DNA of 64,000 nucleotides, from the NCBI GenBank assembly GCA_033439295.1, contig JAVTLE010000016.1, forward strand, positions 868,001-932,000, given 5' to 3'. Made by a program: the position numbers and the translations under genes. A model generated the notes under the pieces. That model worked only from the letters and a program-made list of their open reading frames with translations, was not told where the DNA came from and did no database searches. Within the stretch, counting starts at the first letter, position 1; each line of letters opens with the position of its first letter. This document shows, piece by piece, positions 1 to 64,000 of this stretch. This stretch comes from Deuterostichococcus epilithicus. Lineage: Eukaryota; Chlorophyta; Trebouxiophyceae; Prasiolales; Stichococcaceae.

Positions 1-185
1 CATTTGTCGAATGCTGTGGCTCTGTGCTCTCCAGCCCCACCCGGCTGCAATTGGGCTTCTTGTGCCGGCGCTGCAGTGGCTGAAGAGCCCTAGCACCGCC
101 CTTGCACCTCAGAGCAGAAGCGGTGGCGTGCCGCGTCTGAAGCGTGCAGTGCCGACATGGACCGTGGCTTCCCGCGGCCCCGCAG

Positions 186-3100
186 GTGGTGCTGACGACC
201 AAGTCGATGGAGGAGGCGGGCCCGAACGAGCTGCCGGTGTCGTATCAGCGGCTGCCGCAGATGGTGGAGGTGGGCGACACCATCTTCCTGGGGCGCTACC
301 TCGTCACAGGCGCCGATGAGTCCTCGTTGTTCATGGAGGTGGGCGAGCCTCCTTCCTTGAGCTGACACATATTACGACACACATTGGCTGGTTCTGTCCT
401 TTCATTTGGAAGCGCCTCAGCACAGAGACAGTTCACATTTGCTCCTGTGATCAGAGAGCGGCATCAGCAGCAGCTGCTCTGTGTATGGCTTGCAGCCGCT
501 GCTTTTTACCATCACTTCCTGCTGGTGCTGGCAGCCCGTGAAGCTAGGCTTTAACCAGCCGCCTCGAGGTTATCAAGGTGTTGGCACCTGGTGATGGCCG
601 GCCGGCACCTGCAGCTTCGCGGCGCCGGGTGGTCTCGCTTCGTCCTCTGCCGACGTTCCGACATCCCCTCTGCCAGTATACGACCCAGCCCCTCATTGCC
701 CGATCCTTTACGCACAGGTGTCGGAGATCACAGGGACGGATGTCGTCTGCATTGCGCGCAACGAGGCGGTTCTGGGCGGCCTGCTGACGGTGTTCCACAC
801 CGAACGCTCTGCCAGCAGCCTCACGAACCTGCAGAACGAGCTGCCGGTGAGGGCGCGGCCCCTTGCCATGTGTTGACCGAGTCCCCAGACGGTTGCCTTG
901 CACAGGTAGCATGATGTGCAAAGATGTGCAGCAATGACAGACAACATCAAAGCCGCCGACCGTGCTGTGCACCGGCCCGGCGCCGTGCAGCCTTGAGGAA
1001 GGAGGCGTCCAGCCTGCTTCAGCAGGATCATCCGCCCCGCCGCCGCTGCGGTGCTGACACGCAGTCAAAACCCCCCGTACCCGACCCGCCGTCGCACCAG
1101 CCAAGTCATGTCAAGTCTTCTTCAACACCTTTGTTTCTTCTCCAAACCCTTCCCATGAACGTGAAACCCTGGGCAGGTGCTGCACGACCTGGACAAGGAG
1201 GCGCTCAAGGAGCTGTCGGCGGACTACGAGATCGACTTCCTGAGCCTGTCCTTCTGCCGGAGCGCCGATGACGTCAACGACGCGCGCGCCTTCCTGCGCA
1301 GTGTCGGCCTCACGTCCACCAAGGTGCGCGGCGCTCTCCTGGGCAGTGCGTGGCGCTCCCTGGGCGTGGTGCTGCAGGCTGGCGCAGCGTCAGCGTGCCA
1401 GCACCCAGGGTGCAGACCCTCCCCTGCTGCCCAGCTGCTCTCGACAAGGTGGCGGCCGGCCGATTGAACGGTCAATTCCCCGGATGACCACAGACACGTC
1501 GCTGGCGCTGTCGCAGCAGCTCATCGGGGGCTGATGTTGCCGTCCTGAACATTCGCCGAGCACACCATTCGTGCTGCGCAGGTGCTGGCCAAGTTCGAGT
1601 CGCGGCAGTCGCTGTTCAACTTCAAGGGCATTGCCGCGGCGTCGGACGGCGTCATCATGTCACGCGGCAACCTGGGCCTTGACGTGGTGCCCGAGAAGAT
1701 GGCCCTCATCCAGAAGGTGGGGAGAAGTTCTGGGCAGGGTCCGTGCTGCTTCACCCGCGCTTGCGGGGCACAGTGCAAACCGCAGCGTCGTGCATGCTGT
1801 GGTCCTTCTGGCTGTTGAGGGCTTCTGCACATATGGGAGGTGTGGCAGCAGCTGCTGCATCGGCGTCTGCGCTGCTTGATGCGACTGAGCGACAGTGTCG
1901 CCGACATGTGCCGAGGTGTACCCCAACCCCTGCTGCAGGCCATGATTGCCAACTGTAACATCCTGGGCAAGCCGGTCATCATCACCCGCCTGGTCGACAC
2001 CATGGGCACCAGCCCCCGCCCCACCAGGTGCTGTCTGCGATCCCGGATGTCTATCTCGCGTTCTGCACCAAAAACGAGGCTCTGTCAGCAATGCTGTGCT
2101 GTACAACTCTGTGCACAAGGCCGACGTGCGTCTGCCCGCAGGGCGGCGGAGGCCGCACGTGTGCGCCCAGTGCGGTGATGGAAGGCGCAGACGCGCTCCT
2201 GCTGTGCACGCGAGCCTTTGTTGGCCTTTGCTGACAAGAAGCATCTTGCTCGACACTGCCCAGGGCGGAGGCGACTGACGTGGCCAACGCGGTGATGGAC
2301 GGAGCGGACGCATTCCTGCTGGGCGCGGAAACGCTGCGGGGCACGCACCCGGTGCTCACCGTGTCCACCATACTGTCCATCGCGCGCCAGGCGGAGGCGG
2401 TGTTTGACCACACCCACCACTTCGACCACCTCATGGCGGTGCGCTGCTGCCTGCCTGACTCAAGCTTTCAGTACATCAAATTTAAAGAAGATGCCCTTCC
2501 ATGTTGCCTGTGCAGGTGTAGGTGATACCGCTTGCTGCTGCTGCTGCTTGGTAGCTCTGCTCACCGTCTCAGCGCCGAAGCCGGCCGCAGCCTGTGGGGG
2601 AGGAATGCGGTGGGGCAAAGCACCGGCGGCGGTGCCCGCCACATGCTAGGACACGTGCACGCCCTGCCTGTCGCGTGCTGAAACTGCTGACACTGGTCGA
2701 ACCTGGTGCTGACATGTCGCGCCGCTGTGGCCCGAAGGAGGCGCTCATCGCAGAGCGGGAGGGCAACGACGAGGGCGTCGGCCACAGCGAGTCCCAGGGC
2801 AGCATCCACTCTGACACGCTGCCGGCCAACTCGCTGCCGCCCGGCTACGCATCCACCAGTGAGCGGACTGAAACCTAAGCCCGTCTGTCAGACTGCGTCA
2901 CTTGGCCGAGTTGGCGCTCCGTAGTATCCCGGCCGGCGGCGGCGCTTCTGGCCATGCTTGCCGCCCCGTGGACATTGCTAGGACAGGCGTCCGGCTGGGG
3001 GCTGCGCCTGACATATTCTGCTGCACACCCGGCCCAGAGCGGGCCTCTGACAGTTCAGCATCCCTCGGAAAAGGGCTGAAGCCATGGGTGAAGATCTCCA

Positions 3101-5815
3101 ACCCTGGCAGCCGCCCACCAAACTTTTAAGGCCCACAGCCGCGGCTCAGAGCTCGTGCGCAGCTCGTTCCGTGCATCGCAGGCCGTGTCATTCCTCATTG
3201 GCATTGACTCCTTGTGCCGTGGCTGGCCACAGCCTCCGGCAGACTCAGTCGCTCTCCCTCCGGCGCCGCTGCCTCCCCCAAATCGTCTGGTGAGGCGCTC
3301 TGCCGCCGCACAGCGCCGATGACCTACTGCCAAAGGGCTTTCGAGCTTGTCATGATCACCCTCCATCGTTCAGCTGCCTATGCGGACCAGGGCGGAATGG
3401 CAAGGGGGCTACCCAGGGCTGCGCTGTTGGCCCAGTGCCCACCTTTGGCTCTGCGTGTGCACGCCCAGCCATCCAGTCTGCTGACGAACTGTCCTTGCGC
3501 GCGACTCGAAGATGGAGGTGCATCACCGCAGGCACGCTGCGGCATATGGGCTCGGGCGTCAACTTCGGCTCCATGGGCAACGTTCTGAAGCAGTCGGCCA
3601 CGCCCTTCCTGTCACGCCAGGTGCAAATCTTTCCTTGCAGACATGGTTGCAGAGAGTCCGAAACTCTGTACCTCGCCCTCCGCCCAAGATTTCAACTTCA
3701 TCTTTTTGCCCGCCTGTTTTGTTGGCGATTTCCGAGGGTAGCCTGGGCCTCCGCCTGTGAGTGCAGTGCTCTCAAGGCGCTGTCAATCCCGTGCGTGACC
3801 TCGTTGCTGACCCATGATCAACTCAGTGGGCCCGCTGTTTGTCTGTGCGGCTCGGTTACGCAATTTGGTGCAGCCGCGTTACGCCCACATGTGTCAGGAT
3901 CACATGGCGGCATGCCTCGTATCTACTTGCAGGAGGCGATCGCATCATCGGCAGTTCGCGCCGCAGACAAGGTGGCTGCTTCCCTCATCATCGTCTACAC
4001 GCAGACTGGTGCGCCCGCATGGCGTCCAATCTTCCCGGTGCCTCGTATCACATCCATACAAGCGCCAGCATGCGAACATCGCGGCAAGGCCTCGGGGATC
4101 GTATGTCATGGTGCTGTCATTGGCCACATGGCAAACCCGACAAGCGAAGCTGTCTGTAGGCATGTGAATGCTACTGGAGCCGATGTGCACTCGACTGCTG
4201 ATCAGGAATGTGCTGCTCAATGCAGGGCACACCGCCAGCCTGGTGTCAAAGTACAGGCAAGCCCCCCTTGTCCGGATTGCTGGATGCGCCGCTGATGCCT
4301 TGCGATGCTCGCAACCCTGCTTCAGCCATGTGACAGCCTCCGCACATAACTGCTGAATTTGCTGAATGACAATGCTTCGCATCAGCTTGCGGCTGCGGCC
4401 TCGTCCACCGACTGTGCAGCGAATCAGACTCCCTGGTGATTCCTCGGCGAAGTCGTGGAAAAGGTGCACTTGTGCAAGCTCCCTGTTTTCCACATGTGGT
4501 GCCGCTGACGGCGGGTGTGTGTGCGAACGCCGCAGGCCGCCGATGCCCATCCTGACGCTGGTGGTGCCACAGCTGAGGAGCAACGGCCTGTCGTGGCGGC
4601 TCACCGGGCGGTCCACTGCGCGCCACTGCCTCGTGGAGCGGGGTCTGCTGCCAGTGCTGGCGGCGCCCTCCCCCTCCGGTGCACCCTTTTGCCAGGGTTT
4701 GGCGTGCGCAGCCGCAGCATGCAGGCGCCTCACTGCAGCACGCGGCGGCTGGCATCGGGCACAGCGCTGCTGCAGGGACGGGATAGCCAGGGCCCGTTGC
4801 TGCGCGCTCACAGGAGCGCCAGCCCAGTCCCCGGCGCCAGCAGGCCTGCGGCGAAGCAAGGCCATAGCTGCCGCCACGTGCGCCAGGTCCAGACTTCACC
4901 GCAGGCGGTGGCATCTTGTTCACTCTGCACTGCAGGCGAGACGCTGCTGGAGGAGGCCATCGAGATGACCGCCTCCTGGGGCCTCGTCAAGCCGGACGAC
5001 CACATCGTGTGCGTGCAGCAGATCCACGACAGCTTCGTGATCAGTGAGTTGCAGTCGCCCTCAGTCGGCCCGCACCAACCCTGCATCATGCAGTCATCAC
5101 CCCCCCGCCGGGGCCGCCCNCCCGCCCGCCTGCCTGCCTGCCTGCCTGCTGCCTGCTGCCTGCTTTTGCCTGCAGACCGTGCTGCACAGTGTTTGTGTCT
5201 GATCTCTACGGCAGGACAGCCCTGCGCGGCAGCTGTTGTGTGTACTGGAACGGCGCCTGACGGTGCACATGCGGGTGCCCTGGTGCAGAGATCGTGTCTG
5301 TGGACTCAGTAGGCCACGGCATCGCCAGCATCCGCCCACAGTCTCTCGTCAACCTCATGAAGGTACGCAGTGATTGCTCCTGCTGCTGCTGCTGCTGCGG
5401 CTGCGATGTAAAGAGTCTGTTTTAGCTTTTAGAGGAAGGGGGCCGCGCTCACCAGCCGCCCTTGATGCACGAAATTCATTGCAACGAGTTGTCGGGCAGC
5501 GCGCTGGCGGCGGATTCCCAATTCTGCGACAGTTCATCCTGGAATACTGACCACTGTCGCTCACTGGATAGCCGCGCCTGGCCGCTGGCTTGGTGCCTGG
5601 ACAGTGCTGCTGTTGGTGCTGCTGACAGTGTCTGCCTGCCTAAAACCTCGGTCCTTTGCCTGCAGGCGGGCGCGAAGGGCGATGAAGATCCGCGGGCGCT
5701 CAAGCACACGTTATCGCGGCTGCCGTCCAAGAACCTCGGCCATCAGCTGCCCGCCGGTGTGCAGGTGCGGCCAATGTGCCAGCCAGTGACAGCTGGCAAT
5801 GCAGCAGTTGCCTGA
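186..5815 (+). CDS. Pyruvate kinase (5' end lies before the window)
   Basis: Pyruvate kinase converts phosphoenolpyruvate and ADP to pyruvate and ATP, the last step of glycolysis. Exons read directly: 186-338, 718-846, 1177-1323, 1582-1716, 1939-2027, 2264-2438, about 2738-2850, 3933-4008, 4226-4256, 4536-4678, 4936-5043, 5289-5362, 5666-5815. Family blocks appear in order: [20 protein letters not shown], a KFES...[10 protein letters not shown] block, then [27 protein letters not shown] (split over two exons), [22 protein letters not shown], and [11 protein letters not shown] across a GC-AG intron. The N-terminal barrel strands are upstream of the window. The link between the TLRG exon and the SSAVRAAD exon (about 2850-3620) contains Ser/Pro-rich sequence and a GSGVNFGSM / SATPFLSR exon whose phase I could not close. 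The exons after 4936 are less typical of the family. Plastid versus cytosolic form cannot be judged without the N terminus. Confidence 0.88.
2135..2201 (+). repeat. Decayed partial copy of the pyruvate kinase exon that starts at 2264
   Basis: The acceptor CCCGCAG and about 60 bases after it match the working acceptor CCCAG and the exon start about 123 bp downstream (GGCGGAGGC ... GCGGTGATGGAAGGCGCAGACGC against GCGGTGATGGACGGAGCGGACGC). Indels shift the frame. If spliced from the donor at 2027/2028 the copy reads [12 protein letters not shown]-stop. It could act as a poison exon or be a dead relic. Confidence 0.7.
5127..5172 (+). repeat. Short TGCC/CTGC microsatellite in a pyruvate kinase intron
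   Basis: Runs of CCTG and CTGC lie just downstream of the ambiguous base N at 5120, inside the intron between 5043 and 5289. The N probably marks an unresolved length in this simple-sequence tract. Confidence 0.7.
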
Positions 5816-6411
5816 AATGCAGCCGCCACCCATGCAAAATGTCCGCCCCCAAGGCACAAGTTGCAGATTTACAACAGGAGATGAGTTTGCCTTCTCTGAT
5901 GCGTCCTGCAGACCAACACAGCAGTGGTCGAGGCGGCAAAGGCCAATGGCGAGTGAGGCTCTACAACGTACAGAAAGCGGCGAGGTGGCGGAAGAAGAGA
6001 GAAGGGTCGGGCACACTTTTGAAAGGCGCAGTAGAGGTTGCCCTTTGGGCTCAGCGACTGGGAAGAGCAAGCGGACCAACACCTGGCGGCAGGACTGCTT
6101 TGATACTGATTTTCGGAAACAAGTCTGTGCACGTTCATACATTCAGGCATCATTGCTGGCGAGTAGCAGGTAGAGCTCCCTATTCAGTGCAACATTGGCA
6201 ACTGACATTGTTGCTGCGATTTCTGTGGCCTATTGTTTACCTACGACCGCTTGCTTGTAGGCAAATTGACATACATGGCATCCAATCTCTCCCAATGCTA
6301 CAGGATTATGTGCCGCACTTTGTGTTCAGCTCTGCACACCAGCCTTCAGAAGTTCGGCGGCTCTAGCGCCACACACGAACTAAGACCGCTCTAAGCCATG
6401 CCAATTCGCCA
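5816..6411. other. Intergenic, tail-to-tail
   Basis: Space between the pyruvate kinase stop (+) and the flavodoxin stop (-). It should hold both 3' UTRs. Several open frames occur but none shows conserved protein sequence or splice structure. Confidence 0.6.
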
Positions 6412-8526
<2,115 letters not shown>

Positions 8527-10032
8527 TTTGCTGATCGCAAGAGACAAAAGCAGCGGCGTGCGCGACGGTTCGCAGCTACAGTTGAACTGGCTGAGCGGAG
8601 GATGTTGTGAGCTTCTCCCACTTGGAACGGTAACCGCGACTGCTATTCGTGAGCCAGGCTCGCAGTTTGCGCACAGCAAGCACGCGCCGGCAGCAAGGGG
8701 CATTGAAGTTCAAATTCGTGAAGTCAGGGGCCGGATGGGAAACCCGCCCCCGTTGCTCAATTGCATTTATTGAAGGTAAGCTGCTCGGGTGCTCGCCTTT
8801 GCAGGCTCGACTTTCGCCCTGACACTCTGTGAATTCTGGAACGATCATTCAGCTAGGCGCACCACCGGAGGGCTGCAGCGTCTGCCTAACACACTTTGCT
8901 GCAGCCTGATCTGCGTGTAACTGCTGAGTTGGTCTGAGACGGCAGGCCAGCAGCTCTAGCCAGCACCAGTCGCGCAGTCTCTGTACATGACCCTTGCAGC
9001 CCTGCCGGTGGATCTGCAATGAACGACAGGCAGAAATCTCTCGCAATCACAATCGGTGTATCCTATGCCGCTGGCGTCGCGAGCGGTTGGTTTCTGAACA
9101 GATTTGCGCGCAAGGTCTGGTCCTGAGGCAACGTGATATGTTGCGTGAAGTTCCCGATTCTACAGTGCTCCTGCAGGTCAGGCATGTGCTCCGTCTCCAA
9201 GAATCTCCATGTGCACCGTGCCGGCTGCGGCTGGCAAATTCCAAGTTCATCGCTGACATGGGCCTCATTCCTGGCTGCAGTGCATCAAGCGATGGGCAAA
9301 CTACCTGTCGTCCTCGTCGTCAAGCTTGTAGCAGCGATCCACCCCCGAATTTGGTAAGATCGCTGACCATGCGCCGCTGTTGTGGGCGGCTGGCATGCTT
9401 ATCATTATTGTCAGGAACATCTCGTCGTCAACCCATGCCGTTTGATGAGGAGTAAGTCCTGCTTGCAGGATGCGGGTGAAGCCGGTGGACCGAGGTTGGG
9501 CCGAGTGCAAACTCTCGAGTGGGGGAAAAGGGTCAGGAAAATCAAGGTGCGCAGCTGGTCATTGTGCAAGAAAAAAATGTTTTGGTTTCTGGTTTTGCAA
9601 CCGCAGGCTCCTGTGAACGACACAGGGTTGTATTCAGTGCAGGAAGTGCCACAGCGGTTTCACTTGTGCCAGTCAGCTTTGTAATAGGGCTCCCGAATGC
9701 AGTCCGCCTGAAATGCTGTCCTGCTCTGGAAACCATCAATTTGCTTTGCTCGGGTTCCAAAATGCCAGGTCAAAAATAGGGACACATGACTGCATACCAG
9801 CCAGGTGCATGACAAAGCTTCCACTACCAAAGCTATACCAGAATGTTGAGATAATAGTAAGCGTTGACAAAGCCTCGCAAGACTGCCTTGACATATATAC
9901 ATGAAGATACGCTTCGCCGATGTGTCTTGCGGCCAAGCTATCCGGGGTCGGCAGTCGGAGGCGACGGCGGCCCGCCGGGCGGTGGCGGCTTGCCAAGCAC
10001 GTTGAGAATGGCAGCGATCAGCTGGTCCCGCG
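8527..10032. other. About 1.5 kb with no confirmed gene
   Basis: Upstream of flavodoxin (-) and downstream of expansin gene A (-). The part next to 8527 should hold the flavodoxin promoter. The only coding hint is a 35-codon frame at 9019-9126, listed separately. The stretch 9500-9950 is AT-richer than its surroundings and no conserved protein is visible in it. Confidence 0.5.
9019..9126 (+). CDS. Possible small membrane protein or first exon
   Basis: A 35-residue frame begins MNDRQKSLAITIGVSYAAG and ends NRFARKVWS before TGA. Residues about 8-27 are hydrophobic with Gly/Ala spacing, like one transmembrane helix followed by a basic end (positive-inside pattern). A possible donor (AAG|GTCTGG) precedes the stop, so this could be exon 1 of something longer. 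A later frame containing LLWAAGMLIIIVRN (about 9370-9415) is another hydrophobic piece. I do not recognise the family, and chance is not excluded. Confidence 0.25.
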   Translation: MNDRQKSLAITIGVSYAAGVASGWFLNRFARKVWS

Positions 10033-12207
10033 TTAGTTTGGCGCTGCCGTAGGAGATGCCGTCGGCGCTGGCGTTGGTTTAGGTGGCGGGGGGAGAGGGG
10101 GAGCGGCAGTCGGGGCTGGGTTCAGGAGGGCCGTCGGCGCAGGCATCGGCGCAGCAGTTGGTGCAGCAGTCTTGGCGGATGTTGCCACGGCAGTCGGCGC
10201 TGCAGTCGGGGCAGCGGTCGGGAGGATGGGTGGCGCGGCAACCAAGGGAGGCGCAGCAGCGGTGGGGGCGAATGTCGGCGGTGGAGTGACGGGAGGCGTC
10301 GGGGCTGCATACGAGCCCGGGGTTGGGGTGGGCACAGCCAGCGGGGCGGCGGCACGCGGCGGGGCGGTGGGGGCTGTTGGTGCGGGAGGGGAAGACCCGG
10401 CGGCGGGCGGCAAAGCCGAACCAGACGTATCGAACTGTGCAGAAGTGGGGTAGCGGCCCGTCGCAAGGCGGGGGATGACATTCCTGACAGCAGATGGGGA
10501 CGGCTAGTCTTATGAGAGTCACATTTCAGTGTGGTGTGCGTCATGCGCTCACACGGCAGTCACAGCAGTAAGAGATGCTTGGCGGTACTCAGTCACCCAG
10601 CAACATTGTCTCGTCGAGGGCGGAGCCTTGGTTAGTGCATGAGATACAAGGCACGATGACGCACGGCAGCAGCAGGCTCTGGCCGGCGGCATTGGTGATC
10701 GTCAGGTCAAAGGGCGCAGGCGGCAGCCGGCCGGTAAACTGCCAAACGGCGCCAAAGCCATTTTGCAGCGGGATGAAGGCGCCCTGCGTGCAAAGCGCAC
10801 CATGCCAAGCGGTTTCCAGTGGCATGGTGCAGGATATCTTCGATTTGCATCTTAGTCACGCAGTCATTGGTGCACGAATTTCAGAACCCAACATATACAT
10901 CTGGTCCAGTCATACCTGACCGGCGCTGCGGATGGACACATGGCTCAGACTGCCCGGGCCCGCAACCTGCTTCCAGATAGAAAGCGTAGTTGCTCTCAGG
11001 ACTATGCAATACTCTCTTCCATTGCTTCCACCAAGAGCACTGCCTGTCAGCGAGCTGGCAACCAGCTGGCGGCCAAGAGTAGGCTCAGGACGGAAGGGGC
11101 AGATAGAGGGCATTGACATAGCAGTAGGCATGTGCCTGTTCGAGGGCCAGCTGGATGAAGCCACCCTGCGATGCACGCGTCTGACGCACGTCGACCACCA
11201 TGCTGCCGGGCGGTGTGCACGTCACCTACATTTGCACGGTATGCAAGCAGGCTGGATCATTCTTTGTCAACTTCAAAGCTTGCTCTTGCCGCACGCATTC
11301 TTGCCGCAACAGGTGTCGGTCTCAATTCAGTGCACAACGGCATTCATCGTTGCAGCACTGGTCACAGTGTGTTTGATCACAGTTTGTCGATGCTGCGCAT
11401 GCAGGCTGTGGACGCCAGAGTCACCTGGCGAAAGCGAATGGGGACGACGCCAGTGGAGTCACCGTTGGTGAGGTTTTGCTCATAGACAGGAAACCTGACG
11501 CCGCATACAGCTGTGTCAGCAGAATCAGATGGGCGGCATCTTTGGGCACTGACATTGCATAGAGCAGGCAGACTCCTTCCAACCATCGCATCGCATAAAC
11601 CTAGGCACGACACGGATGACAGGGGTTGACCAGCAATGGCGCACGGGATGTTGACGCGGAACAGCCCGCAGGTGTCGCAGCGGTCTGTAACGAGCGCCTG
11701 GATGGGGCCCCTACCCCCGCACGCGGTCTGCGGCCAACAAATCGGAATTGCTTCAATACAAAAGTGCTACAAGTTGACGCTCTCTCGGTGACGTTTGAGT
11801 GGTCTGCGCGAACACGAAGTGTACCTTCGGCTACAAAGCATGACAGTCAGCAGCAGACGCACCGGCCTGGTGCATTGCAGCTCCAGGCAGCGGCCGCAAC
11901 TGTCTTGTGGCGGTGAGCCAGCGCCGAACAGGCTTGCGCTCAGGTTTGGGCTGATGGCGGCGGCGGCAAAGAAGGGCCAGACGAATTGCTGCATGGACGA
12001 TGCAGCAGGGTAGCGAGCAGTGCATCAGAGGCAGATTTGCGGTTTGAGTATGCATTGCATTGACTGCCTATGCACATCACTACATCTTGCAAGCAACCTG
12101 CAGCGCACAGCATCGACAGCTTCTGGCTGATGCCAGTCCACCTGCAGTTCTCCATAACCGCAAGCACCAATGATCGGCGAGCCGGGCGGGTGGTTGGGGT
12201 CGACATC
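10033..12207 (-). CDS. Expansin-like protein A with long Pro/Thr/Ala tail (5' exon not resolved)
   Basis: Expansins loosen cell walls non-hydrolytically. They pair a double-psi beta-barrel domain with a grass-pollen/CBM63-like domain. Exons in order: 12142-12207 (DPNHPPGSPIIGACGYGEL), 11863-11988 (FFAAAAISP ... CGRCLELQC), 11645-11697 (VTDRCDTCG), 11425-11494 (VVPIRFRQ), 11136-11225 (VTCTPPGSMVVDVRQ), 10655-10783 (GAVWQFTGRLPPAPFDLTI), 10033-10434 (tail). The order GACGYG, CGRCLEL, TDRC, PIRFR is the expansin signature. The intron after LALEQ uses a GC donor (CAG|GCACAT); the same position in gene B has GT. The last exon adds about 133 residues of repeated APTAAPTA-type sequence, probably a glycosylated wall-anchoring spacer. 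The signal peptide exon should lie above 12207 but was not found with confidence. Confidence 0.88.
10080..10434 (-). repeat. Pro/Thr/Ala-rich degenerate repeat region inside expansin A
   Basis: Coding repeat of P-T-A-A-P-like motifs with short Pro runs, ending KPTPAPTASPTAAPN-stop. It resembles hydroxyproline-rich spacer regions of algal wall proteins. The nucleotide repeat is imperfect and so likely evolves by slippage. Confidence 0.8.
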
Positions 12208-13464
12208 CTGCATGATCAAACAATCATCAGATGCAGGTTACATCTGCAAGGATCCAAGGTGCACGGTGTGTGTGAGCTTGGATCCCTGCTGCGCTGGATG
12301 CCATTGGTTGTCAGCTTGGTACATGCCGGCATGCATGTGGATGCCGGATTCAGATGGCAGGACAGTGCGCATCAGCAAGGAAGTCAGCGCTCGTGCTGAT
12401 ACTACGCACTCACGTTAGGGCCTGCATAGTGCCCTGCCTCGCCTGCAGGGAAGGAATAGCACGCGTCCTTGCTGGAATAGGAACCAGCCATAGCCAGCCG
12501 CCAGAAAGGTCAGTCTGCTGCCGTGCGGGCTGCGTAAGGGATATATATAGGGCTACACTTCATAATACGTATGCAGACACTTAAGGAGCTTGGGTCCGAT
12601 GGTGTAGATTGAACAGCCCTGCTCGTGCTTCCTTCGTTCGGCAGCAAGGCTCACTCAGGTAGGCGGCGGACAGCGCCGTCTGCTGAGCATCAGCGCAGGC
12701 ACACCAGCGCATGTGCTGCAGAGGGTGGCCCCACGTCAGACGAAAACCCGGTATTTCAAGCCAAGACGCACCTTCGACAAACGTGCTGGGGAGGCTCTGG
12801 CTGTTCACAAACGAACTGAAACCTGCGAACTGCAACGATAAGAAAGTTAAGACCAAGTACCAGCAGGCTCCGCAGGACATAGTGATACCCGAAATCGCGG
12901 CCAACAAGTAGTGTCAGCAGGTTGATGTTCCCGAGGAACAAATTCTATCTTGTGCAAGGGTTTTGGAGCCGGAAAAGGCAAACCAGATAGAGAATCGCCC
13001 AGAAAATTTGCGGCGGACTGATGCTCGTAGGGGTCAAAAGTTGCAGATCTCGAGGGCATGCTCCCTGGCACAGCTGCCGAACGTGACTGGAGCTCGAAAG
13101 AGGCATGAGTGTATTGGAATGTCTTGGATCAGTTCTTGTCAGCACTTTTGGCCACTTGCGCTTAAGCTGGCGGAAAATCCCCACACTACCTCTCCATCTG
13201 TGAGAGAAGAATGCATGTCTCACAGTAAGCAATTGCAACGGCAATGACTAGGGCAAGCTCTCATTCTTGGTGTTTGCATAGAGTCCATTTCGTGATCAAT
13301 ATCATCAGGTCTGCATGTCAGTCAAATTGTGTACCGGGACGACCAGCGTTGTGCAATACCAGCACGTGTAGCGCATCGTCCACTTGGCAGCGCGGCACAG
13401 CCACGAGTTGCTAAGCGGCACTAGAATTGCACTGAAGTAGGAAACCTGCCGGAGGCGAACGAGC
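12208..13464. other. Gap between the two expansin genes
   Basis: Must contain the 5' exon(s) and promoter of expansin A and the 3' flank of expansin B. A minus-strand frame at about 12770-12880 has a hydrophobic run (CWYLVLTFLSLQFAGF) that could be the missing signal peptide, but I could not join it in phase to the exon at 12207. Confidence 0.4.
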
Positions 13465-15301
13465 TCAGGGCGTTCCTGCGGCAGCGGGGAAGAAGGACAG
13501 CCTCAAAAAAGGTGACCTTTCTGCATCGGCGGACGCCTGCAACAGTGCTGATGCACATGGCTGAACGTCAAGCAGGCCAGCCCAAAGGTCATAATCAGTG
13601 TCGGGGCAGCTGAATCTGCCACACCTAGCACCAAGACGCCACGTGAAGCTGTTGCCATCAGCAAGCGTACAAAGTGAGCGCATCAACTGATGGCATGTAA
13701 GAAGCAGCGCAGAAGCGCACTCTGCAACGAGGGCCTGGCCGGAGGCGCTGGTGATTTGAACGTCAAAAGGCGGCGGCGGGAGCTCGCCAGTCGACTGCCA
13801 GACCGCGCCGAATTGGTTAACAAGCGGCACCCAGGGCCCTGGTGCCGTGCCGCCAGCCTGCTGCAAGCAACTCAGCAGTCGGTATAGTCGGTTGCTCAAC
13901 GAGCATGCTAGATGCTAGGAGCATCTGCGGCCTACATTCTAGGCGATATCAATTGCTGGTGCTTGTGAGGGTATTCCTGGAGCATTGCCGCGCACCTGCA
14001 CAGCATGGCGCAATGCGACTCCTTCAAGCGACCCCACGCCCGCCACCTGCGCAGTGGATGCAGCAACAGCTCGTCGTCAGGCTTGCAGGTGGACTGGCGC
14101 ACCAGACAGAAGACGATTTAGACTGCAGCACGCTGCAGTGTGTAGCAATATGGGTTACCTGATGGCACACGATCTCTACAACAATCATTCCGAACATGCC
14201 AACAATGCTCAGTTGAGCACAGATTGCGGTCAAACTGTGCTTGATGACACACCTACCTGCTCCAAGGCCAGCTGCAGGAAGCCACCAGCAGAAGGGCGGC
14301 CAGTGGTGACAGCCACAACAATGTTGCCAGGTGGCTCGCATGCCACCTGCGGCAATGACTCTACCCACTTGACAATTCTTGCATGGGTGATGATGCACCA
14401 CACTTTGCAAGGCACTCAACCTTCAGAGGCAGGCCCGGACATTCGAAACCTGGATGAGTGCCATGAGTCCCGCCGGCATCGCACCGCAGGTTATGGTGAG
14501 TGAACAGGAAAGATGTGGCCGCTACAGCGCACTACCTGGCGGAAGCGGATGGGGACTGCTCCGAGAGGGCTATTGTCGGTCGCATTTTGGATGAAGACAG
14601 GATATGGCAGGTTGATCTGGTTCAAAGCGCAGGATGCGCAAGTGTCTGCTATCAGCGCCTGAGAGGCCGGCCGGCCGCCGCATGATGCCTGCATATATCA
14701 GTCATGGAGTACTACATCATTCGCATTTGGCAGCGACTTGCGTGTAGCCACTCTGGCTCACGCTGCAGTCTCAACAGGTAGCTGTACAGCCTTGAGCAGC
14801 AGAGAGGTATTAGGTGGCTACAGGAAACAGCACAATGCTCTTTGAGGCCTGCGAAAACGTTGTTCACGTACCTGACTGGTGCACTCGATTTCGAGGCAGC
14901 GGCCGCACCCGGCAGCGGGCGCGTCAGTATTACCAGCCAGAGGGAAGCTGGGGTTTACAGCAGCGGCGGCGAAGTACGGCCTGGACGGAGTCCACACAAT
15001 TCGCCAGGGATACCCATCCACGTGCTGCAAGGTATGCTGCCATGCTTCGACAGTCATTCAGAGTCGATGCAATTGCAGGAACATGCAGAGCGAAACATCT
15101 CTCTGCGCACCAGAGGAACCGCCTCAGCTCGCCGTACCCGCAACGGCGCATCATGCAGCACAGGAAGGAGATCAGGACACTTTATCTGCCGTCACCTCCT
15201 CTCATGAATCCTGCAGACGTCATGCGTGTCAACCTCCGCTGATGCACCAGTACGCACCTGCCAGTGATGGGCGCCCCAAAGGGATGATTCGGGTCGGTGT
15301 C
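13465..15301 (-). CDS. Expansin-like protein B (5' exon not resolved)
   Basis: Tandem paralogue of expansin A on the same strand. Exons: 15258-15301 (DPNHPFGAPITG), about 15120-15165 (CGYGEL), 14872-15024 (YFAAAAVNPSFPL ... CGRCLEIEC), 14536-14658 (ADTCASC ... GAVPIRFRQ), 14257-14346 (VACEPPGNIVVAV ... LQLALEQ, exactly 30 codons as in gene A), 13721-13860 (FGAVWQSTGELPPPPFDVQI), 13465-13615 (C-terminal end). Exon borders match gene A, except that the two exons carrying TDRC and PIRFR in A are one exon here. It lacks the long Pro-rich tail. The CGYGEL exon has no nearby CAG acceptor; an AAG acceptor would add about 14 residues (VLISFLCCMMRR). That part of the model is weak. Confidence 0.85.
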
Positions 15302-16515
15302 CTGTGCAGGTTCCGAACCATTCCAAGATCATCTTCGGACCAGAGTGCAGTGTCAAGGCGAAACACATCCCCGAATGCTGCATCTATAGGTGTTTGCACG
15401 CAGCTCGCACATTTGGGCCCGCGTAATGGCCCAATGACCCTACGCAGTCATGTGAGACAGACATAAACAAATCAAACGTTCAACATAAGCATCAGGGAAG
15501 TGCGTGCAACGAAGTCGGGAAGTCGCGCGAAATCACGATGGCGCAGTCACGCTTCACTTTTACCTGTCACGAAGTCTGTCGGCAAAGTCTGCCCGTGTGT
15601 TGAGCTTTAACCTAGGCCAGCGAGGAGAAGCATCCCGGCGACGAGCGACAGCGGTGTTGGTCTGCTGAGCGTCAAGCCGCGCATCTTGACACGCCACAGG
15701 GTGAAGCGAAGGTTTGCAGAGCAGAAGCCAAGCGTGATATGATCTCAGAACAATTTTACGCTAGAGGCCTGCACGGGAAGTGTCTCTTATAGACGCACGT
15801 CAGAAACGGCGCGGGCAATGCGATTTTAGCGCCGCCAAATAATTCTAAGGCGGGTCCCAGGAAAGCTGTTTGCTCACAAAGCTCTAGAGTTGCCGGTCGA
15901 GGCCGGCAGCGGAGGTCATATGTGAGCCGTGTTACAGGCTCACAGGCAATGCCAACCGCCGTAATGTCAAAACAGCTTTTGTGGGCACTTTCACCCGCCG
16001 CCTGCGGCGCCAGCGGCGGCCTGCACACCCTGTCAAGCCCTGAGAAGGAGTTCTACTCACGCCCAGGTAATCACCAGGCGTGCATGGACGTCGTCACTCG
16101 AAAGACTCAGAAGAAAAATGTACTGCATTTTAGGAGTTCACCAATACCGGCAGCCAAACAGCCCCGAGGCATGTCATAGACGCCGCAAGACACACGCGCG
16201 GCCATCGGTGCGCCGTCGCCCGTCACAACTGCAACACGGACCATCAGTGCTCCCCCTGTCGCGTAGCGTCACATTATTACGGGCCCGGCACCAAAGCCGC
16301 ATGTCGCCTGCCGCCAGTAGCTGCGCGTTGAGCTGTTGCAGGCATGATTGCCACCTGGCGCCGAGCGCTGCCAGAGCCCTGCCGGCCTGTCGACCAGTAA
16401 ATGTCGGTGCACGGTCCCGCTACACTGGCGAATTGTTGTCGCTAGCACCGCCCTCCTTGGGCCGGCGCAGCGGCGCATTTTCCTGCCTGGCTGGTGCCAC
16501 CGCCTGGAGCCAGCT
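15302..16515. other. About 1.2 kb without a confirmed gene
   Basis: Lies between the first recognised exon of expansin B and the mannanase stop (both minus). It should contain the start and promoter of expansin B and the mannanase 3' UTR. A 90-codon minus frame at 15756-16028 shows no recognisable domain. Confidence 0.5.
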
Positions 16516-19500
16516 CTACAACATTGTGGCCATAGCCGAGCAGCCTGCACGACGTGCACTACAGCATCAGCAGGCGATTGCCTGATGCGGCAAGCGCATC
16601 TTTGGTAGCAGAATGTCAAAGTGCTGCAGCAGCTGAGGCAACCTGACAACCAGAAGCATCAGCCGGTCAAAGTGACTTAGCATGCCATGGCGCATCCTGG
16701 CGATGCGCATGCCATGCACATCTTGCTGCGACTTCTGCAGGTGGCATTGGCGAGCGCTGGCGACAATTTCCAGCTCACCTTGCTCGTAGGCGCCGCCGCC
16801 GGCCTGGCAGCAGGCCTCCTTGGAGGGCCATACAGGGGTGCCCTGCTCCAGGGTGGCATTGCCGGGGCCGTCCCAGTAGCGCGCGCAGACCGTCATGTTC
16901 TCCTCGCACCTGCGGACGCAAGGCAACCTGGCATCGGGTACCAGTCCATATGTGCCAGAGGCTGGGGTGCCAGAGGCTGGGGGCAACAACGGAGCAGGAG
17001 CCTCAGGTGTGCCGTCATATAAAGCAAGAGCGGGACTGCCAGAAGCAGAAAAGCCTGTGCCGGAAGTCCCCTCCCCGGTCCTGGTGCTTCCTCTACATAC
17101 TGCAGCGGATGCCAGGGTTGGGACGCGTCACAAGCCCGAGCGTTTCAACGATCGAAGGGTAGGCGCTCACGTGGCAAAGCCATGCTTGGTGGCGGGCACC
17201 CAGCAGCCCAGGTCGCACTCCTTGCGCGGCGGCGTCGCAACGACGGCATGCCGCATGCGGGCCGCGTAGTGCCGGATGATGTCGAAGGTGGAGTGCTCCG
17301 GGCGGACTCCATATTCGCCAGGCCCCACGCCCAGATACACCTGCACATCCCATCGCCAGAACAGCGCTCCCCGCAGGATCTTGCCCCTGCGGCGCAGAGG
17401 GCCAGTCAATATCAGCACGAGTAGTAGCACAGCAAATCGAACATGGACCCCACCCAGGTACAGCTTCACGTCCCACCGGCAGAACAGCGCAGCACAGGAT
17501 CTTGCCCCTGCGCTGCGGAACCAGCCGTGTCGAGTGCTGCAGGGTGATGTGATGGCAGTTTTCGCGAGCATGCGCACATGCATTTTTGGCTCTTGGTGAG
17601 AATGCCTGGGCCTGCAACTGAAGCCTAAAGCGGCATGCAGCGTGCAGAGCTTGCAGCCGGAACCCTGGCTGCCGCGCGGTCCGAGCACGAGACCGCTGCG
17701 GCAGCAGCCTCAGAGCGCCATGCACCAGGAAAAGGGACCCTCTGGTGGCAGCTCTGCATTATTCTCAGTGGAGGTGAGGGCGCACGCAAAGACGGAGTCC
17801 ATGGTGACGCCGGTCATGGCCTCGTACACGGGGTTGCGCTTCTTCTCGATCATGCCCTTCACAAAGTCCTTCTCCCACACGATCTTGCCGAACTCCTCCA
17901 GCAGCAGAGGCTTCCCCGTGTTGGCCTCTGCATCCTCCATGTGGTCCGTGACCCACTTGACCAAGAACTTCTTCTGCTTCCTGCAGCCAGGCAACAGGCG
18001 GCGTGGGGGCCGTCAGGACGGCAGCTGCGGCGCAGCGCGTGACGCAGCCACTATTTGATGTGCCATCGATCGTCGAGTGTGTCCCCACTGCCGCATGATC
18101 GTGCTGCGCAATGCGCGTGTTGTTGCAAAGCACCGGTGCATGCCGCTGCAATGCACACATGCGCTTGGGTCCTGGAGGTGGTGGACAGCAGGCGCCCAGC
18201 GCAGCCGCAGGCATTGTGACCGGCACCGTGGTGGGTGGCAGAAGTGCACTGGAATGGAGTGGAATGTAGTCGAACGTGCGGTGCGGTGGGGAAAAACTCA
18301 CATCTCCCAGTTGTCGGGCCACACGTGGATGCCGCCAAAGTCGATGCCCTTAGCGTTGGTGTTGTTCGTGAAGTCCTGCCCTGTCTGCGTCGCCCACCTG
18401 CGCAGATGCGAAAAGCCCGCCTGTTGAATCAGCTGCACCAGGACTTTGTCCTACCAGCACCTCTGATTGACGCCACTGCGCACGCACGAGCCGTATTGTG
18501 AGAAGCATCCCACCCTTGATGCAGTCACGCCAACTGCGCAGCCGCGCAACTATCACTATCACCCGTGCACAGGTGCAAAGCAGCAGCAGCAGCAGCGTGC
18601 CCGTCATGGGATCGTGAAAAGCAGGTGCAGCGCACCGAGAAGCGGGCATCTGGGGGTTGTCGTCGGCGCGCGGGTTCTCAGCGCCCCAGAAGCCCTCGCC
18701 ACCAGAGGTGACCAGGTGGTTGGGGTCCAGCTCCTTCATGTATGCTGCCATCTCCCCGATCCACGCCGGCAGGCTGTCCACGCACTCCGGCACCTGCCAG
18801 CAGGTTTGAGACTGTTTCAGGGACGCAGCACCGAGGTGAACACCCAGGGCGGCGCCACCATCTCCCGTCTTATGCCAGCAGGTTGTCATGCACTCCCGCC
18901 ATCTGCCGGCACTGTCAGGGACCAGGACGAGCCCTGCTCGCATCTAACCCTTTGAGCGTGCACTGCAAACTTGTTGAGCGCACATCCCCTCCAGCTGGCA
19001 TGGCAGTTGACACAGCCTGTGGCCGACGCCAGCGTCCCCTAAGAGAAACAGCAGCGCGGCGGACAGGGGGCGCGCACCCGCCAGGTCTCGCAGCGGGGCT
19101 CGTTGACCAGGTCCCAGGCGAAGATGGTGGCATCGTCCTTGTACTTGCGCCCGCTGATGGAGTTGGTGCGCTCCACCAGCGTCCTGCGGCGGTGTGTGGG
19201 GGCAATATGACGAGCGGTGCTTCGAAGACCAACAATCGATGTGGAAACAGCCGCATGGGAGGTTGCAGCTGATCGTGCTACAGTGGATGGGGGACAGCCG
19301 CTGGGAACAGGAGCAACTGCATGTACGTGGTGTCAAGCAGCACATGCGCAGCAGCTGCCGCTGTCAGGTGGCTGCCGGTTTCGGAGGACGTTCGGGTTTC
19401 GAGGGCAGGCGGGGCCGCACTTGAGGTGGTTTTTGTACAGGGACTTGCAGCCATCGTCGGACCAGAACACCGTGTGGCGCTCCACCTCATAGTCCTTCGT

Positions 19501-21570
19501 CTCCTGGTCGTACTCCTGCAGTTGCGCATGGTTGTGGGGTTTCAGCTGCATGTGGGGTTTCAGCTGCCAGGATAGGTTGCGGCCAGGCGGCCGACAAGAG
19601 GCAGCCAGCTGACAGTGTTGTTGGGAACAGGTCGCCGCACAACCTCCTCCGCTGTGCAGGGCTCAGGCACGCCGACCCTGCGGCCGTGTGCTGACAATGT
19701 GTGCGATCTCGACTCAGAACCAACGAGGCGGCGCAGGCTCCTGCTGGGCAGCCCGCGCTTGCAGTGAATTCCAGTCAGTAAACTCGCGGGTTCCAATTGC
19801 CCAATTGCCAGCATCGGGCATGAAACAGCTCCGTGGCATTGACTTGATGAACGAATCAGCTCAGAACTCACATGCGTTGCTGTGTCGCCGGCCTTGTCGG
19901 CGGGCCGCTCGCGCGTACGGCGGGGGCTGGTGGCAGACCAGTCCACAAACTCGTCGATGCCGCCAGAGTACTTCCAGTTGTCTAGCACCGACAGGATGAC
20001 GCGCAGGCCATACCGCCGCGCCTCCACCAGCACAAAGTCCAGCGCCTTGAACACCTGTGGTGTTGTGACTCTGAGGGGTCAGCAGGTACCGGGCACATGG
20101 CAGGAGTTTCGATGCTCAAGATTGAAGAAGTTGCAGAGCCAGAAAGAGTGTCTGCGCACGGTGCGCTAAGCGTCCCTCACGCGGAACACTGCCCCTGCAA
20201 ATGCAGAGTTCTAGGCAAGACAGCAGCCGCTGACGACATCGCAAGCCTACCTAGTGCTGACATCTCGAGCTGCCAAGCACGACCACTGCAGGGGAGGACG
20301 AGGCGCAGGGAGGAACCAGTGTTTGGACGCAGCAGCATTCCCAAATGTCCACCTTCTCGTTGTAGACGCCGGGGGCGGTCTGCAGCACGAAGTTGGGGTC
20401 CGTGGTGTGCGCAAAGATGCGCATCACGTTGAGACCCATGCCCGACGACTGTTTCAACGCTGATCGCACCAGCGCTCTGCCTTTTTTGCCACCTACGTTT
20501 GCGATAGAGTAGCTCAGAAGCCGGTGCTCAGTGAGCACCTCCCATGCAAACTGCAGAATGATCACAGCAGCGCTATGCAGGAGATGTTCGCAGCAACGTA
20601 CAGAATGACCCACCTGGCGTCCTGTGTTCGTGCGCGAAGACGAGCACATTCGACACCAGATGGTGCGCGTTGAAGCCTGCTGGGTACCACGGCCGGCATG
20701 ACAGCTCAAACTGCGCATCACACACCCAGCGTCAGGACAGCCGCACGGGCTAGCCAGGAGCATATATCTTGTTCAAGGAGGAGGAACAGGAGGAGAAAAC
20801 CCTACAGATGCAGCTGCCAGGTCCAAGCACGCGGCTCATCCATCCCTCCGTCACCTCTGTGCCGCGGACTTGGACAAAGTCGTTGTCCTGCGGCGGCGCG
20901 CCGACGCCGCCATATCTGAAGAACAGGAAGACCAGCAGGCCGACCGTGCCCAGGATGGTCCACTTGCGGCGCCAGATCCACCACGCACGGATGCCTCGCC
21001 GCACGTCGTGCGTGTCGCTGACCGAGCCCCAAGCGCCAGAGGAAGGCGCGCTGCGCATCATCACGAGAGTGACTGGCTGTCTCACGCCTCGCTGGGGGAA
21101 CAGGGGCTTGAAAACCGGACGGTAGCCGTTTACAGAGCACGAGGAAGGTGCATCGCAGCCGGCAGTTTGCGGTTGGCGTTTTGTATGGTACCAGCCTGCA
21201 AATGCACTCCGGGATGCACACAAGGTGCAAAGCCGCCACAGCCCGCACCACCGTGCAGCACACGGTCTGCGGTGCTAAACGGTGTGAAGGAGTCTCCGAG
21301 TCAGATCCGGCCAGTCCCTGCCGCGCCGGCAGCCGACGAGAAACAGGATGGCAGCCAGACCCACCTGCCGGCGAAGACGTCTCCTGTTGTCGCCGGCACG
21401 AATGGCTCCTTCTCCGCGTCGGAGGCTGACAGCTTGTGGCCATTCGTGCCGCCGTTCACCGCGCCGCTGATCGTGTTTGTGATGGAGCTGAGGCCCCACC
21501 CCGCGCCGTTGCCTCCCTTCTTGGCGCTCATGAGGCCCTGCCCAGACTTCCTGGGCGTCGTCGTGACCAT
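16516..21570 (-). CDS. Membrane-anchored mannan endo-1,4-beta-mannosidase, GH5 family
   Basis: Thirteen exons with closing phases give 615 aa: 21365-21570, 20855-21050, 20614-20710, 20353-20492, 19872-20054, 19421-19515, 19078-19183, 18636-18793, 18302-18397, 17786-17980, 17171-17386, 16779-16909, 16516-16544. The N terminus is a roughly 95-residue Ser/Gly-rich cytosolic part followed by [18 protein letters not shown], a type II signal anchor, so the enzyme should face the Golgi lumen or wall. Catalytic blocks: [43 protein letters not shown] (acid/base Glu), [22 protein letters not shown] (nucleophile Glu), GALFWRWD. After the barrel comes a Cys-rich module (CWVP ... C ... C ... WPSKEACC ... 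GGGAYEQGC), seen in algal secreted proteins. It cleaves beta-1,4-mannans. Divergent from the kinase gene starting at 22287. Confidence 0.93.
17456..17514 (-). repeat. Decayed copy of the mannanase exon at 17171-17386
   Basis: Lies in the intron just before the working exon on the minus strand. It repeats the acceptor and exon start (GCAG|GGGCAAGATCCTG ... GCGCTGTTCTG ... TGGGA) with a one-base loss that shifts the frame away from GALFWRWD. Confidence 0.7.
19531..19568 (+). repeat. Two tandem copies of GTGGGGTTTCAGCTGC
   Basis: Perfect 16-base unit repeated back to back with two extra bases, just upstream (minus sense) of the mannanase exon at 19421-19515, in the branch-point/acceptor area of that intron. 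Confidence 0.7.
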
Positions 21571-22286
21571 TGGAGAGCACCTGCTCCTCCTCGCTCTGGG
21601 TGAGCTTGAATCTAATGACATTCCATAGCGAGGCCCCTCCCGCAACCGCTGCCAGCCCACTCGCAATTACAAACTGTTGGTGAGCTTGCAGCACGATTCA
21701 GGTATCTGCCCAGATCTACAGACGACAGTTGGACTGGAATTTCCGATTTCGCGCGGCGCGACTGCTCCCTTGGGTTGAAGAACTGCGCCAGGCCCCGGGC
21801 GCCGGGCCCCAATACACTTGGCTGTTGTTGTCATTTGTCAGACAGGATGTTAGTCAGGTCAGATTGCGAGGCTGGGTATGCTTCGCCAAAACCCGCTTGT
21901 GGCACCTGCCTATTTGGTAAGGACCCAGGGCAAACTGCAAGGGCGCCCCAGCGCAGCATCTACAAGCTGTTCCCGTTGCAATTTTCACACTATCTGATCG
22001 GTCGACGCCGGTGCGATGCCCTTGCCGGCGACTTCCCGCGGCGCGTTTGCCCGGCGGCACGACCACAGCCCTGCCGGACGATAACCACTACGTCTCTTCC
22101 GGCACTACGAGGCAGTAGATCTGCGCGTTCTAACGACAGCCGCACTCTCAGAGGTCTCCGCGAAACACGCCAGACTGGGTCTTGAGGCAAACGTGGTGCC
22201 AAAAGACCCCTGCGTGCCAGTCGTAGGTACCTCCGTCATTCACACAGAGCCTTCCAGCAGTTGCTGGCTATCGCTGCCGACACGAG
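21571..22286. promoter_or_regulatory. Divergent upstream region of mannanase (-) and kinase (+)
   Basis: 716 bases between two start codons pointing away from each other, so it should hold both promoters and 5' UTRs. I see no recognisable motif or extra gene. Confidence 0.5.
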
Positions 22287-25200
22287 ATGGGCTGCACCGC
22301 CAGCAGGCCCGAGAGCAAGTCCAAGCGGACCAGCACAGCAGCTGACGGCAGTACCTCCGAGCCGGCGGGCCTGGCCACAGCGCAGCTGCTAGATCAGGCC
22401 TCGTCTTCAGATGCAGCAGCGCGCCGCGCAGCCCTCGCGGCCGCGGTGCAGGGTAAGCAGCCAAAACCCTCACGTGCGCCGCCGCCGCCACACCGAAGCA
22501 CCGCCAACAATCCGCTGTGGCGCTCCAGCAATGAGGCCAGGCGCTCTCTCCACGCCGTGCCCGCCAGCAAGGGCGACTCGTCGTGGGACTGGGTGGTGGG
22601 GCAGGACGGCGGGAGCCACGGCGGCAGCAGCCGGGGGCCTGGTGCGCAAGTGCAGCCGGGCGGCAGCGGCAGCTGGGGCCTCAGGCCGATGCGGCGGTCC
22701 ACAGACTTGAACAGCGTACGCGCATCATCATGTGAGTGGCTTCATAAGACAGTGCGCCTGCAGGGATCTCGCCTGCACGGTTTTCCTGCTGGGAGGAGTT
22801 CTAGTCCTGCGAAGTGTTGTTGTGCGGGTGTCTGTTGGTGCTATGAGGAAGGACGGGCTCCTCGAAACGGAGAGAACAGACAGTTTTACTTGCAGATCTG
22901 TGCTGCTGCAGATGTTGGATGTTTAGCATCCTGGTTTGAATTGCTGCAACGAGCTTGACTTATATGATTGGCGATGCTGAGAATTCAGGGGCCTCGCTGC
23001 TTGTTTTCGCAGTGCCCACGATGGGATTCATGCCGCGCCAGCGCGACTCCTCGCTGTTCAGGGTCACCGATCAGCGCCGCCCGGCGCCTGTCAGGTGAGC
23101 CGTCTGCCTGATCAAGCAGGCATGGAAGCACCCCCAAAATATCGGATGGCTGAAGTTCTGCTCCTTTGACTCCGGCGTGATGCCATGCAACGACCTGAGC
23201 CGCTGCAGAGATGCGACTTTGCAGGGAGACGCGCCGCATCAGGGCGGCAACGCTGGCCGGCGTGTCGCTCTTCAACCAGTACTTGGTACGAGATGTGGCG
23301 GAAAGTTTCATCCCGACCACGTGTTGATGTGGGAGCGCACAGTCCCCTGGTCTGCAGCTCCTGTGCTCCATGCCGCTACCTCGTCTGGCCAACACACGAA
23401 TCCACATAGCACTGTCCTCATCTTTAATGCGTGAGGTGATCGATTACCTGGGGGAGGGCAGCAGCGGCCGCGTGTACCTGTGCATGGACATCCACGACAG
23501 CCACCTATACGCGGTGAAGGTGCAGTACCATAGCAGCACCCTGGACCGCCTGCAACCGTGCCGCTGTTGTCGTGCACCTTCATGTCTTCTACTCGGAGCA
23601 CTTGCATTGTCACCGGCCATCATTTCCCAAGCTCCTCATCGACAACACCATGCACACTGCGGATCTTGCACCGACAGCTGACATGTGGAAGCTTTCCATG
23701 CGGTCTCCGAGCAGACCAACAGCGGCATCGCACATGCCGACCATGCCGTCTGCAGTCCTTGCCAACCGCCCCGCTCTGCCACTGCAGGTGCTGTTGAAGG
23801 AGGAGCTGTGCTGGCGACACAGCCGGCTGGCGTCTGCCGGTTCCGATAGCCTGGCGGACCTGCGGCGCGAGATCTCCGTCATGCGCACGCTGCGGCACCG
23901 CAACATCGTGTCCCTGCGCGAGGTGGCTGCTCTGGGCTGCATTGCGTTTGCTTGCCGGCTGTTGCCAGGGACCTTTCCTGACCCGCTGGTGCTGCATCGG
24001 GGCCACCCACCACTCCACCTGTTGAAACTTCCGAACGCAAGCACAAGACGTAATGCCATTCTGCTGCTGCAGGTGGTGGCGGACCAAGGCCAGGTCCTGC
24101 TGGCGCTACAGTACATGGATGGCTCCGCTCCCTCACCTCAGCATTGAACTGCAGGGTTACAACATCGAAAACCCTGCCGCAGGTCGTAGAGGACGAGGGC
24201 CAGATCCTGCTGGTGCTGGAGTGCATGGCGGGCTGCGATCCCTCACCTTGTTAGCATCATTCAATTCAATTAGACTCTCACTTTGACCACATCGAAAACC
24301 CTGCCGCAGGTCGTGGAGAACGAGGGCCGGATCCTGCTGGTGCTGGAGCACATGGAGGGCGGCCCCGCCTCACAATGACTAGAACTCTTGACCGGAACAT
24401 CCGGCAGTCACCTGCAAGCTTGGCCCGGTTCCGCCGCGCAGGTGGTGGAGGACGAGGGCCAGATCCTGCTGGTGCTGGAGCACATGGAGGGCGGTCCGGT
24501 GCTGTGCCGTGAGGCGCTGGCTGCCGGCGCGAAGCTGCCGGAGGAGCTGGCCCGCACCTACTTCCGCGACATGTGCAAGGTGTCAGGCTCCCTGCAGCGG
24601 CCCCGCTCTGGTCAGCACCTGCTTTGGCAACACATCGGCTGACGTGCGTATTGGGAGAGGCTCGCCCACATTCGCCTCCACAGCACACCGTGCATCAAGG
24701 GCGCTTTCGAGGTTGGGCAGCACTATGTGTGCGGCCAGCTGTCCATCCTACCCTGTGCCGTGCGCTGGCGCGCATCGTGACTGGCGCACAAGGGACTGCA
24801 CCGAGTCGGGCATCGGCCGAGTGTTGCAGCATGCAGCATAGCCGCATGGAACTGGGTGTTCCAATGTGACGTGAGGTGCTGCCGCCACTACTGAAACAGA
24901 AATCCTTTGTGTTAAAGCTTGTCGAATTGAATTGATTGTAAATATTACATATCATGAGTATGTTGTCGCTGTTGCCGCAGGCTGTGGACTACCTGCACCA
25001 CAAGAAGGTGGTGCACGGCGACATCAAGCCCGACAACATCCTTATATCCGCTAGCGGCGCCGTCACGGGTGCGCGCGGGGCTGGGGTGCCGCTCTGCCGC
25101 ATCCAGCACGGCGCATTTGTCCCGGCAGAGAGGCAGCACGCTGCTGTTGGTTCGACTCCCTCGATGACGATCAACAAGGGTAGTCCAGAATGCCGTACCG

Positions 25201-28200
25201 GGTGGCGCCGCACCAGGTCGGCAGTGAGCTTCGTGATCAATGCCATGCAGTGAGCGACTTTGGGTGCGCAACGCGCGGCAAGGGCGTTCAGAGCCGCTCG
25301 TCAGGGACGCCGGCCTTCCTTGCGCCAGAGATGATGGTCCCCAACGCCCGGTATAGGTGTGTGAGCGCGGCGGCATCCTGCGCACATCATTACATAAACC
25401 TTGCTGGACTCGACCGCGCTGAGCAGTTGTCTTGTCAGGCTCGAGGCCGGGACTGAAGTGCCGCTTGCCGCAGCGACACCCCGGTTCGCAAGAGCCGAGA
25501 ACGTGCATATGCCCAGCGCTTGTCGTTCCACGACAACCTGCAGCGCCAGCAGACCAGCCCGCGTTGCGGTAACAGAGTCCCTTCCCCGCCACCAATCTGG
25601 CAGCGCTTCTGCATCGTGTCGCAGGGGCCGCCCCACAGACGTCTACGCCCTCGGCGCGTGCCTGTACACCTTCGTGTATGGCAGGATCCCGGTGAGTGCG
25701 CGTGTCAGGCGCCCGCACGACAGAAGCATCCAACGAAAGCCCAAAAGCCTGACAGAGGAGCTTCATGTCAGGAGCCTTCCTTGATCCACGCACCAAGTTC
25801 GGTCATGCTAGTTAGGAGGGCCGTGACCAGAAGCAGAGCGAGGCTGCTGCGGACTGCTGCCCTCCAGGTTCCAGCCTCGAATCTAGCCGTTTTCAGCAGC
25901 CGAGGGAACCTGGGTCGACGCCGCATCCAGACCAACTTTGCCAACCGTGCCTCCTGCCAGTGCAGTTCAATGCGGAGTCCATCTCGGAGCCCTTCCGCGT
26001 GGTGCGCAGCCAGCCGCTGGAGTTTCCGGCGGATGCGCACACCTCGCCGCAGCTGCGCGACCTGCTCACCCGCATGCTCGACAAGGTGCGGGTGCGGGAC
26101 GGAGCATTAGCGTTTTAGGGTTTCAATGCCTGCGGCTACGCTGCAATGCAGTCAGCCGCGCTGCATCAGGTTGGAGTAAAGTTCCCACTCCTGCCTTCTC
26201 GGTCGTCACAAGGCGAGGTCTGCGGCCCTGCATTCCCAGCCGCCCACGTCTCGCAATGCACCTGCCGGAGGCTGACTCTGTTGCCGGGCGCGCGGTTCAT
26301 GAAACGCTTGGGCTTGGCCAAGCTGTTGCTGTCAGTCATTGTTGTATAACCCCATAACCTTGCGCCCCTGCCACAGGACCCCAAGACCCGAATGCCACTC
26401 AAGGCCGTCATGGCGCATCCCTGGGTCACCTGCGGCGGCGCAGCGCCGCTGCGATCTGTGCGCGATATGCTCGAGGAGGCCGCGCCGAGCGGCCCGACAG
26501 TGCTGGGACCTGAGGGCGGCAACAGGAGCAGCGTCGTCGGCAATGGCTCCAGCGGTGGCAACGGCTCTGGCGGCAGCCGGCTGCCGGACCTCATGCAGAC
26601 CATGAACGTGTGCGACGTGCTGCCGCAGGTGACGAGCGGTCGTATCCAGAGTGGGAACGGAAGGCTCAATCAAGATCTCCTTCATCCTAGCTGTTGCGAG
26701 TGGTCAAGCCATCTGCCGTCGCCACAGTGATAGAGGCTGCTGCCATCGCCGACGGCAGGCCGCGCAGGACCCACCGCACGGCCCGCCAGCGCTTCGTTCA
26801 CCTGTCGAAGCACACGACGCGGCCTGAAACCTCTTACCACCCCTGCCCGCCACAGGACTTCCTGCCGCTGCTGCTGCCGGCGGAGGTGCGGGTGCGCGCC
26901 TTCCAGCCCGGCGAGTACCTCATGTTCCAGGACGACCCGGGTGCGCCTTCTGGTTTTTGGCTTCCTTATTGGAAGGCAGAAGGAAGGAAGATTCTGGGAA
27001 GACAGACATGCAAGGAGCCTCCGGACAGCCGCCTGCTGCGTCTCGCATGCCTGTTCACCAATGGGCTGCCGCATCACTCGGACCAGTTCTGCATGCCCGG
27101 GTGCGGTCGCACGTGGGTGCAGGCCCTGCGGTGCTCGCCTAGGGCTGCCGGCGCATCCGGTTCCGTATGCCCGGGTGCGGTCGCACGTGGGTGCAGGCCC
27201 TGCGGTGCTCGCCTAGGGCTGCCGGCGCATCCGGTTCCGTATGCCCGGGTGCGGTCGCACGTGGGTGCAGGCCCTGCGGTGCTTGCCTAGGGCTGCCGGC
27301 GCATCCGCGACAGGGCATTTCCGGGCCTGCTCGGTGCAAGTATGGGGCAGCAGCCTCTGGTGCACAGCGGGAGGTCAGTGAGCCAGATTCACTGTCGCGC
27401 CTCACTGGTGGCTGTGGCTTAAGGGTTCGTACCTTGTGCCATGCAGCGGACTGCGCCATGTTCATTCTGGAGGGTCATGCGGAGGTGCTGCTGTGGGTGC
27501 CGCGCCCCCACGACGAGGTCGATGACGCCGACGGCAGCCCCATCGACTCCAACGCCCGCTCGCAGGTCTCGTCTTCTGCTCTCTGAAAGTCACGAGTTTA
27601 CAGAAGCACAAGTCAACTGGCAGAGTAACTCGGAGCATTCGTTGCTATGTTAATTTTGTCATGCCATGATGTGCGTTGGTCTGCAGCGCCCTGGCAACCG
27701 CGAGGTGATGAATGTGCCTAACATGCATGATCGAGACTTGCTGCTCGCGCAGCAATCAGCCCCCGACCCAGACGGCCGCCAAACGCGGTCCGCCGACTGG
27801 CAGTGCGGCCCCACCAATCGCCAGCGTCCCACCTGGCCTTGCGCATGTGAGGCGTCCCAGCTTCTCTTATATTGCTCGTTTGACTGCCAGCCTGCTGCAT
27901 CAGTTTCGATCAACCCAATGGCGTTTGCGAAGCTGGCCGCCGGCTGGCCTACGGCCTGCAGGCAAGCCTGCGGCCCAATTACGCGTTGGCTGCCACGACA
28001 GCCAGGAAGGGTACAGCTTCCCATTTCCTGCATCTCGATCTTGCCAATCAAGTTTATAGTGGTTTATGCTCGTGTGCTGCAGGAGGTAGTGAAGGCGCGC
28101 GAGTACACCGGCAGCCTGCTGCGCGGGCCGCGAGAGTTCCTCGTGGCCGTGCGTGGCCCGGGGCAGACCGTCGGCGAGATGGCGCTGCTGGCGGCGACGG

Positions 28201-29122
28201 GGGCAGGCGGCTTCGGCGACGCCAACAGGCAGCCGGAGTGTGGCGGCCAGGTGGCAGCAGGCGGCGGCAGGGGGAGCGGTCACGGCGCCTGGGGCGGCAG
28301 CAGGAGCAAAAGCGGCGGGAAGGGCGGCGCCGCCGCCGCCGCCGAGGGTCCGCCGCTAGGCCGGCGGTGCGCCTCGGTGAGGGCCGCGGGTCCTGTCTCC
28401 GTGGCGGTGATACCGAAGGCCCACTTCCAGCGCGTCTGCACCGCCCACCCTGAGGTATGGCGTGTTGTCTGCATCCTGTTGTGACTGGCATGTTGCAAGC
28501 AGCGGGGTGCTGCCGGGCTCCCTCAAGACGACGTTGTGTTCGATCTGCATGCTGTGCAGGTCCGATGTATATGTCTTTCCATGAATCAGGCATCGCTGCC
28601 TTTGCTCACACTCCTGACCCGCCCACAGAGGACAGGCTTCGAGACGAGATTCTGGATCTCTGGATTTATTGTCCTAGGTGCAGGAAGGGCATGGGTGCGG
28701 CGGCAGCAGGTGCAGAAGGCAGCATGGGAGTTTCCATGTGTGAGCCTCGACTATCGGAGGTTTTCAGTTCCTGGTGCCGCAGGTGCGGCAGCAGGTGCAG
28801 GAGGCGGCATGACGCGGCGCCCCGCGATGGCAGCAGTGCAGGGCTGGCGGGGCCAATTCCGATGTCAAGCTGCGATCCGAACTCCCTGAAGCAATACTCA
28901 CGAGATCCTGACAGGCTCCTCACAAAGTACCTCGCGATACTGCAGGTGCGGCAGCAGGTGCAGGAGGCGGCGTGGGCGCGGCGCTCTGAGAGCACGGTGC
29001 TGGAGGCGCTGGTGCGTCTGGCGGCGCTGCACGAGCCGCTGCGGGCGGCGCTGAGCAACCAGGCAGCGGCCGCGCGGCGGCAGCACCGCAGTTCCCTGGA
29101 CGCGCCCCGCTGGCAAATATGA
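22287..29122 (+). CDS. SnAK/GRIK-like Ser/Thr kinase fused to a C-terminal cyclic-nucleotide-binding domain
   Basis: Fifteen exons with closing phases give 770 aa: 22287-22731, 23013-23094, 23243-23285, 23436-23519, 23788-23922, 24442-24579, 24981-25068, 25251-25356, 25625-25691, 25966-26085, 26377-26628, 26856-26940, 27447-27565, 28083-28454, 28946-29122. It starts MGCTASRPESK, a myristoylation plus palmitoylation type N terminus, then a Ser-rich linker. Kinase motifs: GEGSSGRVYL, LYAVK, REISVMRTL, VVHGDIKPDN (HGD instead of HRD, as in plant SnRK1-activating kinases), DFGCA, SSGTPAFLAPE (activation-loop Thr), DVYALGACLY. A CNB domain follows: FQPGEYLMFQDDP, MFILEGHAEV, GEMALLAAT, then RCASVRA. 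About 55 Gly/Ser/Ala-rich residues separate GEMAL from RCASV, where normal cassettes have about six. Likely a membrane-tethered upstream kinase of the SnRK1/AMPK type. cNMP control is inference. Confidence 0.9.
24067..24372 (+). repeat. Three decayed upstream copies of kinase exon 6
   Basis: Working exon 6 starts at 24442 (VVEDEGQILLVLEHMEGG). Copies with their own CAG acceptor start at 24073 (VVADQGQVLLALQYMDG then stop), 24183 (VVEDEGQILLVLECMAG then stop) and 24310 (VVENEGRILLVLEHMEGG then stop). Spacing is 110, 127 and 132 bp. Two copies also share the preceding intron tail (ACATCGAAAACCCTGCCGCAG). None keeps the rest of the exon or a matching donor. Confidence 0.9.
27093..27314 (+). repeat. 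74-bp minisatellite, three units, in a kinase intron
   Basis: Units begin ATGCCCGGGTGCGGTCGCAC at 27093, 27167 and 27241. They are nearly identical except for one C/T change and the end of the third unit. The array is within the intron between 26940 and 27447, so it does not alter the protein. Its near-identity indicates recent expansion. Confidence 0.9.
28695..28812 (+). repeat. Two partial copies of the kinase last exon start
   Basis: The working last exon begins at 28946 (GTGCGGCAGCAGGTGCAGGA). Near-copies lie at 28695 (GTGCGGCGGCAGCAGGTGCAG) and 28783 (preceded by CCGCAG, reading VRQQVQEAA then TGA stop). The second has an acceptor and would truncate the protein if used. Confidence 0.8.
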
Positions 29123-29665
29123 CGCGGGTGGGCTGGCTGCAGCAAGATCCCGTGCACCCCGCGAGCTTCCAGGCTGTCGTCGATCATGGGCGTTCATGCC
29201 GCAAACAGCTCAGAAGCACCACAGCTGACGCAGCACTCGCAGCTGCTGGTGTCGCCGAGATCATACGACACAGGGAGGCCAGGCTGACCAAGAGTTGACG
29301 CTGGTGAGATGCGGCGGTCCTACCTGGCATGACCATGGACTCAGAACACGAGCTGTTGCTGCTCGCTGCATGCAGCGCAGTGTATCTGGCCTGAACAATG
29401 ACCCACGTAGGACTTCTTTGCCAGCGGTTCATACGGTGGCCGACGAGTGACATCTTGGGTGATGCCACATCAGTCGATGTGTTTGAAGGGGCCCGGTCTT
29501 AATTTTGATCTAGCGCAGCTTCCCGGCGAGTTTGTACCCACTCTCCAATGAAATATCTGGCCAGTGCTACGAGTTCGCTGCACCTGTCTATGCTTGCATG
29601 TTTGCCAACCGTATCCTAGCTGCCCGAGGCACGTCTGCTGCATCGGAAGCTGGCAGTGCACGCCC
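29123..29665. other. Intergenic, tail-to-tail
   Basis: 543 bases between the kinase stop (+) and the RBMX2 stop (-). It should hold two 3' UTRs. No further coding sequence is recognised. Confidence 0.6.
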
Positions 29666-31561
29666 CTACCGCCTTTGGCATTCGTCCCTGCCGCCCGGCG
29701 ACCTGCTGCGCTTGCGGCTGCCGCCCCGGCCCCTGTCCTCCCTGCCGTCCCTCGTGTCACGATCCTCCCGCCGCCGAGGCGGCGAGCGCTGCCGCTCCCT
29801 GCCGCCGCCAGTTGCGCCCCTGACATTGCCGCCACCTGCCTCCCTGCCGCCGTCGCGCCCGTGCCGGTCGTCGGGTTGTGGCTGCCGCCGGCGATCCTCC
29901 ACGCCTCTGCTCGACGGCCGCCGCTCTGGGCCTAGCGGCCGCGCATCCGGCTGCCGCTCCTCTGACGGCGCCGCTGGAGCCCGCCGATCCGCATCCGGGC
30001 TGGCTGCAGCCTCCACTCTTCGGCCCTTATCCTGCACAGACCGACAGCGCCATCATGCATCACATGGACTTTGGCCGGATGGCCTCGCAAGGTTCTGCTT
30101 GCACAGATAGCTCCAAGAACGAGCCAGTGAGGCTGCTGGGACATTGCCGGTGCAGGCACTGCTTGCTGGCAAATTCCCCTTCTCCGTCGTCTCAGCTGAA
30201 CACATGATAAAACCCACCTGGCCGTGCTTCTTCTCCTTCTTCTCCTTTTTGGCTTTTTTCTCGTGTTTCTCGTGTTTCTCCTTCTTCTCCTTCTTGGCCT
30301 TCTTGTCGCCGACCGCGCCCTCATCTGCAGCGCCTGGCCGCAGCGGCGGCGCCGTAACATCATCGTCCCGTAGCATGTTGAACAGCGAGTTGGAGCCCAT
30401 CCAGGCGTCTTGCCCCGCCGGCGCTGCAGCGAAGCCGTGCTGTGGTGTCAGCCTCCAGTTTCGGATGCAGCCCTGTGCTTTGGTGCACATCGTTTGACCG
30501 CCTCGTGTAATAGAAACCCTGAGCCCCACAGGATCAAAGGTCCGTGCGGACACTGCCACGCCTGCTATCATTACTGCCGGAAACGCGCTTGATGACAACC
30601 TTCGGACCGTCGCTGTTTGCAAGTCAAGTAGGGTTTGCCTGGATGCGCAGCGCCTGCACCGTTGCCCCGGGCGGTCTGCGCCGCCGGGGCCGCCGGCCCG
30701 CCCGCCGGCGCCGCGTCCCGCTCGGCCTCGTCCTCGTCCGGCTCTGTGTCCGGCGACGGCTCCCGTCCCTCCACCTGCAGCGCACTCAGCAAAGCATCAG
30801 CCGGTTTGCCGACGCAGCAGCGCCCGCATCGCCCAAGGAAAGCTGCGCTGCCCCTTCTGTGCATCGCCCAGACGTCTTTGTTGTTGGTCGAGGTGGAGGA
30901 GACTCGCGTTATGGCTGTTGAAAGGCAGCACGGGCCGCCAGAGAGATGTGCAGTGCGCTTCAAGCGACGGCTGCCACTCGCCTCCGCCTTCTTGCGCTTG
31001 TAGTTGTCGACGTGCTCGACTCGTATGGTGCGCCCTGTGACGCGCGCGCCACTCAAGTTGTCCACAGCCAGCGTAGTGGAGCGCTGGTCCTCATATGCGA
31101 GGAAGGCGAAACCCTTCGGCTTGCCTGCAGCCGCACAGGCAAAGCCGCTGCTCAGTTTTCAAGCCGTGGGGCTTCCCGTCGATGCCAGAACAGACAGCTG
31201 CCCCACATGCAGGCCACTGCCGGAAGCGCACGGGCATTGCTGCAGCAGTGTGCAGCGGCAGCAGAGAGGCACATGTCCAGGCACTCCGCAATGCTGCCCG
31301 CCACGTGCGAGCACGGAATTGACACAGAAGCGAAAATTTGCCTGTGTCCTTGTCTTTCACGAGGTTGATGTCCACCAGCTCGCCATACTGCGCGAAGATG
31401 GCGAGGACATCGCCCTCTGTCAGGTCATACGGCAGGCCGCCCGCAAACACGTAGGCTGAGTGCTTGAAGCGGGCGTGCCAGGAGGCGGACTCCGAGAAGC
31501 CCTGCGATATCTCGTACTTGCTGGCCTTTTGCGCATTCTTGATTTGCGTCAGCGGGTTCAT
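29666..31561 (-). CDS. RBMX2: RBMX2/IST3-type RNA-binding protein of the spliceosomal RES complex
   Basis: Five exons with closing phases, 349 aa: 31342-31561, 30982-31124, 30660-30774, 30218-30423, 29666-30031. It starts MNPLTQIKNAQKASKYEI and then has SWHARFKHSAYVFAGGLPYDL (RNP2 = YVFAGGL), FAQYGELVDINLV and KGFAFLAYEDQRSTTLAVDN (RNP1), ending the RRM with RTIRVEHVDNYKRKK. This is very close to human RBMX2 and yeast Ist3/Snu17, which bind pre-mRNA and U2 SF3b to help splicing and retention. The C-terminal half is low complexity: an acidic run, a long KKEKKEKHEK stretch and an Arg-rich RRREDRDTRDGRED tail. The first intron uses a GC donor (ACAG|GCAAAT); only that gives the conserved DTG-KPKGFAF junction. 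The second (GAG|GCGAGT) may be GC as well. Confidence 0.95.
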
Positions 31562-32220
31562 GGCGGAGGGGTGCCGCTGTACTGCTGTGTGCGCGCTGCA
31601 GCAGTTGCTGGACTACGGCCAGCAGTCCAGCTCCACTCAGCAGCAACGGAAACTACTGCCTTGCGTCGCTGCTGACGGCTGTCAGATTGGGTTTGGGGGC
31701 AGAGGCAGGGGTGGGTGGGAGATGCCAAGTCTAGCCGGTGGCAGGCTCCACGCAGACCAAGATGAGACTCGGGAAAGGGACTTTGGTGACTCTCACAATT
31801 GTCTTTCAACATGAAAAAGTTGAAAGTTTGACGCCGTCCGCACCTCAAGGGATGAAAAGTGCAGCCGCTGTGTCTGAAGAGGGTGCCGCTGCAGGGCGGA
31901 CCCCTTTCCTAAGCAAGTCCGTGCCCTTTCGACCGGTGCCGATCGTTCACTTCCAACAGGGGAACTGTGAGAAGGGCAACTCTGGCCATGGCTCCTTCCA
32001 GCGGATTGCATTACAGGTTCGCATCACAGCAGTAGTTCAGATTCGTTTCGCCAAAGCACACAAACAAGATCACGGCCAGCCAAAACTAAAAGTTTCGAAG
32101 TTCCCAATTGCGCAGCATTTCACAAGGCTACCTAGGTTACGAGCGGGTTCCTTTCATCATCACTCATCCTGCCTGAGACTTCAGAGGTCGCTGTTGGGGT
32201 CACGGTAGGAGGAGCAGGCT
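31562..32220. other. Intergenic, RBMX2 upstream region
   Basis: 659 bases between the RBMX2 start and the stop of the next minus-strand gene. It should hold the RBMX2 promoter. Nothing else is recognised. Confidence 0.5.
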
Positions 32221-34138
32221 CTACAGGTCGTCGATGTCTCGGAGCGACTCCAACCGGCCGGCGCGCCGGGGTGTGTATGCATTTGCCGGCTTCGGGGGAC
32301 CGTGGTACAGCGGGTTGGCCGTTGGGAGGGACGAGCCCTTGGGCGTGGTCGGCCTGGCCACGAAGCCGCCGTAGCGGTCCTGCGAGGCAGAAGGGCTGCG
32401 GACGATCCCCGGGCTGGGGGCGTTGCCGGTGGCACCAGGGCTGCTGAAGCCTGCAAGCCCACACAGACACACTTGCTCAAAGTTACTCCTTCGTGCACGA
32501 TGGCACTGAGGGCCAGAATGTGTGTCTACTCAGGGCCAGAAGGTGCTGAGGGCGGCATCGCATGGCAAGTAGCATATTATGCGCCACGCTAGACTGCAAT
32601 GCCCAAAACCCTCACCGATCTGGCTGAACGGGGTCGCGGGGTTGCGCATCAGCCCGCTGGTGCCGTCCGTGCTGGGCGTCGAGGAGACGACGGGGGGCGG
32701 CGCCTTTTTGAATCTGCCCAGCAACCCGCTGGCGCTCGCGGACAGCCCGCTGAATGCGCCGGCGACCTTGGCGCCAGCAGACCTGGCAAAATGTCGATGC
32801 ATTCACCATTCAGCGAAATTGACAATTGAGCTGTCGCAGCTGGAGAGAATGCAGGTTGGCTGTCTGTCATCTGCAAGCCAACAGCACATGATAGAGGGCA
32901 ATTGTAAGCTCCCTTCTACCCTAAATGCACTCACTTGTTGTTGCTGAAGTATGATGCGGCCTCAAACTCCTGTGCCCGGATGGCACGACGGGCGGCGCAC
33001 TTCCTCCAGATGAAGAACCCAGCAATGGCCGCAATGAGCAGGATCAACTGTGCGCCAGCATTGTGAAGTCAATAACACGCATCACCACAGTGAATACTAT
33101 GCAGCCACACAAAGTGTGTGCTCCAAGACGCAATACCGCTGGTACGCAGGTATGCAGCTCATGGAGTGATGCGACGTACCACGATGACTATGATGGCCAC
33201 CGCCCAGCTCGGGAACGACGACTTCTTGCCAGAACCGCTGCTGCTGCCGCTGTCGGTGCTGCCGCTGCTGCTGCCGCCGCTTGGGCTGCTGCCGCTGTTC
33301 GAGGGGCTGCTGCCGCTGCTGCCGCCTGTGCTGCTGGCCGTGACGACCTTGGTGTAATCTGCCTGGCCGCCGTTCTGATTGAACACCTGCGCAATCTGGT
33401 TGTTGCCCAGAGCAGAGTCCACGGCCGACGCCACATCCGGGGCCGACTGCTGCGTCGTCTGGATGGCAGCGGTCAGGCGCACCCCCGGTTGCACCAGGTT
33501 GCTGTCCTGCAGCAGGCGCCGCCCGCTCTGCGTGCGACACACGCGTGTGTTGCCTCCATTCGCGACAGCAAAGCGACAGAGCAATGTTCGTCCATGTTGC
33601 TCAACCTCCGGCCCAGACACAGGGTATGCGTTGTTCCTCACGTTTTGCTGGTCGGTGTACTTCTTGACGACGGAGATCTGCACATTGTCAGCCGTGACGC
33701 CGTGGCCTGCATTGACAGCCATAGATTGTCAGGATGTTGCCGCACAAGCCTTGTGGGGCTACCAGCACATTGCCTGCACTGACGATGGCAGTCGTCTCTG
33801 GGCACGAGACAGGACTCTTGCCTGCGGACTGTGCCACTGCCATCTGGATCGCCTTGGTCTTTGTGTCATCAAAAGGCTCCACAGAGTTGCCGTACAGATC
33901 AAAGGTCACGGACACCGTTGTGCTTGCGTCGCTTTGCCCTGCATGGTCGCAGGGGGCGAGTTCGATCGGAGCTGAAAGCGAGTGGTATACCTCCACAGAG
34001 CCGCGGCTGTATAGAGTTTGCAAAGGAAACAGGTGGGGAGGTTGTCACTGCAAACCGACGCTCACCCCATGACGTCTGTGTCGCCGTCAGGAGCAGTGCC
34101 AGCGCTAGGAGGGCACCGGCGCGCATGCCGCTATGCAT
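32221..34138 (-). CDS. Secreted/type I single-pass membrane protein, function unknown
   Basis: Seven exons with closing phases, 384 aa: 34066-34138, 33780-33938, 33642-33706, 33180-33527, 32936-33048, 32616-32782, 32221-32450. MRAGALLALALLLTATQTSWG is a clear signal peptide in substance. The ectodomain has VSVTFDLYGNSVEPFDD, VTADNVQISVVKKY and SGRRLLQDSNLVQPGVRLTA, a pattern (variable-position ISVV, RRLL, beta-strand) that recurs in algal extracellular proteins. A Ser/Gly stalk (GGSSSGSTDSGSSSGSGKK) leads to the helix WAVAIIVIVLILLIAAIAGF and a basic stop-transfer (WRKCAARR). The cytoplasmic tail is Pro/Ser-rich and ends RLESLRDIDDL. The donor at 33780 is ambiguous: a GT site gives S-H-G-V, a nearby GC site gives S-A-G-H-G-V. 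No named family is recognised. Confidence 0.8.
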
Positions 34139-34560
34139 GATGACTCAGCAGTCACCTGCAGTCTCAAGGGTGCAGCCTCATCAACTAACGTGCATGCTAC
34201 AGTACCGAGTTCAGACTGCTCTTCTAACTCTCCAAGCTGTGAAACGAGAGCCCCACAGCTAAAAACCTGAAAGGCAAATACAGCAGGCCCGTCGGGCTCT
34301 GAGAGATGCTTCAAGCCCAGGGCTGACACACGAATGCCTTGAAAAGTATGCACTTGCAAGCCGCAGGCAATGCGCACGCAGTCGGAGCTGAGCATTGTAA
34401 CATTGCGCCTCAGATAGTGTGAGACTGAGGGGGTTCGCATGCATGCGCCCGCTACTACTCTGAACACCACGGAGCGACGGCATCAGAGTGTACCTACAGC
34501 GTCCAAGCAGTGACCAACCAGCGATCACAGCAAAGAGCCTCGCTTTACATGTGTACGCCT

Positions 34561-34624
34561 CCGGTCGGTCGGGTAGTTCCCGAAGGGGTTGGCAAAAGCC
34601 TTCGGGTGCTGAACAACAGACCGG
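34561..34624. other. Two-tier inverted repeat (possible structured RNA)
   Basis: An outer stem CCGGTC (34561-34566) pairs with GACCGG (34619-34624). An inner stem CCCGAAGG (34579-34586) pairs with CCTTCGGG (34599-34606). The two internal strands and the apical loop are each 12 bases. No tRNA-like boxes are present. Function unknown. Confidence 0.5.
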
Positions 34625-35003
34625 TAACTTAGCTCACCTTGTGATGCTTCAAGTGCAGCCACAAGACGCACGATGCGCTCAACCACAGAGCGTCTCCTCT
34701 AACCGCTCTTCACTTCGATGACAGAGATCCTCGCAAGTCGCCGCCCTTCAGGCGCCCCAGGCCAGCAGTGCAGCGGGTCTACTGCGTCTGATGTAATGCA
34801 CGCTGCAGCACGGTGTTTGCACTTGCAACGCGCGCCTGCACCTGGTGAGGAGTGCGGGCCACTGAAATTGCGACTCACAGTGAAGACATGGACTGTGGGA
34901 ACCTAAGCCCTAGGGCAAGGGTTCGGGGGCGCTTCCACCCCCTGAGCTCCCACAGCTCTGCATGATGCAATGTAGACAATTTCCAGACAAATGTGAATGG
35001 CTG

Positions 35004-35078
35004 TGCTCCCCTGCACAGGCGGGAACATCCACCTGAACCTGGAATGGATCCGCCCTGCGCTGCAGGAGCGCAAACACT
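35004..35078. repeat. Left block of dispersed repeat, copy A
   Basis: Begins TGCTCCCCTGCACAGGCGGG and matches 37735-37793 closely (one or two changes per ten bases). In copy A it is separated from the right block by about 940 bases. Confidence 0.8.
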
Positions 35079-35666
35079 AAAGTAACAATGGGCGTTCGCC
35101 GGGGGCGAGACGCGAGTTTGATCGAAAGGGGCCAGTCGAAAGGGGAGTAGCCAGGTCGCTAATAGGGCCGGCCGAGGAGTGGCAACACCCTGTAGCGAAA
35201 AAGGCTGCAGCAAATGACACATCGCAGCATGCAGCAGCTGGCATGGCATGCTCGTGCTATCACGGTCGCAGGATTCACACAGATAGCAAATCAGCACGCT
35301 CCAGAACACTCACGGGTCGGGGTGTGGCGAAAATCATGAAATGTGCATGAGAGTCGGCGCAACGTGAAGTTTCCACGCCGAAAGCACTCGCACATCACTG
35401 CAGAAGCATTTGTGACGTCTGCTGAATCAAGCAGGCGCGATTTCCAGCTCGGCTGCCAGGCATCCCCGGCCAGGCACAGCCGGCAGGATGGCTGGGGATT
35501 CAAAAGTGTTAATTTTTCCCCCGTCGTTGATGCCTCCGAAGCGCCCCTTATGCAACCTGCTGCAGCGCGGAACGGCTGCCACCTGCAGCAGCCGTGCAAC
35601 CTGCCAGCGGACTGCTCTGCAGCGCGCAGGCTTCCGAATTACAGTCTGCGTCTGGCAATCGTGAAT

Positions 35667-35721
35667 ACCACCCTCGTTATTAGGGTGGTTTCATAGGACG
35701 GGTGTGCTTCCCCGTTCTATG
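35667..35721. other. Two adjacent hairpins
   Basis: First: ACCACCCT / AGGGTGGT with a 7-base loop (35667-35689). Second: CATAGGACGGG / CCCGTTCTATG with an 8-base loop and one G-T pair (35692-35721). They are separated by two bases. Could be a structured RNA, a mobile-element end or a transcription/processing signal. Confidence 0.5.
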
Positions 35722-36019
35722 GAAAATCGTACTAAGGGCGCGGAAACGATTCTTACATCAACTCGCCAAATCTTACAACGCCGGCTGCCGGGGCGCCGTT
35801 CGCACGGCCAGCCGCAGCGTGAGGCGCCTGCCTCACGCAAGGTCTGCAGACTGGCCCAAGGAGCAGCTGACGGACCAGGGAAGACCTGAAGACGCAGGTG
35901 AACACCGGCAGAAGGCGGAGGAGGTTTCCCGTCGACGACTCTTAGGGTTTACTACGGCCATGCGGAAAACTTGAGTGCATAAGTTTGAATCACCGAAGGT
36001 GATCAAACTACAATCTGTA

Positions 36020-36250
36020 GCAAGCCATGACCCAGTGAGCATGCACAACAAGCCTGCGCCGCTCAGAGAGCGCTGCAATGTGTACACCCTGATGTGCAAA
36101 TCAGCCAAACACCAGCACATGAAAATTCCTGAGTGATCCCGACAGCGGGCGGCGATCCGTTGAGCTTGGCAGGAACGGAGGCCAAGCCCCGCATAGGCCT
36201 CTTCTCCAGGTCGAGCTGGTCCCCTTCCCTCAGACCATGCTTTTGCCTCA
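36020..36250. repeat. Right block of dispersed repeat, copy A
   Basis: Matches 37809-38040, including AGTGAGC(A/G)TGCA(C/G)AACAAGCC and ACAGCGGGCGGCGA. The matching part at 38020-38040 is the end of the last coding exon of the PMP3-like gene, and the TGA stop is conserved here, so copy A carries a truncated 3' end of that gene. Confidence 0.85.
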
Positions 36251-36350
36251 CGAATCGGCAACATGATGCTCTCGTATGGGCAGGCCGGTGTTTGTGTCCT
36301 CAACGTCTGCGGTGCCTAGCCAAATTGGCGCGCCGCCTGATCCCATCCGG

Positions 36351-36725
36351 CTACAAGAAGTATGCCTGACCCTGTCCCGCGGCGCAGCTGGCGCCAATGA
36401 CAAGGCCTGCCCCGGCTCCGATGCGAGCGCCCCAAGTCAGCGCCGTTCCGGCAACGTCGGACTCGCTAGCGGTAATGACCTGCAGCAATGCGCCGCCCAT
36501 ACCACCGAACCACAGGCCCACCAGGCCGCCAATGAAGCCGCCGCCCAAGGCGCCGACCGCAACCACTCCCACATGCGCCAGCCGCGCGCAACTGGGCAGC
36601 GGCAGGCGAGGCAGCCAGGGGCAGCATGGCGTCGGACCGGGTTCGCCATTCGGTGCACCTTTGAACGCAGGCGCGATCAAGGGGCTGCCCTCGCCTGTCT
36701 CCAAATCGAAAGCGGCAGGCTTCAT
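36351..36725 (-). CDS. Small glycine-zipper membrane protein, unknown
   Basis: One exon of 124 aa starting MKPAAFDLETGEGSPLI. The N-terminal half is hydrophilic and Pro-rich with a CCPWLPRLPLP stretch. The C-terminal half has two hydrophobic Gly-rich segments (VVAVGALGGGFIGGLVGLWF and ARIGAGAGLVIGASC) joined by a short polar loop, typical of paired glycine-zipper transmembrane helices. It ends GQGQAYFL. A frame continues upstream to 36767 behind an AG, so an earlier exon is possible. It lies just upstream, in minus sense, of the truncated PMP3-like 3' repeat. I do not recognise a family. Confidence 0.5.
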   Translation of the reverse strand: MKPAAFDLETGEGSPLIAPAFKGAPNGEPGPTPCCPWLPRLPLPSCARLAHVGVVAVGALGGGFIGGLVGLWFGGMGGALLQVITASESDVAGTALTWGARIGAGAGLVIGASCAAGQGQAYFL

Positions 36726-37734
36726 CTCGGTGGCGTGTCCTGCGTTTCGAGCGCACCATAGATACATCTTGTCTGCAGTCCAGCAATGGTTTGTGGTTCA
36801 ATTCGCATCCGCTGCTCCTGCTTCTGGCGCCCATCCTCTGCGGGTGGGCTCTGCGAGCAGTTGTTTGTTGTATGTGTTTTCAGAACATAGCGATACCGCC
36901 GCTTGGCAAGATTTTGCTGCAATCGCAAGCACGTCGTAAGACGTTCTGCAGCCGGCCTGCGCAGGCGCTGATGAGGCGCCTGAAAAACTCGCGGTCGACT
37001 TGAGCGGCAAACGATAAAGTTCACCCAACCCACCTTGCGCTCACCCATCGACTGCATACTGTCACTAGGCTCCCACCAAGCGACAAGGAACTGCAATGGC
37101 AGGGTTTCTCGGATACGAGTGGAAAACACTCGTACAACTACCTCTAAATCAGCCCTGTCGACGCAGTTCCGTCGCGATGTGTCGGCACGCGTCGACAGGG
37201 CCCACGAGGGGCCCCGGCGCCGCGCGTGGCAGGACGCGCACTGCGGCTCTTGGCGTCGACGATGTGCCTGTTGCAACGCGGTGTACCTGCGCAAGGAAGC
37301 ACCTAACGGCGTGGACCAATTCTCCGCTCCCATGACCATGATGACTCAATCCAGGGGGATGCGCATCTCGCAGACTGGTTCCTGCGGAGGTGCATTCGCC
37401 AAAGTGTGCACGTCGGTCGTACGCATGCCTATCTCTGTATGATGACACCAGCAATCAACAGCATGAAATGAAGGTCAGCGTATACCTCTTGTCGAGACGG
37501 TGATGCCTGCTCCGATGTGTTGTCTGTAGACGCGGGAGACTGTCGTGAGCGGCGAACTCCGGCACGATCATGGAAAGGGTAGAATCTCTCTGACACGTGA
37601 TGCCACATGGCAACCCTAGGTATGTGCGCATGCGCTCAAGAGCGCTGCTGGCTCAACATCTCTGACCTTGTGCTTAAACACCGAGGAATACAATGCCAGA
37701 CAAAGCGAGTTCGTTCAACGACTATGCTCCCCTG
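36726..37734. other. About 1 kb without a confirmed gene
   Basis: Upstream (minus sense) of the glycine-zipper gene; may hold its promoter or an early exon. It includes a GC-rich patch around 37150-37230 with GTCGAC sites and no recognisable protein. Confidence 0.45.
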
Positions 37735-38040
37735 CACAAGCGGGGACATCCACCTGAACCTGGAATGGCTTGACTGAGGGGAGCGCAACCACTGACTTGA
37801 TGTCGTTGGCAAGCCCATCACCCAGTGAGCGTGCAGAACAAGCCCGCGCCGCTCAGCAAGCGCTGCCATGTGTACACCCTGATGGTACAGACCACCAAAA
37901 CACAAGCACCTGAAAGATTGGAGTGCTCCCAACAGCGGGCGGCGACCTGTGGAGCTTAGCAGGAAGAGAGGCCAAGCACGGGCCTCTCCTCCAGATCGCC
38001 GAGCTGTTTCCCCTTTCCATCAGACCTTGCTGTTGCCTCC
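37735..38040. repeat. Dispersed repeat, copy B (contiguous)
   Basis: Both blocks of the repeat lie together here, separated by only about 15 bases (37794-37808), and overlap the 3' UTR and last codons of the PMP3-like gene. Copy A at 35004-36250 is the split version. Confidence 0.8.
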
Positions 38041-38991
38041 CTTGAGATACTGCGGAGCGGAGGGCGGCGGGTCACGGCTTGCGCCGCTGGGTGGCGGCGC
38101 TGAGTACGGGTCCACCGGGAACCCTGGCACAGTGGTGCCGCTTCTTGGTGCCGTCGGCGGGCCGCCTGGCAGGTGCTGGTACTGGTGGTTCTGCTGCTGG
38201 CGTCCCTCTGCAGCACACCAGCACGGCATATGTACGAAGACATGAAGATATGCCTACATCCGAAAACCCTCATTGCGCAAAGTGGCACAGGACAATTCCG
38301 CACACTGTAGTGCGCAGTGTCAAGCCATTCCCAAGGGCTAGAGCATGTGCACGTGCACGGCGAGCAACAGAACCCGAAGAACACATGCAAGCGCAGCCAT
38401 GGTACAGAGTAACAGAAGATCCACCTTGAGAGTGGTTGCAGCTCCGTCCGCTATGCTGGCGCCCGCTCCATGCACCGATCACATCTACAGACGAGAAAAG
38501 AACACTTTTAGAATGTCGGCGGCATACACGTCTGGTTGATTACTGATTGTAGAGCATTGCTGTTAGCAGACTTGTTGGCTCTGGCCAAAGCATATGTGGG
38601 TCATCGAATGAACAGGTTCATGAGTGAACGCAGCATTCAATATTTGGCAAGAACGCAAAAGAGTTGCTGAACAAGAGCTTAGAGGCTCACAAAGGGCATG
38701 AAGAACGCCTGGAAAGAAACCAAGGAGCGTGAGCAGGCAGTTGATGACCTGATAGACGCAAAAGAGAGTTAGATTAGCACTGTACACCCTTGCTGGGAGG
38801 CAAGGCGCTGCAGCTTCACCCGTTGAAGCGCAGCGGGACGCCAGGTGCCTCGTATGCAGACGCTGGTAAACACTGGTAAAGTTAATCAGAGTGTGACGCA
38901 CAAGGTCGCAGCTGCAGCCGGTGCGGCAAAAGACGCCGCACGGCGGGAAGCAAATGGCGAACAGGATGCTCCAGCAGTCCTGGCACGACAT
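38020..38991 (-). CDS. PMP3/RCI2-type plasma membrane proteolipid with Gln/Pro-rich tail
   Basis: Four exons with closing phases, 131 aa: 38902-38991, 38691-38748, 38425-38484, 38020-38207. The first 52 residues are a standard PMP3/UPF0057 protein: CWSILFAICFPPCGVFCRTG, then CDLVINCLLTLLGFFPGVLH and ALYVIG, giving two hydrophobic helices with the usual conserved loop. These proteins affect plasma membrane potential and salt or cold tolerance. Unusually, about 75 extra residues follow (QQQNHQYQHLPGG, Pro/Ser-rich, ending KGGNSKV); PMP3 proteins are usually 50-75 aa. Longer-tailed versions exist in plants and fungi, but this tail is Pro/Gln-rich. The 3' end is duplicated at 36020-36250. Confidence 0.92.
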
Positions 38992-39628
38992 GTTGGCGCC
39001 AGAAACGTGGGAATTCTCCTCAGGAGTCAGGTTTCCAAGCTGATGGTGCAGCAGTGTGCGACTGTCCAGCCTGCACACGGAAGCCGACTGTGAGAGCTTA
39101 GGTTTTGTTGGGACTCAACGTTCAATGCATGTTGCTGGATACGCGACTGGCCGCATGCCACTCCATCCTGCAGGTATGCATCGAAATGCAGAGTGTGGCG
39201 CGACCAGCCGCGTGCATGAGGTGAGCGGCAGTGCCTGTTGGAGTGAGACTTGCAGAAGGTGTCGAAGAGGAAACGCCGTGACCACGCACCACGCAAGAGA
39301 GCGCCACGTCTGAGCAGCTGGCTAGGACAGCTCTGCGCACACAGTTATGCTGCAAAGGTAAGATGAACTGCCCAGCGGGAGTTCCGGAAGATTATGCCTG
39401 CTGGTAATGGATGCTATCAGCAAAGCCTAACGCCACTAGCTCTGGATCAGCCACGTCGAAGCAGGGTTTTATCGAGTCGACAATTCGTCGTGAAGTGTCG
39501 GCACGCATTTACAGCACCGCTGTCTTTGAGTACCAGGTTCCACAGACGAGGCAACCGAACGTGCTTCATCAGCTGCTGCAGCCGAACGACAGCCCGAGCA
39601 GGGCCTTGGACACAGCTCTCAGCACATC
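38992..39628. promoter_or_regulatory. Divergent upstream region of PMP3-like (-) and ClpC (+)
   Basis: 637 bases between two oppositely directed starts; expected to contain both promoters. No motif is recognised. Confidence 0.45.
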
Positions 39629-42600
39629 ATGCTGCAGACCAGGAGCGCCCATCATGGCGCTCCTATTGTGGCGTCAGCCAACCGCACAGCCCGGCTCACG
39701 CCCAAGTGCATGGCGGGCAGGCAGCGCGCAGCCGCCAAGCTGCAGGCCTTCTCCGGCTTCCGCCGGGCGAACGCCGTCGATGCAGTCACCAGCCCAGCCC
39801 GCTCGGCCACCCTGCAGGCAGCCGTGCAGCGCAGCACACGTGCAGCGGGCAGGGGTAGCCGGCAGACTACTCGGGCCATGTTCGAGCGGTTCACAGAGAA
39901 GGCCATCAAGGTGGTCATGCTCGCGCAGGAGGAGGCCCGCAGGCTAGGTGAGCTCTTCCCTAGAAGTTTTGCTGTCCACCTTTGGATAGGATGGTAGCAG
40001 CTCCGCTGCTGCCTGCCTGCCCTAGCCAAACACGTTTGCGCTTGTGTCATCGCATTTGTCATGCTCGTTGGCTCGTGGCTGGTCCTGTGTCTGCTGCACC
40101 TGCACATATACAGCAGCAATGCACCTTCTCGCAGCTTTCAAATGCTTCCATGCCGCGGGCTCATCCACGATGCAACACCACCCACATATAGTCAAATCGA
40201 ACCGTGCCAGATGCTGAGAGTGCCAGATGCTGAGAGGCAAAGCGGTGCCGCTGTGGCAATGCACTGACGGTCACACATGTTCCCGTGTCGTGCGCAGGAC
40301 ACAACTTTGTGGGCACAGAGCAGATTCTGCTGGGCCTCATCGGCGAGTCCACCGGCATTGCGGCAAAGGTGCTCAAATCCATGGGGGTGAACCTCAAGGA
40401 GACGCGGGTGGAGGTGGAGAAGATTATTGGCCGCGGCTCCGGTTTCGTGGCCGTGGAGATCCCCTTTACCCCCCGCGCCAAGCGCGTCCTGGAGCTTTCG
40501 CTGGAGGAGGCTCGGCAACTAGGTAAAAACAAACACACTTGGGCTCTGGGTTGGGCGTACAGAGCTGCATGTCTGCATGTTTAATGCGGTGAGCCTGATG
40601 CTGCTGCATGCCTGGCTTTGCATGTTCATGCCCTGTGGGCATTGGCTGACAGGCTGACAGACCTGCAAATTCCTGTCAAATCCGCGGCTCCTGTAAACCG
40701 CAGGCCACAACTACATCGGCACAGAGCACATTCTGCTGGGCGTGCTGCGGGAGGGCGATGGCATCGCGTCGCGAGTGCTGGAGGCCATGGGCGTGCAGGT
40801 GCGCAGAACATAGTGAAGCCCGCACCATGCTGGGCTGTCCACGCTCAAGGAGCCGCTGTCATTATGAGGGAGCTGCGGCACTTTCGAAGCAAGCGGAACC
40901 AAGTGCTCTCTGCTTGTACAGCTATGAGCCCATGGTACAGAATGCGATGCTGTTCCAAGCTCGGGCTGATTTGACATGCAGGCCGACAAGGTCCGCTCCC
41001 AGGTCATCCGCATGGTGGGCGAGAGCCAGGAGGCAGTCGGTGCCGCTGCTGGCGGCGGCAGCGGCCCCGGCTCCAACAAGCTGCCCACCCTGGAGGAGTA
41101 CGGCACCAACCTCACCACGCAGGCAGTCGAGGTGCGCTGCCTTTCGATTGGCCTACTGCCTGTTGTCAGGATCCACGAGACCTGGCACAGTAGGTTGATA
41201 GCAGAGGCATGCTGCCACCATGTGTACTCCACTGCCATCTTCACTCAGTATCGCAGGCGTTGCAAGTGCGATTGCTGCTCTTGTCAGCCGTCTGTTGCCC
41301 CCAACCTGCTGCTGACTCTCATTGTCGCATGCGACAGGGCAAGCTGGATCCGGTGGTGGGTCGCAAGGCCGAGATCGAGCGCGTCACGCAGATCCTGGGC
41401 CGGCGCACGAAGAACAACCCGTGCCTCATCGGCGAGCCGGGCGTCGGCAAGACCGCCGTGGCAGAGGGCCTCGCGCAGCTCATTGCCAAGGGCGATGTCC
41501 CTGAGACCATCGAGGGCAAGCAGGTGCTGCTTCGTGCTTCCGCTTGCTGCTGTTGGGTTCAAGACCTGCAGAAACAACATGCGGAAGCTGCATCTGTTGC
41601 AGGTAGGAGGGTGCGTGCTGCAGATCCTGCCATGTTGTGACCTCCGAGAGGGAGAGCAGGGGCACAGCCAGCAGGAGCATGGCCAGAAGGCACCTCACTC
41701 ACACATGCACACACATCATCGATGCCCGTGGTCTTCATATCTGCAATGTTATACATGTGTGCCTCTCTAATCGCCGCCATGCCCCACAGGTCATCACCCT
41801 GGACATGGGGCTGCTGGTGGCGGGCACCAAGTACCGTGGCGAGTTCGAGGAGCGCCTCAAGAAGCTCATGGAGGAGATCAAGCAGAACGATGACATCATC
41901 CTCGTGCGTCTTCCTTGCTGCCAGTCTTTTGGCCCCGGCAACGGCAGGGGACATGCGTCCATCGTTTGCTTGTTATGTGACTGCGCACAGCCGGATGCGC
42001 TGTGCCCTCGTCGCGAGCCGTCTGCCGAATGCCCACGGTGCGCCCGCTGCCGCACAGATGATTGACGAGGTGCACACGCTGATCGGCGCGGGCGCGGCGG
42101 AGGGCGCCATCGATGCTGCCAACATCCTGAAGCCGGCGCTGGCCCGCGGCGAGCTGCAGTGCATTGGCGCCACTACCCTGGACGAATACCGCAAGCACAT
42201 CGAGAAGGACCCTGCCCTGGAGCGGTGCGTCCCTCCACCTCCCCTGAACCCCAGACCCTACACTCCGCTGCTGCGGCTGCTGCTGCGGTGCTGTTTGTCG
42301 TGGCTACCCCACCTGTGCGGCCGGCCGCCCGCGCAGTCGGACGGTGCGTGGCTGCCCGCTGCTCCCATCAGCGCTGCCCGCTGCACCTCCCGCGCCCCTC
42401 ACCCGGCCAGTAGGCGCCAGGACCAGGAACAGACTGCAAACGCTGTGCATGTGCTGGCACCCAAAAACAGGCGGTTCCAGCCGGTGTATGTGCCGGAGCC
42501 CACGGTGGACGAGACGTATCAGATCCTGCTGGGGCTGCGGGAGCGGTATGAGGCGCACCACAAGCTGCGCTACACCGATGAGGCCCTGGAGGCGGCTGCA

Positions 42601-45600
42601 AAGTACAGCCACCAGTACATCTCCGACAGGTGCAGGCCCCAACAGTCCTGCCGTCGGACAGTGCCGTGCAGTGCTGTGTGTTGCGCCCTGTCCTTGAGGC
42701 TGGAGGGTTCTGGTGTGCTGGCGCGGCGTGCGACGCCTCATCCGCCGGGCGCCTGCCTGACACAGCAGGGTGGCCTGCCCACCCCGACTTTCCAGCACCT
42801 GCATCCGAGCAATTGCAGCCTGAACCTGAGACCGGCTGGACAGTCAGCCTGCAACCTAACCTGGTCAAGAAGGCAGCGCATCAGTGTTGAACGTCAGCCC
42901 CCAGCCCCCCTGCACCCTCCCGCAGGTTCCTGCCCGACAAGGCCATCGACCTGATCGACGAGGCGGGCAGTCGGGTGCGGCTCAGGCACGCGCAACTGCC
43001 GGAGGAGGCCCGCGACCTGGACAAGGAGCTCCGCGCGCTGCTCAAGGAGAAGGAGGCCGCCGTGCGGTGCGCCTCATCAGAGTTTAGGGTTTAGACCGTT
43101 GCCCTTCATTGCAGTCACACCTTCAACGAGCGCCGCCACCGCTGCACGGGGCTGCCCTCCGTACCCGCTGTCGCGACTGCCCTGTTGTGTTCATCTCAAC
43201 TCCTACTGAATGAGCAGCAGACTGAAGGCTGCATACAGCCCGTGGGGTTCTGATTTGGCGCTGTCTTCAGTACCTGCGGTGGCAAGCACATGGGCGTCTG
43301 CACATGACCCTGGATCATGGCTGCATTCGCTCGTGTCCCCGCTGCAGCCGCTGTGCAGCCTGCACACAGACCTGCACACATTGTAGACAGTCGAGGCCAG
43401 GGACTGAGCTTCACACACAGTCTGCAGCCTGACGCGCTGTGGCGGCGCCCCCTGGGGGCAGGCAGCAATGGTGCAGCCGAGCCGGCGTCGGCCACCAACG
43501 CCAGACCGCACGGGCGTGATTGCGCGCCTGCCGCAGATTCCGTCTTCCATGCTGCTCTCATCCCTCGTGCCATTCCCTCACAGGGGCCAGGACTTCGAGA
43601 AGGCGGGCGAGCTTCGGGACAAGGAGATGGAGCTCAAGGCGAAGATCGGCGCCATTACGGGCGCGGCCAAGGAGGAGGACGCCGCAGAGGCGGAGACCGA
43701 GGGCGTCGGCCCCATGGTTAACGACCAGGACATCGCCAACATCGTGTCCCAGTGGACCGGCATCCCCATCGAGAAGGTGCAGTGCACAGTGTGTGTACCC
43801 AACTGGGGACCTGCGCTGCTGTCGGACCGATTTGGTGTGTGCTGCTGCGACGGCGTCTGTCTGCCGGCTGGGAGGGCAACAAACACCCTGCGTGCACATG
43901 TGCCCTTTTGTCGAGGCCTGCGCAGTGCTGCAGTTGCCGCGTTTGTTGGACAACCAGATGAAACAATATGCACGGGCTCTACGACGCGCTACTGAGGCGT
44001 CCCACTGCATCCTCCAGGTGTCGAGCGACGAGAGCGCGCGGCTGATGAAGATGGAAGAGGAGCTGCACAATCGGGTCATCGGGCAGGAGGAGGCGGTGGT
44101 CGCCATCTCGCGCGCTGTGCGCCGCGCCCGCGTCGGCCTCAAGTCCCCCAACCGCCCCATTGCATCCTTCATCTTCTCTGGTGCGCCTTCCCTCCTCTCA
44201 GTTGCCCTGGCTGACGCGTGCTGACAGTCGGACCGTACCCGCGTTTGCGGACCCGGCTTTGCAGGTGGCATGTATCCGCACTGCATGCGTGATCAGGGTC
44301 AGCAGAGACTTGCGGGGCTGCTGACCGGGCGTCTCGCTGGTGTATGGGCCCCCTGTTCCCATGCTTCTTGATACCTCCGTTGCTGATGCCGATGCTCACC
44401 TGTGCTCCGCTTTGTGCCGCACAGGCCCCACGGGTGTTGGCAAGTCCGAGCTGGCCAAGACGCTGGCCAGTTACTACTTTGGCAGCGAGGAGGCCATGGT
44501 GCGTCTTGACATGTCCGAGTTCATGGAGCGCCACACCGTCTCCAAGCTTATCGGCTCGCCGCCCGGTGAGTCCACTCGAGCCTGTCTTGCGCTAGCTGAG
44601 GCGCTGTGCGCCAGCTTCGAGTCGAGGAGTCAACCACCCCAGGATCTGTATCTTCCCTGGTTGCTTGACCCGCCATGCTGGCAGGCACTGGCAGGGCTCC
44701 AGCCGCTGGATTGTAGCACAGCCGTGGCCAAGAAGTCGTTGCTTGCAAAGCAAGCTTCAGCAGGTTTCTGAGGAGGAACATGTTTGGATCTAAGGCTGCG
44801 TCCTGTCTCACAGGCTACGTTGGTTACAACGAGGGCGGGCAGCTGACGGAGGCAGTGCGGCGGCGGCCGTACACGGTGGTGTTGTTCGACGAGATCGAGA
44901 AGGCCCACCCCGACGTCTTCAACATGATGCTCCAGGTGGGCTTCTGTGCTGTATCTTGCGCTGTGTCTTTGTGTTGTGCGTGCGTCTGGGATGGCAGTCA
45001 AGAAACGGCAAGTTGGCAGGACTCCAAGCACTTTCTGTGTCCCTTTCTGTCTTGGAATGCAGACGCATGTCCTCGCTTGCATCGTACTGAGCTGCAGTTT
45101 CACTTTTCTGCACATTAGCATAACGCCTGAAGCATGGCACATTGCTCTGTGACCAGATCCTGGAGGATGGGCGGCTGACGGACAGCAAGGGGCGCACGGT
45201 GGACTTCAAGAACACGCTGCTCATCATGACCTCCAACGTTGGGTCCTCCGTCATTGAGAAGGGCGGCGGCCAGCTCGGCTTCCAGCTGGACATCGACCAG
45301 GTGCCGTTCCCTACCTCCTACATTCTGCCCAATCTGCACCTGTGTAACCTCCCGAGGGAGGGTCTTTCCTTACAAAAGGGAAGACTCTCTGGCACTCCTG
45401 CACTCTCTACCGCGTGGGCAGCTGCTGCCTCGCCTGTGTACGCTGAGACAGCCCCACCTGTCGACCTGACTCATGACCTGGCGCGTGCTTCGTCTCCAGA
45501 CCCTTAATACCTGTGTGCCTTGTCGTTTTCAGACGTTTCCGGTTATCTCAGCTGGGTGACTGAGGCCTGCTCCTCCGTGTATCTGTCCACAGGAGGACAG

Positions 45601-46908
45601 CAGCTACAACAGGATCAAGACACTGGTGAACGAGGAGCTCAAGCAGTACTTCCGCCCCGAGTTCCTCAACCGTCTGGTGCGCCGCCTGCCGATGTCAAGC
45701 GTCTGGTCCCAGCCCACCTGCGCTTCGCAGCATGCCTGCACGCCGTGGCAGTGGCACACCTTGCAGCTGCTGCTGATCGTCCTGAAGCCGAGCCGCCAAG
45801 GTATCCAAACACACCTTGTCTTTTGACCGCTCGCAGGACGAGATCATTGTGTTCCGCCAGCTCACCAAGGCCGAGGTCAAGGAGATCGCCGACATCATGC
45901 TGCGCGAGGTGAGCCGCTGCACCTGGTCCCACGGCGCACTGTCTTGCCGATCGATCGAGGGGCACTGCGCTTGGTGCTGCACCCACCCTCGCACAGGCGG
46001 AGCGAGCTGTTCTGATGAAACACGTGCAGGTCTTCAAGCGCGCCCAGGACAAAGAGATCAAGATCGATGTCACCGAGCGGTTCAAGGTGTGCTCCTGCAC
46101 CCTTCCGACCCGACTCCATCGCAGCTGCAGCGCCACTGCGAGTATCCATCGCACGCGGTCCCCCCAGCCCTTTCGTATCTCCTTTCCTGCTGTTTCGCCT
46201 CGACCCCTGTCTCGACCACCGCACCGCTTGACCGTGAAACCGCCGCTGGGTGATATCAGGACCGCCTGGTGGACGAGGGCTACAACCCGGCGTACGGCGC
46301 ACGGCCGCTGCGTCGCGCCATCATGCGGCTGCTGGAGGACTCCATGGCGGAGAGGTCTGTCTTCCGACAATATCTGAGTTGCGATGCACTGTTTGTGTGT
46401 GCAACATGGTGACATGCGCATATTCAAGGCTGTTCTGTAGTCGGCTGCTGCTCCTCCCGCCACTGCCCCGTTAAAACATGTGCATTGGTGCTTTCGCAGG
46501 ATGCTGAGCGGCGACATCAAGGTGCGAGTGGCTCGATTTCTGAATTGTCCCGCCCGACGCTGCCAATGGGCCAAGGAGCTGCTCAATGCGACTGCCGAAC
46601 TGTGACTGAACATCCCAAAAGTGCTGCTGCTCCAGGAGGGCGACTCCGTTATCATTGATGTGGACGCCGACGGAAGCATCAACGTCCTGAACGGCGACAA
46701 GAAGATGGTACGTCGGCCTCGTTCTGTTCCGCTGCATGTCTGGAGCCGTGCGCGATGTCGTCGCGGTTCCATGGGCCCACCTTTGCCACGATGCATGAAC
46801 GACCTTGAGCTGCACGGCTAGTCTTTACATGATGCCTTGGACTAAACTGTTGGCTCACTCTTTTTGAAGGTGACTGCCACCGACAACGCCCCCATCGGCA
46901 TCGCCTGA
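39629..46908 (+). CDS. clpC: Plastid ClpC, Hsp100 AAA+ chaperone
   Basis: Stromal unfoldase that feeds ClpP and pulls preproteins at the inner envelope. Twenty-one exons, all phases closing, 919 aa, the usual ClpC length: 39629-39947, 40298-40522, 40704-40798, 40982-41131, 41338-41523, 41790-41903, 42058-42224, 42471-42629, 42926-43066, 43584-43776, 44018-44180, 44425-44565, 44814-44935, 45157-45300, 45593-45676, 45837-45908, 46030-46086, 46260-46354, 46500-46521, 46636-46707, 46870-46908. A roughly 80-residue Ala/Arg/Ser transit peptide precedes [20 protein letters not shown]. Two Clp-N repeats ([26 protein letters not shown]), Walker A1 GEPGVGKTA, Walker B MIDEVHTL, a UVR-like [14 protein letters not shown], Walker A2 GPTGVGKSE, Walker B2 [11 protein letters not shown] and FRPEFLNRL are all intact. 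The last acceptor is GAAG rather than CAG. Confidence 0.97.
40202..40233 (+). repeat. Tandem GTGCCAGATGCTGAGA pair
   Basis: Two direct copies of a roughly 15-base unit in ClpC intron 1. Confidence 0.7.
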
Positions 46909-47662
46909 GGAGGTAGTCTCGGAGAATGCGACTTGGCAGGGCAGCTCCAGGGCGCCTCAGCAAGGCTGGCATATGTTCCCACGATGTTCCAGGTTGGATT
47001 TCGGAGTTAAGACGCGTAGCCCGACGTCCGTGGCTGGACGCCTCTTCCTGCCAGCAGTTTGGCGGGGTGGCGTTGTGTCATTCCAAAACGAGGTTGATGC
47101 TTTCAGCGGCAGGACTCTTGACAGAATTGCAGGCAGCATGCCGCAGCAACGCAGCTCGGCAAATCACCTTGTACCTTGAATATGCTTGTTTGTCGAAGGT
47201 TGCGTCTATGGAAATGCTGCCGTGTAAAGCTGACGAATGAACGCTGATTTTGCCACAGCGCGACTGGGTTGATGCACTCGCATGGGGGCAGCGCATGCTC
47301 TTCATCTCTCATCGCTTCTCCATGCAACTGATCCTGATGTTCCCCAGTCCCAGTCGCTTGCATTCAAACACCAGCGAGGGCAGTTGCCCAAAACCCTAAA
47401 TATACTTGCCTCTTCCCGCCAGCGCGTCTTTCTGCCGGGAAATTCCAAGCTCATGACTATCAAAGCAGAGCGCCCAATACCGCCGTTGATACCCAACAAT
47501 GCCTGTCTCGAGTCTGAGCGATGTTTTGAATCACCTGTCGAAGCCAGTAGGTGTGTTATTGCACTAGATTTGCGACACGATCCACCAGGACACCTTGATT
47601 GTCAGTCGTCAACCGCCACCAGAAGAGACACATACGGAGATAACCACCTCAGATAGCTTAGT
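46909..47662. other. Intergenic between ClpC and GLTP
   Basis: 754 bases holding the ClpC 3' UTR and the promoter of the next gene. TGTAA occurs at about 47222, a candidate algal polyadenylation signal. No other gene seen. Confidence 0.5.
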
Positions 47663-48955
47663 ATGGCGACCGCCGAGGGTGACTCAGTGTTCCATCGAAT
47701 TGCTGACCTCTCAGCCAAGGCCTTGACGGCAGGTGGCGGAATCACCAGCGTGGAGTTCCTGGCAGCGTGCAGCGAGGTGCTGCCAATCGTGGGTGAGGCG
47801 GCCCGTATGTCTCACCTCTTGGGCCTTTGCATCATGCCAACGCAACGCCGGGAGCACGCGCAACAGCCATTGGCACCACCGTGCGGCTTCCGTCTGCTCC
47901 AGGAGGGAGTGATGCAGCGCACTCGGCAAGCCACAATCCAGAGCCTAGCAGCGATTGCATCTCTTTTTGTAACGCAGAGAAGCTGGGCGCGGCGTTCGCA
48001 CTGGTGCGCAGCGACGTGGGAGGCAACATCGACCGCCTGGAGGAACGACGGGCAATGGACCCCGACAAGTTCGCGCTGCTGTTCAACATCGTGCTGGCGG
48101 AGGTGGAGGCGGGGGAGGAGGGCGGCTCCTCCTCCGCCACCAAGGGCCTCCTCTGGCTCAAGAGGTGCACAACTTGGACCCCGCCATCCTGTTGGCATTG
48201 CCGCGTCTCAAATGTTGGAAATATAATCTCAGATTTCAAGCAGCAATGCAGCATGTCAGAAGGCTGCAGGCAACCTTGCCATACGCGGCATCTGAGAACA
48301 CATCGCGACAATCCTCTGGCTCTGAGAGGAGTCCAGAGGCTCCGAAGCAGTGGCTCGGTCGAGCGAACTGCAAGACCCATCTGTCTGCCGCGGCGCAGGG
48401 CCATGGAGTTCGTGGTGGCACTGCTGCAGCGGCTGCACGACGACCCGGGGGTCACGCTGCCAGCGGCGGCCAGCGAGACGTACACCTCGACACTGTACCG
48501 GTACCACGGCTGGGTGACTTCCGCCGCCTTCACGCTGGCGCTGAAGGTGCCGCCCTTGATTTGGAAGTTGCTGTGCACGGGACACACCTCTTGCTTTGCA
48601 CTGCTGCAACAGAGTTCAGGTTTGCAAAGCGTGCAATCCTGCCGTTTGGATGATGACTATTGATGCATTCATGTGTCCAATATTTGAGGCCTTTTATTGG
48701 GCTAAATATGGAGGCGACCACAAAGGCTACACACTTGAAGTCTCGTTCTGTGCTTGAAAGGCTTCTCACGCGCCTGCGTGCTCCTGCGTGCAGTTTGCGC
48801 CCTCGAGGGAAGCCTTCTTCGACAAGTTCGACCTGCCGCCCGGCGTCAACCTCATGGACCAGCTGGAGGCCTGCCTGCTGGCGTTTGGCACAGCGCTGGG
48901 CGTAGTGCACAAATTTTACGTCGAGCACAACCTGGACGACCCCACGAAAGTTTAA
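47663..48955 (+). CDS. Glycolipid transfer protein (GLTP family)
   Basis: Moves glycosphingolipids or ceramide-phosphates between membranes in the cytosol. Four exons with closing phases, 208 aa: 47663-47792, 47978-48164, 48399-48546, 48794-48955. Family landmarks: FLAACSEVLPIVEKLGAAF, SDVGGNIDRLEER (the Asp/Asn headgroup site), GLLWLKRAMEFVV (Trp and Lys of the sugar pocket), LYRYHGWVTSAAFTLAL (conserved HxW-type region; His-Gly-Trp visible) and the C-terminal FAPSREAFFDKF. Length and motif order match GLTP/ACD11-type single-domain proteins. Which lipid it carries cannot be told from sequence. Confidence 0.94.
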
Positions 48956-49812
48956 ATTTACACCCACGAGCTCAGAGGATGGTTTGGGCGGCGCGTGTGA
49001 GAGTCGCTCTCTGTACATGTGGCACTGCAAAACGTTCTGTAGACACTCAGACTCAATTTTGCGAGCAGCTACTACGTAGTGAATGTTTTTGTGCATGCGT
49101 TCGTGAATGCAGGCATTGGACAGTGCCTCCGGAACAACTGTGATATGTCGACGGCGGTTCATGTTCTGCCATGAGCCTGCTGCGCCACACACAACATCGC
49201 CCGCCGCTGCGGCCTCGAGCGTTTTACACCCGCTCGCATCTTGGATCAATGCCCGCCTGCTGCCCGAGTCGATCAGAAGGCGCTTGCTGCACTGTGGAAC
49301 AGATAAGAAAGCCCAAAAAAGGGACAGGTCATCACCGTTGTCATGACTCATGGATCTGCTCACATTGCGGCCACGGAATGGTTTCGCCGTATTCTTTCTT
49401 GACAGAGGTGTCCATCGGTCTCGGTCGGCCTATACCATCTTCTAGGCAGACAGTCTTGCCCACTGCCGAGCAGCGGTGTGTATACTTCCCCCAAAGCTAG
49501 CTAGGGTTGACCACCGGCTTCGGATCCCGCATACTTCAGGTGCGCCAGAATGCGTCAACCATCATGCGTTAGTATCCCAAACGTATATTGACATGATGCA
49601 GGCGGTTTCTGATAGCGCAGCATCGCGGCGTGGCATGCTTTGCGGTCGGGGTGCTGCCCCACCTGTCGGGTCCAAGCTTGGTGTGCGCTCTGCAGGGCAG
49701 CGTGCCGCCGATGCACGCCTGCTGACACATCGTCCCTTACGCCAGCGTCCCGCATCGGGCGGACGGCTCAGACATCAGCCGACGTGGCCCGGGGCTGACG
49801 AGGCGAGCACCC
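48956..49812. other. Intergenic between GLTP and the phosphatase gene
   Basis: 857 bases, both genes on the plus strand. Holds the GLTP 3' UTR and the phosphatase promoter. Frames in it show no recognisable protein. Confidence 0.5.
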
Positions 49813-51662
49813 ATGGCCTCCTGCACCGTCACCCGGACGCCCAGCTCGGTCAACTTGCTCCAGAGCAGCTATGCGTCCGTCGTGGCGCTGGCAGCCGCCG
49901 CGCTGTGGACTACGCTCCGGCAGGTGGGACACCAGGGCAGTCCGACTCAGCGGCGCTGCCCTTGTGCTTTTCGTGATGCCATCACACCTGATGCATGCCA
50001 TCAGGTATGCACCTGATTGATTTGAAACCATTATATTGTATACAATAATGACAATATTCCACAATATTCCACGGCTTCCAACGTGACAGCAGCTGTGCGG
50101 CCCTGGTCACTTCGTGCTCCTGGTGTTTGCGGTCGCTTAGCATCATCTTCGTATGTGCTCCAGGTGCTACAGTCGCTCAGCGTCATCCTGCTGGAGGCGG
50201 TGCGCCTTGCACAGCTAGTAGGCCTGCCGCTGCTGTCGGTTGCCAAGGCGCGGCGTGCGGACAACGGCCAGATAATGCGAGGGCGGCTTGCCACGGCGAC
50301 GCCACAGTTTCGGCAGCACTCGCCCGCCCAATGGCGGCAGTCGCAACGGCCGCAGCCGCAGCCGGCACAGCAAACGGCTGGTCTACCAGCGGGCGTGCCG
50401 CTGTCAGGCCGTGGTGGGATGCCTGGCTCCCATGGCAGATTTACGGTCGTCCTTGATCTGGACGAGACCCTGGTCTGCACCTACCGGTCTGACATGCTGG
50501 CGGGCGCCCGCCCCATCAGGGCGGCTGGCGCCTTCGATGTGGACTGCGAGGTCAGCACTGGCACCCGAGGCTGCCTGACGGTGGTGCCCCGCCCTGGGGT
50601 GGCAGAGTTTTTGCGCCGCGCCAGCGGCTTTGCAGACCTCGTCGTCTTCACCGCCGGTCAGCCAGGTGCCCTTTCATCTGTCTACCCCGAGATACATACC
50701 ATAACATTCACACGGGTCACGCAAGCAAGCGCATGCAGGGGCTGCCTGAATTCACCCTCGTTGCAGGAAGCATGCTCTGTATGGTTATTGGAGTACAACC
50801 ATTCACATCTGCAGCGACCGATAGCTTCTGAAATCTAAACAGTACAGGCTCCTGTATATGCAGGCTATGCTAAGCCCATCCTGAATGTGCTGGACCCTAC
50901 CGGCACCCTGTTTGCGGCGCGCCTGTATCGCGATTCGACCGTCAAGACGATGCACCATGAGAATGTGAAGGTGCGGCGTCAAGACAAGTCTATGCCTGAT
51001 CATTTGTGAAGGCTCTTCTTTTGCCCTCTTGCCGGTCTCGGGCCCAGATGCATGGAGACTTGACACAGCTGCAGGAGTGCCCCGGGCTGGGCAGCTGCCT
51101 GCGGTGCAACGGTGCTGCCTATGCTCGTGCCTAGTGGTAGCCTGGTCCCTAGGGCACCCAGCGCTGCGCTTCTGATGCAATGGCAACGACACACTTTGTA
51201 CTGCTGATGAGACCCTGCCGTGTAAACTTCGCAGGACCTGTCGCGGCTGCAGCGTGACCTGGCGCGCACCGTGCTGGTGGACAACTCCCCATTCTCCTTT
51301 CTGCTGCAGCCGTGCAACGGGCTACCCGTACGCCCGTTCGTCGGCCACCCCTCCGACGATGAGCTGCTGACGGTGGGATTGGAAACTCTGCGCCTTTCCG
51401 AGTTGACATGTGTGTGCGTGAGGCTCTGGATGTGCCTTTCTTGTGTCCGAGACCATCGCAGCCCATGCCACTTGCACTGATTGATGCTGGTGCTCAGGCC
51501 GAGGAGTCCTTAGACCCAAAATGATAATGCTGTTGATATCGCCTGCAGGTGGTGCTGCCCATTCTGGAGGGGCTGGCAGCGAGTGCCGGAGACATCCGGC
51601 CTGTGCTCGATGCCCAGTGGCACATGCGAGCCTGGCTGCAGCGGCGGCTTCAGCCCCAGTAG
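49813..51662 (+). CDS. FCP1/SCP-type (NIF) HAD phosphatase
   Basis: Five exons with closing phases, 323 aa: 49813-49923, 50164-50665, 50864-50970, 51235-51372, 51549-51662. The catalytic signature FTVVLDLDETLVCTYRS (DxDxT/V nucleophile motif) is followed by VVPRPGVAEFLRRA, LVVFTAGQPGYAKPI and VLVDNSPFSFLLQP (DNSP, Mg-binding), as in small CTD phosphatases, Dullard/CTDNEP1 and Tim50. The N-terminal 80 residues include VVALAAAALWTTL and LQSLSVILLEAVRLAQLVGL, one or two hydrophobic helices similar to the membrane anchor of Dullard/CTDNEP1, then a Gln/Pro linker. A nuclear-envelope/ER lipin-phosphatase role is therefore plausible but is inference. CTD-like or Tim50-like use is the alternative. 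Confidence 0.9.
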
Positions 51663-52111
51663 CTAAGAGAACCTGCCGCAGGCATGGCCTGCCCTGCGGC
51701 TTTCAGCGCTCTGCGGCGCGATTGACCAAGTACAGTGAGCTGTAACGAGAGGCGTGGAATGTGTGGAGTTTTTGGGGCCGGCGCCCTGCTGCACTTCTCT
51801 TAGCAGCGAGGATTGAATTCAGATGGCAGGCAGTGACGGCGCCGCACAGTGGCCAGCCTGGCCATCAATTTTGGGTAGGGAGAGAGAATTGAATCGGGTG
51901 AGGAGAAAGGATGTGGAATGTTCGAGTGCTGTACCGTACATTTGAGACACGAGCGTTCAAACTGTTTGCCTCCATCGCTGTGCACTGGCGGAGAAATTGT
52001 GAGTTTCTGGAGGGACTGTGAGGGGCAGGACAGCATTGACTGAACCGCATACTGGTGAGATTGGTGTTTCGTTGGCATGTTTGACCACATCGTTTCGACA
52101 AGACGGCAGCC
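51663..52111. terminator. Tail-to-tail intergenic with candidate polyadenylation signal
   Basis: TGTAA at 51741-51745, about 80 bases after the phosphatase stop, fits the UGUAA signal of green algae. The rest should be the 3' UTR of the methyltransferase gene (minus). Confidence 0.5.
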
Positions 52112-53597
52112 TCATGGAACGACATCAGAGTCGAACGTTGCTCGCCAATGCAAATGGAATATGACGCCTTCCAACCCACCGCCGACAGGGCCCCTCGTTC
52201 CAGGCAGCTCCTGGATGCTGAACCCCACACGCTCCGCCTCGACGGGCAGCGCTCGGTCGATGATCTTCGCCCTTGAAACATACCCTGCGAGCAAAGGGAA
52301 TCCCACAGAATTGGCAATTGCCAAAGCAGCGAAATCAGCACGAGAAGTGGAGTACTCGAAGCAATGTGCCAAATACTGGCACGGAAGGTCTGTCCACGCT
52401 GGGCAGGCTGTGTGTGTCATGCAGCATCGCAAGAGCAGCAGCTGATCATGGAAGGTGGCTTCACCGAGCAGGAACGCCGCCTCTGGTGTGCGCTGTAGCA
52501 GCTGTGCTGCGCAGGAAAACAGCGCCGGCAGCGCCTGCTGCCCGTACGCCACATCGGCACCGAGGAGCAGGTCGTACCCGTCGCCGCCGGGTGATGCCGC
52601 TGCGACCCTTGTGATGTCGGTCGCCGACGTCCAGTCCAGAAGCATGCAGGCCATGTCTACAGGTGGAGCAGAAATTTTGGAGCGTCTCGTTGCAGGATTG
52701 GATGCGCTTACAAGAGTTGAGGCCGTGGATGCTCACTGAGCCACGCACAATGTGTGTCAGTGTTGACACATGTCTCCACTGCGGTGTTACGGCATTGCGA
52801 TTAGGGCGATTGGCACCAATGACCGTCAACAACTACAACCAAGCTCACCATGCTCTGCGCGGTTCAGCGCCGCATTGCGCCGCAGCACCGACAGCACATC
52901 TTCGTTGTGGTCCGTCAGCACGATCGGACAGGACCGCGCCGCCACGCAGCCGACCAGGCCGAGCCCGGCGCCGAGCTCCAATGCAACAGATCGACCTTGC
53001 ACCCAACGAGGGTGTGCCGCAAGGTGCGCCGCAAGCAGCTCAGCGGCAGGCCACAGGATCTGGCCTGCATTGCCCATGCAGAAGCACTGCGACCTCAGAA
53101 AATGATTCTGCCAGAGGCGCATGGCTTGACACGCCGAAGACATGATAGCTCGGCGTCGACGCATAGTTCCATACCGGTCAGGTCAAAGTCGGTGCAGGCC
53201 GACTGTGAGGCAAGGAGCGGCACGCTGACGTCGCCAAGGTTGAACTGCTTCTGGATGTACCTGCAGCATGTGCAAGACGCAGCGTGCTCGCTGTCGCTGG
53301 CAATCCTTCATCATGCGCCGCCACACACAGCACATTCACTCACTCCTGGTTGAGAAACAGGCCGGCGTCGAAGTTCTCCTCGTAATCGTCCACTGAATGT
53401 AAGTCGTCGTTGTTTGTTGTAAGTGCGTTGGCGTTGCTCGCACCAGCATATGGTTCCGGCATCGACTGGCGCGCGCTGTTGATCAGCTGGAACCTGGCAG
53501 CGCTGTCGACGCGGTGTGATTTGCAACGGTGTTCATAGCAGATGAACCTGGTGAATTTCAGACCTCCCTGAAATGAAAATTTGTGAGCATCATGCAC
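52112..53597 (-). CDS. METTL21/23-type (family 16) S-adenosylmethionine methyltransferase
   Basis: Exons: 53344-53597 (start MHDAHKFSF), 53175-53260 (YIQKQFNLGDVSVPLLAS), 52849-53064 (LWPAAELLAAHL, VALELGAGLGLVGCVAA = SAM motif I, VLTDHNEDVL = motif II), about 52420-52656 (LLDWTSATD, YDLLLGADVAYG = post-motif), 52112-52284 (end). The junction DFDLTG-QILWPA is restored by splicing at ACCG|GTATGG. The family methylates lysines of chaperones and elongation factors or histidines of other proteins; the substrate here is unknown. The donor of the fourth exon was not resolved. The start could instead be an upstream ATG at 53743. It has an Asn/Asp-rich acidic N-terminal segment before the fold. Confidence 0.88.
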
Positions 53598-53808
53598 GAA
53601 ATTTTGCTATGTCGAAACTCACAACGCGTTTGCTTGTCGCCAAGTGTCGCTGTAGGGCGCCACATCGTTGCTAGTGCATGATCAGATCGACAACCTTGCA
53701 TCTGGTTACGGAGCTCTTTGGATTTGAAAGGGTGGGCTGCCATCGAAGTGGACCAGATTGAGGCGGCTGCAGAAAAGGAACGAAGCGGGGCGCTGCCGAA
53801 GCGGCGCC
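53598..53808. promoter_or_regulatory. Short bidirectional promoter
   Basis: Only 211 bases separate the methyltransferase start (-) and the importin start (+), so both transcription starts and control elements must lie here. No TATA box evident. Confidence 0.55.
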
Positions 53809-56800
53809 ATGGAGGTCATGCAGCTGTACAGCGTGCTGGCAGCCACTCTCAGTGCTGATGCGACGCAGCGTCAGGCCGCAGAGGCGACCCTCAAGCAGGT
53901 ACAATCTCCTGCGGGGACGCCTCTTCCAGCGGGCAATGGTCAGGTTGCAGGCAGGCACTCTTGACCACTGTATGGCCAGCTTATTTTTATCATACATTTT
54001 AGATGCCTGGCAGCAAAACCCCGACAGGGAAAGAATGTGCAGCCACAGATGCTGTCCGCCGCGGCATTCTACGCCAGCTTTTCCAGCGAGTCGTCCAAAG
54101 GACACGAACCTTGCAAGATGTGTTGCATTGATGGTGCATTCGGCAGTTGACCTTGAGGTGGGCTGCAAGTCCGCCGCAAGCTGTCGCGATCGATGTCATA
54201 TGCGCCAAGCAGACGGCGCTAAATGCAGATCTGCAAAGATCGACTACAATAATGTCCTTGAAACCACTGTCAAAACTCTCCAGAGCCGCCAGCATGCAGC
54301 AACAGCACCCCATTGAAGCTGATCGACTGAAATATCATGGCGCCGGCGAGGCGGCGGCAGCACATTGTGATATGCTGTCCGGTACCTGGCGTGCAGCACG
54401 AGCACACGCCGGGGCAGCTGACCAACCTGCTGCGGGTAGCGGTGGAGGAGTCTGTGGACGCCGCGGTGCGGCAGGTCGCCGCGATCACCTTCAAGAACCT
54501 GGTCAAGGCTGACTGGGACGTGCGCGGTGAGGCTGCCAACCGCACGACCCCTGACAAATTGCTGAATGCAAAGGCTGCGGTGCAGCATGCGGCTCCAATG
54601 TCGGGAATGCAGGTCGCCTTTATGTCACTTCAAGAACCTGGTCAAGGCTGACTGGGACGTTCGCGATGCCGCTGGCCGCTGTCACTCCTGGTAAAGCTTT
54701 TCCATGTAAAGGCTGCGGTGCGGCGTGCGGCTAGTATTCAGAGGAAGTACACCGGGGTGGATCTGCTATCTTCGCGGCCGCGCAGAGGAGGGCAGGGACA
54801 GCCCGCTGGCGGAGGCTGACAAGGCGGCCGTGCGGGAGAACCTGTTGGAGGGCATTGTGCGGGCGCCGCACGTCATACAGGCGCAGCTGGGCGAGTGCGC
54901 CAAGTACGTGGTGTATGCAGACTACCCAGAGCGCTGGCCGTCGCTGCTGCCGGCCGTCGTGGCGCACCTGGCCACCCAGGTGGGCGCGAATGGGGCCTGG
55001 TTGATGCAACAGAGCGGTGGGTCTGCCCCCAGGAGGATGTCTGGGCTCCCGCCTGAGCAGGGGATCTAGAGCGCGGAACCCAGAAGAGTGCATCCCTTCA
55101 GCAGACGATGATATGTGACACTGCGGATGGGGAGCCTGCTGGCTATGAAGGCAGAGCTTGCGCTGACGCTGCGAGGCTGGTTCAACGAGATCCATGGCCA
55201 TAGCAAGGTGGTGGGTCGTCCCTCTGTGGTGCAGGAGCAGCAGCGGCTGTACGGCGGGCTGCTGCTGCTGCGGCTGCTGGCACGCAAGTACGAGTTCAAG
55301 GACGAAGACGAGCGCGAGCCGCTGGCGCACATCGTGTCCGCCACCTTCCCGCCGTTGTTGGCCATCTTCCAGGTGTGGGATGGACCCTCCAGCGTGCGTT
55401 CCAACGTGCTGTTTACTTTGTTGGGTGCCGCAGGTCGGCACATACCTGGCCGCCGAAGCGGCCAGATCCTCTGCTGCTGTTGGTGCAGGGGGAGGCGCTG
55501 CTGGCGGCAGGAATAGTGATGCTGTGCATCAAACCGTGCAGGGCTTCGGCCGTCCTGCCGACATAGTGTGTGCTCGCCCCGAACAGGAATGTGGTGGTCA
55601 GAGACCCCGCCACATTCCGCACGCAGGCGCTGTTGGCGGCGGGCAGCCCGGCGGTGGAGGTGGCGGAGCTGCTGAAGCTGGTGTGCAAGACCTTTTGGAG
55701 CGCCACCTACATGGAGATACCCGCGCAGCTGTGCGAGCCGGCGCAGTTTGGCGGCTGGATGACCGCGCTACACACTTTCGTCATGCAGCCCGTGCCCGAG
55801 GTGGGACATGGGCAAATATCATCATGTTATCAGTGTCTTTTTGGGGCGCAGGGTGGCGGCCTCGCAGCTGTGCGCTTCCGCTTTTGGTTACTGCCTCGTC
55901 CCGCAGCCCGGCCCATGTCGGGGGTGCGGGGGCCCTTGCAGTATGCGCGGTCCTGGGGCTGGCTGGCAGAGTGCGCCTGGGTCGAAGCCTTGTGGCAACC
56001 AGCGCGGGACGGGGGCTGCCGCCCGCAACCAGGAGACGAATCAGTGCAGATTTTGCGGCTCTGCATACATGGAGGTCGAGTGCTGCCGCAGCTGCGAGTC
56101 GCGCAGCTGTGGCCGCCTCAGCAGCTGCTGCGCCCTCTCTGGCACTGCCCTGTGTGTCTCGCCCTGTGACAACGTGCTTGGGGCACCACACCGACGCAAT
56201 GTTACTCTACCCATGCATGTTTTGGAGGTCCATGTCGACCTGGTGCTGCTGCATCCGCAGCAAGGGCAGCCGGAGGACACCCGACAGCGGCAGGCGTGGC
56301 CCTGGTGGAAGGCCAAGAAGTGGGCGCTGCACATCAGCCACCGGCTGTTCAACCGGTACGGGGACCCGAAGAAGTGCGGGTCCGACAGCCCCGACGCGGC
56401 CTTTGCTGCGCAATTCCGGGACCAGTGCACAGTCAAGTTTCTGGAGGCGCACGCTGCGCTGCTGGGGCGCTACGCAGAGGTGAGGTTCTCGATTGAAGCT
56501 GTCCACCAAGCTCTCGACAGCTCTTCTCCCTACACAAGGCCGTGCAGACGAGGGTGGCCGTCTGGCCGTGCATGGCGTCAGCTGTTTTGATTCGTTGTTG
56601 AGACCAGCACCCAGGCTGGATGCTGTGCGCCTGGCTGCGGATGGCTGTCCATGCGCTTGCGGGTGGCCGTCCTGCAACTGCCCAGGGCATAGCTGCAAAG
56701 GCATGCCCGCGGCTGGCGCAGCAGGGTCTGGTTGCCTCAGTGGCGCGGCACGGATTCCTCGACGCCTGCGCTGAATCTTCCCTTACACAATGCATCGTGG

Positions 56801-59800
56801 CTGTGATGACACATTCTCAATTTTGTAGTAGATATGGACATCCGAGGGCATTGCCCCGTGAAGATGTAAACTCGTGGGAATCTCTCTGAGCCACTAGAAC
56901 CGACTGTATCAACCTCGACCTCCTGATGTTGCGCGGCTGTTCTCCGTCCGCCGATTGCCCCAAGCTCTGGTCCGCACAACCCTGTGCTGCTGGGCGCGGA
57001 GGTGCTCGCACGCCAAACTGCATGCGGCATGCGGTGGGCATCCAGCCTGAAATCCAGCATGCTTGTCCAAGCAGTAAGCCCTGTGCCCCTCGTGCCCGCC
57101 TTCAGGGGCAGTGGCTGTCGCCGCGGGTGGTCAACCTGACGCTGCAGTACCTGACGGTGGGCATCAAGCAGGCGCGCACCTGGAGGTTGCTGCAGCCGCA
57201 CGTGCCGGCGCTCATGCAGCGGGTGCTGTTCCCGCTCATGTGCTTCTCCGAGGAGGACGCCGAGCTGTGGGAGGACGACCCGCAGGAGTACATCCGCAAG
57301 GTGCGCAAGATAATGATATAACCACTACGAATGCTGAACCGCAGCATCTATCTCGTGATATGAAGAGTGACATGAAGGCAGTCAGGACCGCTGCCACGAG
57401 GAACACCGGTATGCTGGGGCAGGTGTTTGTGGGTGGTGGCCCTCCCGGCCCTGAATTGGAAGACGGGCGGCGTCACCGGTGTACGCAGCGGCGGGTGATG
57501 CGCGGCCGCAGCAGCCAGGGCGTCTCCTACGAAACCTTTCTGCTGGGTGGAGCAGCTGCTGGCGTGCAGACTGCGGGGCGGCTGTCAGCTGTCAGCTGCA
57601 GCACTTGCTCGCGACCGGGTCTGGTGTTGCCCAACTCTGGCAGCTTGTGTTTCGCAGGGGTACGACATCATGGAGGAGATGTACAGCCCCAAGTCGGCGG
57701 CCAGCAACTTCCTGCACGAGCTGTGCGAGTCGCGGCAGAAGAATCTGGGCCCCTTCATGCAGCAGGTGCGCCGGGGTTTTCCTCTCGGCGCTATGCCGCT
57801 GATGACCTCACGCTGTGCAGTATCCTGCGGACGCTCGGACCTGCATTCCAGCAGCCACCTGGCTGGGAACCTCGCCTGCGCGACAACCTGACGCGGTGCC
57901 GATTCACCCTGCCGTGCAGATCTCGGCGATCTTCACAGAGTACCAGGCAGCCGCAGCGGGCGGCGGCGCGGTGCCGCAGGACGTGGCACGACGAATGGAT
58001 GGCGCGCTGCTGGCAGTCGGCGCCCTCAGCGACATCCTCAAGCAGAAGGTGCGCACACTGTCGATTTTTCTCCGCAGTCTGTGTAGTCGATGGCTTCTCG
58101 ACAAACTGACTGCTTCAGACACTCTGCATGAGGGGAGCGCGCAGGGAGGGTTGCTATCCGCCGCGTGCTCGCACCTGAGGATGGGGGCAATCGCGACTGA
58201 GCCAGGCTGCGCAGGGTTGTGCTACTGCTGACAGTGCCACAGCCACCGCTGGTACCCGCATAACCCTAAACGCTTCCTAAATATGTCCCGAACTCTGCAG
58301 GAGCCATACAAGAAGGAGCTGGAGGGCATGCTCATGACGCACGTGGCGCCGCTGTTCGCTTCGCCGGCCGGGCACCTGCGCGCCAAGGCGGCCTGGGTCG
58401 CTGGCGTCTATGCGGACATCAAGTTTTCCGGCGGCTACGGCGGCGGACCCCACTTCCAGGCGCTGTTTCGCGCCATCGTCGGCGCGCTTGCCGACGTCGA
58501 GCTGCCGGTGAGCCCCCGCCAGGATCTTGGCAGGCATGCGTTGGACTTGTCAGCACGTGGGCAGGGCAGCAGCACGGTGATGGCTGCCTGAAACGGCATC
58601 GCTGCCTGTCAACGAGTGGGTGAAGGCTGAAGCAGGAAGCGGCGGGCTCTCGGATGAGGTTCAGGGCAGGACCTTTCCCTGCTGCTGGCGCAGACCGCCG
58701 CTGTGCAGCGTGCCGGCGGCTGTTGGGCGAATGCAACACTAGGCTGCATCCCCACTCAAACACGTCGTTGACATCTGGACTCTTTCAACCAAGTGTGTGC
58801 GCGCCGCCACAGGTGCGGGTGGATGCGGTCATGGCTGCGCGCGCCTACATCGACGCATACCAGGAAGAAAAGCTGGACGAGATCAAGGGCCTCATACCCT
58901 CACTGCTCGACCAGATCTTCAAGCTCATGGCCGAGGTGCGCAGGCTGCTTGCTGCAGCCGGTTGCAGCCGGGTGCAGCCAGTCGCAGCTTTCTGCCGAGC
59001 TCTCGGGCGGGGGTTGCACCTCGTCAGAGATGCACAGCTGCGCCTGGGGCCAGACGCCAGGCGCTCTGCTTCCTCCTGTCTTTTCAGCAATCACATGGCC
59101 GTTACTCGATCTGCGTCTCGTTCGAGGCTATGACGCCATGTCCAAGTCTAGCATTGCAAAAGAACAAACAGTGACATACGGAGAACGCAGCAGTCTGACC
59201 GACCGAACCACTTTGTGCCACGGATGATCTTTCATACTCACAGGTGGACAATGAGGACCTGGTGCTGACGCTGGAGGCGATCGTGGAAAAGTTCGAGGAC
59301 GAGATGGCGCCCTTTGCCGTGGGACTCACGCAGCACCTGGCGCAGGCCTTCTGGCGCGCCACGGCCGCCGAGGTGCGCCCAGCTGTGGTCCTGCGACTCC
59401 CGTCAGCCCTTGGCGCTCGGCCACGCACACAGCACCATGGTGCAGTCCCCTCTGACACGCGCCGCCGCTGCTGATGTGCGGCGCGCTCCATTCCGGGCAG
59501 CGCACCCTGCCGCCGGAGCACGCTCGTGCGAACCGGTCCTTGCGGATTGCCTGCGCACGGCGCCCGCGCTCGCGGCTCGTCGTGTGTCCACGAGCGCGTG
59601 CCCGCTGCAAGGTCGTTTCAGGGGGTTCAAGCCGGAGTCCAGAAACCGACACCCAGACCACAGAGATTTTGTGGTTGGTGACAGGACGCGGCGGACGGGG
59701 AGGACGACGGGCTGGCGGCCTTTAACACGCTGCGCACGCTGGCCACCGTCCTCGAGTCCGTCTCCTCGCAGCCGTCGCTGTTCTCCGAGGTGGGCGCTGT

Positions 59801-62800
59801 TTGCGCCCCCTGCTGGTGTCGCATGCAGCCGCCGCAGAGATGTACGATGCCGCTGTTGCCTGCGCATCTTCGATTGAGAGTGTCTTTTCGCAAGGCCGTG
59901 AGGGTCGACAGGGCTGCCTGTCAAATGCTGCGGTGAGCCTGCTCTTGCACTGCCAAGGTCGCCTTCTGTCTGTTTGTCTTGGTCTTTGCCTTTGTAGCAC
60001 GTCTCGACACACTGCTGTTCACCGCTGTGCAGCTGGAGGAGGTGGTCTTCCCCATTATGCAGCGCATGATCAGCTCCGACGGTCAGGACGTCTTCGAGGA
60101 GGTGCGTTCGTGTTGTGGCAGTACATGGTTGGCGGTTCGCGGGCCAGCACTCAGGCTCGCTGCCAGGACTGTCACAGCTCGAGGGCTCGGCCTCCGGCCG
60201 GACATACAAGGCGATCAGGCTGCCCAGTGCCCACACCAGTGTAAAAGGCCTGCTATCCACTGATGGGCATATCTATCTAGATACAGGCTTAGACCGCAAA
60301 GCCACCGCTGGGGCTAGCCTGAAGTCTGAATCGTCATTGCAGGTGATGGCGCTGCTGTATCCTTCAGCTACTGCCGGTCATCAGCCTTTGGCCAATGGTG
60401 AAGGCCAAATCCTTCACCCTCGTCAGCGCAGGTGCTAGAGCTGCTGGCGTACTTCACCTACTGCTCCCCGGTTATCAGCCCGCGGCTGTGGAGCCTGTGG
60501 CCGCAGCTGGTGGCCTGCCTGCAGGGCTGGGCCGTCGACTTCTTCGAGAATGTCCTGGTGGTGCTGGACAACTTCATATCCCGCGACACCGAGGCGTTCC
60601 TGGCGGGAAAGCAGCCCGACTACCTGGCCTCGGTTAACCAGGTGTGCAGCTGTTCGTACTTCCTAACACCCCTGCTGTTTTTGCTCTTGTGCTACTCTCT
60701 GCCTCTAAACCATCTCTGCGACTCACTTGCCCACTCAATGCAGCTGTCAAGACCAGCTCTAGGTTGATCGAGCCGCCGCCTGTGATGATATGCTTTTGTT
60801 ACACACTCCGAGCCCTTCGTAACGAAGAGCATTCGTGACGAGCAATAGCGGATTTCTCTGAGGCACGGCTGCACACTTCCTTTGCATTGTCTTGTCACAT
60901 TGCCGCGGGTTGGACCCACACCAGCCAACACATTTGTCTGACAAACCCCATGACAAATGCCCTATGTTGGCTTGTTTCGGTGCAGATTGCAGAGCGCTTC
61001 CTTACTGACGAGAACGTGGACGATGCGGACGTCATCTGCGCGCCCAAGCTCATGGAGGTGGTCCTGCAGAACTGCCGCGGCCGCGTCGACGCCTGCGTCG
61101 GGCCCTACCTGCAGCTGGCGCTTCGGCGGCTGGCCGCCTCCCAGAAGAAGCTCATGCAGGCGCGGGGCTCCTGCACCAGGCATCGCTTGCATGCCACTGC
61201 TCCTCTGTGCGCTGCGCGCTACGTTGCAGCAGGCACCGCCGTGCATCCTCCCCGTGCATTCACCATCGGCTGCTGAGGGAAATTTGAAACCTGCTGGATC
61301 GAGGTGCTAGAGGGAATCCTGAGTCCCCTGAAACTTGCCGCGCCGCGCACAGGACCTGCTGCTGAACGTGGTTGCGAGCGCGTTCTTTTACAACGCGCCG
61401 CTGGCGATGGCGGCGCTGCAGGCCGCCGGCGCGGTGCAGCCCGCGTTCACCGCCTGGCTGGCCGGCATCAATGGCTCCGGCAAGCGATTCCGCCGCCTGT
61501 ACGACAAGAAGGTGCGTAAATATGATATAATAAAAACATTGCTCGATGAGCCGTCGCCCGTCGCCCCAAGTGCCAGGCAGGCCATGCACGTGCGCTTCCC
61601 CGGATGGCTCAGGCTTCATGGTCCACAGAGGTGCATGACCTTGCCACCTGGGGTCTGTCGCATTCTCACCCGGCCGCCGTCCACGGGTGCTTGCGGCGGC
61701 GGCTGCGGGCGGACTTGCCTCCTGCAGCAAGTGAGCTCACGCCGCGGTGCGCCTCCATGAGTGCAGGTGCAGGTGCTGGGGCTGCTGGCGGTGCTGACGC
61801 TCCCGGATGGGGACATGGCGCCAGAGGTGGCTGCGGGGGCGCCCGACATCCTGGCAGCAGTCGTCAAGCTGCTGTCCGCCTACCGGGAACAGCAGGCGAG
61901 TTGACGCCGTCCATGTGCCGGCATCTCCCCTGACCTCCAACCCTTTCGCTCTGTGCGACGGGACGGCTTGGCAGCCTCCGCATGAGCCTCCACCAGCTGC
62001 AGGCAGCGGCGATTGGTGGGCTCATGGACCTGCGCACCACATGACACTTGTGCGCAGCATGTCGGTTGCTCAACGACGTGTGAAACCAAAGCCATTCCCT
62101 CCTCTTTTCTGGTGTGCAGACGCTGGCGGAGCTGGACAGCAGCGACGACGGCAGCGTGGAGGACAGCGAGCTCGACTCCGACGAGGGGGAGGACGTCGAC
62201 TTTGACGAGGTGCAGCGGCGGCGACGGCTTTCCCTCGCAAACTGCGCGTCTGCGCCGTGGGCTTGCTGCAGCTGCGACATCGCACGTCGCCAGGACGGCC
62301 CGCTCAAGGCTGTGACAGCCTGTGCCTGCCGCTCTGTTCCATCGGAGTGAGCAGCATCAGCGGTGGCACTAGATGTGGCTGCGAACGCGCTGCAACTTGC
62401 CGCCGCCGTCGCTTGACGCTGACGCTTGACGCTGCTGCCGCGCCGCGCGCAGATTGACGCGCGGGAGGCGGGGGCGAGCGGCAACGGTGGCCTGGGCGAC
62501 GACGAGGACGAGACAGAGGAGGACAGCAGCGCCTACCTCGAGCGCCTCGCCCGCATCCGCGAGCGCGCGAAGGTGCCCGCGGCAATGCTCTGCCTGCCCT
62601 CCCTGCCCGGCCCACATGGCCGTTGATGCTCCGTGGAGGAAGATGGCAATGCACCTACCTGGAGCGTCTCGCCCGCATCCGCGAGCGCATAGTGTGGCTG
62701 CCTCGGCGTGCCTCGCCGTCGTGCCCGGCCGCGGCTCGAAGTTGACACTTGGTGTCGCACAGGCGGGCGGCGGCCACGAGGAGAGCGACGACGACTCGGA

Positions 62801-63270
62801 TTGGACGGAGGATGAGGAGGTGGCCACCCCCGTGGACCCTGTGGACCCTTTCATAGCCTTCTCCGACGCGGTGCGCCTCCTGCAGGCGCAGCATCCCGCC
62901 CGCTTCCAGGTGTGTTCAGTTGGGTTTCCCCCCCCCCCGGCATGTGGTGTGATGTGCGGCTGCGTCGACTGCCGAGGGCATTGCTCCTGTGCACGTAGCC
63001 CGGTCTCGAGCTCGACTGGCTGTGCGCAGGCGGGATGCTGCAGTGCTGCGGGGCGGCTGGCGGCTCTGTGCCGTGACCTGCGTTCTGCTCGAACTCTTGA
63101 CATGACAGTCGAATGGGAACAACATGCAGGCGCTCGCCACACGGCAGGAGCACGCGGCGGCCGTCACGGGGCTACTGCAGCATGTGGAGGCGGTGCGCGC
63201 CAAGAAGGCGTCAGAGGAGGCGGCGGCGGCGCAGGCGGCGGCCGCCGGGCAGGCGCTTCCGCAGCGGTAA
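53809..63270 (+). CDS. Importin-7/8-like nuclear transport receptor (SAD2/SXM1 type)
   Basis: Importin-beta family carrier, Ran-dependent, built of HEAT repeats. Exon 1 53809-53898 ([18 protein letters not shown]) joins exon 2 54397-54526 ([34 protein letters not shown]), the importin-beta N-terminal fold. About 22 further exons follow, including 54783-54978 ([15 protein letters not shown]), 55117-55371 ([20 protein letters not shown]), 55590-55800, 56267-56480 ([15 protein letters not shown]), 57105-57300 ([19 protein letters not shown]), 57657-57764 ([18 protein letters not shown]), 58302-58508, 58814-58934, 59246-59371, 60005-60101, 60432-60641 and 60985-61158. The end (62120-63270) is very acidic ([27 protein letters not shown]), as in importin-7/8. 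Stop 63268-63270. Cargoes in other organisms include ribosomal proteins and signalling factors. The exon list is not complete. Confidence 0.93.
54489..54732 (+). repeat. Tandem partial duplication at importin exon 2 and its donor
   Basis: CTTCAAGAACCTGGTCAAGG... GACTGGGACGT(G/T)CGCG and, further on, AAAGGCTGCGGTGC(A/G)GC(A/G)TGCGGCT occur at 54489-54594 and again at 54628-54732, 139 bp apart. The first is the exon end plus intron; the second is an intronic copy without a good donor. Confidence 0.85.
62532..62689 (+). repeat. Partial duplication of an importin exon end
   Basis: The segment coding [12 protein letters not shown] (62535-62567) recurs at 62655-62689 with three silent-type changes (ACCTGGAGCGTCTCGCCCGC), about 120 bp downstream in the next intron. 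Confidence 0.85.
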
Positions 63271-64000
63271 CGGGCGGGAGGCGTCTTCAGTGAGCGCCAC
63301 TGGCGCCGCGACGATGGCCTGTTTGCATCTTGTTAGGCAGGGGTCTTGGTTTCCTTACAGCAGGCAGCAGATACCTAGCGGTGGCGTCCCATAGATGCCA
63401 AACTTGGTGTTGTTGATCGATGCGGCATCAACGCTGCGGTCGGCCTGACACTGGGCATAAAACAACAGTCGGTCTGTGGTCCGGGTCTGTGTTTCCTAAG
63501 TTGGATCGACGCCTCAACTGCATCAGCAGGCATGTTGGTCGTAGAATCGGAGTCTGATGCAATGTCAGGTGCTAGCCAATTCCGTCGCTGCCCCGTGACC
63601 CAAGCGTTCCCCAATTCGTCAGAGCGCGCCAATGCACGACGATGTAGGTATCGAAAAGCATACCTAATAACCTTCGAAGAGCCACGTTGCAGGCGCATGA
63701 CCTGCCCCCGACCACTGAAAGAGTTCATCCTTCGTGCCTTGTCCTTCCACCTCTACCAGTCTGAGACTCTTTACGGTGTTGCTAGCAAAACCAAAGGTGT
63801 TCTACGGCGCATGTAAAGGCGCAGACAAAGCAATGATCAATCACATCTATCACTAGACCTTGATGTCTCACCATGGCAACCGTCCATCAGCACCCGCGCG
63901 GCGCTCGTGGGTTCCAGTAGTTCCGCAACCATCCCTGGCTGTGCTGCCGATGACCTGACAACAGGCGGTGGTCGGCACACAGCCTGCTGCGCCGAAATTG
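63271..64000. other. Downstream flank
   Basis: 730 bases after the importin stop. It should start with the importin 3' UTR; ATGTAAAGG near 63811 contains TGTAA. Open frames on both strands have no recognisable sequence. Confidence 0.5.

Follow-up and report, generated by a model that had tools for sequence, protein, structure and literature searches.

Local tandem duplication features in the closest described systems, and the comparisons made here follow excerpts of the respective reports. A tandem genomic duplication spanning an acceptor is reported to have produced a new intron in a single potato gene, RdRp (PMC4974935). In Drosophila, exonic duplications at AG/GY proto-splice sites gave rise to introns at new positions, and each of the 18 sequences of such introns is reported to hold a premature stop (PMC2891723). 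Tandem exon duplication generates local exon copies with intron flanks, including mutually exclusive exons (PMC6071210), and small tandem duplications from break repair are described as more common than any other short (<100 bp) insertion in the human genome (PMC8355091).

The exon-edge copies that we describe here in the green alga Deuterostichococcus epilithicus share something with each of these systems. Like the potato duplication, they probably include tandem duplications spanning an acceptor; as in Drosophila, tandem duplication in coding genes appears to be tolerated via splicing; and they are local tandem exon copies with intron flanks, in direct orientation like the break-repair products. 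However, the algal copies lie within predicted introns that already exist; at least 25 edges are affected, with no sign of a new intron, in contrast to the one gene described for potato, and no introns at new positions of the Drosophila kind were found. Whereas mutually exclusive exons are whole, in frame and under coding constraint, the algal copies hold only 32 to 113 nt of the exon, appear to drift neutrally and would break the frame or introduce a stop. Their units, mostly 100 to 155 bp, are larger than those of the break-repair duplications, and the mechanism that produced them is putative. A search of the open-licence literature recognised no genome-wide account of such a pattern in a green alga.

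The window, i.e., the whole stretch of DNA that was analysed, comprises 64,000 nt (assembly GCA_033439295.1, contig JAVTLE010000016.1, positions 868,001 to 932,000, forward strand). Genes were delineated with a self-trained gene model, and family names were checked with Pfam. The original prediction placed partial copies of exon edges at six sites, and all six indeed carry a partial direct copy within the flanking intron, each beside its own exon, with start-to-start spacings of 110 to 139 between neighbouring copies. Acceptor-side copies are found in the pyruvate kinase, “mannanase” and kinase genes and donor-side copies in two importin loci. The kinase copies are present in the intron as predicted but number three rather than two, and the name “mannanase” found no backing, as a Pfam search of that gene model returned no families. 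The features are as follows.

2132..2210, + strand: decayed acceptor-side copy in the pyruvate kinase gene, spacing 117-122, within intron 2028-2263
2264..2438, + strand: working pyruvate kinase exon (gene model; PF00224), source of the copy
17445..17519, - strand: decayed acceptor-side copy, from the 5′ edge of exon 17171-17386 of the “mannanase” gene (repeat alignment)
17171..17386, - strand: working exon of the “mannanase” gene (gene model)
24059..24123, + strand: kinase copy 1, acceptor side of exon 24442-24579 (repeat alignment)
24159..24246, + strand: kinase copy 2 (exon-edge match at 24178-24233), with an intron tail like that of copy 3
24286..24373, + strand: kinase copy 3, which matches the working exon edge at 93% identity across 61 nt (24305-24365)
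24442..24579, + strand: working kinase exon, VVEDEGQILLVLEHMEGG... (gene model; PF00069)
54471..54608, + strand: first (working) unit of a tandem duplication of ~139 nt at importin exon 54337-54526 (alignment; PF03810; homologues)
54609..54732, + strand: second importin unit, decayed and intronic, with the donor GT lost and a one-base frame shift
62516..62635, + strand: first (working) unit at importin exon 62453-62572, comprising exon end, donor and 63 nt of intron (gene model; alignment)
62636..62754, + strand: second unit, a decayed donor-side copy that fills most of intron 62573-62762
27083..27307, + strand: intron-only array with three units of 74 nt at 95-97% identity, a tandem duplication touching no predicted exon (comparison case)

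The pyruvate kinase copy keeps a CAG acceptor, which scores 13.3 vs 6.9 for the working one. The importin unit 54471-54608 consists of the exon end, the donor and 82 nt of intron and starts at exonic GCAGGTCGCC; this pair was not caught by the automatic filter and was entered manually. The repeat 40293/40699, which is coding in both copies and is not an exon-edge copy, we take to be the double N-domain of a ClpC-like protein.

Exon-edge copies recur well beyond the window. In a combined sample of 264 kb (the window plus 200 kb from the same genome), 25 distinct edges are copied, on both the acceptor and the donor side, which amounts to 3.6% of edges and 23 of 350 predicted introns. The window contributes 4 of these edges from its 64 kb and the 200-kb sample the other 21, so the window is not special. 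The tabulated set comprises 29 pairs: 17 acceptor-side rows (15 edges) and 12 donor-side rows (10 edges). One doubtful row (spacing 74) was retained among them; kinase copy 3 and the importin pair 54471/54609 stand outside the set; and coding-repeat, whole-exon and intergenic rows were left out of the count. Edge copies outnumber independent intron-only loci by about 25:2, where intron-only rows within edge arrays (in the kinase and at L003 5777 and L014 7197) were not counted as independent. Local direct repeats at spacings of 30 to 600 are not due to chance, as the proposed comparison with shuffled controls made clear: 95 reach a score of ≥18 and 74 a score of ≥22, vs a mean of 0.33 and none, respectively, in three order-3 Markov shuffles of the 264 kb. 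Inverted local repeats account for 21 rows, 20 of them in one intergenic array and 1 in an intron, vs 81 pairs in the direct scan; predicted genes thus hold a single inverted local pair. Of the repeat rows more than 450 nt apart within a locus, 7 of 18 pair a predicted exon with other sequence, and all 7 come from one locus, where they look to lie in a duplicated segment. The copies are clumped, with none in 11 of 21 loci (dispersion P 0.0012). Introns with copies have a median length of 456 (n = 23) vs 266 for those without (n = 327; P 1e-5), a comparison in which long introns also offer more room. When the kinase block alone was searched against the 46.8-Mb genome, the one match listed was the block itself (repeat counts being lower bounds); it does not behave as an introner or dispersed intron element, with similar copies at many unrelated places.

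The geometry is uniform. All 29 tabulated copies are direct and sit in the intron that touches the copied edge, acceptor-side copies upstream and donor-side copies downstream, as in tandem genomic duplication. Homology crosses the copied edge in 27 of 29; in the remaining pairs it ends 0 nt and 2 nt before the edge. Primary spacings number 26, i.e., 24 from the tabulated pairs (second-order values of 221, 259, 264, 289 and 369 were dropped) plus kinase copy 3 (132) and the importin pair (139); 19 fall in the range of 100 to 155, a bin picked after viewing the data, with 2 below and 5 above. In a minority of pairs most of the unit is clearly retained, with an intron part, as at L014 9140/9267 (divergence 10% in the exon part and 12% in the intron part), at 62516/62636 of the window and at importin 54471/54609. 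Intron-side homology exceeds the null 95th percentile in 5 of 24 pairs (5 of the 29 were skipped owing to spacer length), and an anchored intron-side test gave P<0.05 in 4 of 29; an intron-side match is absent in several less diverged pairs (L014 7353, kinase copy 2 and L003 8342). Among donor-side first copies (10 tabulated edges and importin 54609), 8 of 11 start 81 to 94 nt into the intron, a regularity noticed post hoc that random breakpoints do not predict.

The copied exon parts look to drift in a near-neutral manner. Divergence among the 29 pairs ranges from 10 to 34% (mean, 0.196), mismatches at the three codon positions stand at 0.158/0.187/0.244, and the AG or GT is retained in 19 of 29, about the 19 that chance would keep at that divergence. 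Divergence shows little trend with distance from the splice site, which does not support selection to destroy decoy sites. An origin from cDNA or spliced junctions was likewise rejected: the copy flank resembles the neighbouring exon in 1 of 29 (kinase copy 2, P 0.0075), about what chance gives in 29 tests. Most copies were said to be out of frame or to hit a stop, and use of the copy would lead to a frame shift or stop in 29 of 29; the insert length is a multiple of three in 4 only. Relative to AG or GT sites in introns generally, 10 of 29 copies keep a decoy splice site that scores beyond the 95th percentile, and some outscore the working site.

These strong sites bear on two readings. That the copies are used, as alternative or poison exons or as decoy sites tuning expression via nonsense-mediated decay, would agree with them and with the disruptive outcome and the scarcity of inserts in multiples of three. 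However, any random insert of such length would be expected to bring in stops and frame shifts, and the neutral look of the drift by codon position, along the copy and at the AG/GT argues against use, which makes this reading unlikely. The same 10 sites could also be kept in by-products or precursors of new introns, as in the Rogers/Hellsten model, in which introns arise when segments that contain AGGT are duplicated in tandem; the importin pair duplicates its exonic GCAGGTCGCC in tandem, and in a potato gene (PMC4974935) an intron was gained from a duplicate of the 3′ side of an intron and the 5′ side of an exon. Yet in the importin copy the frame is shifted and the donor is gone, and the claim that each duplication copies an AGGT fails at the pyruvate kinase and “mannanase” acceptors, which read CAG/GG. 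Neither is AG/GT enriched at copied edges overall (acceptors, 2/15 vs 71/347; donors, 6/10 vs 179/347). None of 347 introns reached the footprint score of AGGT-duplication birth, for which the intron head has to equal the downstream exon head, or the tail the upstream exon tail, in register; chance alone would yield about 1.2. The suggestion that the copies create introns is therefore highly improbable.

A process that pastes the exon edge only, e.g., by template switching or from a spliced-RNA template, with a spacer that is no copy, would suit the many pairs, some less diverged ones included, that lack intron-side homology, the shortfall of such homology relative to the fitted simulation below, and the donor copies starting 81 to 94 nt into the intron. 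A spliced-RNA copy should match the neighbouring exon beyond the edge, however, and the flanks do not; some units contain intron parts, only one inverted pair occurs within predicted genes, and simple duplication approaches the observed values once the indel rate is raised. We consider such edge-specific copying improbable. As for an assembly artefact, errors of that kind would be near-identical, whereas these copies differ from their source by 10 to 34% (7% for kinase copy 3), with indels and on several contigs, and we regard this as next to impossible.

The copies are probably decaying relics of tandem duplications that arose locally in the DNA, mostly in units of 100 to 155 bp, and that spanned one splice site by chance. 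Geometry, direct orientation, neutral-looking drift and recurrence across the sampled genome are the observations behind this reading; the choice of splice site and the mutational mechanism we infer. A duplication across a splice site would give the gene a second acceptor or a second donor. Provided that the working exon retains a complete site of its own and that the spliceosome takes whichever site is closest to the remainder of the exon, the added unit would do no more than lengthen the intron, so that selection would tolerate it. The extra exon half would then drift neutrally against a real exon held nearly constant, while the intron half would drift in both copies and collect indels, leaving the exon half alone recognisable. 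The “half-exon” look would thus be mainly a matter of ascertainment, as selection freezes the real exon and intron sequence fades faster. Repeated events would give arrays, as in the kinase with its three copies.

Simulations in which duplications were placed at random and screened with the same detector as the real data support this reading only if the events are old. The original prediction was to be judged by frequency relative to intronic tandem repeats, and the outcome depends on age: the edge:intron-only ratio is 0.8 to 1.3 when all ages are equally common and 1.5 to 20 for older events over ten settings, vs about 25:2 observed. Because even ages give so low a ratio, the tandem-duplication reading calls for an episode in the past or for young copies to have been lost. 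The fit, picked out of the ten settings, used random placement, units of 95 to 160, T 0.18 to 0.35 and indel:substitution ratios of 0.2 and 0.3; it gave, respectively, edge:intron-only ratios of 5.6 and 5.2, aligned lengths of 59 and 56 (observed, 55.7), exon divergences of 0.198 and 0.195 (observed, 0.196) and 0.23 and 0.21 gap events per mismatch (observed, 0.20). Intron-side homology above the null 95th percentile came to fractions of 0.52 and 0.37, vs 5/24 observed; settings with an indel ratio of 0.5 alone lower it to 0.17-0.43. In a size-spectrum simulation, in which the splice signals had to be 25/6 and then 45/35 long, the fraction within 100 to 155 was 0.27 and 0.17 for log-uniform sizes, 0.44 and 0.39 for exponential 60, 0.33 and 0.39 for exponential 40, and 0.61 and 0.54 for normal 125 ± 25. 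Tandem duplication leaves unexplained the size range, the missing young copies, the weak intron-side homology and the clumping. Of the proposed “ongoing genome habit”, the recurrence stands and the word ongoing is doubtful, because a constant-rate simulation puts a quarter of the detected edge events below T 0.02-0.07, whereas the lowest exon divergence is 10% in the tabulated set and 7% in kinase copy 3.

Exon-edge copies in this alga look like ordinary tandem duplications and not like a new route to introns or exons. A tentative, broader possibility is that a duplication process favouring units of about 100 to 155 bp has been a leading source of intron lengthening, in an episode now largely ended that seeded introns with decoy splice sites in their thousands, of which many are strong. 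If the sampled density is general, extrapolation of 25 edges per 264 kb would give roughly 4,400 in 46.8 Mb. As a caution, surveys of “exon copies in introns” are biased to exon edges through selection on the source exon alone. Should the density hold, short tandem duplications spanning splice sites would add substantially to intron length and to the number of cryptic splice sites in a compact genome. They would also offer ready-made cases for testing which of two almost identical sites the spliceosome selects.

The window (G000:C14:868001-932000; 60.7% GC) comes from a 46.79-Mb genome in 21 contigs. Gene models were obtained with a simple hidden Markov gene finder, self-trained on the window and 20 sampled 10-kb stretches (264 kb); exon edges throughout are predictions. 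At convergence, it yielded 350 introns (median length 275; exon median 136) with the consensus donor CAG|GTGCG and acceptor YGCAG|G; the window gene models lack internal stops, which is in part built into the gene finder. Three of the four proteins submitted to Pfam had matches (pyruvate kinase; protein kinase plus cyclic-nucleotide binding; importin N-terminal plus Cse1), and the “mannanase” model had none at an E value of 0.001. The importin model matched Coccomyxa subellipsoidea at 53%, its best homologue at 64%, and other trebouxiophytes as well; the source is probably a green alga resembling trebouxiophytes. Alignments to the best homologues span 96 to 97% of its length, and inspection of two of these homologues by eye showed that the copy sequence is absent from both.

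Partial copies of exon edges had been predicted at six places, in the genes for pyruvate kinase, “mannanase,” a kinase (two), and importin (two), and all six are present in the sequence. Local direct repeats with a score of at least 18 number 95 in the 264 kb, whereas three Markov shuffles averaged 0.33. Classed against the gene models, these include 29 pairs in which an exon edge is copied in the flanking intron, representing 25 distinct edges in 23 introns; adding the importin pair 54471/54609, missed by the filter, brings the edges to 26. Since the window contributes 4 of the 25 edges and the 200-kb sample 21, the window was no lucky pick. All 29 copies lie in the intron adjoining the copied edge, with homology that reaches this edge, crossing it in 27 cases and ending 0 and 2 nt short in the other two. 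This position and the near-absence of inverted local copies from predicted genes point to tandem duplication.

Only two independent duplications in the 264 kb are wholly intronic (window 27083 and 4904 in stretch L003). If selection freezes the working exon, the exon half of a duplication would diverge at rate t, and the intron half at 2t plus indels. When duplications were placed at random in simulations and the same detector was applied, old events (age parameter T of 0.18 to 0.35; indel-to-substitution ratios of 0.2 and 0.3) gave edge to intron-only ratios of 5.6 and 5.2, with aligned length, divergence, and gap rate near those observed; the ratio ranged from 1.5 to 20 across all ten settings. 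With ages spread evenly from zero, it was just 0.8 to 1.3, and a quarter of the detected edge events would be expected at T below 0.02 to 0.07, whereas exon divergence starts at 10% among the tabulated pairs (7% in kinase copy 3, outside the table). Ascertainment therefore accounts for the exon-edge bias only if young copies are also lacking; this deficit may reflect either quick loss of young identical tandem copies or a slowed process. The kinase gene model has three 74-nt units, 95 to 97% identical, within one of its introns (window 27083-27307). This array is wholly intronic and has diverged far less than the copies of exon edges; it demonstrates that units can persist while still young and be captured in an assembly.

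Several features fit less well. Intron-side homology was found in 5 of 24 pairs (five were skipped), lower than the 0.37 to 0.52 in fitted simulation settings, and in 4 of 29 in an anchored test. Donor-side first copies (from L003, L006, L012, L014, and window 54609) start at a near-constant distance, 81 to 94 nt into the intron in 8 of 11. Copies clump by locus (P = 0.0012), being absent from 11 of 21 loci, with five copied edges per 10 kb in L003 and four in L014. Unit size is 100 to 155 in 19 of 26, a concentration above that of log-uniform or exponential simulated sizes and nearer to a normal distribution of 125 ± 25. It is these four features that deserve follow-up.

Other repeats were also seen. 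Apparent tandem duplications of an exon with its flank, in which, unlike the half-exon class, both copies are coding, are found in L016 (8956-9095 / 9293-9446, spacing 339) and L021 (4697-4770 / 5033-5105, spacing 335). An intergenic array at L019 8294-8936 combines direct and inverted copies at spacings of ~72 to 76 nt and multiples thereof. Window 33723-39709, which has no predicted genes, holds direct repeats 1.8 to 2.7 kb apart with 86 to 90% identity (36025-36187 versus 37815-37977; 34996 versus 37717), possibly mobile-element remains. The diverged direct segment at L002 2069-2678 and 5263-6086, ~3.4 kb apart, is probably a duplicated gene, one copy of which was found by the gene finder.

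Mismatch in the copies is nearly even by codon position (0.158, 0.187, and 0.244), as is divergence along their length, and using a copy would cause a frame shift or stop in all 29 cases; thus, nothing suggests that the copies serve as coding sequence, even though the splice site retained in 10 of the 29 outscores 95% of intronic sites (AG or GT is retained in 19). The original prediction also proposed intron birth through duplication of an AGGT-bearing segment. AG|GT occurs at 2 of 15 copied acceptors (versus 71 of 347 introns overall) and 6 of 10 copied donors (179 of 347 overall), and the in-register footprint of such a birth was seen in none of 347 introns, although very old births would escape detection; the proposal therefore lacks support here. 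The proposed geometry is seen at a single locus, importin 54471/54609, but there the second copy is frame-shifted and its donor is lost. In earlier work, intron gain in a potato gene is reported via a duplicated intron tail and exon head (PMC4974935), and tandem duplication is viewed as a route to introns in a review (PMC3443670) and a fly study (PMC2891723). Whereas those cases concern new introns, the result in this alga is more mundane, a longer intron.
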